From Planctomycetia bacterium (GTDB lineage Bacteria; Planctomycetota; UBA8108; SXIK01), in the NCBI GenBank assembly GCA_005772855.1, contig SXIK01000174.1, forward strand, positions 1 through 48,065: DNA of 48,065 bases, written 5' to 3'. The notes below the pieces were generated by a model that saw nothing but the letters and a program-made list of their open reading frames with translations, made no database searches and was not told the DNA's origin. A program made the translations under genes and the position numbers. This document shows, in pieces, positions 1-48,065 of the stretch (its first letter is position 1; every line of letters starts with the position of its first letter).

Positions 1-149
1 TCGGAGTGGCGCCTCGCCGGTTCTCCTCCGCGCTGGCTTTGTCGCTTGTCCTCTGCGATCCTTCCAGGATCGCGGTCGGCCTTCGCTTCGCGCCAGCGCG
101 GAAAACTCCAAGGCGAATGCTGAACACTCGGAATCGCGCCGAACTATTT
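1..149 (+). repeat. 150-bp dispersed repeat, copy 1
   Basis: This block is about 95% identical to the reverse complement of 39179-39328, with a one-base indel and a handful of substitutions. It begins at the window edge, so it may extend further upstream. It holds a perfect 7-bp stem with a 5-nt loop (55-61 and 67-73). It ends 11 bases before the amidase start codon, in the same orientation as that gene. An open frame crosses it in both copies, but it has no family features and I do not treat it as a gene. It could be an intergenic mobile element or a conserved untranslated leader. Confidence 0.85.
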
Positions 150-160
150 GGAAAAGCGCC

Positions 161-913
161 ATGGAACGAAAAAAGAGGAGAAGCCGTTCACCGGGCCTCG
201 GGTGGCTCATTGCCCGAGCTTTTTGGCTCGTGGTGCTGGGTGGTTCGGCCTGGTGCGTGTATGAACAGTGGCGTCTGGGCGAGTGGCCTTGGTCGCGCTC
301 CGGGCGGCTCAAGGAGTTTGTGCTCCTGAGCCGTTCAGAGTGGGGCGCAGCAAGGCCGGAGACAACTCCGACCAAGATGGGACGACCGAGCCGACTTACA
401 ATCCATCACTCCGGGGGCAAGGCAATGCTTGACGAGCACCGAGATTCGGTGGAGCGGTCCATCAAGGCGATCCAGACTGACCACGTGAGGAGACGGGGAT
501 GGAGCGACATAGGCTATCACTTCGTGGTCGACCGGAGCGGACGGATCTGGGAGGGCCGCCCGATCACGCAAGTCGGTGCGCACGCCGGGTCGCAAGCTGC
601 CAACGTTCGAAACGTCGGTGTGCTACTCCTCGGAAATTTTGACCTGCAGACTGCCTCGTCGGCGCAGCTCACCAGCCTCGAGAGGCTCGTCGAGTCGCTA
701 CGTGCTCGGTTCAGAATCGATCGAGCCCAGGTGTTCTCGCACAGGGAAGTCCGTGGAGATTGTGGCCTCGGCCCGACGAAGTGCCCGGGCAAGCACCTGG
801 AGGAGTGGCTGAGCGGGTACCGCAAAGGCCTTGGAAGAACGCCTGTTCGGGTGGGGGCGGCCCGTGATGCCTACCGAGCCGTTCCTCTGGCCTGGCAAGG
901 TGTTGCCTGGTAA
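161..913 (+). CDS. Membrane-anchored N-acetylmuramoyl-L-alanine amidase (PGRP/Amidase_2 family)
   Basis: The 250-residue product should cut the amide bond between N-acetylmuramic acid and L-alanine in peptidoglycan. A basic N-terminus is followed by one hydrophobic segment at about residues 15-33, a signal anchor that places the enzyme outside the inner membrane. The catalytic domain spans about 56-222. Aligning with T7 lysozyme by eye, the zinc ligands are His82 in IHHS, His194 in SHRE and Cys208 in TKCPG. Tyr119 (GYH) and Lys207 match the catalytic Tyr and Lys. All key residues are present, so it should be active. The ATG at 161 follows a weak GGAAAAG ribosome site directly after the dispersed repeat. 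No partner gene is evident. The family call is firm; the cellular role (recycling or remodelling) is open. Confidence 0.9.
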   Translation: MERKKRRSRSPGLGWLIARAFWLVVLGGSAWCVYEQWRLGEWPWSRSGRLKEFVLLSRSEWGAARPETTPTKMGRPSRLTIHHSGGKAMLDEHRDSVERSIKAIQTDHVRRRGWSDIGYHFVVDRSGRIWEGRPITQVGAHAGSQAANVRNVGVLLLGNFDLQTASSAQLTSLERLVESLRARFRIDRAQVFSHREVRGDCGLGPTKCPGKHLEEWLSGYRKGLGRTPVRVGAARDAYRAVPLAWQGVAW

Positions 914-972
914 GATTTCCGGTTTCCCGAGTCTTCCCAAGGTTGCCTGCCTAGAGGCCCCAGGAGCGCGAC

Positions 973-2586
973 TTGCTCGATCCCATTTACGACGAGTGCG
1001 GCATTGCGGCGGTATATTGCATGGACGTCCGTGCCGGTGGCGGTGAGTCCCCGGTCAGCAGCCACCTCACAGAGGAGGGGAACGTCATGCGGCTTCTGCC
1101 GGAGATGCTCATCGACCTTCAGAACCGGGGCCAACTCGCTGCCGGCATCACTCGTTTCAACGGGGCCGAGCCCAAGATTATTGACACTTTCAAGGAGATC
1201 GGGAGCGTCTCCGACGTCTTCCACCTCACGTGCCCCGATCCGGCCAAGTTCCTTGAGATCATGGACCGTTATCGCGGCCAGGCGGGCATTGGCCACGTAC
1301 GCTACGCGACTTGCGGAGGCGATGACCGTGAGCATGCGCAGCCATTTCAGCGGGATCATGGCCGAAAGTGGAAATGGTTCGGGTTCTGCTTCAACGGCAA
1401 CGTTGCGAATTACGCTGAAGTGAAAGCCGGGATCCTTCAGAAGGGGGACTATCACCTGAAGTGCGACAACGATACCGAAGTGCTCATGCACCACTTGTCG
1501 TATGCGCTTCAGGGTGACTCAAAGCCTGACCTGGTGCAGGTATTCCGCCACATTGCCGAAACCGTTGACGGCGCCTACAGCCTTGCGTTTCTCAACGCCG
1601 ACGGCGACCTGGTTCTGGCTCGCGACCCCCTTGGCTTCCGCCCCCTGTGCTACGCCGTGAAGGGATCACTCTTCGCCGCCGCTTCCGAGAGCCTCGCCCT
1701 CACGAACCGTGGCTTCACCGAGATCCAGGACCTCGAGCCCGGCATGCTCCTCCATGTGACGCCCGCCGGCGTGAGAAAGGCTCGCTTCGCAGAGTCGCCC
1801 CGCAAAGCCTTCTGCTTTTTTGAATATGTCTACTTCGCCAACGTTGCCTCCACCCTGAACGGACGCTCGGTGTACCTCACCCGCAAGCGGCTCGGCGAGG
1901 CGCTTGCAGAAGGCGAGGAGCTCGACACCGACCCGGCCGACTGTGTTGCTGTGCCCGTGCCCGACACCGCGAAGGCCGCCTGCGACGCCTTGGCCTACAA
2001 GCTCGGCATTCCGTCGTTGGAGGGCCTGATTCGAAACCGCTATGTTGGTCGAACCTTCATTGAGGGGAAAAATCGTATCGAGAGGGCAAGACGCAAGTAC
2101 ACGGCGCTCCCGGAGGTACTCGAAGGCAAGCGAGTTCTCCTCGTGGAGGACTCCGTCGTGCGCTCGAACACGCTCCGGGTGATCGTCAAGATGTTGCGGG
2201 AGCAAGGACGTGCCAGGGAGGTTCACGTGCGCGTGGCGTGCCCCCCCATAATGTCGCCCTGCAGCTACGGGATTGACATGTCTACCGTGAGCGAGCTATT
2301 TGCACCGAGGTTGCTCGGGGTCGAGCCCCAAAAGGAGTATTCCGCGGAGGAGCTCAGGAAGCTTTCAGATGACCTGGGCACAGACAGCCTGCGCTACTTG
2401 ACGCTTGAGCAGCTCACCCGCGCGATTGGCGCCCCCGAGAATGAGCTTTGCCTCGGCTGTGTCACGGGCCGATACCCGACCCTGTGGGGTGATCGGCTTT
2501 ACCAGCAGGCCTTGCGCCTCAAGGACGGGCCGCAAGCGAAGCGAACTTATGAGGATGTCCTGCCGAGCCCCGCTTCAAGGCGGTAG
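973..2586 (+). CDS. purF: Amidophosphoribosyltransferase (PurF-like, Fe-S type)
   Basis: This enzyme transfers glutamine amide nitrogen to PRPP, the first committed step of purine synthesis. It starts at a TTG six bases after AGGAG (962-966), leaving an eight-residue propeptide before Cys9 (DECGIAAV), the Ntn amidotransferase nucleophile exposed by cleavage. Glutaminase residues are Arg110 in GHVRYAT, Asn141-Gly142 and Asp167. The PRPP loop is EDSVVRSNT at 392-400. Cys281, Cys430, Cys493 and Cys496 match the four 4Fe-4S ligands of the Bacillus-type enzyme. The 537-residue length is slightly above normal, with extra sequence around residues 118-140 and NRGQ in place of the usual HRGQ. No other purine gene lies in the window. 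A divergent PurF paralogue with another acceptor is possible but less likely. Confidence 0.88.
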   Translation: MLDPIYDECGIAAVYCMDVRAGGGESPVSSHLTEEGNVMRLLPEMLIDLQNRGQLAAGITRFNGAEPKIIDTFKEIGSVSDVFHLTCPDPAKFLEIMDRYRGQAGIGHVRYATCGGDDREHAQPFQRDHGRKWKWFGFCFNGNVANYAEVKAGILQKGDYHLKCDNDTEVLMHHLSYALQGDSKPDLVQVFRHIAETVDGAYSLAFLNADGDLVLARDPLGFRPLCYAVKGSLFAAASESLALTNRGFTEIQDLEPGMLLHVTPAGVRKARFAESPRKAFCFFEYVYFANVASTLNGRSVYLTRKRLGEALAEGEELDTDPADCVAVPVPDTAKAACDALAYKLGIPSLEGLIRNRYVGRTFIEGKNRIERARRKYTALPEVLEGKRVLLVEDSVVRSNTLRVIVKMLREQGRAREVHVRVACPPIMSPCSYGIDMSTVSELFAPRLLGVEPQKEYSAEELRKLSDDLGTDSLRYLTLEQLTRAIGAPENELCLGCVTGRYPTLWGDRLYQQALRLKDGPQAKRTYEDVLPSPASRR

Positions 2587-2610
2587 GTTCTTGGTGCGAC
2601 GACCCAGAGT

Positions 2611-3444
2611 TTGAGCACACAACGCGGGTTGCGAGTCTGGATTTCAGGCGCTTCGAGCGGCCTCGGCGAATCGCTGGCGAGAGAGCTGGCGGCGCGCGGA
2701 TGTCACCTTGCCATTTTCGCACGCCGCGAGCAACTGCTCGAGAAGTTGCGCTCGGACTTGGTGGCTGCCCACCCCTCGATCTCCGTGATCGCGCAGACGG
2801 GCGACGTGCGCGATCGTGCGCAAGTCCACGCCGGGATCCGCGAGGCGGAGGGGCGGCTGGGTGGCATTGACCTCTTGATACTCAACGCCGGGACTGGAGA
2901 CTCGCTCTCTCCTGAGAAGTTCTCGGCCGAGCTCGTCGAGCGGATCACCGCCGTCAACTACCTCGGGGCGATTTACGGTATCGAGGCGGCGCTTCCGGCG
3001 ATGCTGCAGCGAAAATCTGGCACAATCGTCGGCGTTTCAAGCATTGGCGCCGTGCGAGGTTTTCCAATGGCTGCGCCCTACTGCGCCAGCAAGGCAGCGC
3101 TTACTTCATTCCTCGAGAGTTTGCGCCTTGACCTGTGGGGGAGTGGCGTACGCGTCATAACGGTCTCTCCCGGCTTCATCAAGACGCCGCTCACGGATCG
3201 AAATCGCTTTCCGATGCCGTTTCTTGTGTCTTCGGAGTCGGCGGCGAGGCGTATTGTCGATGGAATTTCCCGTCGTAAGCGCGAGATTCACTTTCCGCGG
3301 CGCCTCACGATCCCGCTCAAGATCCTTCGCTGCTTCCCGGGTTTTCTCTTCGACTGGATCCTTTCCAGAACGATGCGCGGGAAAGGATACCGAAAGGAGA
3401 CGGGTAGCCCCGCTACACCGGCCGCTCGCCGACCCTTTGGCTGA
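2611..3444 (+). CDS. Short-chain dehydrogenase/reductase (classical SDR)
   Basis: This is a 277-residue NAD(P)-dependent oxidoreductase. The cofactor motif GASSGLG is at 13-19 and NAG at 92-94. The catalytic residues are Asn116, Ser143/144 and the YxxxK pair Tyr157/Lys161. The C-terminal part is longer than a minimal SDR and carries a hydrophobic stretch (about 230-250), as in SDRs acting on lipid or sterol-like substrates at membranes. The start is a TTG with only a weak ribosome site, 24 bases after purF, so it is probably cotranscribed with it. Its 3' end overlaps the convergent lipoprotein gene by 32 bases. The substrate cannot be read from sequence. Confidence 0.85.
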   Translation: MSTQRGLRVWISGASSGLGESLARELAARGCHLAIFARREQLLEKLRSDLVAAHPSISVIAQTGDVRDRAQVHAGIREAEGRLGGIDLLILNAGTGDSLSPEKFSAELVERITAVNYLGAIYGIEAALPAMLQRKSGTIVGVSSIGAVRGFPMAAPYCASKAALTSFLESLRLDLWGSGVRVITVSPGFIKTPLTDRNRFPMPFLVSSESAARRIVDGISRRKREIHFPRRLTIPLKILRCFPGFLFDWILSRTMRGKGYRKETGSPATPAARRPFG

Positions 3445-4789
3445 TCAGGTTCTCCAGCTCGTCGAGTAGGTTCTTCTCCTCGGAGACCTGAGTCTTTCGC
3501 TGAAGTGCTGTTGCCGGCATGGATCGGAGTCTCGGCTTTTCCGTGGGGTGGACAGGAGTGGGTGGTGCCGGGTCTTGAGCCGCTGGAAGCCGCTCTCCTT
3601 CCACGATGAGTTGTGTGTTGTCTGGAGCCTCCGAGATAGGTTCCGTGGGAGGATCGCCTTGGTTACCGAGCCTCTCTTCCTTGACCTGTTCCAGGGACAT
3701 CACGACGGTATCGGATGCCTCGAGTGTCACGGCCTCGTCCGCAGCGACAAAATCAGTTTTCGACGATTCCTCCTTGGTTCCCTGGAAGATCTCATCCCTC
3801 CTGTTGAGGATGCGCCTTGGCAATGGCTTGACTTTGGAGTCCGTTTCTGAACACCCGCTTCCGGCGAAACGCACACTTGCCTTCTCTGCCTTGTCGAAGA
3901 AGTCGTCGACGGCCGAGGTCACCACAACAGGGGCGGCATCCACTCTTGTGGCCTCTGCGGCAGGAGGCTCAACCACACAAGGAGGGTGCTGCGGCGTGGG
4001 CTGCGCTTCCTTCGGAGGCGGCGCTGGAGGTTGAGCCTCCCGAGCTGTCGTGGGTGCTTGAACAACATTGGGAGTGTTGGCTGCCCTCTCAACTCCTCGT
4101 TCGCGCTGTAGAGGGCGAGCTGTCCCTCCAGAACGAATCCAGGCTCCCAGGAAGATGCAAGTGACCGCAACGAGAGCACCCATGGCCAGCCATAGCACGC
4201 TGAAGAAAAGGCCCTGAAATCCCACGTCAGCGGTGCTGCCACCCGTCCACGAGCCCACCTTCCCGGTACCCCGGATTTCGCCCGCGGACGCTCCCTCGCC
4301 AGGCGTCCTGGTCCCGGCATCCCGTCCGCTGGCCAAGCTGTCTTGCGGAAGTCCCTGAGCCAGGCGGGTTGACCTCAGGGCCATGAGATCTGCCTCGGCG
4401 GTTCTCAAGCTGGAGGTGACCTGCGCTAATGATTGCTGGAGATCCGTCGATTTTTTCTCCGTCGCTTCTACTCGCTCTTCCAGCCTCGCATGCTTTCCCT
4501 CCAGATCGTCCACCCTCTGCGCCAGCTTACGGATGGCTCCGGGAAGAGACGCCATCTCTCTGGCGGCCACGCCTTCCCTTGCTGTAAAGCTGAGCCACTC
4601 TTGCCGGAGTGCGTCGACGGCTTCTCGGGTACGGCCCAAAAGGTCGTCCTGGCGAGATCTATCGAGACGCAGCTCCTCGATCTTGCGGTCCTGCGCCCGG
4701 AAGAGATGGTCTCCCGCGCAGCCTGCCATGAGCAGGCAGAGCCAAGAGGCTATACCGCAGGCCATTGAGCGACAATACAACTTATTCAT
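3413..4789 (-). CDS. Coiled-coil lipoprotein with an internal membrane segment, unknown function
   Basis: I place the start at ATG 4789 because it gives a clean lipoprotein signal: basic residues, a hydrophobic stretch and the lipobox LMAGC with Cys24. The frame stays open upstream to 4906. The 458-residue product has a charged heptad-like coiled coil at about 35-141, a low-complexity Gly/Ser/Thr linker, a second strongly hydrophobic segment at about 194-218, then a long proline- and glutamate-rich tail with no recognisable domain. A lipidated N-terminus plus a transmembrane helix would put the coiled coil in the periplasm and the tail in the cytoplasm. It is divergent from the polymer operon across about 250 bases (4790-5041), in which I saw no convincing promoter. 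No family recognised. Confidence 0.7.
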   Translation of the reverse strand: MNKLYCRSMACGIASWLCLLMAGCAGDHLFRAQDRKIEELRLDRSRQDDLLGRTREAVDALRQEWLSFTAREGVAAREMASLPGAIRKLAQRVDDLEGKHARLEERVEATEKKSTDLQQSLAQVTSSLRTAEADLMALRSTRLAQGLPQDSLASGRDAGTRTPGEGASAGEIRGTGKVGSWTGGSTADVGFQGLFFSVLWLAMGALVAVTCIFLGAWIRSGGTARPLQRERGVERAANTPNVVQAPTTAREAQPPAPPPKEAQPTPQHPPCVVEPPAAEATRVDAAPVVVTSAVDDFFDKAEKASVRFAGSGCSETDSKVKPLPRRILNRRDEIFQGTKEESSKTDFVAADEAVTLEASDTVVMSLEQVKEERLGNQGDPPTEPISEAPDNTQLIVEGERLPAAQDPAPPTPVHPTEKPRLRSMPATALQRKTQVSEEKNLLDELENLISQRVGERPV

Positions 4790-5335
4790 AGCAACGAACC
4801 TGGTGATAGCCCAAGGTGTGGATAAGCATACGATGTGTGTGGCTTGCGGGCACCTCTCGCGCCCGAGGCAAGGAGCGTGCCATGAAGCAATCTCAGCACG
4901 GCTCAAGGACGGCCATCTCCCGACTCGATAGAACTAGAGACAGTGTCGCAAGTGATGGTCTGATAACGCAGCGGCGTCGCCGCACGGCTGGCGGGACTTT
5001 CCAAGAAATCTCCTGGTTGTCCCCCCCAGAAAAGCCCATGAATGTCTCTGAGCACGCGGTTCTCGAACGCTTCACCCCTACGAATACTTTTCCTGTTGGC
5101 TCCCGCCAGCCTGGGACTGGCGGCCTGGGCTGTTGGCATCCTCGGCGGTTTTCAGGCAAGCGATGGGCTTGTCTACGACGCCTTGCTTTGATTCAGGGCC
5201 CAACGAGTCGAGGATTCCTCACGGGTACTCCTCCTCGAGATCGACGACACAGAGCGCCATCGCTTCGAGGAAGATCTCCCTTCAATCATTGAAAAGCTGA
5301 ACCAGCTAGAGGCGAAGCTCATCATCATTGGCTCG

Positions 5336-7132
5336 TTGCCTGACGCAGCCCCGGAAAGTTTCTGGGCTGCTGCTGAAGCGCTGGGCAAAGTCGTGGTCGG
5401 AGTGAAGCTGGTTCCAAGTCCCGATGATTCGTCGCGCCTCGTGCCATCGACGCCGCCAGAGCTTGACGGCCGAAAGGGCATCCAGAAGGGCATCGTGGCG
5501 GACCCACCAGCTGCCGGAGGGGTTTGCAGGACGCAGGAGGCACACTCAGGGCCCGGGCAGCTGCCGCTTCTCGAAACTGTTGCAGCCACGCAGGTTCTCG
5601 GAGCGGGATGGAGCGCCCCGGCAGGCCCATATCTCATCGATTTCTGCGGTGGTCCTGGCTCCCTCCCCAACGTCTCTGCGCAGAGGCTCCTGGCGGGAGA
5701 TCTGATCCCGGAACTGGTAACGGGCCGGTGCGTGCTGGTGGGTACAAGGGCACCAGCAATCGGCTCCGGCTTCCACACGCCCACCACCGCATCGCGAAGG
5801 ATGGCCCTACTGGAGTACCAGGGACACGCGCTGAACACTTTGCTCGCGGACAGAGTAATTCGGGAGCCTGACTCCTTGACAAGGCTTGCGATCATCCTTT
5901 CTCTGCTCTTCGTTTGCGCGTCGGTATCTCGCAGGGCCACCCTTCAGTTGTCCTTCTGGCTCACGCTTGTGGTAATCGGGTTCCATGCGCTGGTCTCGGC
6001 AACGGCGCTGGTAGGCTTCCGCACCTGGTTGCCGGTCAGCGAGAATGTCGTCGGGTTGGTTGCCCTCATGGTCTTCACTGTGCGAGGTCGTGCCATCGAG
6101 GTCACGGCATCTCTCAAGAACCTCATCTCCGAATCGGCAGGAATCTTGAAGGACAAGTGCTGGCCAGTTCACGGTCAAGATGTTGACACGACCTGGTCTC
6201 TCGTCGCTGGCATGATCGACCAGACGCTGGACCTGAAGCGCCTCATCTTCCTTCAAGTGGATCCAGGAAGCTCCCGATTGAAGACGATCCTGGCGCTCCA
6301 CTGTTCGATAGATGACATGGCTGAACGCCGTCGCGATTCCACGAGGCCTCCGTACAAGGATGCTATCAATGCAAAGGGCCCCATCGTGGTCGAAAACTTT
6401 CTGGGGACACCGCAGAAGGGCGAAAGGCAGTATCTCATCCCCCTTGTGTTCTGTGGAGAGTTGTTGGGCTTCTGGGCCATGGGGATTGACTCCGCCAAGC
6501 TTGCTGCAATCCCGGAGTTTGAAAGCCTGCTCCACGACTATACGAGTCGCATGGGAGAGCTCCTTCACCAGGCGATGGATGTGTCGCAATCTGGCGGAAT
6601 AGACGCCAGGGCCAAACTCAGGTTCGGCGCTGGCGGTTCCAGCGAGCCTCAGAGCAATTTGAAGTCTACCCTGAACCTGCTTCAGCACCGCCTTGGGGCA
6701 CTTGACGTCCTGATCAATAGCCTCGACGCGGGCGTTATCGTTTTCGATATATTTGGGCGGATCCTCCAGATTAATGACATCATGCTTTCACTCCTCAAGA
6801 AGGAGAGCCTTGTCCCTTTCGACATGTCCGCGCTCGATGTCATCACGACGTTGAGCGACTTCGATCTCAGTCGGGCTCGCAAGTTGTTACGGCGCGTCAT
6901 CGTCGAGAGTTTGCCGGTCTCGTTTCCTGTGAAGCTTCGATCCTCGCCGGGCAGTCGTTACCTTTTTCACCTCAAACCGCTCAGGGAAATTTCGAGAAAA
7001 GACGAAAGAGGACGCTCCAGGCAGGGGGGGGGCAAGGAGCATTCTCTGCGAGCTGGTGGACACCACATCAATGGCAACTCTCCACGAAATGAAGCACCAA
7101 CTGACAGGAAGGCTTTGCACGCAACTCCGTAA
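5336..7132 (+). CDS. CHASE2-GAF-PAS portion of the sensor (fragment)
   Basis: This is the longest intact piece of the broken sensor. TTG 5336 is only the first start-like codon after the TGA at 5189 and lies inside CHASE2, so it is probably not a natural start. CHASE2 is an extracytoplasmic ligand-sensing domain. Its conserved end is seen as VLVGTRAP and then GHALNTLL near residues 137-170. Three hydrophobic helices follow (about 183-250), as is usual for CHASE2 proteins. A GAF-like region covers about 255-420 and a PAS-like region about 455-555. The last 30 or so residues, after the nine-G run, are out of frame and probably not genuine protein. The ligand is unknown; position suggests control of the polymer operon. 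Confidence 0.6.
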   Translation: MPDAAPESFWAAAEALGKVVVGVKLVPSPDDSSRLVPSTPPELDGRKGIQKGIVADPPAAGGVCRTQEAHSGPGQLPLLETVAATQVLGAGWSAPAGPYLIDFCGGPGSLPNVSAQRLLAGDLIPELVTGRCVLVGTRAPAIGSGFHTPTTASRRMALLEYQGHALNTLLADRVIREPDSLTRLAIILSLLFVCASVSRRATLQLSFWLTLVVIGFHALVSATALVGFRTWLPVSENVVGLVALMVFTVRGRAIEVTASLKNLISESAGILKDKCWPVHGQDVDTTWSLVAGMIDQTLDLKRLIFLQVDPGSSRLKTILALHCSIDDMAERRRDSTRPPYKDAINAKGPIVVENFLGTPQKGERQYLIPLVFCGELLGFWAMGIDSAKLAAIPEFESLLHDYTSRMGELLHQAMDVSQSGGIDARAKLRFGAGGSSEPQSNLKSTLNLLQHRLGALDVLINSLDAGVIVFDIFGRILQINDIMLSLLKKESLVPFDMSALDVITTLSDFDLSRARKLLRRVIVESLPVSFPVKLRSSPGSRYLFHLKPLREISRKDERGRSRQGGGKEHSLRAGGHHINGNSPRNEAPTDRKALHATP

Positions 7133-7745
7133 CGACCTCGCCACCATCGATCTGTCGTGGTCATTACTCGGAGCCGGTGCCGTTCCACAGGGCAGTCACA
7201 AAGAAATCGCTGAGCTGATCCAGACGAAGGTGCGGCAAACGGTCAGAATGCTAAGTGATTGTCAGCAGTACCTGTCGGTCGAGACAGACGTCGATGATCT
7301 CGAGCGTCTTCCTGTTGATCCCAAGGGCCTGCTGACTGCAGCCATCGAGGAGTTGAAGGCCGACCGCACACAAAAAAGCCTATCCTTTCGACTGATGGAG
7401 CCCCGCTTCGTTTGTCATGTCTTTGCCTCGGTCACCCGACTCAAGGAGCTCTTCAAGGCGATACTGGCCGTGCTTTGTCAGGACGCGACGGAAGCCAGTA
7501 CGATCCTGATTCGTGTCACCCAGAATGACGGCGTTGTGGCGTTCGATTTCTCGAACTTGGGCTTTGGGATTCCCAACGAAGTTCTTCAGCAGTACGTCCT
7601 TGGCGAGCAAACCGCAGCATCGCCGGAGCTTCAGACCATCCAGGCAGGAGCCAAGTGGGTGCAAGCCTGGGGCGGCATGTTTGAAGCGTACAGCAACGTG
7701 GGTCTGGGCATGCACTTCACGATACACCTGGTGATATTTCTATGA
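7056..7745 (+). CDS. Degenerate histidine-kinase core of the sensor (fragment)
   Basis: This is the C-terminal continuation of the broken CHASE2 sensor in the other frame. The GTG at 7056 is a formal start; the frame is open upstream to the nine-G run and reads sensibly from there (SILCELVD). A helical region resembles HisKA, but the H-box position reads CTQLRNDLATI where SHELRTPL would be expected, so the phosphoacceptor His and following Pro are absent. The ATPase-like domain (about 120-229) keeps the shape of N, G1 and G2 boxes (LKELFKAIL, FSNLGFGIPN, GLGMHF) but lacks the usual N-box Asn and G1 Asp. It may be a pseudokinase or adaptor. It overlaps the receiver gene by ATGA, so the two are translationally coupled. 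Confidence 0.6.
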   Translation: MDTTSMATLHEMKHQLTGRLCTQLRNDLATIDLSWSLLGAGAVPQGSHKEIAELIQTKVRQTVRMLSDCQQYLSVETDVDDLERLPVDPKGLLTAAIEELKADRTQKSLSFRLMEPRFVCHVFASVTRLKELFKAILAVLCQDATEASTILIRVTQNDGVVAFDFSNLGFGIPNEVLQQYVLGEQTAASPELQTIQAGAKWVQAWGGMFEAYSNVGLGMHFTIHLVIFL

Positions 7746-8122
7746 GTACGAAGCTCGAACCGGGGAAGAGAACAGTGCTCATTGTCGATGACGATGCGAT
7801 CTACCGGAAGGTTCTTGCCAAGTGCCTTGAGGCTGCCGGTTATCAGGCACTCGAGGCAGAACATGGCGAGAGCGCGATCGAAATTCTGAGGCAGACATTT
7901 CCCGATGTCATCCTGGTGGACATGCTCATGCCAGTCATGGACGGTATGCAACTCCTCCTTTGGCTCAAGGAAAAAGCTCAGCAACCGATTACGACGATCG
8001 TCCTTACCTGCCTCGATCGAACCGAGGTCGCTGGCGAGGCTTTCCTGGCCGGAGCCGCGGATGTGCTGACCAAGCCTTTTAGCCTGCCTGCACTTCTCAA
8101 GAGACTGTCAACGATCGTGTGA
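7742..8122 (+). CDS. Single-domain response regulator (receiver only)
   Basis: The 126-residue product is a stand-alone CheY-like receiver domain without an output domain. The acidic pocket is Asp16-Asp18, the phosphoacceptor Asp60 (VDMLMP), the switch Thr89 and the invariant Lys111 (KPF). All are present, so it should be phosphorylatable. It overlaps the sensor fragment by ATGA and is followed four bases later by the PgsC-like gene, so it belongs to the same transcript. It may relay the CHASE2 signal to a separate output or act on the synthase by direct contact; no DNA-binding part is present. The degenerate kinase core next door makes its phosphodonor uncertain. Confidence 0.9.
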   Translation: MSTKLEPGKRTVLIVDDDAIYRKVLAKCLEAAGYQALEAEHGESAIEILRQTFPDVILVDMLMPVMDGMQLLLWLKEKAQQPITTIVLTCLDRTEVAGEAFLAGAADVLTKPFSLPALLKRLSTIV

Positions 8123-8126
8123 TGTA

Positions 8127-11100
8127 ATGTCATTTGTCCTACCCATTTTTCCTGAAGGCAGCCTGTCCGGATCTGTCATCACGACTGTATGGATTGGTAT
8201 TTTCGTTCTATGCCTTTTTAATCTGAGGTTTGGGTGGACGCTTTCGGGCCTTGTGATCCCTGGCTACATCGTTCCGTTGCTCATGGTGAAGCCACTGGCT
8301 GCTCTTGTGGTGTGCGGCGAGGGAGTGATTACATATCTGATTGTCTATTGGTTCACGCGGCTCTGTGTTGCCACCGGCCTGGGCTCGAGCTTCTTCGGGC
8401 GGGACAGATTTTTTGCGCTGGTGCTCACCAGTATTGGTGTTCGGGTTCTCCTGGACGGTTACCTTCTCCCATACCTGAGCACCCTCGCAACATCGACCTG
8501 GCTAGTCCAGTTTGATCTGGCCAATAACCTGCATAGCTTTGGACTTATTATAGTTTCGCTCATTGCGAATCAGTTCTGGAAGCCAGGACTCTCCCGTGGA
8601 CTGACTCCCATCATTGTGACTGTGGGCGTCACGTACTTTATCGTCCGTTATCCGCTCATGCACTTCACGAACTTTGCGATCGGTGGCTTCCAGTACATGT
8701 ACGAGGATATAGCTTCTTCCGTTCTGGCCAGCCCCAAGGCCTACATCATTCTGATAAGCACTGCATTCATCGCTTCCAGACTCAATCTCTACTATTCCTG
8801 GGACTTCAACGGGATTCTCATCCCGTCTCTCATCGCGATCCAGTGGTACGAGCCCTTGAAGGTCCTCACCTCTTTCGTGGAAGGCTGGATCATCTTCCTT
8901 GCTTGCAGCCAACTACTCAAGCTCAAGTGGTTCAAGGAAACGACGATCGAGGGCGCACGGAAGATCATCCTCTTCTTTAACGTTTCCTTTGCATACAAGA
9001 TGCTCCTTGGGCACATCTTGGGTCGTATATTCCCCGGGCTTCAGGTGAGCGACTGCTTCGGCTTCGGATACCTGCTGCCAAGTCTGCTCGCGATGAAGAT
9101 GCACGACAAGGCCATCCCAGTCCGTATCACACGCACCACCCTGCAGGCATCCATTGTGGGAGCTGCCTTTGCTGGTGTCGTTGGGTTCATGCTCACGTTT
9201 CTTCCCCAGGGCTGGATCTCCAATCTTGCGACTACTGATGTCGTCCACGGTGAGGAACCTGTCGACAGCCGGCAGACGCTGGTCGAGAAGCTGCGAGAAG
9301 ATAAGGTGCTGCTCTACGAGCGTCAAAGAAGCCTCGCGGTATTGAAGCCAACACCGAGCCAGCTGGATGCTTTTGGGCTCGGGCTGCACGATATTCGGAA
9401 GTATCTCGGTGACAGAGACGCCGGAGTGCTCGAGGAGGCGCGAAAGGCTTTTCGCGCAGCCAAGTATCGCCTTGCCCGCGTGGAGAAGAGATACCTCTAC
9501 TTGAGCGAGTTGCCGCCCAGGAATGGGTGGGGTATTTTCGTAATCGACCTGGATGCTCCGCAAGGTCTGCTGGTTGAGGTGCCCGCGCCGCTTGACGAAT
9601 GGGCGACCCTCGAGTCGGGGGCCTTCTTGTTCCGGCTCCTGGGAGCACGGGCACTCGCTGTTGCAAGAGAGGGCGCCCGCTTTGAGGAGGCTGAAGGACC
9701 TGTTGCACTGGTCACGCGGCAGACTTTTTTCGATGTCTTTCATCGAATATTTTCTGGTCAAGACGTGCTGCAGGTTCGGGGATACGATGCTGCTCTGGCC
9801 CGGAAGCTTTTTGGCAGGGAGCCTGAGCGCGGTAGTCTCGAGGCTCCGGACGTCCCGGCCAGCTTGTGGGTCAAGTCAAGTCTACCCGCAAGCCTTGGAC
9901 TGAGTCGCGTCAGAAGCTTCTTGAAGGACCTCGTGGTGGAGTGGCGCAGTCCGCCTGTGAAGAACATTCAGCGAGACGCCTCGAGTTCTGGCTTCGCAGA
10001 GCTTTTTCTCAGACGTGACGAGCGGAAGCGGTTCCTGGCTCGCTGGTTCCTGGGACACTTTGAACCTGGTCTCCACGAGAAGCCTCAGATCTCGAAGGTC
10101 ATCGCCCCGGATCGCTCATTGGGCGAATGGCTTCTCGAGAGCAAGGGAGGGATTGCTCCACGCGGCTCAAATCTCTATGTCGTGCCCTCCGGCGAAAGTC
10201 TGCTCTTTTTGGATGAGGAGGTCTTGAAGCCACTGGTGAGCCTGCTGAGGGAATCCTCGAAAGGAGAAATGGATTCCAGCGAGCTTGCGACAGAAGTCGA
10301 CGCGTTACGCGGGCCTTCGCGAGCATTCAACTACGACATCTTCCTCCATCGAGATCCCAGGAGCGACGTCTCGTTTGTGGTTCTTGTTGAAGGAGAGGGA
10401 AACGGCGTACAGCAGCACTGGGGCACGTACGTCTTTCGAGTCGGGAGCTCGCAGCCCTTCGCCATCGAGATTCCGCACCCTGAATATGAGCAGAACACGA
10501 TCGAGTATGGAGTGTCTCTCTTCGAAAAGCTCCACGCCTCAGTTCTTCTCATTGCGGGTAGCCACCCGAAGTGCAACACCGATGGAAGCGCGGATGTGGT
10601 GCTGTTTGAAAACAAGGGCTCGCTTTTCAACCTTGTCCATCAAGTGATTCTCAGAGAAGGTAAGGATGACCCCTGGTGCGCCGTGCAGATTCGTGCTCTT
10701 GGTTACCGCCCCGGCGCCGGCCTTCCCGAGGCAGACGTGTTGCTTTCCTTCAGCAATGCCAGCTCGGAGGAATCCACGCTCACCGATCTGGGTAACGATC
10801 TTGCGAGGGAGATGCGTAAGGACGGCGTCTCGGTGCGTTTCGTGGACGGCAGCCGAACGACATCCGGTTACGAGGTGTTTGGTTCGGCGCAAGCCCTTTT
10901 TCTTCCGCACACACGCAACAAGGAGTGCTGTGTAGTGTGGCTTTCCCCGTTTATTCGTTGGGGCTACCGGCAGTACTCGGAAAGCTCTCTCCAGGAATCA
11001 CAGTTTGTGGCTCTGGGGATCAAGAGCTGGGAAAGTGATCTGTTCTTGGAGCTTTCAGCAAATGTGGCAACCCAGGCTGCGATACCCGAAGGTCTTCAGA

Positions 11101-11396
11101 GCGCGCTGAGGAGGTATGGAGAGACACAGGACATCAATATTCTTCACTCGATCCTGCGTGCCTGGCCCGATCTGGAGCTCAACAGGGTGACGGAAAAGAG
11201 TGTGAAGCGAGCGTTTCTCCTGCTTCGTACCCCACAAGGAACTCTGCCGCTCATCATGAATCTTTCTCCGCAGTTGAAGGGTCGCCAGGAGGCGGAAGTC
11301 AGGGATTTCAGACTGTCAGCCCCACCAGGGATCGAAGAACTGAAGCGCTTCGTTGAATCCGGTGCTTCCTTTCTCACGTGGAGGCATGAAACATGA
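8127..11396 (+). CDS. Tandem PgsC/CapC-like membrane protein with large C-terminal extension
   Basis: PgsC/CapC is the polytopic partner of the poly-gamma-glutamate ligase PgsB and normally has about 150 residues. Here two copies are fused. Residues 12-180 match PgsC closely (GLVIPGYI, TYLIVYW, FGLIIVSLIANQ). Residues 205-360 repeat the pattern (FNGILIPSLIA, a helix pair, FGFGYLLPSLLA). About ten hydrophobic helices are visible to residue 360. The remaining 730 residues are soluble and hold two degenerate copies, at about 467-520 and 764-980, of the hydrolase-like domain found alone in the gene at 13873. The motif ExPHxxDD reads VEVPAP and IEIPHP in these two. The gene follows the receiver by four bases and overlaps the next by ATGA. 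Assembly or channel role for polymer transfer is inferred from the family. Confidence 0.8.
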   Translation: MSFVLPIFPEGSLSGSVITTVWIGIFVLCLFNLRFGWTLSGLVIPGYIVPLLMVKPLAALVVCGEGVITYLIVYWFTRLCVATGLGSSFFGRDRFFALVLTSIGVRVLLDGYLLPYLSTLATSTWLVQFDLANNLHSFGLIIVSLIANQFWKPGLSRGLTPIIVTVGVTYFIVRYPLMHFTNFAIGGFQYMYEDIASSVLASPKAYIILISTAFIASRLNLYYSWDFNGILIPSLIAIQWYEPLKVLTSFVEGWIIFLACSQLLKLKWFKETTIEGARKIILFFNVSFAYKMLLGHILGRIFPGLQVSDCFGFGYLLPSLLAMKMHDKAIPVRITRTTLQASIVGAAFAGVVGFMLTFLPQGWISNLATTDVVHGEEPVDSRQTLVEKLREDKVLLYERQRSLAVLKPTPSQLDAFGLGLHDIRKYLGDRDAGVLEEARKAFRAAKYRLARVEKRYLYLSELPPRNGWGIFVIDLDAPQGLLVEVPAPLDEWATLESGAFLFRLLGARALAVAREGARFEEAEGPVALVTRQTFFDVFHRIFSGQDVLQVRGYDAALARKLFGREPERGSLEAPDVPASLWVKSSLPASLGLSRVRSFLKDLVVEWRSPPVKNIQRDASSSGFAELFLRRDERKRFLARWFLGHFEPGLHEKPQISKVIAPDRSLGEWLLESKGGIAPRGSNLYVVPSGESLLFLDEEVLKPLVSLLRESSKGEMDSSELATEVDALRGPSRAFNYDIFLHRDPRSDVSFVVLVEGEGNGVQQHWGTYVFRVGSSQPFAIEIPHPEYEQNTIEYGVSLFEKLHASVLLIAGSHPKCNTDGSADVVLFENKGSLFNLVHQVILREGKDDPWCAVQIRALGYRPGAGLPEADVLLSFSNASSEESTLTDLGNDLAREMRKDGVSVRFVDGSRTTSGYEVFGSAQALFLPHTRNKECCVVWLSPFIRWGYRQYSESSLQESQFVALGIKSWESDLFLELSANVATQAAIPEGLQSALRRYGETQDINILHSILRAWPDLELNRVTEKSVKRAFLLLRTPQGTLPLIMNLSPQLKGRQEAEVRDFRLSAPPGIEELKRFVESGASFLTWRHET

Positions 11397-13876
11397 GCGC
11401 GCTTCGCTCCACCCTGAGCAGTATCGGGCGAATGGGCCTGGTTGCCCTGGCAGTCTACTCCCTACTCCCGAGCCAGGTGTCCGAGATCCTTGTGGAGAAT
11501 GGTGTTCAGGCAAAGGCCGCGAAAACTCGATCTTCGACTGGATTTGTCGTAACCGCCAGGGGCTGGACTGAGTTTGCCATCCCGCAGGAGCAGTCGCTTG
11601 TAAAGGTGGTCAGCAACGGAAACGTGTCAGAGGGAATCTACTCGATTCAGGACCTCCAGTGTGAGTATGTGCTGCGACTTGAAGTGCTTGACGGAGACCG
11701 TGTTGTCCTGAAAACCGAGGAAGCAGTGCTGCGCGCTGCTCCGCTGAGCTATCGCGACGATGTTACTGGAGCGGTCCTGCCCGTGCAGACCTACCTCGGG
11801 ATTTCACTGTTACCCCTGGGCTCTCGCACCACGATCATCAACCTTGTTGGACTTGAAACAACCGCTCGACGCCTCCGGATCTCCGTCGTCCAGAGCGATC
11901 CGCGAGTCAGGGACGTTACCCTGCGTGTTTACGCGAATCAGAAGCCTGCGGCGTACAAGCTCAGGTACCTGTGGCAGCGAATGCCGCTTGAGAAGCGTGA
12001 ACGGCTCGCTCGTGCCAGCGTTCATGCGATCGACTTCCTCAGCGACCAGGAGAAGCGCAATCTCCTGGAGAACCGTTGGGTTGCAGTTGCGCCAGTGGGT
12101 ATTGACGGCAAGGAGTTTTTTGAGCGGAAGATCTTCAGCTTGAAGGAACGCCACGATTCCCTTTCAACTGGATCCATTCTTCCCTATGGTCTTTTTGTTG
12201 GTCCCGGCACGTTGGGGACGCTCCCGATCCCTGAGGGAGGAGGATGCATCCGTCTCGAGATTCAGCGGCCCCCGGGCACGCCTCCCGCGCCCGTCGTACG
12301 CCTCTTGTGGTGGAGGCGCAATGGGCTTGACCCGGTCGAGACCGACCTGGATCTCCACGCAGAGACCTTGAGTTACAGCTTGGACCTCGATGGCGGAATC
12401 CTGGTGATTGAATCTTCTGACCCCATAGTCGTTCGTGGTTACGTGGATGGTGGGGTGAACACCACCGAGATCACACCCGAGGCCAAGTGCGCGCAGTTTT
12501 TCCGCGTTCGTGGTGGATCACCCATCGAGTTCTCCACCGTGAGCGGAAGCGAAGGCCCGGGCGTGATACGGCTCGACGTGAGGCGTGTGCCCCTTGAAGG
12601 AAAGCTCGACGTCGAGCAAGAGATCTCGCTCGCCCATGATTTTCTGGACGAGCAGGGAAAAGTGCTCGGTTCGGGGCGGCTTACTCACAGCGAACCGGAT
12701 TCGTGGTACGACCGCGTGACCGGGACGAGCAGAGTGGTTCCGGTGAGTGACGCCTCGCGACACTATTTCTCCTTTCCTGCGAGCTGCACCTCGTTCCGCA
12801 TCTACTCCAGCACCGACATCGCCTGCGTCACCGCCTACACTCGACCCAACGATCTTGTACGCAAGCTAAGGATTCCCGAGGACTACCTCCTCTTTGAGCG
12901 CCGCCAGGAGGATTCGAGGACCTGGTTCCCGTTGAGACCCCGCAGGTTCACCGAGTACCTGGCGAATGATTCCGAGGTTCTCGTGAGAACGCAGCCACGG
13001 CCTCCGGAGTTGACCGCGGGACCCGAGGCGGAAAGCTCCCACACGGAGGTCCGCACGCCCGACGGAGACGTCAACGCACTCAAGCTGCTCACCCCGGTTG
13101 ATCCCGTCGGGGCACAACCGTGGCAGGCTTCGCCGGCCTACTTCGTGAAACTCGATTCGAGGGTGCCGAGGGACCTTTACCTTGGGGACGGCAAGGGAGC
13201 ACCCTTCGTGCGGCCTCGTCTGATTTCACTACTTGAGACCGGCGGCGAGGCCCTGGTCTCGGTTCTCCTCGATGGCCGGCTGCACTTTCAATCAGCCCAG
13301 GCAAGTCGGTCGAAGGAGGAGTTATTGCCGCCGGTTTCGGAGGGTTGGCACAAGATTCATGCAGAAGCTCCTTCGGGCACGGGTTTGTACCTCAACTCGA
13401 TTCTCGTGGAGGCAGAGGAACTGTTCCTCGAGAGAACGGCGCACAGAATCGGACGGGACGGTCTCAAGTACCGAGTACTCAAGGAGACGTCGCGCCGGGA
13501 GACACTTGCGCTTCGACTCTACATGCCTTCCGTGCTTCGAGCCGAAGCAGTTGTTAGCCTCTTGCTGCGAGGGGTGAAAAAGACGGAATGCCTATCGACG
13601 GACTCCTGGACATATCTCGAAACCGTCTACGAAATCCGCGCACCGGATGCGGGCAATATCCAGGCTATCGCAGCGAATGAAGGGCCGTTCACCGGAGGCT
13701 CCTTGTTTCTCTCCTACCTGGGGACAGACCTTGCCCCGGGGTGGTACGAGATCTTCGTGCGTCTCCTGGAGGGTCCACCCTCCTGCCTGAGCGTTCTGCA
13801 CATCATTCCTGGAAAGAAGGAAGTGCGGGGCGTATCGAGCGAGGCAAGCTTCATCACTGGAGACTCTGAACCATGA
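11393..13876 (+). CDS. Large secreted protein of unknown family in the polymer operon
   Basis: I do not recognise this 827-residue protein. It begins with a basic N-terminus and a hydrophobic stretch (about 14-30) that looks like a signal peptide or anchor. The rest has alternating hydrophobic residues, many Gly/Pro turns and few helical stretches, suggesting several beta-sandwich domains. No catalytic motif, repeat ladder or metal site stands out. It overlaps both neighbours by ATGA, so its dose is tied to the PgsC-like protein before it and the hydrolase after it. A periplasmic scaffold or bridge between the inner-membrane synthase and the outer-membrane-type barrel encoded at 14754 would fit, but that is inference from position only. 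Confidence 0.7.
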   Translation: MSALRSTLSSIGRMGLVALAVYSLLPSQVSEILVENGVQAKAAKTRSSTGFVVTARGWTEFAIPQEQSLVKVVSNGNVSEGIYSIQDLQCEYVLRLEVLDGDRVVLKTEEAVLRAAPLSYRDDVTGAVLPVQTYLGISLLPLGSRTTIINLVGLETTARRLRISVVQSDPRVRDVTLRVYANQKPAAYKLRYLWQRMPLEKRERLARASVHAIDFLSDQEKRNLLENRWVAVAPVGIDGKEFFERKIFSLKERHDSLSTGSILPYGLFVGPGTLGTLPIPEGGGCIRLEIQRPPGTPPAPVVRLLWWRRNGLDPVETDLDLHAETLSYSLDLDGGILVIESSDPIVVRGYVDGGVNTTEITPEAKCAQFFRVRGGSPIEFSTVSGSEGPGVIRLDVRRVPLEGKLDVEQEISLAHDFLDEQGKVLGSGRLTHSEPDSWYDRVTGTSRVVPVSDASRHYFSFPASCTSFRIYSSTDIACVTAYTRPNDLVRKLRIPEDYLLFERRQEDSRTWFPLRPRRFTEYLANDSEVLVRTQPRPPELTAGPEAESSHTEVRTPDGDVNALKLLTPVDPVGAQPWQASPAYFVKLDSRVPRDLYLGDGKGAPFVRPRLISLLETGGEALVSVLLDGRLHFQSAQASRSKEELLPPVSEGWHKIHAEAPSGTGLYLNSILVEAEELFLERTAHRIGRDGLKYRVLKETSRRETLALRLYMPSVLRAEAVVSLLLRGVKKTECLSTDSWTYLETVYEIRAPDAGNIQAIAANEGPFTGGSLFLSYLGTDLAPGWYEIFVRLLEGPPSCLSVLHIIPGKKEVRGVSSEASFITGDSEP

Positions 13877-14757
13877 ACCCACTGTTTCGAATCGCGCAGA
13901 TAGTTGTCCTGTTTCTGTCCACTTCGGCGTCAGCGGAGACTTTGAGCGAGCTCCTGGCGAAGGGTTCCGGTGGCAAGTATGTCGAGCCTCGAAAGGAAGA
14001 GATAGCGATCGCCGAAAAAGTGTTTCATGAGGTGTTTTCGCCCACCAGGAGCCTGCCCAGGATATCGGCCCTCGGAGCCGAAATCGGTTTCGAGGTGCTG
14101 TCGGTCCACGGTGCCTCGGAGGAGTTTCTCTTCCTGCGCGAGGTGGACTCTGACAGGAGAGGCCGCGGAATGTACGTTTTCAGGACCCGTCCCACCTCGC
14201 AGCTGGTCGTGGAGGCTCCACACGCGAGCGATGATCTCCACACAGGCCTCCTCGCCGAGCTGCTTTTCCGGGAGACTGGAGCGGTGGCGGCCGCGTGGAA
14301 CACAGTAGGCCGCGATGAGCTCGTGGAGGGTACGAGAGAACAGGCCGACCTGGCGCATCTTCCGGAAAGTGTTTTCGTGGCGTTCACTCGAGCCTTTGCA
14401 GCCGCGTATCCCGGGGGCATTCTTCTCCAGCTTCACGGCTTCGCAAGAAGCCAGAGAAAGTCCGAAGCGGGTGCTCGCTCCGACGCGATCTTGAGCAACG
14501 GGACAAGGTCGCCTCCTCGGTGGCTCTCAAGCACCGCTGAGCGATTCCAGGCAAAGTATGGTGGCAAGTTCTTGGTCTACCCGAGAGATGTGAAGGAGCT
14601 TGGTGCCACCACTAACTCCCAGATGAAGGCTCTCAGAGAGGTGGGGCACACAGGCTTCTTGCATCTTGAGATGTGCCTCGAACTGCGGCAACGGCTGAAA
14701 GCGAATGAGGAGACTCGCAGAGTCTTCTGGAGCTGCCTCCCAGACAAACGGCCATGA
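13873..14757 (+). CDS. Secreted M14/PghP-like hydrolase, putative polymer-trimming enzyme
   Basis: The 294-residue product has a signal peptide (about 1-21, ending SASA). The core pattern is G-YVFR at about 99-104, then VEAPHASDD with His117 and Asp120/121, then LLQLHGF with His188, then HLEM with Glu266. Spacing and order recall zinc carboxypeptidases of the M14 clan (HxxE, a later His in a hydrophobic strand, a late catalytic Glu) and the phage poly-gamma-glutamate hydrolase PghP, but the second ligand would be Asp. This is family reasoning, not a database hit. Two worn copies of the same domain occur in the upstream PgsC-like protein. An ATGA overlap on each side puts it inside the operon. 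A role like CapD or PgdS, releasing or shortening the polymer, is inferred. Confidence 0.6.
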   Translation: MNPLFRIAQIVVLFLSTSASAETLSELLAKGSGGKYVEPRKEEIAIAEKVFHEVFSPTRSLPRISALGAEIGFEVLSVHGASEEFLFLREVDSDRRGRGMYVFRTRPTSQLVVEAPHASDDLHTGLLAELLFRETGAVAAAWNTVGRDELVEGTREQADLAHLPESVFVAFTRAFAAAYPGGILLQLHGFARSQRKSEAGARSDAILSNGTRSPPRWLSSTAERFQAKYGGKFLVYPRDVKELGATTNSQMKALREVGHTGFLHLEMCLELRQRLKANEETRRVFWSCLPDKRP

Positions 14758-17700
14758 AGCGATGGGTTGGCACGACTACATTCGCCACGTGGATCTTGGC
14801 GGCGTTGCCGGCAACCGCCGGACCGGGGAGCGGCAGATCCGCGTTCCTCGAGTCCGCCAGTGCGCAACTGCGGTGGGAGAATGTCGAGCAGGCGCCTCCA
14901 TGGGTGGCCGGTGCGCCGCCTCGATACGCGGAGCCCGAAAATCTTCACACCGTGCGCCTGGAGCCCGGGAAGAGTGTCACGATCGTGCTGGGATTGGCCA
15001 GAATACTACGCGTGCACCGGCCTGGAGCACGAATGGACGGGGCTGATCTCGCGGCATGGATCTCGGACGGGTCGGGGCTCGAGTTTGCGATGACTCCACT
15101 TGCCTCGAGCGACGCGTCCTCGCTCCTGTTCAAGCCGAACCAGCCGAAGACGTTGCTTGTGCGCCTCGTGCGGCCAGCGTCCCGGGAAGGCGCCATGGAG
15201 GTGGCCCTCTTTGTGTCGCGCGTGGAGATTCTTGCACGGACTTCAGGATTTCGCGAGCTCCTGGAGCTGCCCGCCATGCTTTCGAGCTTGCAAATTCCTG
15301 CAGGGTTCGAGCCTGAGACCTGGTGGAGAAGTCCCGGACACCCGGTGACCCTGCTTGTGAAGGGACCGGCCGAGCTCGCCCTGGAGACCCGGCTAGGCTA
15401 TCCAACTGGCGAGGCGGAGCAGCTTCAGCAGTACCGGGTACGACTTGGGATCGATGGAAAGCTCGAATCGCATGAGTTTGCCACGGGACCTGATACGCAA
15501 GGTGAGTTTTTCCTCGATGGCAACCGTGTGGCGCTGGGCCTCGAGCGAACGCTTATCCTTGGCGTTCCAGAGGGCTCTCACGAGGTGCGGATCGACGGTC
15601 CGGAGTCGCTTCTGATGAGGCTCCTCCGGCGGTCCCCCAGAGATTTTCTCCTGGAATCACCCCCGGAGCTTCCGGCCGCCGCGGCGGTCCCCGAGACGCA
15701 GGCTTTCGAGCATCTGCGCAGCGATTTTGCGGAGACAAGGCTTCTCGGGGCCATGCGCTTTCACCAGGCCGCCAGTGGACTCGCGCTCCATCCCGACGAG
15801 CGTGCGATTGCGCATAACCTTTTTCGTCGCCATACCCAGTGGAGACACCTGCTCCCGGCCGAGATGCGTACATCCGGGCCCCTGATCGCCTCATGGTTCA
15901 CAACACCTCGCCTTCTTGAGCCTGGCGAGACAAGCCGGGTCCCTTCGATCGCGCCGCAGCACCTCGCTGACGCCCGCAAAGGGTTTTCCCTCGGGCTCTT
16001 CGTCGCCGCGCCCGTATGGGGGCAGGAAGGGCACGTGTACCGGTTGCCCGTGCGGCGCTCTCCATCGCTCCTCAGAATCGTCGCCTTGAAGGACAGTGAG
16101 GGGCCGGTCCCGCCGGCCGCCGAGTGGATCGTGCAGTTTGACGCCGGAGCCCCCTTCACTCTGCGCGCCACCCGCGGACCAGATCTTCCCCCTGAGGCGT
16201 TTCAGGCAAGCCTTGCTGCTGCGGCCCAGATGGTCTCGCCGCGGTCGCTCGAAATTCCGTCGCCCATCGTTTCAGTTGCTACTGCCGAGCTATCACTCCT
16301 GCCCGGGGCGCACGAGGTCCGCGTGTGGAGTCTTTCTCGGGATGCAGTCATTCCCCTGGCGATCCAGCATCTCTCTGCCGTTGCGCCTGGATCCACCGAG
16401 CTTGAGTACTTGGAGGCTGCCAGGCGATCGCGCACGACAAGCTCACCCGGAAGCAATCTGCTCGCTGAATGGAGGCGGTGGCACCGAGGTGACCCAGCCC
16501 TCGGGCCAGAGTGGGCGGAGTTGGCTCGCGAAGCGATCCCATTGTTCCGCATCTTGAGCCAGAGCGCTCATCGGTTCGAGGCAGGATCTGCCCCTCCCGA
16601 GCCGATGACTGAGCCCACGCGCAACCTGTCTTGGGCAGGGTCGGCGGGCGAGGGTGTTGCTCAAGCCCAGCGTTTCGTGGACAGGGGCGCATGGCTTTCA
16701 GCGCTCGAGGCCTGGAGTGCCGAGATTGCACTTCGAAACCCCGAGACTTACGGTCTCGCCCGGCTAGAGCGCGCGAGGGCGCTGGAGGCTCTGGGCGAGC
16801 ATTTTCTTGCCGAGAGACAGCTTCGCGGGATATTCCTGTTCGATCGCGAGCCATGGCTTCGACAGGAGGCATGTGACCGCCTCCTTGCGATCTATGCAAG
16901 ACGCATCGACACGGATTCTCACCTGGGGCTGCTCTCCATGGCTGCACTCGAACGTGCCGAGCCGCGGACGGCTATTGAAATCGCGGAACTGCTCGCTGGC
17001 CAGGGGGAGCACGAGTTGGCGCTGCTGCTGGCGAACAGCCTCCCGGAAGAGGACCGTCCCCATGAGCTGATGGCCCGATGCGCGGCCAATAAATCGTGGT
17101 GGAGAGTCTTTGATGCGTCAGTAACCCGGATCACTGAACTTCCCAATCGAGAAAAGTGGGCTGGGATTGGAGCCGCGGCACGTGGCCATCCTGCGGAGGC
17201 CTTGTGCCACCTCGACGCTGCCGGTCAGGTGGGGGTTGAGCTCGCGCGAAGCCTGCGCGCCTCACTTGCGATCCGAAATGCTCTGGAATCCGTTGGTCTC
17301 GAGGCCCAGGGCACCCCGGGGAGCTTCCAATCCAAGGAGGCCGTGCGCGCCTGGGCTGCGTGGCGTGTCTCGTGCCCGGGACCGCATGAGTGGCGCGATG
17401 ACCCCACGCTGGTCACCGACTCTGCTGGTGGAGCCCTCGTTTACAACCCTGCCCGTGATCTCCTCCAGCAATACCACCGGGCGATTCCTTCGAGGCCCCT
17501 CAAGGCGCGGTTCGTGGGACCCGGCGTTCTGCGCATCGAGGCGAGACCGCTCCATCCGGCCGATTCCAGCTCGCCCGTCGATGATTGGATTCTTGCGCGT
17601 GAGGTCCGGTCACTCTACCCCATCGCGGTCTGCGGAAACCTACCGGCACGCGGTCTCAAGTTGATCGGAGATGAGGGACGTGTCCCGGGAGCGAAGGTCG

Positions 17701-19883
17701 TGGAAGAAGTGTCGTTTGGATCGGGGCTCCACGAGATCGAGATCGGATCATCAGGCATGGAGTTCCTGGTGCGTCTTGGAGTCCAGGAGCCTGAGTTGTC
17801 GTTTCAGGTTCTGCCGCTCAAGCTGGCAGCTGCAACCTTCTTGACTCCGGATTTGGTGGACCCGGTGTGCTCGGCCCTGGCTGAGGGTCGTCTGGGTGAC
17901 GTCCTGCGAAGCCTGGACTCAAGCGGTCAAGACGATGCACGTGGGCTGCGCCGTCGCATGACCTTGCTCGTCTATGTCGCGGAAGCCGAGCCTTGCCTGC
18001 GTGAGGAGGCGCGTGTCCTTGGGGACGAGCTCCGCGCGGCGCACCTGGATGCGCCAGAATTGCAGCCTCTTTATCTTCGCCTCATGGGCTCGACGCAATG
18101 GAAGCGCCTGACTTCGGTTCACAGCTCGGCCGGCATTAGAAAAGTGGATCTGGGCAGCTGGCAGCCCGAGAGCACTGATTTACGCATCCGGAAATGCCTG
18201 TTGGCGCCTCTCGAGACGGGTCAAAGGCTGGTGACCGCAAGCGCCGGGCTGCTGATCTCACTCACGAATGAAAAGCCAACGACTCTCCAACTTGACCTTG
18301 CCCTGGAGTCGCTCGAGTACCTGCCTCGCTTCCCCTTGACGTTGGTCTATCAGGTCGATGCCCAGGAAGAGACCAAGGTCGAGCTCTCCCCCCAAGCCCC
18401 GCTGCCCTATCTTGAGTGGGATGGCCCACGCGTTCCGATCCGCCTGATCCTGCCCGAGGGTGAGCACAGGGTCCGATTGTGGATCGAGAAGCCCATCGTC
18501 AACCATTTCGTTCGCGTTCGGGCGACAGAGATCAAGCAAGGTATATCAGGTGACGATGGCCCTGGCGAGGACCTGCCCTCCAAATCGAGCCGTACCTATT
18601 TGGTCGCCACTCACGACGAGCCGTTGCGGCTTGTCGTCGAGGGTCCCGCCTCGCTTCAAGTCGACGAGCTGCGCGACGGCATGACCCACACAAGCCACAA
18701 GTGGCTTCGTACGGGCTGGCAGGAGGTTCTCCTGGCGCCGCAGGAGGGCCGAGCCGACGCGCTATTGCGCGTCTTTCAACGCGTGGAATCGGAGGGACTT
18801 GGAGCTGTCCCTGTCCCCGCTCTTGCCGAGGAGGCAGAGCCGCCGCCGCCGCCGCTACCACCCGGGGCGGGTCCAGTCGAGCCCGGCAAGCTCGTCCTCG
18901 AGGACACCTTTGCACTTGGCGGGCAGGAGGACGGAACCCTCTCGCTTGGACTCAGCTCCATCCGTCGCAAGGCGTTCAACGAGGACGGGGGCCTTGGTGA
19001 TGACACCGAGTCCTACCTTCAGCTCGACCTGGGCCATCACTATCAGAGCGAGCACCTCAGCTCGTACTTTGACACGACAGTATTGACCCGGACGCACTTG
19101 AAGGAGGGGCCGCTCATTGGAGCGGAAGAGGACGTCCACGCCCGGCCCGAGTGGCTGCCCTGCGTTCTGCGAGCCACGGGTTCAGTTTATGCACAGTGGC
19201 CGGAGGGCTCCAGTCTGACGCCGATGGGTCCCCCCGAGTGGTCCATGAGCCTGCGAGGTGCTCTGAGCCGCCGCTGGCCCATCGGTCTCAAAGCTTACCA
19301 CGTGCCGTCCCTGTCGATCTTCGGGCGCATCATGAGCCTCAAGAAGTATGGAACTTTTGGTTCCGGGGACCTTGATCAAGATATCTTCACACCCTACAAG
19401 GCGGATCACAGAGCTGGTCTCGCGCTGTCGGAGACGCTGGGCTACTTGCCGTGGCGTGACACGGAATGGTGGGCAAGAGCGGCCGTCATGAGCAATGAGA
19501 ACTTGAGCCCGGGTAATCCAGATTATCTCACGGCCAGTGTGGGGTGGAAGCAGCTGGTGAACGGTTGGGAGCTTGCTGCCACGTACGTGTACTGGAGGTA
19601 TCTCAATGACTCGGATCGGCAAGGTGTCTTCGAGCGGCATGCCGTCTCTTTTCTTGTCTCACGGGACTTCTGGTGCACGCCTCGAGACCGAATCAGCCTG
19701 TCAACCGAGATTCGTCACGACTTCCCGGACGACGTGAACACGGCCTTCTTTTCGCTCACATGGTACTTCTCGAGCGGGCGTGGTTACCGCGACATTTGGC
19801 CGGGCGATGAGAGTTTCCTTGAGCTCAAGAAGCAGCAGATCCCTGGTGGTTACAACAACTCGGTCTCGGAGGTGTCGCCATGA
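14754..19883 (+). CDS. Giant exported protein with TPR-like middle and C-terminal outer-membrane barrel
   Basis: This 1709-residue protein has a signal peptide (about 1-22, ending PATA). The first 600 residues are beta-rich and unrecognised. About 634-850 is helical with TPR-like pairs (ARALEALGEHFLAERQL and similar). A second beta-rich zone follows, then a proline linker near 1362 (five prolines in a row). The last 330 residues alternate polar and hydrophobic or aromatic residues, with strands ending in Tyr/Trp/Phe (YLQLDLGHHY, FFSLTWYF), as in outer-membrane barrels. The order TPR, then barrel, is that of export porins such as PgaA and BcsC, though I see no direct homology. It overlaps both neighbours by ATGA. 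Likely job: passage of the polymer through the outer membrane. Confidence 0.65.
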   Translation: MKRWVGTTTFATWILAALPATAGPGSGRSAFLESASAQLRWENVEQAPPWVAGAPPRYAEPENLHTVRLEPGKSVTIVLGLARILRVHRPGARMDGADLAAWISDGSGLEFAMTPLASSDASSLLFKPNQPKTLLVRLVRPASREGAMEVALFVSRVEILARTSGFRELLELPAMLSSLQIPAGFEPETWWRSPGHPVTLLVKGPAELALETRLGYPTGEAEQLQQYRVRLGIDGKLESHEFATGPDTQGEFFLDGNRVALGLERTLILGVPEGSHEVRIDGPESLLMRLLRRSPRDFLLESPPELPAAAAVPETQAFEHLRSDFAETRLLGAMRFHQAASGLALHPDERAIAHNLFRRHTQWRHLLPAEMRTSGPLIASWFTTPRLLEPGETSRVPSIAPQHLADARKGFSLGLFVAAPVWGQEGHVYRLPVRRSPSLLRIVALKDSEGPVPPAAEWIVQFDAGAPFTLRATRGPDLPPEAFQASLAAAAQMVSPRSLEIPSPIVSVATAELSLLPGAHEVRVWSLSRDAVIPLAIQHLSAVAPGSTELEYLEAARRSRTTSSPGSNLLAEWRRWHRGDPALGPEWAELAREAIPLFRILSQSAHRFEAGSAPPEPMTEPTRNLSWAGSAGEGVAQAQRFVDRGAWLSALEAWSAEIALRNPETYGLARLERARALEALGEHFLAERQLRGIFLFDREPWLRQEACDRLLAIYARRIDTDSHLGLLSMAALERAEPRTAIEIAELLAGQGEHELALLLANSLPEEDRPHELMARCAANKSWWRVFDASVTRITELPNREKWAGIGAAARGHPAEALCHLDAAGQVGVELARSLRASLAIRNALESVGLEAQGTPGSFQSKEAVRAWAAWRVSCPGPHEWRDDPTLVTDSAGGALVYNPARDLLQQYHRAIPSRPLKARFVGPGVLRIEARPLHPADSSSPVDDWILAREVRSLYPIAVCGNLPARGLKLIGDEGRVPGAKVVEEVSFGSGLHEIEIGSSGMEFLVRLGVQEPELSFQVLPLKLAAATFLTPDLVDPVCSALAEGRLGDVLRSLDSSGQDDARGLRRRMTLLVYVAEAEPCLREEARVLGDELRAAHLDAPELQPLYLRLMGSTQWKRLTSVHSSAGIRKVDLGSWQPESTDLRIRKCLLAPLETGQRLVTASAGLLISLTNEKPTTLQLDLALESLEYLPRFPLTLVYQVDAQEETKVELSPQAPLPYLEWDGPRVPIRLILPEGEHRVRLWIEKPIVNHFVRVRATEIKQGISGDDGPGEDLPSKSSRTYLVATHDEPLRLVVEGPASLQVDELRDGMTHTSHKWLRTGWQEVLLAPQEGRADALLRVFQRVESEGLGAVPVPALAEEAEPPPPPLPPGAGPVEPGKLVLEDTFALGGQEDGTLSLGLSSIRRKAFNEDGGLGDDTESYLQLDLGHHYQSEHLSSYFDTTVLTRTHLKEGPLIGAEEDVHARPEWLPCVLRATGSVYAQWPEGSSLTPMGPPEWSMSLRGALSRRWPIGLKAYHVPSLSIFGRIMSLKKYGTFGSGDLDQDIFTPYKADHRAGLALSETLGYLPWRDTEWWARAAVMSNENLSPGNPDYLTASVGWKQLVNGWELAATYVYWRYLNDSDRQGVFERHAVSFLVSRDFWCTPRDRISLSTEIRHDFPDDVNTAFFSLTWYFSSGRGYRDIWPGDESFLELKKQQIPGGYNNSVSEVSP

Positions 19884-22800
19884 CGCGGGAAGACGTGATC
19901 GAAGTCCTGTCGGTTGGGCTCAATCGCCATGAGCGCAAGCTCAACCAGCGGGTCTTCAAGATAATTCTTCCGGAGTTCTTCGCACGACTCGAGGCGCTCT
20001 TGATCGATTGGCGAGAAGAGACCCCGCCTGCGATTCGGAGACAACTCTTCTTGTTCTTGAAGTATCGAGCTGCTGCCCTGGTTGGCACAATCTTTGAGAT
20101 CAGAAAGAAATACGCCGAGTATACGAAGCGCTATTCCCGTGCCATGACGATGGAGGAGAAGGAGAGACACATTCTTGGTTTCTGTAGTGATCTCGGCGCA
20201 TCGCCAAGACGGTTGAGAGGTGACAGGAAGGCTTTCGCCCGTTGGTTTGGCCACGATGCGATTACCGAGCGTTACGTCCGTAGACACAATGCGCTCGAGC
20301 GAGAATTGAGCTTTGTTCTCGAACGAATCGGAGCGCTAGCGAGCGTGCTGCTTTCAAGCGAGTCCCAGGACAACGATCTCGTGTCGTACTGGCAGAATCT
20401 TGATCTCTCGAAGACACTGAAACCATTATTCGCTTACGATGGAGATAGTCGTGTCACCATTGCGGCGTTTCGATGTCTCTCCCGGGCATTGCGGGCGCTC
20501 CCTGCGAATCTTCAGGAGAGCAGCGTGGACGACAATACCTTGCAGATTATCTACCGTTGTGCCTTGCATACGCGGCTTGATGTCTGGCTTCAATGCGAAG
20601 CGGTTACCCTGCTCGAGAGTCTCTCCACATCGTCTCTCGAGAAGGTGCTCACGCGGCGGTTGAAGAATCCTGCGCCCGATGATGATCTTTTCGTCCGCAG
20701 ATGCGCGGTGGCGCTCCTTGGAAGGAACCTCAAGAGGCTTCCTTCTCTCGCTCCACTGTTGCCGGTCGTGGCGAAGGACCCCAGCGCTTACGTGCGGCAG
20801 GGGTTTGCTGCCATTGTGGAGAAGCTGCCAGCAGAGCTTGCTTCTTCCTGGCTGCGCTACCTTGCGGTGGAGGACCCGGTATCACAAGTCCGTGCCTCCG
20901 CGGTCCTTGCAGGCCTTTGCCTTGTGGAGCGGCCCGAGCTTCAGGTGGACGTACTCGCGATCCTACTACAGATCCTGGCAAAGGAGCAGGACTCCTTTGT
21001 GCTTCGCGTGGGTTGTCATGTTGCGGTCGAGGGGATGAGAAAGCTTACGGCTGCTGGCGACCCATTCGCGGCGAAGTGGCACCACGCGGTACTGGAGTCG
21101 CTTGAGCGACTCCACGTGGAGGCCAAGAGCATTCCGGTGAGACGCTGGGCCGCGTTCGCACGCGAAAGTATCTGGTGCGAATCGAGTCCTGAAGCACGAG
21201 CCCTGAAGAGCTCACTCGAGCAGCTAGTCCCCACCCTGAAGGTCGGCGAGCGGAGGAGAATCTCCTCTCGCATCTTGCTCCCCGACGACGATGAAGTTAC
21301 CGGCCGGGTGCTTGCAGTGTTGTGCCAGAACGACTGGGGCTGTCAGCTGGATTACGGCTTCAGGGGTTGGAGCCTTACTCGGGGCGACGTCTTTGTCTTC
21401 AAGCCGTGGCGGTGGCTTCACGAGGTCCGAAACCCATCGCCTGACAAGCGCCAAGCATTTCCCCACACAATCGGGAGACAGTTTCGGGGGGGAGTGTATG
21501 CCCCATCGGCGATTCTGGCGGAGCTTGCGGAGACACGTGTGCCAGGCGAGCCGCTGTTCATTTCCGAGGAGGGAGGCTGGAGGCCTTACTTGCCCTTGCT
21601 CGATGAGTTTCTTGCTGCCCTTGCGCGAGGCTCCGAGAAGCCGCCAGTCAAGATCTTCACGAGCGAGGGAGTGACCGAGATTGCCTCGTCACCGCTGCTT
21701 CGCGACAGGATCAGGGCATTCTGGAAAATCACGACACGCTACCCTGACATGGCAAAGCTCAGGAATTGGAGAAGCCAGCTTCAGGAGAGCCCTGCGACCT
21801 ATGCACGCGCGATGCAGGACCTGGGATTTGAGATCTGTTTTCGCCCTCACGTTGGTGAAGACGGCCAATCCACGTCGGTGGACCCATCGGTGGCGCGGTT
21901 CTTTCCCATGGGCATGCCCCTGCTGCCGCCGGAGCTCTGGACTCGTGCGAGAGAGTATTTTGTCTCTGTCTATGACAACTCACTTTTCGAGCTGGCCCTG
22001 TTCCTCGGCGTCGCCGGTGGTTTTTTCCTCGGGCGGCATTGCTACTCAACAGCGACGGTGAAGAAGTGGCGCGATCGCATCCCACTGGTTGTTGGAGGCT
22101 GGGGAACTCGAGGCAAGTCGGGTACGGAGCGTCTGAAGGCTGCATTGTTCAACGCTCTCGGCTACGCCGTCGTTTCAAAGACAACCGGGTGCGAGGCGAT
22201 GTTTCTCTGTGCTCACGCCTTCGGTAAGACCCGCGAGATGTTCCTGTTCAGGTCGTACGACAAGGCGACCATCTGGGAGCAGCGCAATGTCATTCGCATC
22301 AGTGACCAACTTGGAGCGGAGGTGTTCCTTTGGGAGTGCATGGCGTTGACACCGTCCTACGTGGAGGTGCTGCAACAGCAATGGGTGCGCGACGATATCT
22401 CGACCATCACGAATACCTACCCCGACCACGAGGACTTGCAAGGCCCGGCGGGCATTAACATCCCCGAAGTCATCGGAGTCTTTTGCCCGACGAGGTCGAA
22501 GTGCATCACGACCGAGGAGGTGATGCTTCCCGTGCTAACCGAGATCGCAAGGGAGAAAAAGACGCCGCTTCGGTGCGTCAGCTGGCTGGCCCCGGGGCTC
22601 ATCGCTCCCGACGTTCTCAAGCGCTTTCCTTACGATGAGCACCCGTGCAACGTTGCGCTCGTGTTGGCCCTGGCCGACGAGCTGGGCATCAGTGAGGACT
22701 TTGCCTTGAAGGAGCTTGCGGATCGAGTTGTTCCTGACCTCGGCGTGCTGAAGACCTCCCCCGTCGCCACCGTACGTCGCAGGCGCCTACAGTTTTCGAA

Positions 22801-24097
22801 CGGATGCTCGGCCAATGAGCGCCATGGCACCATCTCGAACTGGGTGCGGTGCGGCTTTGATGTGCAAGATCCGGTGAAAGAGCCGGGTGTCTGGATCACA
22901 ACGGTTGTCAACAACCGTGCCGATCGCGTGCCTCGTTCGCTGGTGTTTGCTCGCATTTTGGTCGAGGACATCTACGCTGACCGCCACTTCCTCATAGGCG
23001 GTAATCTCTCCGGGCTCGTTGGATATATCAGGCAATCCTGGGAGGCCTACGCGGCCACCATCAGTCTCTGGCCGAAAGACGCTTCCGAGGAGCCCGTGGC
23101 AGTGCTACGCGAGATGGCGCGCCGCTTTCGAGTACCATTCGAGAGGGGCCAGGTGATCGCACGGCTTCGAGCCATGGTCTCCGGGCAGGAAGCAACCTTG
23201 GACGTTGAATTCGGCACGGACGGGCTCGCGAGCGATCTCAACCTGCTGCGAGGCAAGCTGAATACCCTGGGACTTGCCGACGTGACCGAGAATATACTGA
23301 AATGCCACAAACAGAACCTCGAGAACTTCGAGGCTTTTGAGTCGTTCCGCTTGCGTGTCGAGAGTAGTGCTTCAAGTGACCGCTCGACGCTCGACCAGGA
23401 GTTCAGGGCTCTGCTCTTCAAGTGGTTTGAAAAGAAAATTGTGGTCGTGCACGACTATTACATGAGTGGAGACCAGATCATCAACCTTATCGCCGAGGAG
23501 ACTCCGCCGGGTTATCTGAACCGCATCATGGGTGTTCAAAATATCAAGGGCACCGGGCTTGACTTCGTGTACCGCTGGCAGGCCTGGGACACCTGTTGGC
23601 GCTCCTGTGAGCAACTTCAGAGCAAGGACCTGGTGACGGCGGAGAGAGGATTGCGGGCGTTGTCCTCGTTCCACGAGTATGGCATTCTTTGCGAGGAGCA
23701 CGTCAGAGAGGTGCTTGCCAGGGTGAAACAGTCAGCCGTGGCCCAGAATGAGTCATTCCAGGCGGAATTGTCACTCATATTCTCCAACTTCGACCAGGCG
23801 ATTCGAGAGCTAGGCGAGAAGCTGAAGGCCGTGCGGAGACAGGCGGGAGGCTTCGAGCGCATGGTGTCCGCCGTCGAGAATTTCTTTGATGCGGGAGATG
23901 CTGTGAAGCGCCGCAAGAAGGCGAACCAGATCTATCGAGATTTGGTCGATCAGCGCATCAGCTACGAACGTGCTGCCCTGGAGCTTCAGGGTCTCAACAA
24001 GCGCCAGAAAGGCGGCTGGCTCTTGCACAAGATCGCCGATGCCCAGGGCGCCATTGCCCGGCGCGTGGCCGGGCTGCTCGTTCGAGGCGTCAAGTAA
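19880..24097 (+). CDS. HEAT-repeat/PgsB(CapB)-like poly-gamma-glutamate ligase fusion
   Basis: PgsB/CapB is an ATP-dependent amide ligase, related to Mur ligases, that adds glutamate to a growing chain. The 1405-residue product keeps this core at about 735-1080. The P-loop GTRGKSGT is at 742-749, ECMA near 820, NPDY/NTYPDH-type Mg/ATP region after it, then NVALVLALADELGIS, FSNGCSAN and NNRADRV near 1013, all matching PgsB in order. A hydrophobic segment (about 702-720) just before the core matches the N-terminal anchor of PgsB. Ahead of it lie 700 residues with HEAT-like helical repeats (about 188-390), and after it a 320-residue helical tail. Both are absent from the ordinary protein of about 400 residues. 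It is the last gene of the operon. Glutamate as substrate is presumed. Confidence 0.85.
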   Translation: MTREDVIEVLSVGLNRHERKLNQRVFKIILPEFFARLEALLIDWREETPPAIRRQLFLFLKYRAAALVGTIFEIRKKYAEYTKRYSRAMTMEEKERHILGFCSDLGASPRRLRGDRKAFARWFGHDAITERYVRRHNALERELSFVLERIGALASVLLSSESQDNDLVSYWQNLDLSKTLKPLFAYDGDSRVTIAAFRCLSRALRALPANLQESSVDDNTLQIIYRCALHTRLDVWLQCEAVTLLESLSTSSLEKVLTRRLKNPAPDDDLFVRRCAVALLGRNLKRLPSLAPLLPVVAKDPSAYVRQGFAAIVEKLPAELASSWLRYLAVEDPVSQVRASAVLAGLCLVERPELQVDVLAILLQILAKEQDSFVLRVGCHVAVEGMRKLTAAGDPFAAKWHHAVLESLERLHVEAKSIPVRRWAAFARESIWCESSPEARALKSSLEQLVPTLKVGERRRISSRILLPDDDEVTGRVLAVLCQNDWGCQLDYGFRGWSLTRGDVFVFKPWRWLHEVRNPSPDKRQAFPHTIGRQFRGGVYAPSAILAELAETRVPGEPLFISEEGGWRPYLPLLDEFLAALARGSEKPPVKIFTSEGVTEIASSPLLRDRIRAFWKITTRYPDMAKLRNWRSQLQESPATYARAMQDLGFEICFRPHVGEDGQSTSVDPSVARFFPMGMPLLPPELWTRAREYFVSVYDNSLFELALFLGVAGGFFLGRHCYSTATVKKWRDRIPLVVGGWGTRGKSGTERLKAALFNALGYAVVSKTTGCEAMFLCAHAFGKTREMFLFRSYDKATIWEQRNVIRISDQLGAEVFLWECMALTPSYVEVLQQQWVRDDISTITNTYPDHEDLQGPAGINIPEVIGVFCPTRSKCITTEEVMLPVLTEIAREKKTPLRCVSWLAPGLIAPDVLKRFPYDEHPCNVALVLALADELGISEDFALKELADRVVPDLGVLKTSPVATVRRRRLQFSNGCSANERHGTISNWVRCGFDVQDPVKEPGVWITTVVNNRADRVPRSLVFARILVEDIYADRHFLIGGNLSGLVGYIRQSWEAYAATISLWPKDASEEPVAVLREMARRFRVPFERGQVIARLRAMVSGQEATLDVEFGTDGLASDLNLLRGKLNTLGLADVTENILKCHKQNLENFEAFESFRLRVESSASSDRSTLDQEFRALLFKWFEKKIVVVHDYYMSGDQIINLIAEETPPGYLNRIMGVQNIKGTGLDFVYRWQAWDTCWRSCEQLQSKDLVTAERGLRALSSFHEYGILCEEHVREVLARVKQSAVAQNESFQAELSLIFSNFDQAIRELGEKLKAVRRQAGGFERMVSAVENFFDAGDAVKRRKKANQIYRDLVDQRISYERAALELQGLNKRQKGGWLLHKIADAQGAIARRVAGLLVRGVK

Positions 24098-24154
24098 ACG
24101 GCAGCAATTCCTGGCAGCCTGGCTCGACTCAGGAAAGAAATGCGAGGTCGGTCT

Positions 24155-26356
24155 TCACGGCGAATCATTGCAGCTGCCTTCCTCGAGTCGCGCTGTTGCC
24201 TGTCCGCGGACGGTAAAGACGACATCGTCAAAGTCCTGGTCCGAGCTGCGAGACGCCATGGACATATCATCAAAGGCAAAAATCATGAGAGGCCCGGCGG
24301 ACACAACCGAGGTGCTGGCCCCGATGGCCGTGCGGCCACTCTCGCTCCGGAAGGTCAGGGCCTGGTCAAAGTGTGCCGGGTTGAGACGGCTCATGCTGAA
24401 GAGCGGAGCATTCCCCTGACGAGGCCGAGCGAGGTAGTCGGCGCGAGTTCGGTTGGGCAGGACGAAAAATGCAAGCACCGTTCCGGCGTCCACAGTGATG
24501 CTCACGCTGGCGGTGCCAGGGGTGATCGACTGGCTGCTGCAATTGAGTGCTCCAACGCTTCCCGTGTTCCACAGGACGATTGCGGACGCCAGGGCTTCCG
24601 AAGCGTGGCGCGGCGGGTCGGATGGATTGAGGATGAAATATCCGACGTCGCTCCGATAGCAGGCCTCCTTGTGAATGAGCTCCAGGGTCAACGTGACGTC
24701 CGCGCTGAAGGAATCCACTGCGGTGAACGTCTCGACCCCGAGTAGCTCGACCGCATCCTCAAACTCTCCCGCGCCCGAGCCCACGAGCATGTCGTAGAGG
24801 TTCGTGTCACCGAGTGAGCCGCCCGTGGGCCGATGGAGGCTCCTCGTTTGGCTGACAGCAAACTCGGCGGCGGTGGCAGTAAAGAGCTCGTTTTGGTTGA
24901 GCTGCTCATAAGTGACATCATCGATCACACGGACCACGAGGGTCTTGGTCTCTGTCATCTCCATTTCACCCTGGAGGGCTGTGAGAGTGATCAGAATCGT
25001 GTTGCTCACAGTGCCATCCGGCCCCGGCGCTCCCACGATGTCGACCGGACCCGTGGCCACCGCGATGGCCTGCGAGAACGAGCCGTCGGCGTTCAAGGCG
25101 GCGGTGACCGGACCTGCGCCTGTCGTCAAGTTTTCAACTGTCACAGAAAGTAAAGAATCCAGTGAGTCGCTGCATAGCGCATCGTCCAGGAGGCGGACGT
25201 CAGTAATGCTCTCGTATCGTCCTCCCCCGCAGACTGCGACACAGTGAGGCAGCGTGGTCCGCTTGCGATTTGAATCGGTCGCCGGAATGACGGAATAGGC
25301 AAATAGCTGAGCGCCCGTGTCGGCGCCGAGGGCCGCGGCAGCATCAATGGCGCCCCTCCGGTCATCCCGACTCTGGGTGAGGTTCGAATCGGTCAGGTCT
25401 CTGGGTACCCCATGCGACGTTGCAATTCCGTCCGAGATGAAGACGACTGCACGAAACGGGGTTGGGGTCTCGGCTGTGTCTTCCTCGTCGGCCACGGCGT
25501 TTGCAGCATCCTGTGCGGCAAGATCGACGAAAGCCTGGCGAGCGGCCGAAAAGGCGGCCTCGAAATTCGTGCCGCCGCTCGACGGCCCAACGCTTGTCAC
25601 CGCGTTCGTCGCGGCGTCGAGATCGTTCGTGAACGCCTGCACCGAGTCGGCCGAGTCGTTGAAATGGATGATCGAGACGCGTGTGGTTTTCTCATCAAGG
25701 CCGGCAAGGAAGCAGGTGACCGCTGCCTTCTCGGCCTCGAGGACGGAGTCGACGGCGCCGTCCCCGTCCGTGTCGAAGGCTGGGTCGTCCGTGCTGCCGG
25801 AGCGATCGACAACCACGACGATATCCAGGAGGAAGCTCTCCCTGGATCCGAGGGCGGCAAAGCCATCGACGACCACTGCGGGAGTTTCGCAGTCCTGCGC
25901 GAGCACAAAGATTTTTTGATCGCGTGGGCTCGTGATCGTGAGATCCGGCTCGAGCCCGCTGCGGACGAGGTCCACGTTGGCCATGGCCCCTTCCGCGACA
26001 GTGAGGGACGAAACAAATGGGGCGAACCCGGGCACGAAGACCGCCACCTCGATATCGGCTGCGTCAGCAGCGATGAGCATAGCTCCGTCGCGCACGAGCG
26101 AGGATGTGGAGAGATCGCTGTCCTCGATCTTGTACGTGCCGTTTCGACCCGTAACTGCCGTGGCTTCTATGCCGTCGATGGAGACACGCGCGCCAGCAAC
26201 GGGGTTGCCAGAGGAGTCGCGGACAGTGCCGCGATACAGCCCGGCGGATGGGCTAGATCCAGACGCCCCACCGCCACCTCCCCCGCTACCACATCCGGAG
26301 ACCAGAGTGACTGCGTAAAGGAACAGAATCAAGGACCCGACCAGCCTGGTTTTCAT
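24155..26356 (-). CDS. Lipoprotein with von Willebrand A and DUF4114 domains
   Basis: I take ATG 26356 as the start because a GGAGG lies 12 bases upstream and the signal peptide ends in the lipobox VSGC (Cys22), followed by a poly-Gly stretch. The frame is open to 26413. The 733-residue protein has a carboxypeptidase-regulatory-like beta domain at about 38-115. A von Willebrand A domain starts near 177 with an intact metal site (DRSGS at 184-188, Thr263, Asp309 in ISDG). An aspartate-rich DTDGDG stretch is inserted after the first motif. The C-terminus has the DUF4114 signature DQDFDDVVFTV. It is a surface or periplasmic protein likely to bind protein or matrix. It converges on the polymer operon with 57 bases between stops. 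Confidence 0.8.
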   Translation of the reverse strand: MKTRLVGSLILFLYAVTLVSGCGSGGGGGGASGSSPSAGLYRGTVRDSSGNPVAGARVSIDGIEATAVTGRNGTYKIEDSDLSTSSLVRDGAMLIAADAADIEVAVFVPGFAPFVSSLTVAEGAMANVDLVRSGLEPDLTITSPRDQKIFVLAQDCETPAVVVDGFAALGSRESFLLDIVVVVDRSGSTDDPAFDTDGDGAVDSVLEAEKAAVTCFLAGLDEKTTRVSIIHFNDSADSVQAFTNDLDAATNAVTSVGPSSGGTNFEAAFSAARQAFVDLAAQDAANAVADEEDTAETPTPFRAVVFISDGIATSHGVPRDLTDSNLTQSRDDRRGAIDAAAALGADTGAQLFAYSVIPATDSNRKRTTLPHCVAVCGGGRYESITDVRLLDDALCSDSLDSLLSVTVENLTTGAGPVTAALNADGSFSQAIAVATGPVDIVGAPGPDGTVSNTILITLTALQGEMEMTETKTLVVRVIDDVTYEQLNQNELFTATAAEFAVSQTRSLHRPTGGSLGDTNLYDMLVGSGAGEFEDAVELLGVETFTAVDSFSADVTLTLELIHKEACYRSDVGYFILNPSDPPRHASEALASAIVLWNTGSVGALNCSSQSITPGTASVSITVDAGTVLAFFVLPNRTRADYLARPRQGNAPLFSMSRLNPAHFDQALTFRSESGRTAIGASTSVVSAGPLMIFAFDDMSMASRSSDQDFDDVVFTVRGQATARLEEGSCNDSP

Positions 26357-26628
26357 GGTGGCACCTTTTCCTCCCATTACGGGAATAGGATGCTGCTGGT
26401 TATCAGGCAACATCGGTCCTCCGTGAAAAACCCCGGGTTGATGGTTGATGGAGGCGCGAATCCGTATAATGAGGCGGCGGGCGGGAATAGGAAACGGACC
26501 CTGGAGCCATGCCCGAGTTCCTGAAAGATCGGGGGAGTCGCGTTGATGGAACGATTCCTGCAGTGGGTGACAGAGAACGCAGGATGGATGGCCTCCCTAC
26601 ACTCAATTGAAGAGAAAAAATACCCCAA

Positions 26629-27699
26629 ATGATTCAAGTCCGATTCGTCGGAGCTGACGGACAATTTCAGAGCGTCCAGACGCAAGCTGTCCGAATTCAC
26701 GCTAACCTCGAGCGAGCCAGCCACGCACGGGTGAGGAGCGATCTCAAGCTACTCTCTCAGGACCACTTCCGGCGGCGTGGCCTCCTTCGACGGCCACCCG
26801 TCGAGGAAATGGAGGCCCTTCTCGAGGGCACGCAGGTGCTTGTCGTGATCAAGTCGAGCCTGTTTCGCGACTTCCTGAGGTCGGCGCCCAGGCTGAAGGC
26901 GCTCTGCGAGGAGCGAGGCGTGGTCCTCGTCTCCAATCCGTGTGACGGGCCCGGCGCAGACTCGGGTGATACCGCCGACGTCTTTACCGAGGAGATTGCG
27001 GATTACGCGTTTGCGGTTTCGCGTATGCAGGCGGAGGCCATCTCCAGGAGGCGGCGAGCCGAGGAGGTGCTTCTTGTTGCCCACGCTAGCCGTCTCGAGA
27101 CAGGGAATTGTGTCGAATATCGAGACAAGGTCCGGCAGGTGATCTGGGAGAACGCGATTCATCACAACCCGCACTACGATGCGCGAAAAGTCGGCATGCC
27201 GCGTGAGAGATACCAGGAACTTGAAGACATGCTCAAGTCAATACTCAGGGAGCGTGGTGTCGAGCTTGTGTTCATAGAAGCCTGGCGTGAAACGCAGACC
27301 TACGCCGAATGGGAGCGTATGTTGCTCGAAAGCGACATCGCGATCGAATGCAAGGCTCTCGGGAGCCAGTACGTCGACTACCAGTCCCAGAAACCGGCCG
27401 TCAAGGTGCTCAACTACATGTCGCTTGGCCTGCCCGTTGTTTGCGATTCGCTCCCTGCCTACCGCGAGCTGGGCAAGGACGGCCAGCACCTCCTTTTCGC
27501 CAACACGCAGGAGGAGTGGCGCGCGCAGATCCTTCGGCTCCTGGACGACAAGGACCTGCGACGAAGACTTGGCGAAGCGGCGAAGCAGGCGACTGGGCCC
27601 TTCAGCATCGACAATATTTGCCGGCGGTACGCGGCCTTCTTCGAGTCGATGGTCCAACGCAAGCTGGCGGGGCGGAAGGCGGCACCGGCTCGAGCATGA
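26629..27699 (+). CDS. Glycosyltransferase, GT4-like
   Basis: The 356-residue protein shows the C-terminal half of a GT-B glycosyltransferase: KVLNYMSLGLPVVC and AYRELGKDGQHLLF, the acidic nucleotide-sugar-binding region, followed by a helix pair (LLDDKDLRRRLGEAA). The N-terminal half is less typical and starts without a clear glycine-rich loop. It would transfer a sugar from an activated donor, probably made by the genes that follow, to a surface glycan or lipid. It opens the plus-strand sugar operon and is divergent from the vWA lipoprotein across 272 bases. A TATAAT at 26465-26470 lies in that gap without a well-spaced -35. Donor and acceptor are unknown. Confidence 0.75.
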   Translation: MIQVRFVGADGQFQSVQTQAVRIHANLERASHARVRSDLKLLSQDHFRRRGLLRRPPVEEMEALLEGTQVLVVIKSSLFRDFLRSAPRLKALCEERGVVLVSNPCDGPGADSGDTADVFTEEIADYAFAVSRMQAEAISRRRRAEEVLLVAHASRLETGNCVEYRDKVRQVIWENAIHHNPHYDARKVGMPRERYQELEDMLKSILRERGVELVFIEAWRETQTYAEWERMLLESDIAIECKALGSQYVDYQSQKPAVKVLNYMSLGLPVVCDSLPAYRELGKDGQHLLFANTQEEWRAQILRLLDDKDLRRRLGEAAKQATGPFSIDNICRRYAAFFESMVQRKLAGRKAAPARA

Positions 27700-27721
27700 G
27701 AGTTGCCTCTCTGAAAGCACC

Positions 27722-29008
27722 ATGAACATCTTCGAAGACCTCCTTCGCCGCGAGCAGCGGCTTGGACGACCTCTCAACGTCGCTGTCATAGGCGCCGGAT
27801 TTCTCGGCGGCGGGCTCATCCATCAATTGGCCAGGATCCGAGGGATGCGCGCGGCCCTGGTTTCGAACCGCACGTCCGGCAAGGCGGTCCAGGCCCTTGT
27901 CGCCTCCGGTGTGGAGCGGTCCCGAATCGTGATGACGGACGATGTTGGCAAGGCCACGCAAGCTATTTCCGACGGCTTCCGTGTGGTCACGCAGGAGCCG
28001 TTGCTCTTCGCGTCAGTGCCCCAGGTCGATGTCGTGATGGAGGCCACCGGCACAATGCACATTGGTACGGAGGTCGCGCTTGGAGGAATCGAAGCGCGGA
28101 AGCATGTTGTCGAGGCCAACCCGGAGGTGCAGGTCACGGTTGGCGCCTACCTGAAACGGAAGGCTGATGAGAAGGGAGTCATCTACAGCGACATCGACGG
28201 CGACCAGCCTGGCATCATCCTGAACCTCTACCACTACTGTCGGGGCCTGGGACTCGAGCCGATGGTGGCCGGCAATTGCAAGGGCGTGATGAAACGCTAC
28301 GCAACGCCGGAGACCCAGGAGGGCTTTGCTCGTAACGCCGGGATCAGCCCCTGGATTGCCACCGCTGCCGCCGACGGCACGAAACTGAACCTGGAGATGG
28401 CACTCGTCGCCAATGCGACGGGCATGGGGATTCACCGGGCCGGCATGGCCGGCGTCGAGACTGGCCTGGAGTCGCTGCTCGAGAGCTTCAAGCGCGCTGG
28501 CCTTCTCGATGGGGGGCCCATCGTTGATTACACACTGGGGATTCCCTCTGGCGTTTTCGTGATCGCCCGCTCGCACGATCCACACCTTGCCCGTGAGTTC
28601 CGCTACCTCAAGATGGGTGACGGTCCTGACTATCTTTTTTACAGGCCTTACGTGCTCTGCGCGTTCGAGGCGCCCCTCACGGCGGCCGAGGCCGTGCTTT
28701 ACGGAACCGCCACGGCGACCCCGAAGGGGAATCCTGTAACTGACGTTGCCACCCATGCCAAGCGCGACTTGCGCGCAGGAGAACCGCTCGAGGGTATTGG
28801 TGGCGCCAAGCACTACGGGTTGATCCTCGAGACTGAAGAGCTCAAACGGGAACGGGCCTTGCCTGTAGGTCTGGCTGAATACGCCACTTTGACCCGGGAC
28901 GTGAAGAAGGACAGGCTGATCCGGCACGAGGACGTGGTCCTCGATGAGCGACCCATCGCGGTGCGGATCAGGAGTGACTTGGACCGCGAAGCGAGGAAGG
29001 CAACATGA
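27722..29008 (+). CDS. NAD(P)-dependent oxidoreductase with C-terminal SAF domain
   Basis: I start at ATG 27722; the longer open frame reaching back to 27287 overlaps the glycosyltransferase and is a shadow. The 428-residue protein has a Rossmann motif GAGFLG at 24-29, a homoserine-dehydrogenase-like middle (MEATGT, HVVEANPE, DGDQPG) and a SAF domain from about 335 (KRDLRAGEPL, LTRDVKKDRLI). SAF domains also occur in NeuB and FlgA, and such proteins are often misnamed FlgA. The set of an NAD-binding domain plus SAF occurs in sugar and polyol clusters; the substrate here is unknown. It overlaps the next gene by ATGA, so it acts with the nucleotidyltransferase, perhaps shaping a branched or modified sugar. 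Confidence 0.8.
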   Translation: MNIFEDLLRREQRLGRPLNVAVIGAGFLGGGLIHQLARIRGMRAALVSNRTSGKAVQALVASGVERSRIVMTDDVGKATQAISDGFRVVTQEPLLFASVPQVDVVMEATGTMHIGTEVALGGIEARKHVVEANPEVQVTVGAYLKRKADEKGVIYSDIDGDQPGIILNLYHYCRGLGLEPMVAGNCKGVMKRYATPETQEGFARNAGISPWIATAAADGTKLNLEMALVANATGMGIHRAGMAGVETGLESLLESFKRAGLLDGGPIVDYTLGIPSGVFVIARSHDPHLAREFRYLKMGDGPDYLFYRPYVLCAFEAPLTAAEAVLYGTATATPKGNPVTDVATHAKRDLRAGEPLEGIGGAKHYGLILETEELKRERALPVGLAEYATLTRDVKKDRLIRHEDVVLDERPIAVRIRSDLDREARKAT

Positions 29009-29775
29009 GCTTGAATCCCGACATTCCCGTTGTGATCCTTTGCGGAGGCAAGGGCACTCGTCTTGGCGAGCTCGGAAAGGTTCGACCGAAGCCTCTCGTG
29101 CCGATCGGCGGCATGCCCGTTTTGTGGCACATCATGAAAAGCTATGCCCACTGGGGTCACAAGCGTTTTGTTCTTTGCCTCGGATACAAGGGCGAGCTGA
29201 TCGAGGAGTTTTTCACACGAGGGACGGTGAGCGGGCAACGGGCAGCAGCTCAACCTCCCACTGAGCCTGGCTGGAAGATTACCTTCGCTGACACCGGCGC
29301 CGAGACTGGAACTTCGGGTCGCGTGCTTGGAATTCAACCTTTTGTTGCGAACGATGACCGCTTCTTCCTCACTTACGGCGACGGCGTCTCCTCGGTCGAT
29401 CTGGAGCAGCTCCTCGATTATCACCTTTGCATGAAGAAGCTTGTGACCGTTACTGGAGTTCACCCCGAGACGACTTTCGGGGTCATTCGCGAGGAAGGTG
29501 GAGTCGTGACGGCCTTCGCCGAAAAGCCCCGGCTGAACGTGATCATCAATGGTGGCTTCTTTGTCATGGAGCAGAAAGTCTTTGAGTACCTCGACAGTGA
29601 CGGACCTCTCGAGGAGCGGCCCCTTGGGCGCTTGACGGCGGAGAGGCAGCTCGCGGTTTACCACCACGAGGGCTTTTGGCAGTGCATGGACAACCAGAAA
29701 GAAGTGGAGAGGCTCGGCGGCATGTGGGAGCGCAATGAGCGTCCATGGGCCGTTTGGCAGACTCTCAAGGTCTGA
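29005..29775 (+). CDS. rfbF: Glucose-1-phosphate cytidylyltransferase-like nucleotidyltransferase (RfbF family)
   Basis: The 256-residue product would activate a sugar-1-phosphate with a nucleotide, CTP if it is a true RfbF. The nucleotidyltransferase signature GGKGTRLGE is at 14-22, with Lys29 in RPKPLVPIGG after it. Further RfbF-like features are HIMKSYAHWGHKRFVLCLGYKG, a metal-binding DG in YGDGVSSVD, and a C-terminus with FWQCMDNQKE and RPWAVW, close to the family ending. Length is typical. It overlaps the preceding SAF oxidoreductase by ATGA. A CDP-glucose 4,6-dehydratase, the usual next enzyme, is not obvious in the window unless the epimerase at 31666 does that job. The base specificity is a family inference. 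Confidence 0.82.
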   Translation: MSLNPDIPVVILCGGKGTRLGELGKVRPKPLVPIGGMPVLWHIMKSYAHWGHKRFVLCLGYKGELIEEFFTRGTVSGQRAAAQPPTEPGWKITFADTGAETGTSGRVLGIQPFVANDDRFFLTYGDGVSSVDLEQLLDYHLCMKKLVTVTGVHPETTFGVIREEGGVVTAFAEKPRLNVIINGGFFVMEQKVFEYLDSDGPLEERPLGRLTAERQLAVYHHEGFWQCMDNQKEVERLGGMWERNERPWAVWQTLKV

Positions 29776-29796
29776 AGCGGAAAAGAAGGAACCTCG

Positions 29797-31086
29797 ATGA
29801 AAACTGCAACGAAGGAAGAGCACTTGGTGGAAGCAACCCACTCAAACTGCTTGAAGACAATCACGGCGTGTAGAGCGTGCGAAAGCTCGCGTCTTCACAA
29901 GATCCTCGTCCTTGGTCCCCAGCCCCTCGCGAACAGCTTTCTCACGGAGGAGACGGTGTCACGGGGTGACGAGCAGTTCTTTCCGCTGGACGTCTACGCG
30001 TGTGAGGACTGCGGCCTCTTGCAGCTCATCCACGTCGTCTCGCCCGAGGTGCTCTTTCGGGACTATATCTACGTCTCCACGACGTCGGACACGCTCCAGA
30101 AGCACTTCGCGTCGTATGCCCAGGCCATCAAGGATCGCTACTCGCTCGACTCGAAGTCGTTGATTGTCGAGATTGCCAGTAATGACGGTCTCCTCATGAA
30201 GAAATTTCGCGATGTTGGAGTGAGAGGGGTTGGAGTTGAGCCGGCGGTCAATATCGCACAGATGGCACGCGAGGCTGGCCTCGAGGTCGTCAATGAGTTC
30301 TTCAACGAAGAAACCGCTCGCCAGTGCCTCAAGACCTATGGAGCGGCCGACGTGATCCTGGGGAACAACGTCCTGGCGCATGTGGACGGTCTTGCGAGCT
30401 TTCTCAGGGGAATCGAGCTCCTCCTCAAGCCCCGGGGGGGCGTGTCGATCGAGGTCCCTTACGTGCGCGACTTGATCGAGCACAACGAGTATGACACGGT
30501 CTATCACGAGCACCTCTCGTATTTCTCCATCCAGGTCCTGGTCAAACTGTTCGCGCGTTTTGGCCTCACCGTTTACGACGTCGAGCGAGTCGCGATTCAC
30601 GGTGGAACCATTCGCGTGCACGCCGCGAGAAAATCGGCTCTTTACGACCCGACCCCCCGGCTCAAGCAGCTCGTTGCCGAGGAGGAGGCCCTGGGCCTCA
30701 ACAGGCTTTCGAGCCAGAAGGGTTTCGCGCAAAAGGTCCACGAGACTCGAGAAGCGATCGTCGGGCTCCTGCGGAAGCTCCGGTCGGAAGGCAAGCGGAT
30801 CGCCGGTTACGGTGCTCCAGCCAAGGGCAATACGCAGCTCAACTACTGCAAGATTGGCAGGGAACTCGTAGATTACACGGTTGACAAGAGCCCGCTAAAA
30901 CAAGGCAAGTTCACGCCCGGAATGCACATCCCTGTCTTTCCGCCGGAAAAGCTCCTCGAGGATCAACCCGACTACGTACTCATCATTGCCTGGAACTTTG
31001 CGGAGGAGATCATGCGTCAGCAACGCGTCTACCACGACCGGGGTGGCAAGTTCATCGTGCCGATCCCGGAGCCGCGGATTCTCTGA
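29797..31086 (+). CDS. Sugar C-methyltransferase (zinc-binding N-terminus, TcaB9/NovU type)
   Basis: The 429-residue protein has three parts typical of nucleotide-sugar C-methyltransferases. First is a zinc-binding region with Cys25, Cys28, Cys69 and Cys72. Second is a SAM-binding domain with EIASNDG near 125-131. Third is a C-terminal Rossmann-like domain with GYGAPAKGN and a WNF motif near the end. YHEHLSYFS is the conserved catalytic stretch of the family. It would add a methyl group to a carbon of a keto-deoxy sugar, yielding a branched-chain sugar. An AAGGA ribosome site lies seven bases before the ATG. It sits between the nucleotidyltransferase and the epimerases, so the substrate is probably the nucleotide sugar made by those enzymes. 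Confidence 0.88.
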
Positions 31087-31170
31087 AAGCTCGCTCAGCT
31101 CGAGTCTGGTATTGCTGTCCTCCTGACCGATTCACACCCCCTACTGACTTCCAGGCGCAAGAAAACCACC

Positions 31171-31620
31171 ATGATTCATGGCATTCAACTGACCCCTCTC
31201 AAGAAGGTCTGCGACGAGCGCGGCCGCGTAATGCACCTCCTGCGAAATGACTGGCCGGCCTTCAAGGGCTTCGGAGAAGTCTATTTCTCCGTCGTCAACC
31301 CCGGAGTGGTGAAGGGTTGGCACTTGCACAAGGAAATTACCCTGAACTACACAGCCGTCACCGGCATGATCAAGTGTGTTCTCTATGACGAGCGGGAAGA
31401 CTCACCGACGCGCGGCGAGGTGAATGAACTATTCCTGGGCGAGCATAACTATCAGCTCGTCACGATTCCTCCGGGGATTTGGAACGGCGTCAAGGGCGTC
31501 AGCGCCACGGAGTCGACCATCGCGATCGTCCTCAACCAGCCTTACAATCCAGGCGAGGTTGTGCGTGTCGATCCTTTCAAGAATCATATCCCGTACGATT
31601 GGGCGCTCAAGCACGGCTGA
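31171..31620 (+). CDS. dTDP-4-dehydrorhamnose 3,5-epimerase-like cupin (RmlC family)
   Basis: The 149-residue protein is a short RmlC-type cupin. GWHLHKE around residues 49-55 carries the catalytic-type histidines, and the downstream stretch IPPGIWNGVKG matches the family. The C-terminal FKNHIPYDW is seen in RmlC relatives such as NovW and in CDP-sugar 3,5-epimerases. It is shorter than RmlC (about 180), so it may act on only one position or be a related isomerase. It is the fifth gene of the sugar operon. I would not assign rhamnose, because the other rml genes are missing. Confidence 0.82.
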   Translation: MIHGIQLTPLKKVCDERGRVMHLLRNDWPAFKGFGEVYFSVVNPGVVKGWHLHKEITLNYTAVTGMIKCVLYDEREDSPTRGEVNELFLGEHNYQLVTIPPGIWNGVKGVSATESTIAIVLNQPYNPGEVVRVDPFKNHIPYDWALKHG

Positions 31621-31665
31621 TCTGCAACCCTGTCCGACCTGCACTTGGAGAAAGAGACCTACCCC

Positions 31666-32718
31666 ATGCGCGTACTTGTCACCGGCCACCTTGGATACAT
31701 TGGACCCCACCTCGTCGAGCTCCTTCTCAAGGAGGGGCATGAAGTCACGGGAGTTGACCTCAACCTCTTTGAGGACAGCCAGATCTACCCCCACGTCCTT
31801 CCGCAGAGGAACCTGATCAAGGACGTCTTTGACCTTCGATCGGATGACTTCAAAGGCCAGGATGCCGTCATGCACCTGGCGGCGATATCGAACGACGCGA
31901 TGGGCGTGCTCAACCCCGAGCTGACCTGGCGTGTCAACTACGAGGGCACGATCCACGTGGCGGAGTGTGCGAAAAAAGCGGGTGTTCCACGGTTTCTCCA
32001 GTCGAGCTCCTGCAGCGTCTATGGCAAGACGGATGACAAGCCGATCAACGAGAACGGTCAGACGGCCCCCGTCTCCGTGTATGCTGAGACCAAGGTAAAG
32101 GTCGAGTCGGCCTTGAGCGAGCTGGCCTGCGATGGCTTCTCGCCATGTTACCTGCGCAACGCGACAGCCTATGGCACCTCGCCACGCCTCCGTCTCGACC
32201 TCGTGCTCAATCACCTCATGGCGTCGGCTTACAGCACGGGCGTCATCAAGGTACTCACGGATGGCACCCCGTGGAGGCCGCTCATCCACTGCCACGACAT
32301 CGCTCGTGCCTTCGTTTACTTCCTCAAGGCCCCGCTCGAAAAGATCCACGACGAGCCCTTCAACATCGGCGGAAGGAAAGAGACCTACCAGGTCCGCGAC
32401 GTGGCGCATCTTGTGAAGAAGCTCATGCCCCACTGCGATCTGAGCCTTGCGGAAGGCGCGACCTCCGATCCTCGCGACTACAAGGTTGATTTCTCCAAGC
32501 TCAACACGACATTTCCAGACTTTGAGTTGGCGTACGATCTTGAGAAGGGCGCGAGAGAGCTTTACGATCATTTTTACCGTTTCAAAATGCCGACAAATTG
32601 CCTGACGGGTGACTGTTTCATTCGCTTGAAGACGTTGAGGCGGAAACTCGGGCTCGGTCAGGTTCCGGAATACTTTCACATCGCCGAGAAGCCATTCGAG
32701 CCCGTGGCACGCGCTTGA
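31666..32718 (+). CDS. NAD-dependent sugar epimerase/dehydratase (extended SDR)
   Basis: ATG 31666 gives the normal N-terminus MRVLVTGHLGYIG; an upstream TTG at 31645 in the same frame is less likely. The 350-residue protein is an extended SDR with the cofactor loop at 7-13, a serine-rich strand (SSSCSVYG) and the catalytic pair Tyr139/Lys143. It resembles UDP-glucose 4-epimerase-type and related dehydratase enzymes. In this operon it should act on the nucleotide sugar between activation and C-methylation, as 4-epimerase, 4-reductase or dehydratase. The exact reaction cannot be told from sequence. A C-terminal extension with LTGDCFIRLK resembles that of some sugar-cluster homologues. Confidence 0.85.
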   Translation: MRVLVTGHLGYIGPHLVELLLKEGHEVTGVDLNLFEDSQIYPHVLPQRNLIKDVFDLRSDDFKGQDAVMHLAAISNDAMGVLNPELTWRVNYEGTIHVAECAKKAGVPRFLQSSSCSVYGKTDDKPINENGQTAPVSVYAETKVKVESALSELACDGFSPCYLRNATAYGTSPRLRLDLVLNHLMASAYSTGVIKVLTDGTPWRPLIHCHDIARAFVYFLKAPLEKIHDEPFNIGGRKETYQVRDVAHLVKKLMPHCDLSLAEGATSDPRDYKVDFSKLNTTFPDFELAYDLEKGARELYDHFYRFKMPTNCLTGDCFIRLKTLRRKLGLGQVPEYFHIAEKPFEPVARA

Positions 32719-32756
32719 GGCTTCCTTCACTTGGCCCCTGGAACTTGGTTTGAGCG

Positions 32757-33986
32757 ATGTCCCGTGACTTTGATATAGCCGTCGTTGGAGGCGGTATCGT
32801 GGGTCTTGCAACCGCGTACCGTCTCCTCCAAGCGCATCCCGACCTGCGCCTGGTCCTTGTCGAGAAGGAGGAGCGATTTGGCGCTCACCAGACAAGCCAC
32901 AACTCCGGCGTCATTCACTCCGGCCTCTACTACAAGCCAGGCTCCGCCAAGGCTCGCACGTGCGTGGGCGGCGGTGAGCTGATGAAGCAGTTTTGCCGCG
33001 AGCAAGGAATCCGCTTTGAGATCTGCGGGAAGATTGTCGTGGCGACGGAAGAACGGGAAATCCCCGCCCTGGAGGAGCTGCATCGCCGTGGCACGGCGAA
33101 CGGCGTTCCGGACCTCGCCGTTATCGGTCCCGAGCGCATCCGTGAGATTGAGCCGCACGCGACGACGGGTCTCCGAGCCCTCCACGTGCCCCATGCCGGG
33201 ATTATCGCGTACGCTGAGGTCGCCGTGAAGCTTGGCGAGCTCATCGCGAAAGCTGGAGGCGAGCTGCGACTTGGCACGCGTCTTCTTGGAATTCGAGAGA
33301 CGCAGGGCGGGCTCGTGCTCGAGACCACGAAGGGAGTCGTGCACGCGAAGAACCTCGTGAGCTGCGCGGGTCTTCACTCCGACCGTGTTGCCCGCATGGA
33401 GGGGGGCGATCCGGGAGCAAAGATCATTCCCTTCCGGGGCGAATACTATGATCTCGTGCCGGAACGCTGCTCGCTCGTCAAGGGTCTCATCTACCCCGTT
33501 CCCGACGCACGATTCCCGTTCCTGGGCGTCCACTTCACTCGCACCGTGCATGGGGGAGTTGAGGCTGGCCCCAACGCGGTTCTCGCGTTCCGACGAGAGG
33601 GCTACAAGAAACACCAGATTAGCTTGCGCGATCTGGCCGAAGTGCTCACCTATCCCGGCTTCTGGAAGCTCGCCGCGAAGTTCTGGCGAACTGGTTTCGA
33701 TGAGATGGTTCGGTCGTTCTCGAAGCGAGCTTTCGTTGCCGCTCTTCAGAAGCTTGTGCCAGACCTCAGAGAAGCCGATGTCGAGCCCGCCGGCTCCGGG
33801 GTGCGGGCGCAGGCGCTCGCACGCTCGGGCGCGATGGTCGATGATTTTCTGATCGTTGAGCGTCCCCGCGCTCTCCATGTGTGCAATGCTCCATCGCCCG
33901 CTGCCACTGCCTCCCTCGCGATCGGAGGCGAGATTCTGCGCATCGCCGAGGAGAAATTTGACCTTGGGGTACGAGCGAGAGTGTAG
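32757..33986 (+). CDS. lhgO: L-2-hydroxyglutarate oxidase/dehydrogenase (LhgO family)
   Basis: The 409-residue protein is an FAD-dependent oxidoreductase of the LhgO type, which oxidises L-2-hydroxyglutarate to 2-oxoglutarate. The dinucleotide motif GGGIVG is at 11-16, followed by the family block HQTSHNSGVIHSGLYY at 44-59. Further markers are FEICGKIVVAT, HAGIIAYAEV, FRGEYYDL and, near the end, RAQALARSGAMVDDF. Length and order are normal. It lies 38 bases after the epimerase, probably as the last gene of the sugar transcript, although it has no clear tie to sugar synthesis. Housekeeping metabolite repair is the likely role. Confidence 0.9.
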   Translation: MSRDFDIAVVGGGIVGLATAYRLLQAHPDLRLVLVEKEERFGAHQTSHNSGVIHSGLYYKPGSAKARTCVGGGELMKQFCREQGIRFEICGKIVVATEEREIPALEELHRRGTANGVPDLAVIGPERIREIEPHATTGLRALHVPHAGIIAYAEVAVKLGELIAKAGGELRLGTRLLGIRETQGGLVLETTKGVVHAKNLVSCAGLHSDRVARMEGGDPGAKIIPFRGEYYDLVPERCSLVKGLIYPVPDARFPFLGVHFTRTVHGGVEAGPNAVLAFRREGYKKHQISLRDLAEVLTYPGFWKLAAKFWRTGFDEMVRSFSKRAFVAALQKLVPDLREADVEPAGSGVRAQALARSGAMVDDFLIVERPRALHVCNAPSPAATASLAIGGEILRIAEEKFDLGVRARV

Positions 33987-34313
33987 GTTTCGATCGGCTC
34001 CGGAGCTGTCCCTGTTGCCTCGTGCGGGGGCGACGCGCGCAGTGCACCCTACCCAGCTGGCAAGCCGCTTCAGGAGTTGATGACGAGATCACCACGAACG
34101 TCATGGGCACGCTCGCCGGGCGTGGATCGTGGTCAGACGGAGCAGCTATGCGGAGCTTCTCGGCCCCTGGGCATTCGACCGAGAACTATCCCGCAGCCTT
34201 TGCGGACAAACTGGCGGGCTCGCCGTCGTTTTGGCAGAGCAGGATTCTGCCCCTTGGCCTGCCTTGATTAGTAAAGTGCTGTGGCACATGTGTTTAAATT
34301 CTGAAAGCTCGGC

Positions 34314-34330
34314 TTGGCACGGGTATTGCT
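34314..34330 (+). promoter_or_regulatory. Sigma-54 (RpoN) promoter for the hsp20 operon
   Basis: TTGGCACG, four bases, then TTGCT. This agrees with the -24/-12 consensus (TGGCACG-N4-TTGC), with GG at 34316-34317 and GC at 34328-34329 exactly 12 bases apart. Transcription would start near 34340, leaving a leader of about 64 bases. It implies control by RpoN and an AAA+ activator encoded elsewhere; no upstream activator site could be recognised. Confidence 0.8.
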
Positions 34331-34346
34331 TTTTATCTTGTTAAAC

Positions 34347-34360
34347 ACTTCTCGAGAAGT
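34347..34360. promoter_or_regulatory. 14-bp perfect palindrome in the hsp20 leader
   Basis: ACTTCTCGAGAAGT is self-complementary over all 14 bases and lies just downstream of the predicted sigma-54 start (about +8 to +21). It could be an operator for a dimeric repressor or a small hairpin in the leader RNA. No known binding site matches with confidence. Confidence 0.4.
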
Positions 34361-34403
34361 AGTGGTGATGCGGAAAAGGCATTTCTGACACGGGAGGATT
34401 GAA

Positions 34404-34847
34404 ATGTTAAATGTAGACAATGGATCGTTTGCGTTGGGGCGGCTTCGAGGGGAAGTGGATCGTCTTTTCTCGGATCTTTTCCAGCCGATGCAATCCACGG
34501 CAAGCAGTGGCTGGCAGGAGAGTAGAGGGCCTTTTTTCAACGTGTGGGAGGATGCGAGCTGTTTCTATCTGGAGGCGGAATTGCCAGGCTACAGGCTCGA
34601 GGACCTCGAGATCCTCGTGATCAAGAATGAGCTGAGTTTGAAGGGCAAGCGCATGGACTCGGCAAAAGATGGCACGATTTTTCATCGCAGAGAGCGAAGC
34701 GCGGGCGCCATCGGTCGGACCATTCGATTGCCGGCCGAAGTGGAGGCAGGCAAGGTGGAGGCTTCTCTGCGAAACGGAGTGCTCTCGGTCAAACTTCCGA
34801 AGGCCGCAGAGGCCAAGCCCCGCAAGATTCCAGTGCTCAGTAAGTAA
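34404..34847 (+). CDS. Small heat shock protein Hsp20 (copy 1)
   Basis: The 147-residue protein is an ATP-independent holdase that binds unfolding proteins. The start of the N-terminal arm (LGRLRGEVDRLFSDLF) and the alpha-crystallin domain (about 45-137) are clear, with AELPGYRLEDLEI and the conserved NGVLSVKLPK near the end. A short C-terminal tail follows (RKIPVLSK, with the IPV-type I-x-I/V docking motif). GGGAGG stands six bases before the ATG. It is the first gene after the sigma-54 promoter and the most divergent of the three at the N-terminus. Confidence 0.92.
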   Translation: MLNVDNGSFALGRLRGEVDRLFSDLFQPMQSTASSGWQESRGPFFNVWEDASCFYLEAELPGYRLEDLEILVIKNELSLKGKRMDSAKDGTIFHRRERSAGAIGRTIRLPAEVEAGKVEASLRNGVLSVKLPKAAEAKPRKIPVLSK

Positions 34848-34878
34848 TAGGCAACGGATTCAGTAGGAGAGCAACGAC

Positions 34879-35277
34879 ATGACAACACAAACTGTAGTTA
34901 AGCCAACCCAGACAGCACCCACGAATGTTGAACGTACCCGCAATGGACGAACCTATTTGCCCGCTGTCGACATCCATGAGACCGAAGAAGAGTTGGTGTT
35001 GCTTGCGGATTTTCCCGGCGTGAAGGGAGAGGATATCAACATCCAGTTCGAGCAAGGCGAGCTAACGATCACAGGCAAAGTCGTGGAGCGCCAGCCAGAA
35101 AGCGCGTCGTACGTGCTTCAGGAGTATGGCATCGGTGACTTTGTTCGATCATTCAAGATCAGCGAGATAATCGACTCGAGCCGTATCTCGGCGGAGCACA
35201 ACAATGGCGTGCTCATGGTCCACTTGCCAAAGGTGGAAGCTGCCAAGCCGCGCAAGATTACGGTCAATTCCAAGTGA
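34879..35277 (+). CDS. Small heat shock protein Hsp20 (copy 2)
   Basis: The 132-residue protein has an alpha-crystallin domain from about residue 28 (YLPAVDIHETEEELVLLADFPGV) to NNGVLMVHLPK, ending RKITVNSK with an ITV docking motif. The N-terminal arm is short and Thr-rich, so its oligomer may differ from that of copy 1. AGGAG precedes the ATG, 31 bases after the previous stop. The three hsp20 genes probably form one transcript. Different substrates or mixed oligomers are possible. Confidence 0.92.
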   Translation: MTTQTVVKPTQTAPTNVERTRNGRTYLPAVDIHETEEELVLLADFPGVKGEDINIQFEQGELTITGKVVERQPESASYVLQEYGIGDFVRSFKISEIIDSSRISAEHNNGVLMVHLPKVEAAKPRKITVNSK

Positions 35278-35305
35278 TATCGCATCAAGAATGGAGGTGT
35301 AGCCA

Positions 35306-35785
35306 ATGAAACTTGCGCTCAGAAACAAGGCAAAAGCAGGAAACTCCAGCTCTCCCGTCCCGGAGGTGTTTTCGAAGCTCCAGACGGAGATGGATCACAT
35401 TTTTGACCGCTTCTTCCAGGGCGAGTGGAACGCTCCGATGAACTTATTCGGCGCGAAGGGCGCGTGGGGTCCTTCGGTGGATGTCATTGACGGCGTGAAG
35501 GAAGTCATCGTCAAGGCCGATCTTCCCGGGGTCGAGCCGAAGGATTTTGACATTTCGCTCTCGGGCAACTTGCTGACGATCTCCGGCGAGAAGAAGGAGT
35601 TTCACGAGGAGAAGGGGAAAGACTTCTTCTGCTCGGAGCGACACATGGGAGCGTTCCGGCGATGCGTGGAGCTGCCCACGAGAGTCAACTCCGAAAAAGT
35701 GATGGCTGACTACAAGGATGGAGTCCTCACCGTTCGACTCGAGAAGGTAGAGAGCGAGAAGGCAAAGAAGATCACGGTTCGTTGA
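35306..35785 (+). CDS. Small heat shock protein Hsp20 (copy 3)
   Basis: The 159-residue protein has a longer N-terminal arm with FSKLQTEMDHIFDRFF, then an alpha-crystallin domain (PSVDVIDGVKEVIVKADLPGV to KDGVLTVRLEK) and a very short tail ending ITVR. It has the strongest ribosome site of the three (GGAGGTG). It is the last gene of the cluster, and a strong hairpin begins three bases after its stop. Confidence 0.92.
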   Translation: MKLALRNKAKAGNSSSPVPEVFSKLQTEMDHIFDRFFQGEWNAPMNLFGAKGAWGPSVDVIDGVKEVIVKADLPGVEPKDFDISLSGNLLTISGEKKEFHEEKGKDFFCSERHMGAFRRCVELPTRVNSEKVMADYKDGVLTVRLEKVESEKAKKITVR

Positions 35786-35788
35786 CGG

Positions 35789-35814
35789 GAGCTCGCCGGT
35801 CACTCCGGCGACTC
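35789..35814 (+). terminator. Hairpin after the hsp20 operon
   Basis: GAG-c-TCGCCGG, loop TCACT, CCGGCGA-CTC gives a 10-bp stem with one bulged base, starting three bases after the last hsp20 stop. No T-run follows, so it would be an imperfect intrinsic terminator or an RNA-protecting 3' hairpin. It may also serve the convergent DUF2017 gene. Confidence 0.5.
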
Positions 35815-35951
35815 TGAACACCCGCGGGCAAGGCTGGCTGTTGAGCCGGTCTTGCTCGCTGCTATTGCTGGCGGGCTCACTCGCTGCAGTTCCGCCTCCG
35901 CTCTCTCTTTCCGGGGCTTCGCCGGGGAATCCGTTGGACACATCCGGGTCT

Positions 35952-36461
35952 TCACGGCAGTTTCGGGTGCGCCCTCAGGAGCTCTTCCTCGAGCAAGGAG
36001 AGATAGTGCAGGAGGGCAAAGTCATTTGCCCTTGGGTGCGTTGGGTCGAAATTCTCGCTCCAACCGTCCTCCTGAATGTCAAGCTCGGTGCCGAGAACGA
36101 GTCGCATGTCGTTCACGAAGCCGAGCCAGAGTTCGAACTCCTCGGGCTTCACTGTGAGCTCCACGGCGTCGGTTCCCCGGACGAGCACGGCCTTTCTGTT
36201 CTGCAGCGTGTCCTCGAAGAGCTTTACGCTGTCGAGCTTTCTTCTCAGGAGCTCGTCTCCGAGAAGCCGACGGTACTCCTCCTCTTCAGCGGCGTCCTTG
36301 TAAACCCTGGGGAAAAGCCGGGCCGTCACCTGCTTCGATACGTCGGGACGCGTCAGCAGATCGCGCAGCTTTCGAGGCAGGTCCTGGAGGGCTTCGGCGG
36401 AGTCGGTATCCAACACCACCGAGTAGCTTCTGTTGAACTTGCGTCGGATCTTGAGGATCAA
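35952..36461 (-). CDS. DUF2017 family protein, ClpS-linked
   Basis: The 169-residue protein is mostly helical and matches, in order, what I know of DUF2017, a family that sits beside clpS in actinobacteria and some other phyla. It has an acidic middle (KDAAEEEEYRRLLGDELLRRKLDS), then RGTDAVELTVKPEEFELWLGFVNDMRLVLG-like C-terminal helices and a hydrophobic end. No catalytic motif is seen. Its ATG overlaps the clpS stop as ATGA, so the two proteins are made in step. A role with ClpS or the Clp protease in N-degron recognition is likely from context but unproven. Confidence 0.75.
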   Translation of the reverse strand: MILKIRRKFNRSYSVVLDTDSAEALQDLPRKLRDLLTRPDVSKQVTARLFPRVYKDAAEEEEYRRLLGDELLRRKLDSVKLFEDTLQNRKAVLVRGTDAVELTVKPEEFELWLGFVNDMRLVLGTELDIQEDGWSENFDPTHPRANDFALLHYLSLLEEELLRAHPKLP

Positions 36462-36757
36462 CCCGTCTGCTTCTCCATCGTGGCTTGTAAGCCGAAGCCG
36501 TGAAGGCGGCCGACAAAGTACTCTGCCTTCTCGCGCTCCACGGTTGCCACGATGGACCGACCCTGCCCGTGGACCTCAAGCATGTGCTTCGTCGCCACTG
36601 CGAGTGAGTAGCCAAAGAGCTTCTGGAACACGAACGTCACATAGGACATGAGGTTGATGGGGTCATTCCAGACGATCACGTTCCAGAGACGGTCATGCTC
36701 TGTTCGCGTCTCCTCAACAGTCTCGGGTCTCTCAAGGGTCTTCGTCGACTGGCTCAC
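36458..36757 (-). CDS. clpS: ATP-dependent Clp protease adaptor ClpS
   Basis: ClpS hands substrates carrying N-degrons to ClpA/ClpC-ClpP. I start at GTG 36757, which overlaps the stop of the upstream gene as GTGA and gives a 99-residue protein of normal size; the longer frame to 36862 would lie inside the upstream gene. The core is clear: WNVIVWNDPINLMSYVTFVF, the second helix KLFGYSLAVATKHMLEVH and GRSIVATVEREKAEYFV. The Asn-Asp pair in WNDP is the residue pair that contacts the substrate amino group. The middle gene of a coupled trio. Confidence 0.92.
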   Translation of the reverse strand: MSQSTKTLERPETVEETRTEHDRLWNVIVWNDPINLMSYVTFVFQKLFGYSLAVATKHMLEVHGQGRSIVATVEREKAEYFVGRLHGFGLQATMEKQTG

Positions 36758-39015
36758 AGGCGGACTTCGACACGCTCGTTCAATTGGATGGTCGCTTGCC
36801 TCGGCCCATTCAAGGAGGGCCACCGGAGTAGGATAACCCCTGTCTTCGAGTCCTGCGAGCACGTTGGGTTGCTGCCGATGAGCCTGGACGCCGCTGTTGG
36901 CGACGGCTCCAGCACCTCAATGAAAGTTACAAAGAGCGCCTCGGGACCGCGCTCCTTGAAGATTGCGACCGGCGCCGGAACGAGCGTGCGATGGCCGTCG
37001 GCGACCCAGCCTTGCAGCGGATCCTTGGCCCCGCGGACCACGCGAGCAGTGCCGCGCCCTCCGGCGAGCTGCTCGATGAGAAGGAGCGGATGGCTGTCTC
37101 TTGCCAGGCCCACGTCCACCAGGATGCTGCTCTGGCTTTGCCCCGTTGTCGCGGAGCAATTCGGCTCGAAGTGAAAGAGCTGCTCGAAGTCGTGCACCGC
37201 TGCTGTCGCGGGCACCGGCTCGCCCGGTTTCAGCCCCTTCGGCCGAAGTTCGTCGATCACAAAGACTGTTCCTGGTCGGTAGTAAAAGAGGGTGCGACGA
37301 TGCGTCACGTTCGAGTAGTTGGAATGCGAGGCCTGGACAAGCGCCCAACCTTCCCCCTCGCGGCAAGCGTCGATGCTCGCGGTCCAGCCCGTGAAACCCT
37401 TGCCATCGACAAGGACCGAGTTGTGAGCGCTCGTTCCGGTCACGTACTCCCGCTCGGGGTCGCCATACTGGTTCGAGTGGAAGCCGGCGTCCGTGAGAAG
37501 CTCGTGCCCTCGGGCGTGGAGAGTGAAGCTCAAGTCGTCGAATTGCTTGTGAACGCGTCCCTCGTTTGCCGCTGCTGTGAAGAAGAGGTAGAAGGACTGT
37601 GAGAATTCGGGTGCAGGTTTCCAGGAATCGCGAAAGATCGCGTAGCCCTCAGTCTCGTAGAAGATTGTGGCTGCGCCTGCCTCGCCCTCACGGCCCTCGG
37701 TGAGGGCAAAGCGAAGTACGGGATCTGTCAGGAGAAACTTCGAGAGGGTACGGTGTTCCGGAGTGAGGGGAGGCTCCCGAGGGGTGTCCCCAATCAAGGG
37801 GAGTGTCCGGTCTGGCTTGAGTAGGTTGGCGGTGTAGCGAGCCATCTTGCTGAGGGTGGGGTCAAGGTTCAGCTCGGTCTGCGACACGCCCATCCGCCGG
37901 GCAAACTCCTGGGCGTCCGAGAGTATTTCCAGCGTGAAGACATGGTAGTAGGGCGTGTGCTCGAGCTGAATACCCAAGGGCGAGATGATCGCCTCAGTCT
38001 GAGCTTCAAGCCGTCGAGCTGCCGTCTTTCGCCATTCACTGGATTTTCTGAATTCGGGGAACGCCATGGCGATGGCGAGCAAGGCAAAATCTTGCTCCAT
38101 GCCGTGGTTGTGTCCCTCGTTGTAGAACCTGGGATCGGCTAGTCGTTCGGCATGTAAGAGGATGCTCTCCAGAATCTTGCGTGCGCTCTTCGGTGCGGCG
38201 ATCGGCGACTTGACCCATGTCTCCCAGAAGGGCAGCCAACCACGCACGCGAAGTGCCATGACGTGATCATGCCAACTGAAGGCGCTTGGCTCATGGTATC
38301 TGTAGAGTTGGTTGTCGTCGATCCAGTCGAGTACGAGCTCTTCCGCCTTCTTGATGAACGTGGTGTTCCCGTTTCTTGAGTACTGCGAGGCCAGTGCTGG
38401 CACAGCGGGCAGGGTGTGGAGGCCCCATTGCCATGTGCGGTCGCCGAGCGGGTTTTCGTCCCAGCGGAGGTTGTCGGTCAGCTCGACCGGTTTGAACTCG
38501 AGAATCTTGTATGTTGACACGAGCACGAGCGCGCTCGTTTCGATCTCGGTGGTTGGGTCAACGGGGGGAAGGGTATTCAGGTCAAGGCGTCGACGAGCGC
38601 GGAAATAGGAAAGCGCTGTCGCCTCCGCGGCCTCGATATCGCCCTGAGCCAGGGAGTTCTTCACTTCTCTCAGCGCCGGCTGTTCGAGGTCGAGGGCGGC
38701 CCAGAGCTCCGGAGTTCGGCTCAAGTACTGCCGATAAAGCCACCCTCCGACGCCGGCCGAAGTGGCGACCGGTGTCAGGATGAGGGCTGCCAGGACGACC
38801 TTGATTCTGCCTGCGGGCCTCATCGCGACGGCTGCGAAGCTTGCCATGGCGGCGGCTCCGGCTGAAACCAGCAATGCCTGGCGTGACCCCACGCGCCCGG
38901 GCCAAAATACGAGCAAGAGCGTGGACGTCATGAGGACTGACGCAATCCAGCCAGCAGCGATCAGCGCTCGATAGGCTCCCGGGCGTCTGGCGGTATCTAC
39001 ATCAGAAGTCTCCAC
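36754..39015 (-). CDS. Membrane-anchored heparinase II/III-like polysaccharide lyase
   Basis: I prefer GTG 39015, six bases after AAAGGA, over the ATG at 39096 which has no ribosome site. The 753-residue protein starts with three membrane helices (about 17-38, 46-65 and 71-94), which is unusual for this family. An alpha-toroid lyase region follows with NEGHNHGMEQDF near residue 300 and TPYYHVFTLEIL. A beta-sandwich heparinase II/III domain comes next (FDDLSFTLHARGHELLTDAGFH, then TSAHNSVLVDGKG). These match the uronic-acid lyase fold of heparinase II and alginate lyases. It would cleave an acidic polysaccharide outside the membrane. It is coupled to clpS by a GTGA overlap, an odd pairing. Confidence 0.8.
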   Translation of the reverse strand: METSDVDTARRPGAYRALIAAGWIASVLMTSTLLLVFWPGRVGSRQALLVSAGAAAMASFAAVAMRPAGRIKVVLAALILTPVATSAGVGGWLYRQYLSRTPELWAALDLEQPALREVKNSLAQGDIEAAEATALSYFRARRRLDLNTLPPVDPTTEIETSALVLVSTYKILEFKPVELTDNLRWDENPLGDRTWQWGLHTLPAVPALASQYSRNGNTTFIKKAEELVLDWIDDNQLYRYHEPSAFSWHDHVMALRVRGWLPFWETWVKSPIAAPKSARKILESILLHAERLADPRFYNEGHNHGMEQDFALLAIAMAFPEFRKSSEWRKTAARRLEAQTEAIISPLGIQLEHTPYYHVFTLEILSDAQEFARRMGVSQTELNLDPTLSKMARYTANLLKPDRTLPLIGDTPREPPLTPEHRTLSKFLLTDPVLRFALTEGREGEAGAATIFYETEGYAIFRDSWKPAPEFSQSFYLFFTAAANEGRVHKQFDDLSFTLHARGHELLTDAGFHSNQYGDPEREYVTGTSAHNSVLVDGKGFTGWTASIDACREGEGWALVQASHSNYSNVTHRRTLFYYRPGTVFVIDELRPKGLKPGEPVPATAAVHDFEQLFHFEPNCSATTGQSQSSILVDVGLARDSHPLLLIEQLAGGRGTARVVRGAKDPLQGWVADGHRTLVPAPVAIFKERGPEALFVTFIEVLEPSPTAASRLIGSNPTCSQDSKTGVILLRWPSLNGPRQATIQLNERVEVRL

Positions 39016-39178
39016 GTGCTTCCTTTCGTTTTCCGTTGTCCGGATCGGCCGAACGCTCCACCAGGGGGCCAGCCTCGAGTCGACTCGTGTCGCCATGCGG
39101 CCTTTGTTCTTCGAGCCGTTCCATCAATGCAGCAGGGGTTTCAGGATCAAGTTGGGGAGCCAATTATTCCCAGAAAGT

Positions 39179-39328
39179 AAATAGTTCGGCGCGATTCCGA
39201 GTGTTCAGCATTCGCCTCGGAGTTTTCCGCGACGGCACGAAGCGAAGGCCGACCGCGATCCTGGAAGGATCGCAGAGGACACGCGACAAAGCCAGCGCGG
39301 AGGAGAACCGGCGAGGGCGCCACTCCGA
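39179..39328 (-). repeat. 150-bp dispersed repeat, copy 2 (inverted)
   Basis: This is the reverse complement of bases 1-149, with one indel and few substitutions. The same 7-bp stem with a 5-nt loop lies at 39255-39273. Read on the minus strand it lies 163 bases upstream of the heparinase-like gene start (39015), the same relative orientation as copy 1 to the amidase. The remaining bases of the 434-bp gap 39016-39449 hold no gene that I can support. Confidence 0.85.
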
Positions 39329-39449
39329 ATCGTGCCGGGCCATGTAGTCCTGAGTCTCCAACAACTTCGCCATGAAGCACGTGGCGCAACTCTTGACCTG
39401 TCTTGAGCAAGATTCCACCACCTTGGTAACGCTCGAAGGACTGTGGGCT

Positions 39450-40385
39450 TCACCCGCCGCGCAGGGCGATTTCAAGGTACTTGACAAGACGTTGGGTTTC
39501 CGCTGCGGCCAGGAGCGCTTCCTCACGGGTGACAGCTCGAAAAAACAGGGTATCGCCGGGTGCCATTTGGCCGAAGCGGTCAAGATCGGCGAAGATGACG
39601 GTCGCAATTTTCGCGTAACCGCCGGTGACCTGGCCGTCACGAAGCAAGATGATGGGCTGGCCGTTCCCCGGCACCTGGACCGCTCCCAGGGGGGTGGGGT
39701 CGCTGATAATGTCAGGCCCGAGGGCGAAGGTGATGGCAGGCCCCTCCGTGCGATAGCCTTGCCTGTCTGAGTTTGGACTCACGCGGTACGTCGAATTCAG
39801 GAACGTTTCGTGACCGGCCGGCGTGAAGGACTTCGTTTGCGGTCCTAGCAGAACTCGCACGCCATGCTCCTGACTCCTCGAAGGCCGCAGCTTTGGCGGC
39901 AAGCTCCGACGAAACGATGCCCCTGTGAGTGGAGGGGTCCCCAGTGGCAGCGTATCCTTGCTGCGCAGTGACGATCCTATCCGCCCCCTTGCGAAGGTCG
40001 ATCGCGACCCCAGAAGCTCGGGAACGACAATTCCCCCCTGGAACGCAAGATAGGCCCGGCAGCCGGCGGCTCGCCGTTTGAAGGTCAAGCGATCGTGCGG
40101 CTGAATGCGGAACGAAGTCCACATCGGGGCGGGTCTCCCGTTCAACTCCGCACCGAGGTCGCCCCCGGTGATGGCGATGACCACCGGCACGAGCGCCTCG
40201 AGACTCAGTCCCTGCAGCAAAGTCTCAAGCCCGGCCGCCCCCGGTGGGTTTCCCACCAGCAAGTTGGCTGTTTGCAATGCAAATTGGTCCATCGCGCCGG
40301 AGCTCGGAATGCCGTAACGACGCAAGCCTACGCGGCCTAGATCCTGTACGGTGGTCTGCGAGCCGGGATCAAGAATGCGAAGCGC
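39450..40385 (-). CDS. pxpC: 5-oxoprolinase subunit PxpC (KipA-type)
   Basis: Together with PxpA and PxpB this converts 5-oxoproline (pyroglutamate) to glutamate with ATP. The start at ATG 40385 gives MALRILDPGSQTTVQDLGR, the usual N-terminus; the frame open to 40583 is an overlap with pxpB. The 311-residue protein has the family blocks GIPSSGAMDQFALQTANLLVG, ITGGDL and, near the end, LRDGQVTGGYAKIATV. It overlaps pxpB by 17 bases. It also carries the older biotin-dependent carboxyltransferase/KipA name. Confidence 0.92.
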   Translation of the reverse strand, partial: ALRILDPGSQTTVQDLGRVGLRRYGIPSSGAMDQFALQTANLLVGNPPGAAGLETLLQGLSLEALVPVVIAITGGDLGAELNGRPAPMWTSFRIQPHDRLTFKRRAAGCRAYLAFQGGIVVPELLGSRSTFARGRIGSSLRSKDTLPLGTPPLTGASFRRSLPPKLRPSRSQEHGVRVLLGPQTKSFTPAGHETFLNSTYRVSPNSDRQGYRTEGPAITFALGPDIISDPTPLGAVQVPGNGQPIILLRDGQVTGGYAKIATVIFADLDRFGQMAPGDTLFFRAVTREEALLAAAETQRLVKYLEIALRGG

Positions 40386-41196
40386 CATGACCGAGGCATT
40401 CTCCCACGAAGCGACCTTTCCATCCCAGGGCCTCCTCTTCCGAGACAGCCGGGCACTCGACGAAGTCTCCGGGCCGAATTGGCGTGGGTGGAAACTGGTG
40501 GGGGTCATAAAGGCCCACAAACGTCTGGCCCAGGAAATGAAATCCGGAGGGTTGGTCGATGGGCAACACCACGGCCTGCGCATTCGCCATGCCCACCGAT
40601 CCTGCTGGCAGAAACGTACGCGGCGTTGTCAGCCGGGGCAATTGCAGACGCAGTGGGACTCCGCCCATGTAAGGTAGGCAACAGAGAAAACCCAGAAAAT
40701 AGACCGGATACCGCTGAGACGAGAAGAGCTCAATGACTTCCGCGCACGTCTGCCCCGTTGTTTGAGCGATGTGCTCCAAGTCGGGACCGTGCCGACCGCC
40801 GTAGACGGTCGGAATTCTGAACAGACGCGAATCCGGCAGAGAGAACTCGTTCAAGTGCTCGAGGCGCTCCTCGATGGCTGCCTGGATCTCTGCCAGTGAA
40901 ATCTGCTCGGGATGAAACGAGACCATCAAGGACCGGTACGCGGGCACGACTTCAATCATCCCGGGTAACGGCTGTTGCTCCAGGGCGGAGGCGAGTTGTC
41001 GTACCTTGCGATGGACTTTGAGACTGATCTGCGGTTCGTACTCAACGAGGACGCCTGCTTCGCCAATGGGTTGCAACCGGGGATAAACTTCAGGCACGCA
41101 AGCCGCTCCAATATCCTCTTCAGAAATCGTTGTCGAGATTGCAGGGTGACGTGTGGGCGCCGCCGTTCCTGCAAGTATTGAAACCCACGGGGACAT
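40369..41196 (-). CDS. pxpB: 5-oxoprolinase subunit PxpB (KipI-type)
   Basis: ATG 41196 overlaps the pxpA stop by one base (TAATG), which fixes the start better than the open frame to 41355. The 275-residue product has a 35-residue N-terminal extra piece, then the family features GEAGVLVEYE, VPAYRSLMVSF, FLGFLCCLPYMGG and SVGMANAQAVVLPIDQPSGFHFLG. It pairs with PxpC to form the ATP-dependent part of the 5-oxoprolinase. Middle gene of the pxpABC unit. Confidence 0.92.
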   Translation of the reverse strand: MSPWVSILAGTAAPTRHPAISTTISEEDIGAACVPEVYPRLQPIGEAGVLVEYEPQISLKVHRKVRQLASALEQQPLPGMIEVVPAYRSLMVSFHPEQISLAEIQAAIEERLEHLNEFSLPDSRLFRIPTVYGGRHGPDLEHIAQTTGQTCAEVIELFSSQRYPVYFLGFLCCLPYMGGVPLRLQLPRLTTPRTFLPAGSVGMANAQAVVLPIDQPSGFHFLGQTFVGLYDPHQFPPTPIRPGDFVECPAVSEEEALGWKGRFVGECLGHGASHS

Positions 41197-41969
41197 TATT
41201 TTACCAACTCCGAGAGCGGCTTGACCTCCACCCCCTGTTCGGCACAGATGCTGCGGACCAGTTGGACAATTTCCAGTGCTCCGCGCGTGTCGCCGTGAAC
41301 GCAGATCGAATCGAACTCCACGGGGATTGTCTGGCCTTCGATCGTCGTGACGCAACCGGTGCGCAACGCCTGAAGCAGGCGCTCGCGAATCTGCGCCATA
41401 TCCTCAAGGACAGCCCCCGCCGTCTTGCGAGAGACCAACCTCCGGTCGGGGTGATAGGCTCGGTCGGCGTAAAACTCGACGGCGACGCGCAGGCCCGAGT
41501 CGCGGCCGGCCTCGGCCACCTTTCCGGCCGGGGCGAGCCAGATCAGATTCTTCCCGGCGGCGCGCGTCGCCATGCACATCGCATGGGTCAGGGCAGCATC
41601 CTCCAGGGCCATCTCGAACAACGCGCCGTGAAGCTTGACGTGCTGCAGTCGTTGCCCAGTCGCCTCCACGAAGGCTTTCAGCGCCCCGATCTGGTACAAG
41701 AAAAAGTCGTAAATTTCATCGGGAGTCATGGCCATCTTGCGGCGGCCAAACCCCAGCAGGTCGGGCAAACCCGGATGTGCCCCGATACGCACCCCACTAG
41801 CATTCGCCAGGGCGACTGTCCGGCGCATCACATGAGGATCCCCGGCGTGGAAGCCGCAGGAGACATTGACCGAACTGATCCGGCCGATGACCTCTTCGTC
41901 CAGCCCAAGCTTGTAGCAGCCGAAGCTCTCTCCGAGATCACAGCTCACATCGACAGTGGTACGGTTCAC
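41196..41969 (-). CDS. pxpA: 5-oxoprolinase subunit PxpA (LamB/YcsF family)
   Basis: The 257-residue product is the LamB/YcsF-type subunit that carries the hydrolytic half of 5-oxoproline opening. Markers are CDLGESFGCYKLG near the start, NVSCGFHAGDP, GAHPGLPDLLGFGRR, KLHGAL and the late FDSICVHGDT, with the Asp and His residues typical of the family. Length is normal. It leads the pxpABC operon. Pyroglutamate forms spontaneously from glutamine and gamma-glutamyl peptides, so a link to the polymer operon is thinkable but rests only on chemistry. Confidence 0.93.
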   Translation of the reverse strand: MNRTTVDVSCDLGESFGCYKLGLDEEVIGRISSVNVSCGFHAGDPHVMRRTVALANASGVRIGAHPGLPDLLGFGRRKMAMTPDEIYDFFLYQIGALKAFVEATGQRLQHVKLHGALFEMALEDAALTHAMCMATRAAGKNLIWLAPAGKVAEAGRDSGLRVAVEFYADRAYHPDRRLVSRKTAGAVLEDMAQIRERLLQALRTGCVTTIEGQTIPVEFDSICVHGDTRGALEIVQLVRSICAEQGVEVKPLSELVK

Positions 41970-42311
41970 GATCCCCTCACACTTGGCTCAAAACGGCCAG
42001 GACAACCGGGAAGTTGTGAAGTTGGTTGGCGGTGTAGCCATGGCAAACGAAAACTTGAAGGCGCTCCGCATGTCCACCCCACAAGCCGCTCGCAATGCAA
42101 GTGTGGAGGGTTGTCGGGCGGGCTGTTAGAGCCTATCCTGAAAGTTGCCTTGTTGGCCCGAGATCGAGACTTGCAATCGACTCTAGACAGAAAGTCACAG
42201 TGGCATGGGCTGTCACAGGGTGTGCCGAGCCGTCTGGCCGGTTCTTGATTCCCGGAGAAACTTAATACGTGAAAAGCGAGCAAGCTCACGCGTGGAGGTT
42301 AGCAAGAAAAG
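41970..42311. other. 342-bp intergenic region between pxpA and the transducer gene
   Basis: No supported gene. On the minus strand an open frame of about 45 codons ends at TGA 41977-41979 and reads protein-like (GHAERL, HGYTANQLHNFPVVLA), but it has no start codon with a ribosome site. It may be a gene remnant or a dispersed intergenic sequence. A GGAGG at 42294-42298 lies 13 bases before the transducer ATG. No confident promoter was found. Confidence 0.4.
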
Positions 42312-42710
42312 ATGGAAATTGCGCGAGGACACAGGACATGGTTTGTCGCCGACGGTTACATACCCAGCACTCCAGGCGAAGCCATCAAGGCTTCGGGATA
42401 CATTTCCCACGAAAGTCTCTGCGTTTTGAACTGTGGTCCGTTGCCGGCCGAGTGTACTCTCGATCTTTACTTTGAGGATCGCGCCCCGATCCAGGGGATT
42501 GTCTTCACGGTGGGAGCCGAACGTACGCTTCATTACCGTCTGGACAAGGCCAGGGATCTCCAGGGAAACCTGCTCCCGCGAGATGTGCCCTACGCTCTCC
42601 GATTGAGCTCCCTTGAGAAAGTGATCGTTCAGCACACACGAGTCGATGTTACGCAACCCAACCTGGCTCTCCTGAGTGTGATGGCCTGGGCTCTGCCCGA
42701 GGCGGGATAA
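42312..42710 (+). CDS. Sensory rhodopsin transducer-like protein (ASRT/DUF1362 family)
   Basis: The 132-residue protein matches the Anabaena sensory rhodopsin transducer through its length: ADGYIPSTPGEAI, ISHESLCVLNCG, VTVGAERT-like strand with LHYRLD, VIVQHTRVD and the last block NALLS-like LALLSVMAWA. It is a soluble beta-sandwich that forms a tetramer in the Anabaena case. No rhodopsin gene lies within the window. Homologues outside phototrophs are known and are thought to bind sugars or other small ligands. It stands alone on the plus strand between two minus-strand genes. Confidence 0.85.
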   Translation: MEIARGHRTWFVADGYIPSTPGEAIKASGYISHESLCVLNCGPLPAECTLDLYFEDRAPIQGIVFTVGAERTLHYRLDKARDLQGNLLPRDVPYALRLSSLEKVIVQHTRVDVTQPNLALLSVMAWALPEAG

Positions 42711-42781
42711 GCGACAGGAGGAAAAGGGTGAATCGGCGGGTGCTGCTTTCTACTCATGGCCCGAGCGAAAACAGCGAGCCT

Positions 42782-45646
42782 TCATTCCAAGCTCACCTCG
42801 ACTTCCTCCAGAGCGGGTGATGCGGCGCCATCTCTGGACTTCAGAATGGCCCGGTACTGAATCCAGCGATGACTTGGGTCGGGCCTCGCAATGCGGCCCG
42901 GTCTTTCGTAATAACTCCCGGGTCCCGTCGGGCCGCTCCAGGAAGACGCTTTCAGGGTCTGTTCCGTGGGAGCCGTCCGAAGCTGAAAATGAACGGCGCT
43001 ATCGTGAGGCGTCTGTGCCTTCCAGTTGAGCATGGTTGGCGTCTGCTCTTCAAAGTGATGGGCCGAAGAAAAGTAGTCGTACTCGTTCCGCCGGTGGAAA
43101 ATGTTGCCCAAATCGATGCCCGAATCGTTGTGGGGCCCACGCCCCGGAATTCCCAGGCGGCGGCCTGGATCGAAGCCATCAGGGCCGCCCCAGTAAAGAA
43201 AGGAATCCGTGACATGATCCCCGAAGGAGCCCAGCTGGTTCGGGTTACCTTCCGAACGATGGCAGATGAACAGGACATCGGCGAGACCATCCCGATTAAA
43301 ATCCGCCACCATGCTTCCGGCGCCCGCGTTCGTCTGCAGTTTGAGTAGACGTTGCGGCGAAAAGCCCTCCGGCCCTCCAAGATAAATGCGGGAAAGAGTG
43401 GCCCGGCTAGATCCAGTGTTGTAATTGGGACAAAGAAGGTCCAACCAGCCATCCTGATTGACGTCCGCCACGGTAACCACGATTGCGCCCTCGGTTTCAA
43501 ACTCACTGCGAGACTCGATGCTATAGTCTCCCTTCTTGTTACCCCAGTAGATGGAACTGGAAGTCAGCCTCGAGCCGCGGTCCATCGATCGGCTCAGAAT
43601 TAGATCCAGAGAGCCGTCCTGGTTCAGGTCGGCCACTTCGACCCCGGAGCAGCCGTCGCTACCGACAACGATCGAGCGGCGGTCGCTGCCAAAGTTTCGG
43701 GAGCCATCCCCCCAAAAGATGGGGGCTCCACCAGTGGCGGAAGCGCTGAAGATGAGATCCAGGTGTCCGTCCCCATTGAGATCTGCGACGGCCGCAGCAG
43801 AGCTGGTGCCGGTCGGCAGCTCGGATCGTTCCGTCACAACGAAGCCCTCCGGATTTCCCCAATAAATGAAGACGCCCTTTTCCTCGTCACCGGGTTTGGG
43901 ACCATTGGAAAGCAGAACATCGATGTAACCGTCTCGGTCGAGATCGGCGACCGATACCCCCGAACTGCTGACTCCCATCAGAGCCGATCGTTTGTCCTCC
44001 GAGAAGCCCTGGGGACCGCCCCAGTAGAGAAAGCTTTCCTGACGCCCCCGAGCTGTTTCTCCTGAATTTGCGACGAGCAAATCAGGCCAGCCGTCATCGT
44101 TGAAGTCAGCCGCAGCCCATTCATAGGGATCGATAGAGGCCAGCTCCTGTCGTCTCAGCGGAGTGTAAGTCTTGTCCTCATTGCCCCAGTAAATGTAAAC
44201 AGGGCTAACTCCTCCCCTCGAGCGTCCAATGGTGTTTTGGAACATTACGTCGAGGTGCCCATCCCCATTCAAATCAGAGACGGTATTGCCAACGGCCCCA
44301 CGCGTGAAGAGCGAGGTTCTTCTGGTATCGCTGAATTTGCCGTTGAGATTCCAAAAGATATAAGAAGGCACCTCGAAGGAGAAATACTCCTTGTAGTTAG
44401 AAACAACAATCTCCTCGAACCCATCGTGGTTCAAGTCTGCAAGTGAGACTCCCCAGGCGCCAACGGTCTCAAATTCCTGGCGGCGATTCTCGGCGAAACC
44501 TTGCGCAGATCCCCAATAAAGGTAAGAGCGCGTCAATGGATTTCCCGAAGTTTGATGATTCGTGAAGAAGATGTCAGTCCATCCATCGCGGTTGAGATCG
44601 CTGACGGCACAGGCACGAGCATTGCTGCTGGAAAACTCGAGGCGGCGGGTGGCGGCGAAGCCTCCCGCTTCATTCAGGTAAGCATAAGACTTGTCACCCT
44701 GGCCATTGGCGAAGACGATATCCGAGAGCCGGTCTCCATTGACGTCAGCGACAACCACCCAGTGGGCCCCCCGGGTAGGAAGTTCGGCCCGCCGCTGGGG
44801 TTCAAATCCGTTGCTTCCTCCCCAGTAAACGTAAGAGCTGACGTTGAAATCGCCGGCCATGGACTGGTTGGCGAAAACGATATCCTGCCAGGAATCATTG
44901 TTGAGATCAGCCACCGCAACGGCCGCGGCCCCCAGTGCGGGTAGGTCCGTCTTGCGGCTTCCGTCGAATCCTTGTGCCGAGCCCCAAAAGATCCGAGACG
45001 GCGAGTCGTAGCCCTGCTGCCCACTGGCACGGTATTCCCAGAAACCAGCCGATAGCGCGAAGACAATGTCGGGATAGCCATCCTTGTTGAGGTCGGCAAC
45101 GGCGCTGTGCTGGGCGGCGCGCGTTGGCAAGGTGGCCTTGCTGACGAACGGAGGGAATTGCCACAGCGGAGGATTCTGGTTTGTCTCTGCCTTCCCTCCA
45201 AAATAAATGAACGAATCCATTCCGTCCCAGGTGCCGTTCGTGTAGTTCGGCAGTACCAGATCGACTTGCCCGTCCTTGTTCAGGTCCGCGGCTGTTGCAT
45301 GTTGGCTGCCATCGCTCGGGACGTAGGACACTCTGGAGATGTCGAAATCCTTTCCGTTGCCCCAGAAGATGGCGGAATCGAGCTTTTCCACATGAGGATG
45401 CGTGTTGGCAAAAACCAGGTCCAGAAACCCATTGTTGTCAAGATCCCATCTGTTGACGAGTTGAATGGCCCCCCTCGCTGAAATGTAAGTATTGGCCCCT
45501 CCGTCTCCAAAGCTTCCAGTCAGGAAATCCTTGAAGGAATTTTCACGCCAAACTCGCTTGGACTTTGGCTCCTGGGCAAGCATGGGGGCGTTGAGGAATA
45601 TCGCCGAGCAGAAAATCATTTGGAACAGTTCGAGAGCAGTTTTCAT
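42782..45646 (-). CDS. Secreted FG-GAP/VCBS repeat protein with 14 repeats
   Basis: ATG 45646 gives a signal peptide ending MLAQ; the open frame to 45946 upstream lacks such features and overlaps the divergent CYTH gene. The 954-residue protein contains 14 FG-GAP-type units of about 57-60 residues. Each has a calcium-loop stretch such as DLNKDGYPDIVFA and a following YWG or FWG motif before GF and RR. Seven units make one beta-propeller, so 14 fits two. The final 120 residues are a separate beta domain ending RWIQYRAILKSRDGAASPALEEVEV. It is an extracellular, calcium-binding adhesion or scaffold protein by family. No enzyme motif was seen. Confidence 0.88.
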   Translation of the reverse strand: MKTALELFQMIFCSAIFLNAPMLAQEPKSKRVWRENSFKDFLTGSFGDGGANTYISARGAIQLVNRWDLDNNGFLDLVFANTHPHVEKLDSAIFWGNGKDFDISRVSYVPSDGSQHATAADLNKDGQVDLVLPNYTNGTWDGMDSFIYFGGKAETNQNPPLWQFPPFVSKATLPTRAAQHSAVADLNKDGYPDIVFALSAGFWEYRASGQQGYDSPSRIFWGSAQGFDGSRKTDLPALGAAAVAVADLNNDSWQDIVFANQSMAGDFNVSSYVYWGGSNGFEPQRRAELPTRGAHWVVVADVNGDRLSDIVFANGQGDKSYAYLNEAGGFAATRRLEFSSSNARACAVSDLNRDGWTDIFFTNHQTSGNPLTRSYLYWGSAQGFAENRRQEFETVGAWGVSLADLNHDGFEEIVVSNYKEYFSFEVPSYIFWNLNGKFSDTRRTSLFTRGAVGNTVSDLNGDGHLDVMFQNTIGRSRGGVSPVYIYWGNEDKTYTPLRRQELASIDPYEWAAADFNDDGWPDLLVANSGETARGRQESFLYWGGPQGFSEDKRSALMGVSSSGVSVADLDRDGYIDVLLSNGPKPGDEEKGVFIYWGNPEGFVVTERSELPTGTSSAAAVADLNGDGHLDLIFSASATGGAPIFWGDGSRNFGSDRRSIVVGSDGCSGVEVADLNQDGSLDLILSRSMDRGSRLTSSSIYWGNKKGDYSIESRSEFETEGAIVVTVADVNQDGWLDLLCPNYNTGSSRATLSRIYLGGPEGFSPQRLLKLQTNAGAGSMVADFNRDGLADVLFICHRSEGNPNQLGSFGDHVTDSFLYWGGPDGFDPGRRLGIPGRGPHNDSGIDLGNIFHRRNEYDYFSSAHHFEEQTPTMLNWKAQTPHDSAVHFQLRTAPTEQTLKASSWSGPTGPGSYYERPGRIARPDPSHRWIQYRAILKSRDGAASPALEEVEVSLE

Positions 45647-45773
45647 GAAAGTGTTTGCCTCACTCGGGTCAGGGGATCGAATTAGAATAGTCGCTCTGCC
45701 CGCCAGAGTGCGAAGGAATTTCGCCCTCACTCGGGTCTCGTTTCCGCGTACGATGAAGCTTCGAGGGCGTCCC

Positions 45774-46277
45774 ATGCAAAATTTCGAGATCAAGGCCAAG
45801 CTCAAGGACCGCGCCAACGTCGAGCACCGCCTGCGGGCACTTGGCGCCAAGTGTCTCTGGACGCTCCGGCAGATGGACACGTTTTTCAACGTTCCTCGCG
45901 GCTGGCTCAAGCTACGCGAGGCCGATGGACGGCCGCCCGAGCTCATCGCCTATGAGCGATCGACGGAAGTTGCTGGGCCTCGCTCGTCCTTCTACGAAGT
46001 GATGGCCTTGAAGGACCTGGAGGGGTGGAAGCGACTCCTTGGTCGCGTGCTACCCGTCGACAGGATTGTCAAGAAGGAACGTACGCTCTGGATTTACCAG
46101 CACACGCGCGTTCACCTCGACCGCGTGGAGCAACTCGGCGAGTTCCTCGAGCTCGAGACGGTTGTCGAAGGCATCTCGGATCGCGAGGCGCACCTCGAGA
46201 CGCAGCGCCTTCTCGAGACTCTCGGTATTGAGCGCAGCGATTTGATCGCGGTGCCCTACAAGGACCTGCTCGGGTGA
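45774..46277 (+). CDS. CYTH-domain protein (class IV adenylate cyclase/triphosphatase-like)
   Basis: ATG 45774 follows GAGGG by seven bases, and an earlier in-frame ATG at 45753 is less likely. The 167-residue protein begins with the EIKAK form of the ExExK signature. It continues with DTFFNVPRGWLKLRE, IAYERST, VKKERTLWIY, VHLDRVEQLGEFLELE, the tunnel-lining acidic and basic residues of the CYTH fold. Members bind triphosphates with Mg and act as triphosphatases, thiamine triphosphatases or CyaB-like cyclases; the substrate cannot be chosen here. It lies between two minus-strand secreted-protein genes, with no cotranscribed partner. Confidence 0.88.
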   Translation: MQNFEIKAKLKDRANVEHRLRALGAKCLWTLRQMDTFFNVPRGWLKLREADGRPPELIAYERSTEVAGPRSSFYEVMALKDLEGWKRLLGRVLPVDRIVKKERTLWIYQHTRVHLDRVEQLGEFLELETVVEGISDREAHLETQRLLETLGIERSDLIAVPYKDLLG

Positions 46278-46315
46278 GGGTCGTTCCCAAGACCTGCGAG
46301 CTGTCGGTTCTGCTG

Positions 46316-46334
46316 CGAAGTGATCAGCACTTCG
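46316..46334. terminator. Hairpin between convergent genes
   Basis: CGAAGTG, loop ATCAG, CACTTCG makes a perfect 7-bp stem. It overlaps the stop codon of the minus-strand gene and lies 38 bases after the CYTH stop. No T-run follows on either strand, so terminator function is doubtful. Confidence 0.3.
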
Positions 46335-48065
46335 TGTAACTCTCGCAACCGAGGTCAGCCTCCGAATCACCGGGCGTCGGATCGGTGCCGCAGGCATTGC
46401 CATCTCCAGGGGGGCCTGGAAACGCAGGGGCCACGGAACCCAGGAACAGGTAGCCGAGGATCCGGACCGCGTCGGTTAACTCCAATTTGCCGTTGTCGTC
46501 CGCGTCGCCTGCGTCGAGGCAGGTTGGTCGCGGCGCACCGAGGAACAAGAATCCGAGGATCCGGACCGCGTCGGTTAATTCCAATTTGCCGTTGTCGTCC
46601 GCGTCGCCGCGGAAGAACTTCGGGGCCAGAGTTTGGCAGTCGGGGTCGGCCGCGTCGAGTAATTGGTCGCAGTCGTTGTCCTTCTCATCGCTGCAGGCCG
46701 CGACGGTGTTTTCAGGACCGGCAGGTCCGCACAGGCAATCGACCCCGCTCACCGTGAGGTCATCCACATCGAGGGCGGAAGTGCCTGCCGGATTTCGGCT
46801 CTGGAGGATGACGATATGGTCAAGCTCCGAGAGCTTTGCCAGGTCCACCACTTTCGACAATGTGAAAAGTGGTGTCGCAGAACCGTGAGCACTCACAGTC
46901 GCCGTTACTTTGTCCTCGGTGTAGTCCAGAGTGATCGCGATGTCGACGTCCCTGTCCGTTCCATCGGTTCCGCTTCGAGACACCGTGGAGCCCCCCAGGG
47001 AGCTGGTGTCCAGAGACCAGCGACTGCCATCAAACTTGAGCAAGGCGCTGGGGCTGCAGCCGGAATCCTCCCCAGAATCGAAGCCAAGCCCAACCCTGTT
47101 GGATTTCGTTGACTCCAGAAAGGCACGGCACTCAAAGGTCCAGACTCCGCTCTGTGCGCCCGGGGTCATTCCAGGGATCTGCTTCCTGAAAGCAGCCGAG
47201 ACGTCTCTGGTGGTCGGCCCGGCCGGAGTAGTATTTACGGTCGAGCCGTCGAGAGCCAACTTGGACCAACCAGGATGGAGCGCCGAGGCAAGAGCGACGG
47301 TCATGGTCGACTTGCCGCCGCAATCACTGGTCCAACCCAGAGTCTTGATCGATAGCCCTGCTGTCGTGCCCGAATCCCAGTCCTCCGTGTAGCACGCAAT
47401 GACCTGACAGGCGGGATCTTCGGCACAGTCCGAGTCGCGGCAGTCGATTCTGGTGTCCGTATCCTCGTCGACGCCGTTGGTGCAGTTCTCTCGGATGCAT
47501 TCAGGCAAATTCTCACATGCCAGGTCCCGGCAGTCGATTTCATTGTTGCCGTCGTCGTCGATGCCATTTCTGCAGATCTCTTTCAGGTCGCAGTCGGAAT
47601 CTTCACTGTCGATTTTGTTGTCGCAGTCGTTGTCCAGTGTGTCTATACAGAGGTTGAAGACGTTCTCGGCGACGGGCAGGCAGGGGACATGCGGGCTTTC
47701 CGGCGGGCCGAGGCCATCGGGTACGTAGTCCAGATCGTCGGTAATGATGATCTTGTCCACGATCAATCCATCTTCCTGCATGTAGAGGCTGATGGCATGA
47801 CTACCCGTGGTCGTAATGTCCACGGATCCCTTGAGATTCGGGTCAGAGACCCCTTCGCGCTCTCGAGACCAGGTAAATCCGGCACCCTCCTGCCACCCGG
47901 TAAATGCGACAGCATTGGGCTGAACTTCATCGTCCACGCCGATGTGGCAAGAGTCATTGACGCTATTTCCCACCGGAGGGTCGCTGCCCGGTACCACGCT
48001 GTCGGCCATGGCACGAATCCAAACGTTGTGACGGCCAGTCCGCGTGAAGTTCATGAAGTAATTCA
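46324..48065 (-). CDS. Secreted multidomain protein with dockerin-like C-terminus (5' end outside window)
   Basis: The frame is open through the window edge (reading NYFMNFTRTG), so the N-terminus is missing. At least 580 residues are visible. First is a carbohydrate-binding-like beta domain (RHNVWIRAMADS, AISLYMQEDGLIVDKIIIT). Next come cysteine/aspartate-rich calcium-loop repeats of the MopE type (NGIDDDGNNEIDCRD, NGVDEDTDTRIDCRD). A jelly-roll domain follows and a further DNDCDQLLDAADPDC loop. Last are two nearly identical dockerin/EF-hand-like units and a Cys-containing tail. This architecture is typical of large planctomycete secreted proteins. It is probably extracellular, binding glycans with calcium. 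Catalytic function, if any, would lie beyond the window. Confidence 0.8.
   Translation of the reverse strand, partial: NYFMNFTRTGRHNVWIRAMADSVVPGSDPPVGNSVNDSCHIGVDDEVQPNAVAFTGWQEGAGFTWSREREGVSDPNLKGSVDITTTGSHAISLYMQEDGLIVDKIIITDDLDYVPDGLGPPESPHVPCLPVAENVFNLCIDTLDNDCDNKIDSEDSDCDLKEICRNGIDDDGNNEIDCRDLACENLPECIRENCTNGVDEDTDTRIDCRDSDCAEDPACQVIACYTEDWDSGTTAGLSIKTLGWTSDCGGKSTMTVALASALHPGWSKLALDGSTVNTTPAGPTTRDVSAAFRKQIPGMTPGAQSGVWTFECRAFLESTKSNRVGLGFDSGEDSGCSPSALLKFDGSRWSLDTSSLGGSTVSRSGTDGTDRDVDIAITLDYTEDKVTATVSAHGSATPLFTLSKVVDLAKLSELDHIVILQSRNPAGTSALDVDDLTVSGVDCLCGPAGPENTVAACSDEKDNDCDQLLDAADPDCQTLAPKFFRGDADDNGKLELTDAVRILGFLFLGAPRPTCLDAGDADDNGKLELTDAVRILGYLFLGSVAPAFPGPPGDGNACGTDPTPGDSEADLGCESYTKC
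46454..46509 (-). repeat. Dockerin-unit DNA repeat A
   Basis: This 56-bp block recurs at 46553-46608 with a single C/T difference. It encodes the core DADDNGKLELTDAVRIL of the second dockerin-like unit. The 99-bp spacing equals 33 codons, one unit. Confidence 0.85.
46553..46608 (-). repeat. Dockerin-unit DNA repeat B
   Basis: The partner of repeat A, encoding the same core of the first dockerin-like unit. Near-identity at third codon positions points to recent duplication or gene conversion. Confidence 0.85.

Follow-up and report, generated by a model that had tools for sequence, protein, structure and literature searches.

Organisation of the locus

The window, as we call the whole 48,065-nucleotide stretch of DNA analysed, comes from a Planctomycetota metagenome-assembled genome of 5.0 Mb that is 96% complete. 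Its plus strand carries, in order, genes for a sensor kinase, a receiver, a tandem PgsC protein (CapC2), the 827-residue protein S827, a metallohydrolase-like protein, a 1709-residue protein with a predicted barrel and a HEAT-PgsB protein (Table 1). That a Pgs-type cassette lies here, as the original prediction had noticed, is confirmed. The six genes from the receiver onwards are complete, co-directional open reading frames, four of whose five junctions are ATGA overlaps; the remaining one is a 4-base gap, so the predicted overlap of neighbours holds for all but this pair. The kinase gene calls for a correction, as 5042-7132 is not one frame.

Two lesions disrupt the kinase gene: codon 50 is an in-frame TAG (about 5189-5191), and the reading frame changes somewhere in 6992-7022, the kinase sequence running on in another frame from about 7023. 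The kinase of relatives is a single open reading frame of about 890-920 residues, encoded together with the receiver upstream of CapC2. The lesions could be either sequencing error or real decay; the remainder of the operon is intact despite them. Both members of the proposed CHASE2/receiver control pair are present, although the kinase gene is broken in this contig. Because the receiver domain is common, matches to the receiver profile alone were not taken as evidence of the cassette in other genomes.

Table 1. Genes and features of the cassette, with window positions.
Feature	Position	Strand	Basis
CHASE2 sensor histidine kinase gene, disrupted	5042..7745	+	domain matches, comparison with relatives
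Stand-alone response-regulator receiver, 126 aa	7742..8122	+	PF00072, E=2e-26
Tandem PgsC/CapC membrane protein with C-terminal extension, 1089 aa	8127..11396	+	PF14102 twice
CapC (PF14102) copy 1	8193..8597	+	E=9e-22
CapC (PF14102) copy 2	8766..9116	+	E=1e-16
Degenerate hydrolase-like domain 1, residues 437-559 (matched stretch)	9435..9803	+	hydrolase-family profile
Degenerate hydrolase-like domain 2, residues 746-805 (matched stretch)	10362..10541	+	hydrolase-family profile
S827, 827 aa, secreted or signal-anchored, no assigned family	11393..13876	+	cassette conservation
Secreted metallohydrolase-like protein, putative metal site H117, D121, H188, E266	13873..14757	+	alignment, fold model
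1709-aa secreted protein: large periplasmic part and C-terminal barrel	14754..19883	+	conservation, model
Predicted 14-strand outer-membrane beta-barrel	18936..19772	+	AF2 model, PDB fold matches
HEAT-like N-terminal region fused to PgsB-type amide ligase, 1405 aa	19880..24097	+	Pfam/NCBIfam matches, alignment
PgsB catalytic core, P-loop GGWGTRGKSGT	22052..23032	+	TIGR04012, 187.5 bits (genome search)

The ligase and its membrane partner

The 1405-residue protein matches the PgsB model TIGR04012 over residues 725-1051 (184.2 bits, E=3.1e-54). It is PgsB-like, as predicted, and its core motifs are intact, but its score lies below the equivalog cut-off of 222.7, which places it outside PgsB in the strict sense. 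With an intact P-loop and intact downstream catalytic motifs, it qualifies as a PgsB-type amide ligase in the broad sense. Alignment with a canonical PgsB of about 400 residues (genome G380) reveals GTRGKS, KTTG, ECMAL, ITNxxxDHxD, NGxxAN and VNxRxDRxxR in both proteins. The P-loop GGWGTRGKSG is unchanged in all 11 relatives compared. The N-terminal half gives a weak Pfam match to HEAT, below the cut-off in the window (22.7 against 27.7 bits), but the predicted fusion is borne out by relatives, 76 of 80 loci having HEAT and PgsB on a single open reading frame. HEAT and PgsB are separate open reading frames in some relatives. The one separate HEAT frame with a visible start showed no signal peptide, and the fused HEAT region has no export signal either. 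A conserved hydrophobic segment lies between HEAT region and ligase; if it crosses the membrane once, the two must lie on opposite sides. A HEAT region that lacks an export signal and is followed by such a segment argues against an export machine. The topology would be reconciled by a hairpin, or by a helix that does not cross the membrane.

The 1089-residue protein contains two copies of PF14102 (79.5 and 63.2 bits, 127 bits in total; gathering cut-off 27), in agreement with the predicted tandem PgsC. Against TIGR04011 it scores 51.4 bits, below the PgsC equivalog cut-off of 96.45. The original prediction had missed that the C-terminal part of this protein carries the domain of the neighbouring hydrolase twice, in degenerate form (whole-protein E=3e-9, hydrolase-family profile). 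Most full-length CapC2 members likewise have two partial matches to this profile in their C-terminal part. The metal-site histidines and glutamate of the window protein are mostly substituted, so to judge from sequence these domains look inactive. They are probably periplasmic: there is more positive charge before the last transmembrane helix than after it, which by a rule-of-thumb argument puts the C-terminal part outside the inner membrane.

Searches with phmmer using the PgsB and PgsC proteins, and PDB profile searches using the ligase, hydrolase and barrel families, returned nothing usable.

Secreted and predicted outer-membrane proteins

S827 has no match in Pfam or NCBIfam, and Pfam searches gave no family for S827, the hydrolase, the 1709-residue protein or their relatives. 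S827 homologues have an N-terminal signal anchor, and hydrolase homologues a signal peptide or a lipobox-like N-terminus. Residues H117, D121, R147, H188 and E266 are invariant in the hydrolase family, and the hydrolase model has a zinc-peptidase-like fold (pLDDT 88.5). Its fold matches are zinc peptidases, including the deglutamylase CCP5 and Atu2144, with E-values down to 7e-6 and TM-scores of only 0.3-0.4. PF05908 (PghP, gamma-PGA hydrolase) is matched by none of 21 family members, and PghP is absent among the 50 fold matches listed. The protein looks hydrolase-like, as predicted, by its modelled fold and intact putative metal site, but not by any match to PF05908 or another Pfam family.

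The last 389 residues of the 1709-residue protein and 19 relatives were the input for an AF2 model, which has 14 strands (pLDDT 81, pTM 0.76). OmpG and related porins are its best PDB matches, with AlgE and BcsC lower in the list. Together with the signal-like N-terminus of the full-length protein, this model and its porin matches support an outer-membrane beta-barrel, as had been predicted for the product of the gene at 14754.

A porin-like barrel together with a secreted metallohydrolase whose putative metal site is intact might also serve uptake and breakdown of environmental polyglutamate, with the ligase salvaging the monomers. We consider this highly improbable: an ATP-dependent polymer ligase and its PgsC partner are the constant core of the cassette, and none of its genes was recognised as encoding an uptake transporter.

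Conservation and variants

Window-type PgsB was sought in 84,980 species genomes; 349 stretches encoding relatives emerged, and the best 80 were kept for analysis. These 80 come from Gamma-, Alpha- and Betaproteobacteria, Desulfobacterota, Nitrospirota, Planctomycetota, Verrucomicrobiota, Hydrogenedentes and others. The cassette is a conserved block of seven to eight genes, whose order recurs in Gammaproteobacteria, Betaproteobacteria and Desulfobacterota, and the order S827-hydrolase-barrel-HEAT/PgsB was found in many loci of several phyla; the predicted arrangement is conserved well beyond the window. Isolates, among them Methylovulum miyakonense and Vreelandella zhuhanensis, have kinase-receiver-CapC2-S827 in this order upstream. 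All 20 genomes picked for window-type PgsB also encode the tandem CapC protein; conversely, each of the 12 other planctomycete genomes with a match spanning the tandem CapC part encodes the large PgsB. Within Planctomycetota, matches to the tandem CapC protein came from 17 of 392 sampled genomes (source genome included); in a few of these the match is weak or confined to the hydrolase-like part.

Where at least 3 kb of upstream sequence was available, the barrel frame lies immediately upstream of PgsB in 38 of 56 loci. Erythrobacteraceae have a variant without the large barrel (kinase-receiver-CapC2-short S827-hydrolase-PgsB); small predicted barrels occur near cassettes of this type in two loci. 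Such a variant would suit a storage or osmotic polymer that stays in the cell or periplasm and is mobilised by the hydrolase, the barrel being a porin unrelated to export. The filing of lucinid symbiont CapB and CapC genes under storage compounds (PMC11168628) points the same way, and Thiodiazotropha carries the cassette. Against this, most of the 56 loci, spread over several phyla, have the barrel gene immediately before the ligase gene, and the barrel is fused to a large periplasmic region, which plain porins lack. We regard a storage polymer as improbable.

In a tree of 100 PgsB sequences (94 non-canonical and six canonical, the latter all from planctomycete genomes), a very long branch with full support lies between the window type and the canonical type, a separation that applies to these six canonical sequences rather than to PgsB at large. 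GGWGTRGK is present in 93 of the 94 non-canonical sequences. Planctomycete sequences do not form a single group, the distribution is patchy, and the nearest neighbour of the window PgsB is from Verrucomicrobiia (72% identity, modest branch support). This pattern makes transfer of the cassette between phyla likely, as far as sequence comparison can tell.

The long separation of this clade also bears on the product. The ligase may make another amide, either a different amino-acid polymer or short gamma-linked tails attached to a lipid or to a molecule of the cell wall or surface; the barrel would then be the place where this product is exported or assembled. The changed P-loop context (GGW before GTRGKS), the score under the equivalog cut-off and the failure of the hydrolase to match PF05908 fit this alternative, and the presence of canonical and window-type PgsB side by side in five planctomycete genomes argues for two products. 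On the other hand, almost all P-loop and substrate-region motifs are common to canonical PgsB, and PgsC accompanies the ligase as in PGA synthesis. We find a different amide product unlikely, if the strongest of the alternatives.

The question of PgsA

As predicted, no PgsA-like gene was found: PF09587 (PgsA/CapA) has no match in the 96%-complete source genome, so a full PgsBCA set was not recovered there. The further proposal that the extra genes replace PgsA had to be dropped. A CapA-domain protein adjoins the cassette in Ramlibacter and Silicimonas, both of which keep S827 and the hydrolase. In certain contexts, moreover, PGA reportedly does not depend on CapA (CapsuleFinder study, PMC5542703). 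Absent from the source genome and beside the cassette in these two relatives, CapA is neither required nor simply replaced.

Discussion

With a probability of roughly 0.6, we interpret the operon as a diderm machine for the synthesis and export of a poly-gamma-glutamate-type polymer. This reading is favoured by the PgsB and PgsC matches and the catalytic motifs common with canonical PgsB; by the conserved gene order, with the HEAT-PgsB fusion (76/80) and the barrel directly upstream (38/56); by the co-occurrence of CapC2 and PgsB (20/20 and 12/12 genomes); and by the kinase-receiver-CapC2-S827 order upstream in isolates. The predicted 14-strand barrel, with its porin and AlgE/BcsC matches, and the modelled hydrolase fold, with its CCP5 and Atu2144 matches, point in the same direction, as do the occurrence of the hydrolase-like domain both free and, in degenerate form, within the PgsC protein, and the charge bias placing the PgsC C-terminus outside. 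Apart from the topology of the HEAT region, what speaks against such a machine is that PgsB and PgsC both score under their equivalog cut-offs, that Erythrobacteraceae cassettes lack the large barrel, and that the hydrolase matches no Pfam family and has no PghP among its 50 listed fold matches.

In the proposed machine, the PgsB-type ligase would spend ATP in the cytoplasm to link amino acids, with glutamate as the most likely monomer, through amide bonds, and tandem PgsC would be the exit through the inner membrane. The degenerate hydrolase domains of PgsC may hold or guide the emerging chain, S827 may span the periplasm as a bridge, and the secreted metallohydrolase may trim or clear chains. 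We infer outward passage of the chain through the barrel of the 1709-residue protein, comparable to BcsC and AlgE for polysaccharides. The CHASE2 kinase and receiver would control activity, the kinase gene being damaged in this genome copy.

The interpretation originally put forward is partly supported as a whole. What stands is a Pgs-type ligase and membrane component in a conserved operon with secreted metallohydrolase-like, signal-anchored periplasmic and predicted barrel proteins, and the cassette is more widespread than could be told from the window. Whether it represents a widespread, undescribed trans-envelope machine for amino-acid polymers, with a separate PgsB/PgsC lineage, its own outer-membrane exporter, a periplasmic hydrolase and pseudo-hydrolase guiding domains, is in our view an even bet. 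If it does, it would show how diderm bacteria pass amino-acid polymers across the outer membrane. The cassette is a concrete candidate route of this kind for a polyglutamate-type polymer, and cultured carriers (Methylovulum, Vreelandella, Erythrobacteraceae, Desulfocicer) make it testable. Our results also suggest that genes annotated as CapB/CapC in symbionts and in sediment bacteria may be signs of this larger, different system.

Comparison with known systems

Much is known about poly-gamma-glutamate in bacteria with a single membrane, and diderms are known to have homologues of its synthase. A full-text literature search, with subscription papers and preprints mostly outside its scope and hence no proof of novelty, found neither a description of the cassette nor an outer-membrane passage for a polymer of this type. 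A CapC match in a lipocone study was a false lead ('CapCone'). Ordinary capBCA is carried by Cloacimonadota (PMC13082233). CapsuleFinder, which treats CapB and CapC as mandatory, predicted PGA capsules in most phyla, Planctomycetes included, and so resembles our results in finding CapB with CapC in diderms; in the excerpts of that study, its model names only CapA-E-type components, without an outer-membrane exporter or a cassette like this one (PMC5542703).

The cassette resembles PgsBCA/CapBCA of Bacillus in that a ligase with PgsB-type motifs and a PgsC-type membrane protein are encoded together. It differs in the HEAT region and GGWGTRGK P-loop of PgsB, in the tandem PgsC with degenerate hydrolase domains, and in having a periplasmic and outer-membrane set but no PgsA. 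The hydrolase has H...D, LHG and E motifs like those of PghP/PF05908 and M14/N-formylglutamate amidohydrolase and, judging from its model, may have a similar zinc-peptidase-like fold. Its sequence matches neither PF05908 nor another Pfam family, and its metal-site pattern is HxxxD, whereas that of M14 is usually HxxE.

The polysaccharide exporters BcsC, PgaA and AlgK/AlgE likewise join an outer-membrane barrel to an extensive periplasmic region, and the operons of BcsC and AlgK/AlgE also include a periplasmic hydrolase or lyase gene (BcsZ, AlgL). The window barrel has no sequence match to these exporters, is modelled with 14 strands rather than 16 (BcsC) or 18 (AlgE), and partners an amide ligase instead of a glycosyltransferase. 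The Pgs synthase parts are known in kind, while the cassette as a whole, with its candidate outer-membrane route, appears to be new, and its outer-membrane half appears undescribed.

The sensor kinase gene at the start of the operon (window 5042-7745) is disrupted at two points, once by a TAG stop codon in frame and once by a change of reading frame; it adjoins an intact receiver gene and intact structural genes. These lesions could reflect either real decay or an assembly error. A VWA/DUF4114 protein gene lies immediately past the operon on the opposite strand, and the gene group further downstream is likely to be a sugar-nucleotide surface locus.

Genes flanking the operon and adjoining the cassettes of relatives
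Feature	Location	Strand	Remark
Secreted VWA- and DUF4114-domain protein	window 24155-26413	-	just past operon
Glycosyltransferase, nucleotidyltransferase, methyltransferase and epimerase genes	window 26629-33986		downstream of operon
CapA (PF09587) protein gene	L118:2035-4377	-	adjoins cassette
CapA (PF09587) protein gene	L125:13128-15377	+	adjoins cassette

The genome of Vreelandella massiliensis contains two cassettes; in the second copy (locus L185) the barrel gene directly follows the 827-aa gene, and no intervening hydrolase gene was seen. The cassette-adjacent CapA proteins of two other relatives (loci L118 and L125) comprise 749-780 aa and include a carboxypeptidase-regulatory-like domain. 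Both PgsB types, the canonical ligase of ~400 aa and the large cassette form, are present in planctomycete genomes G138, G167, G227, G247 and G298.
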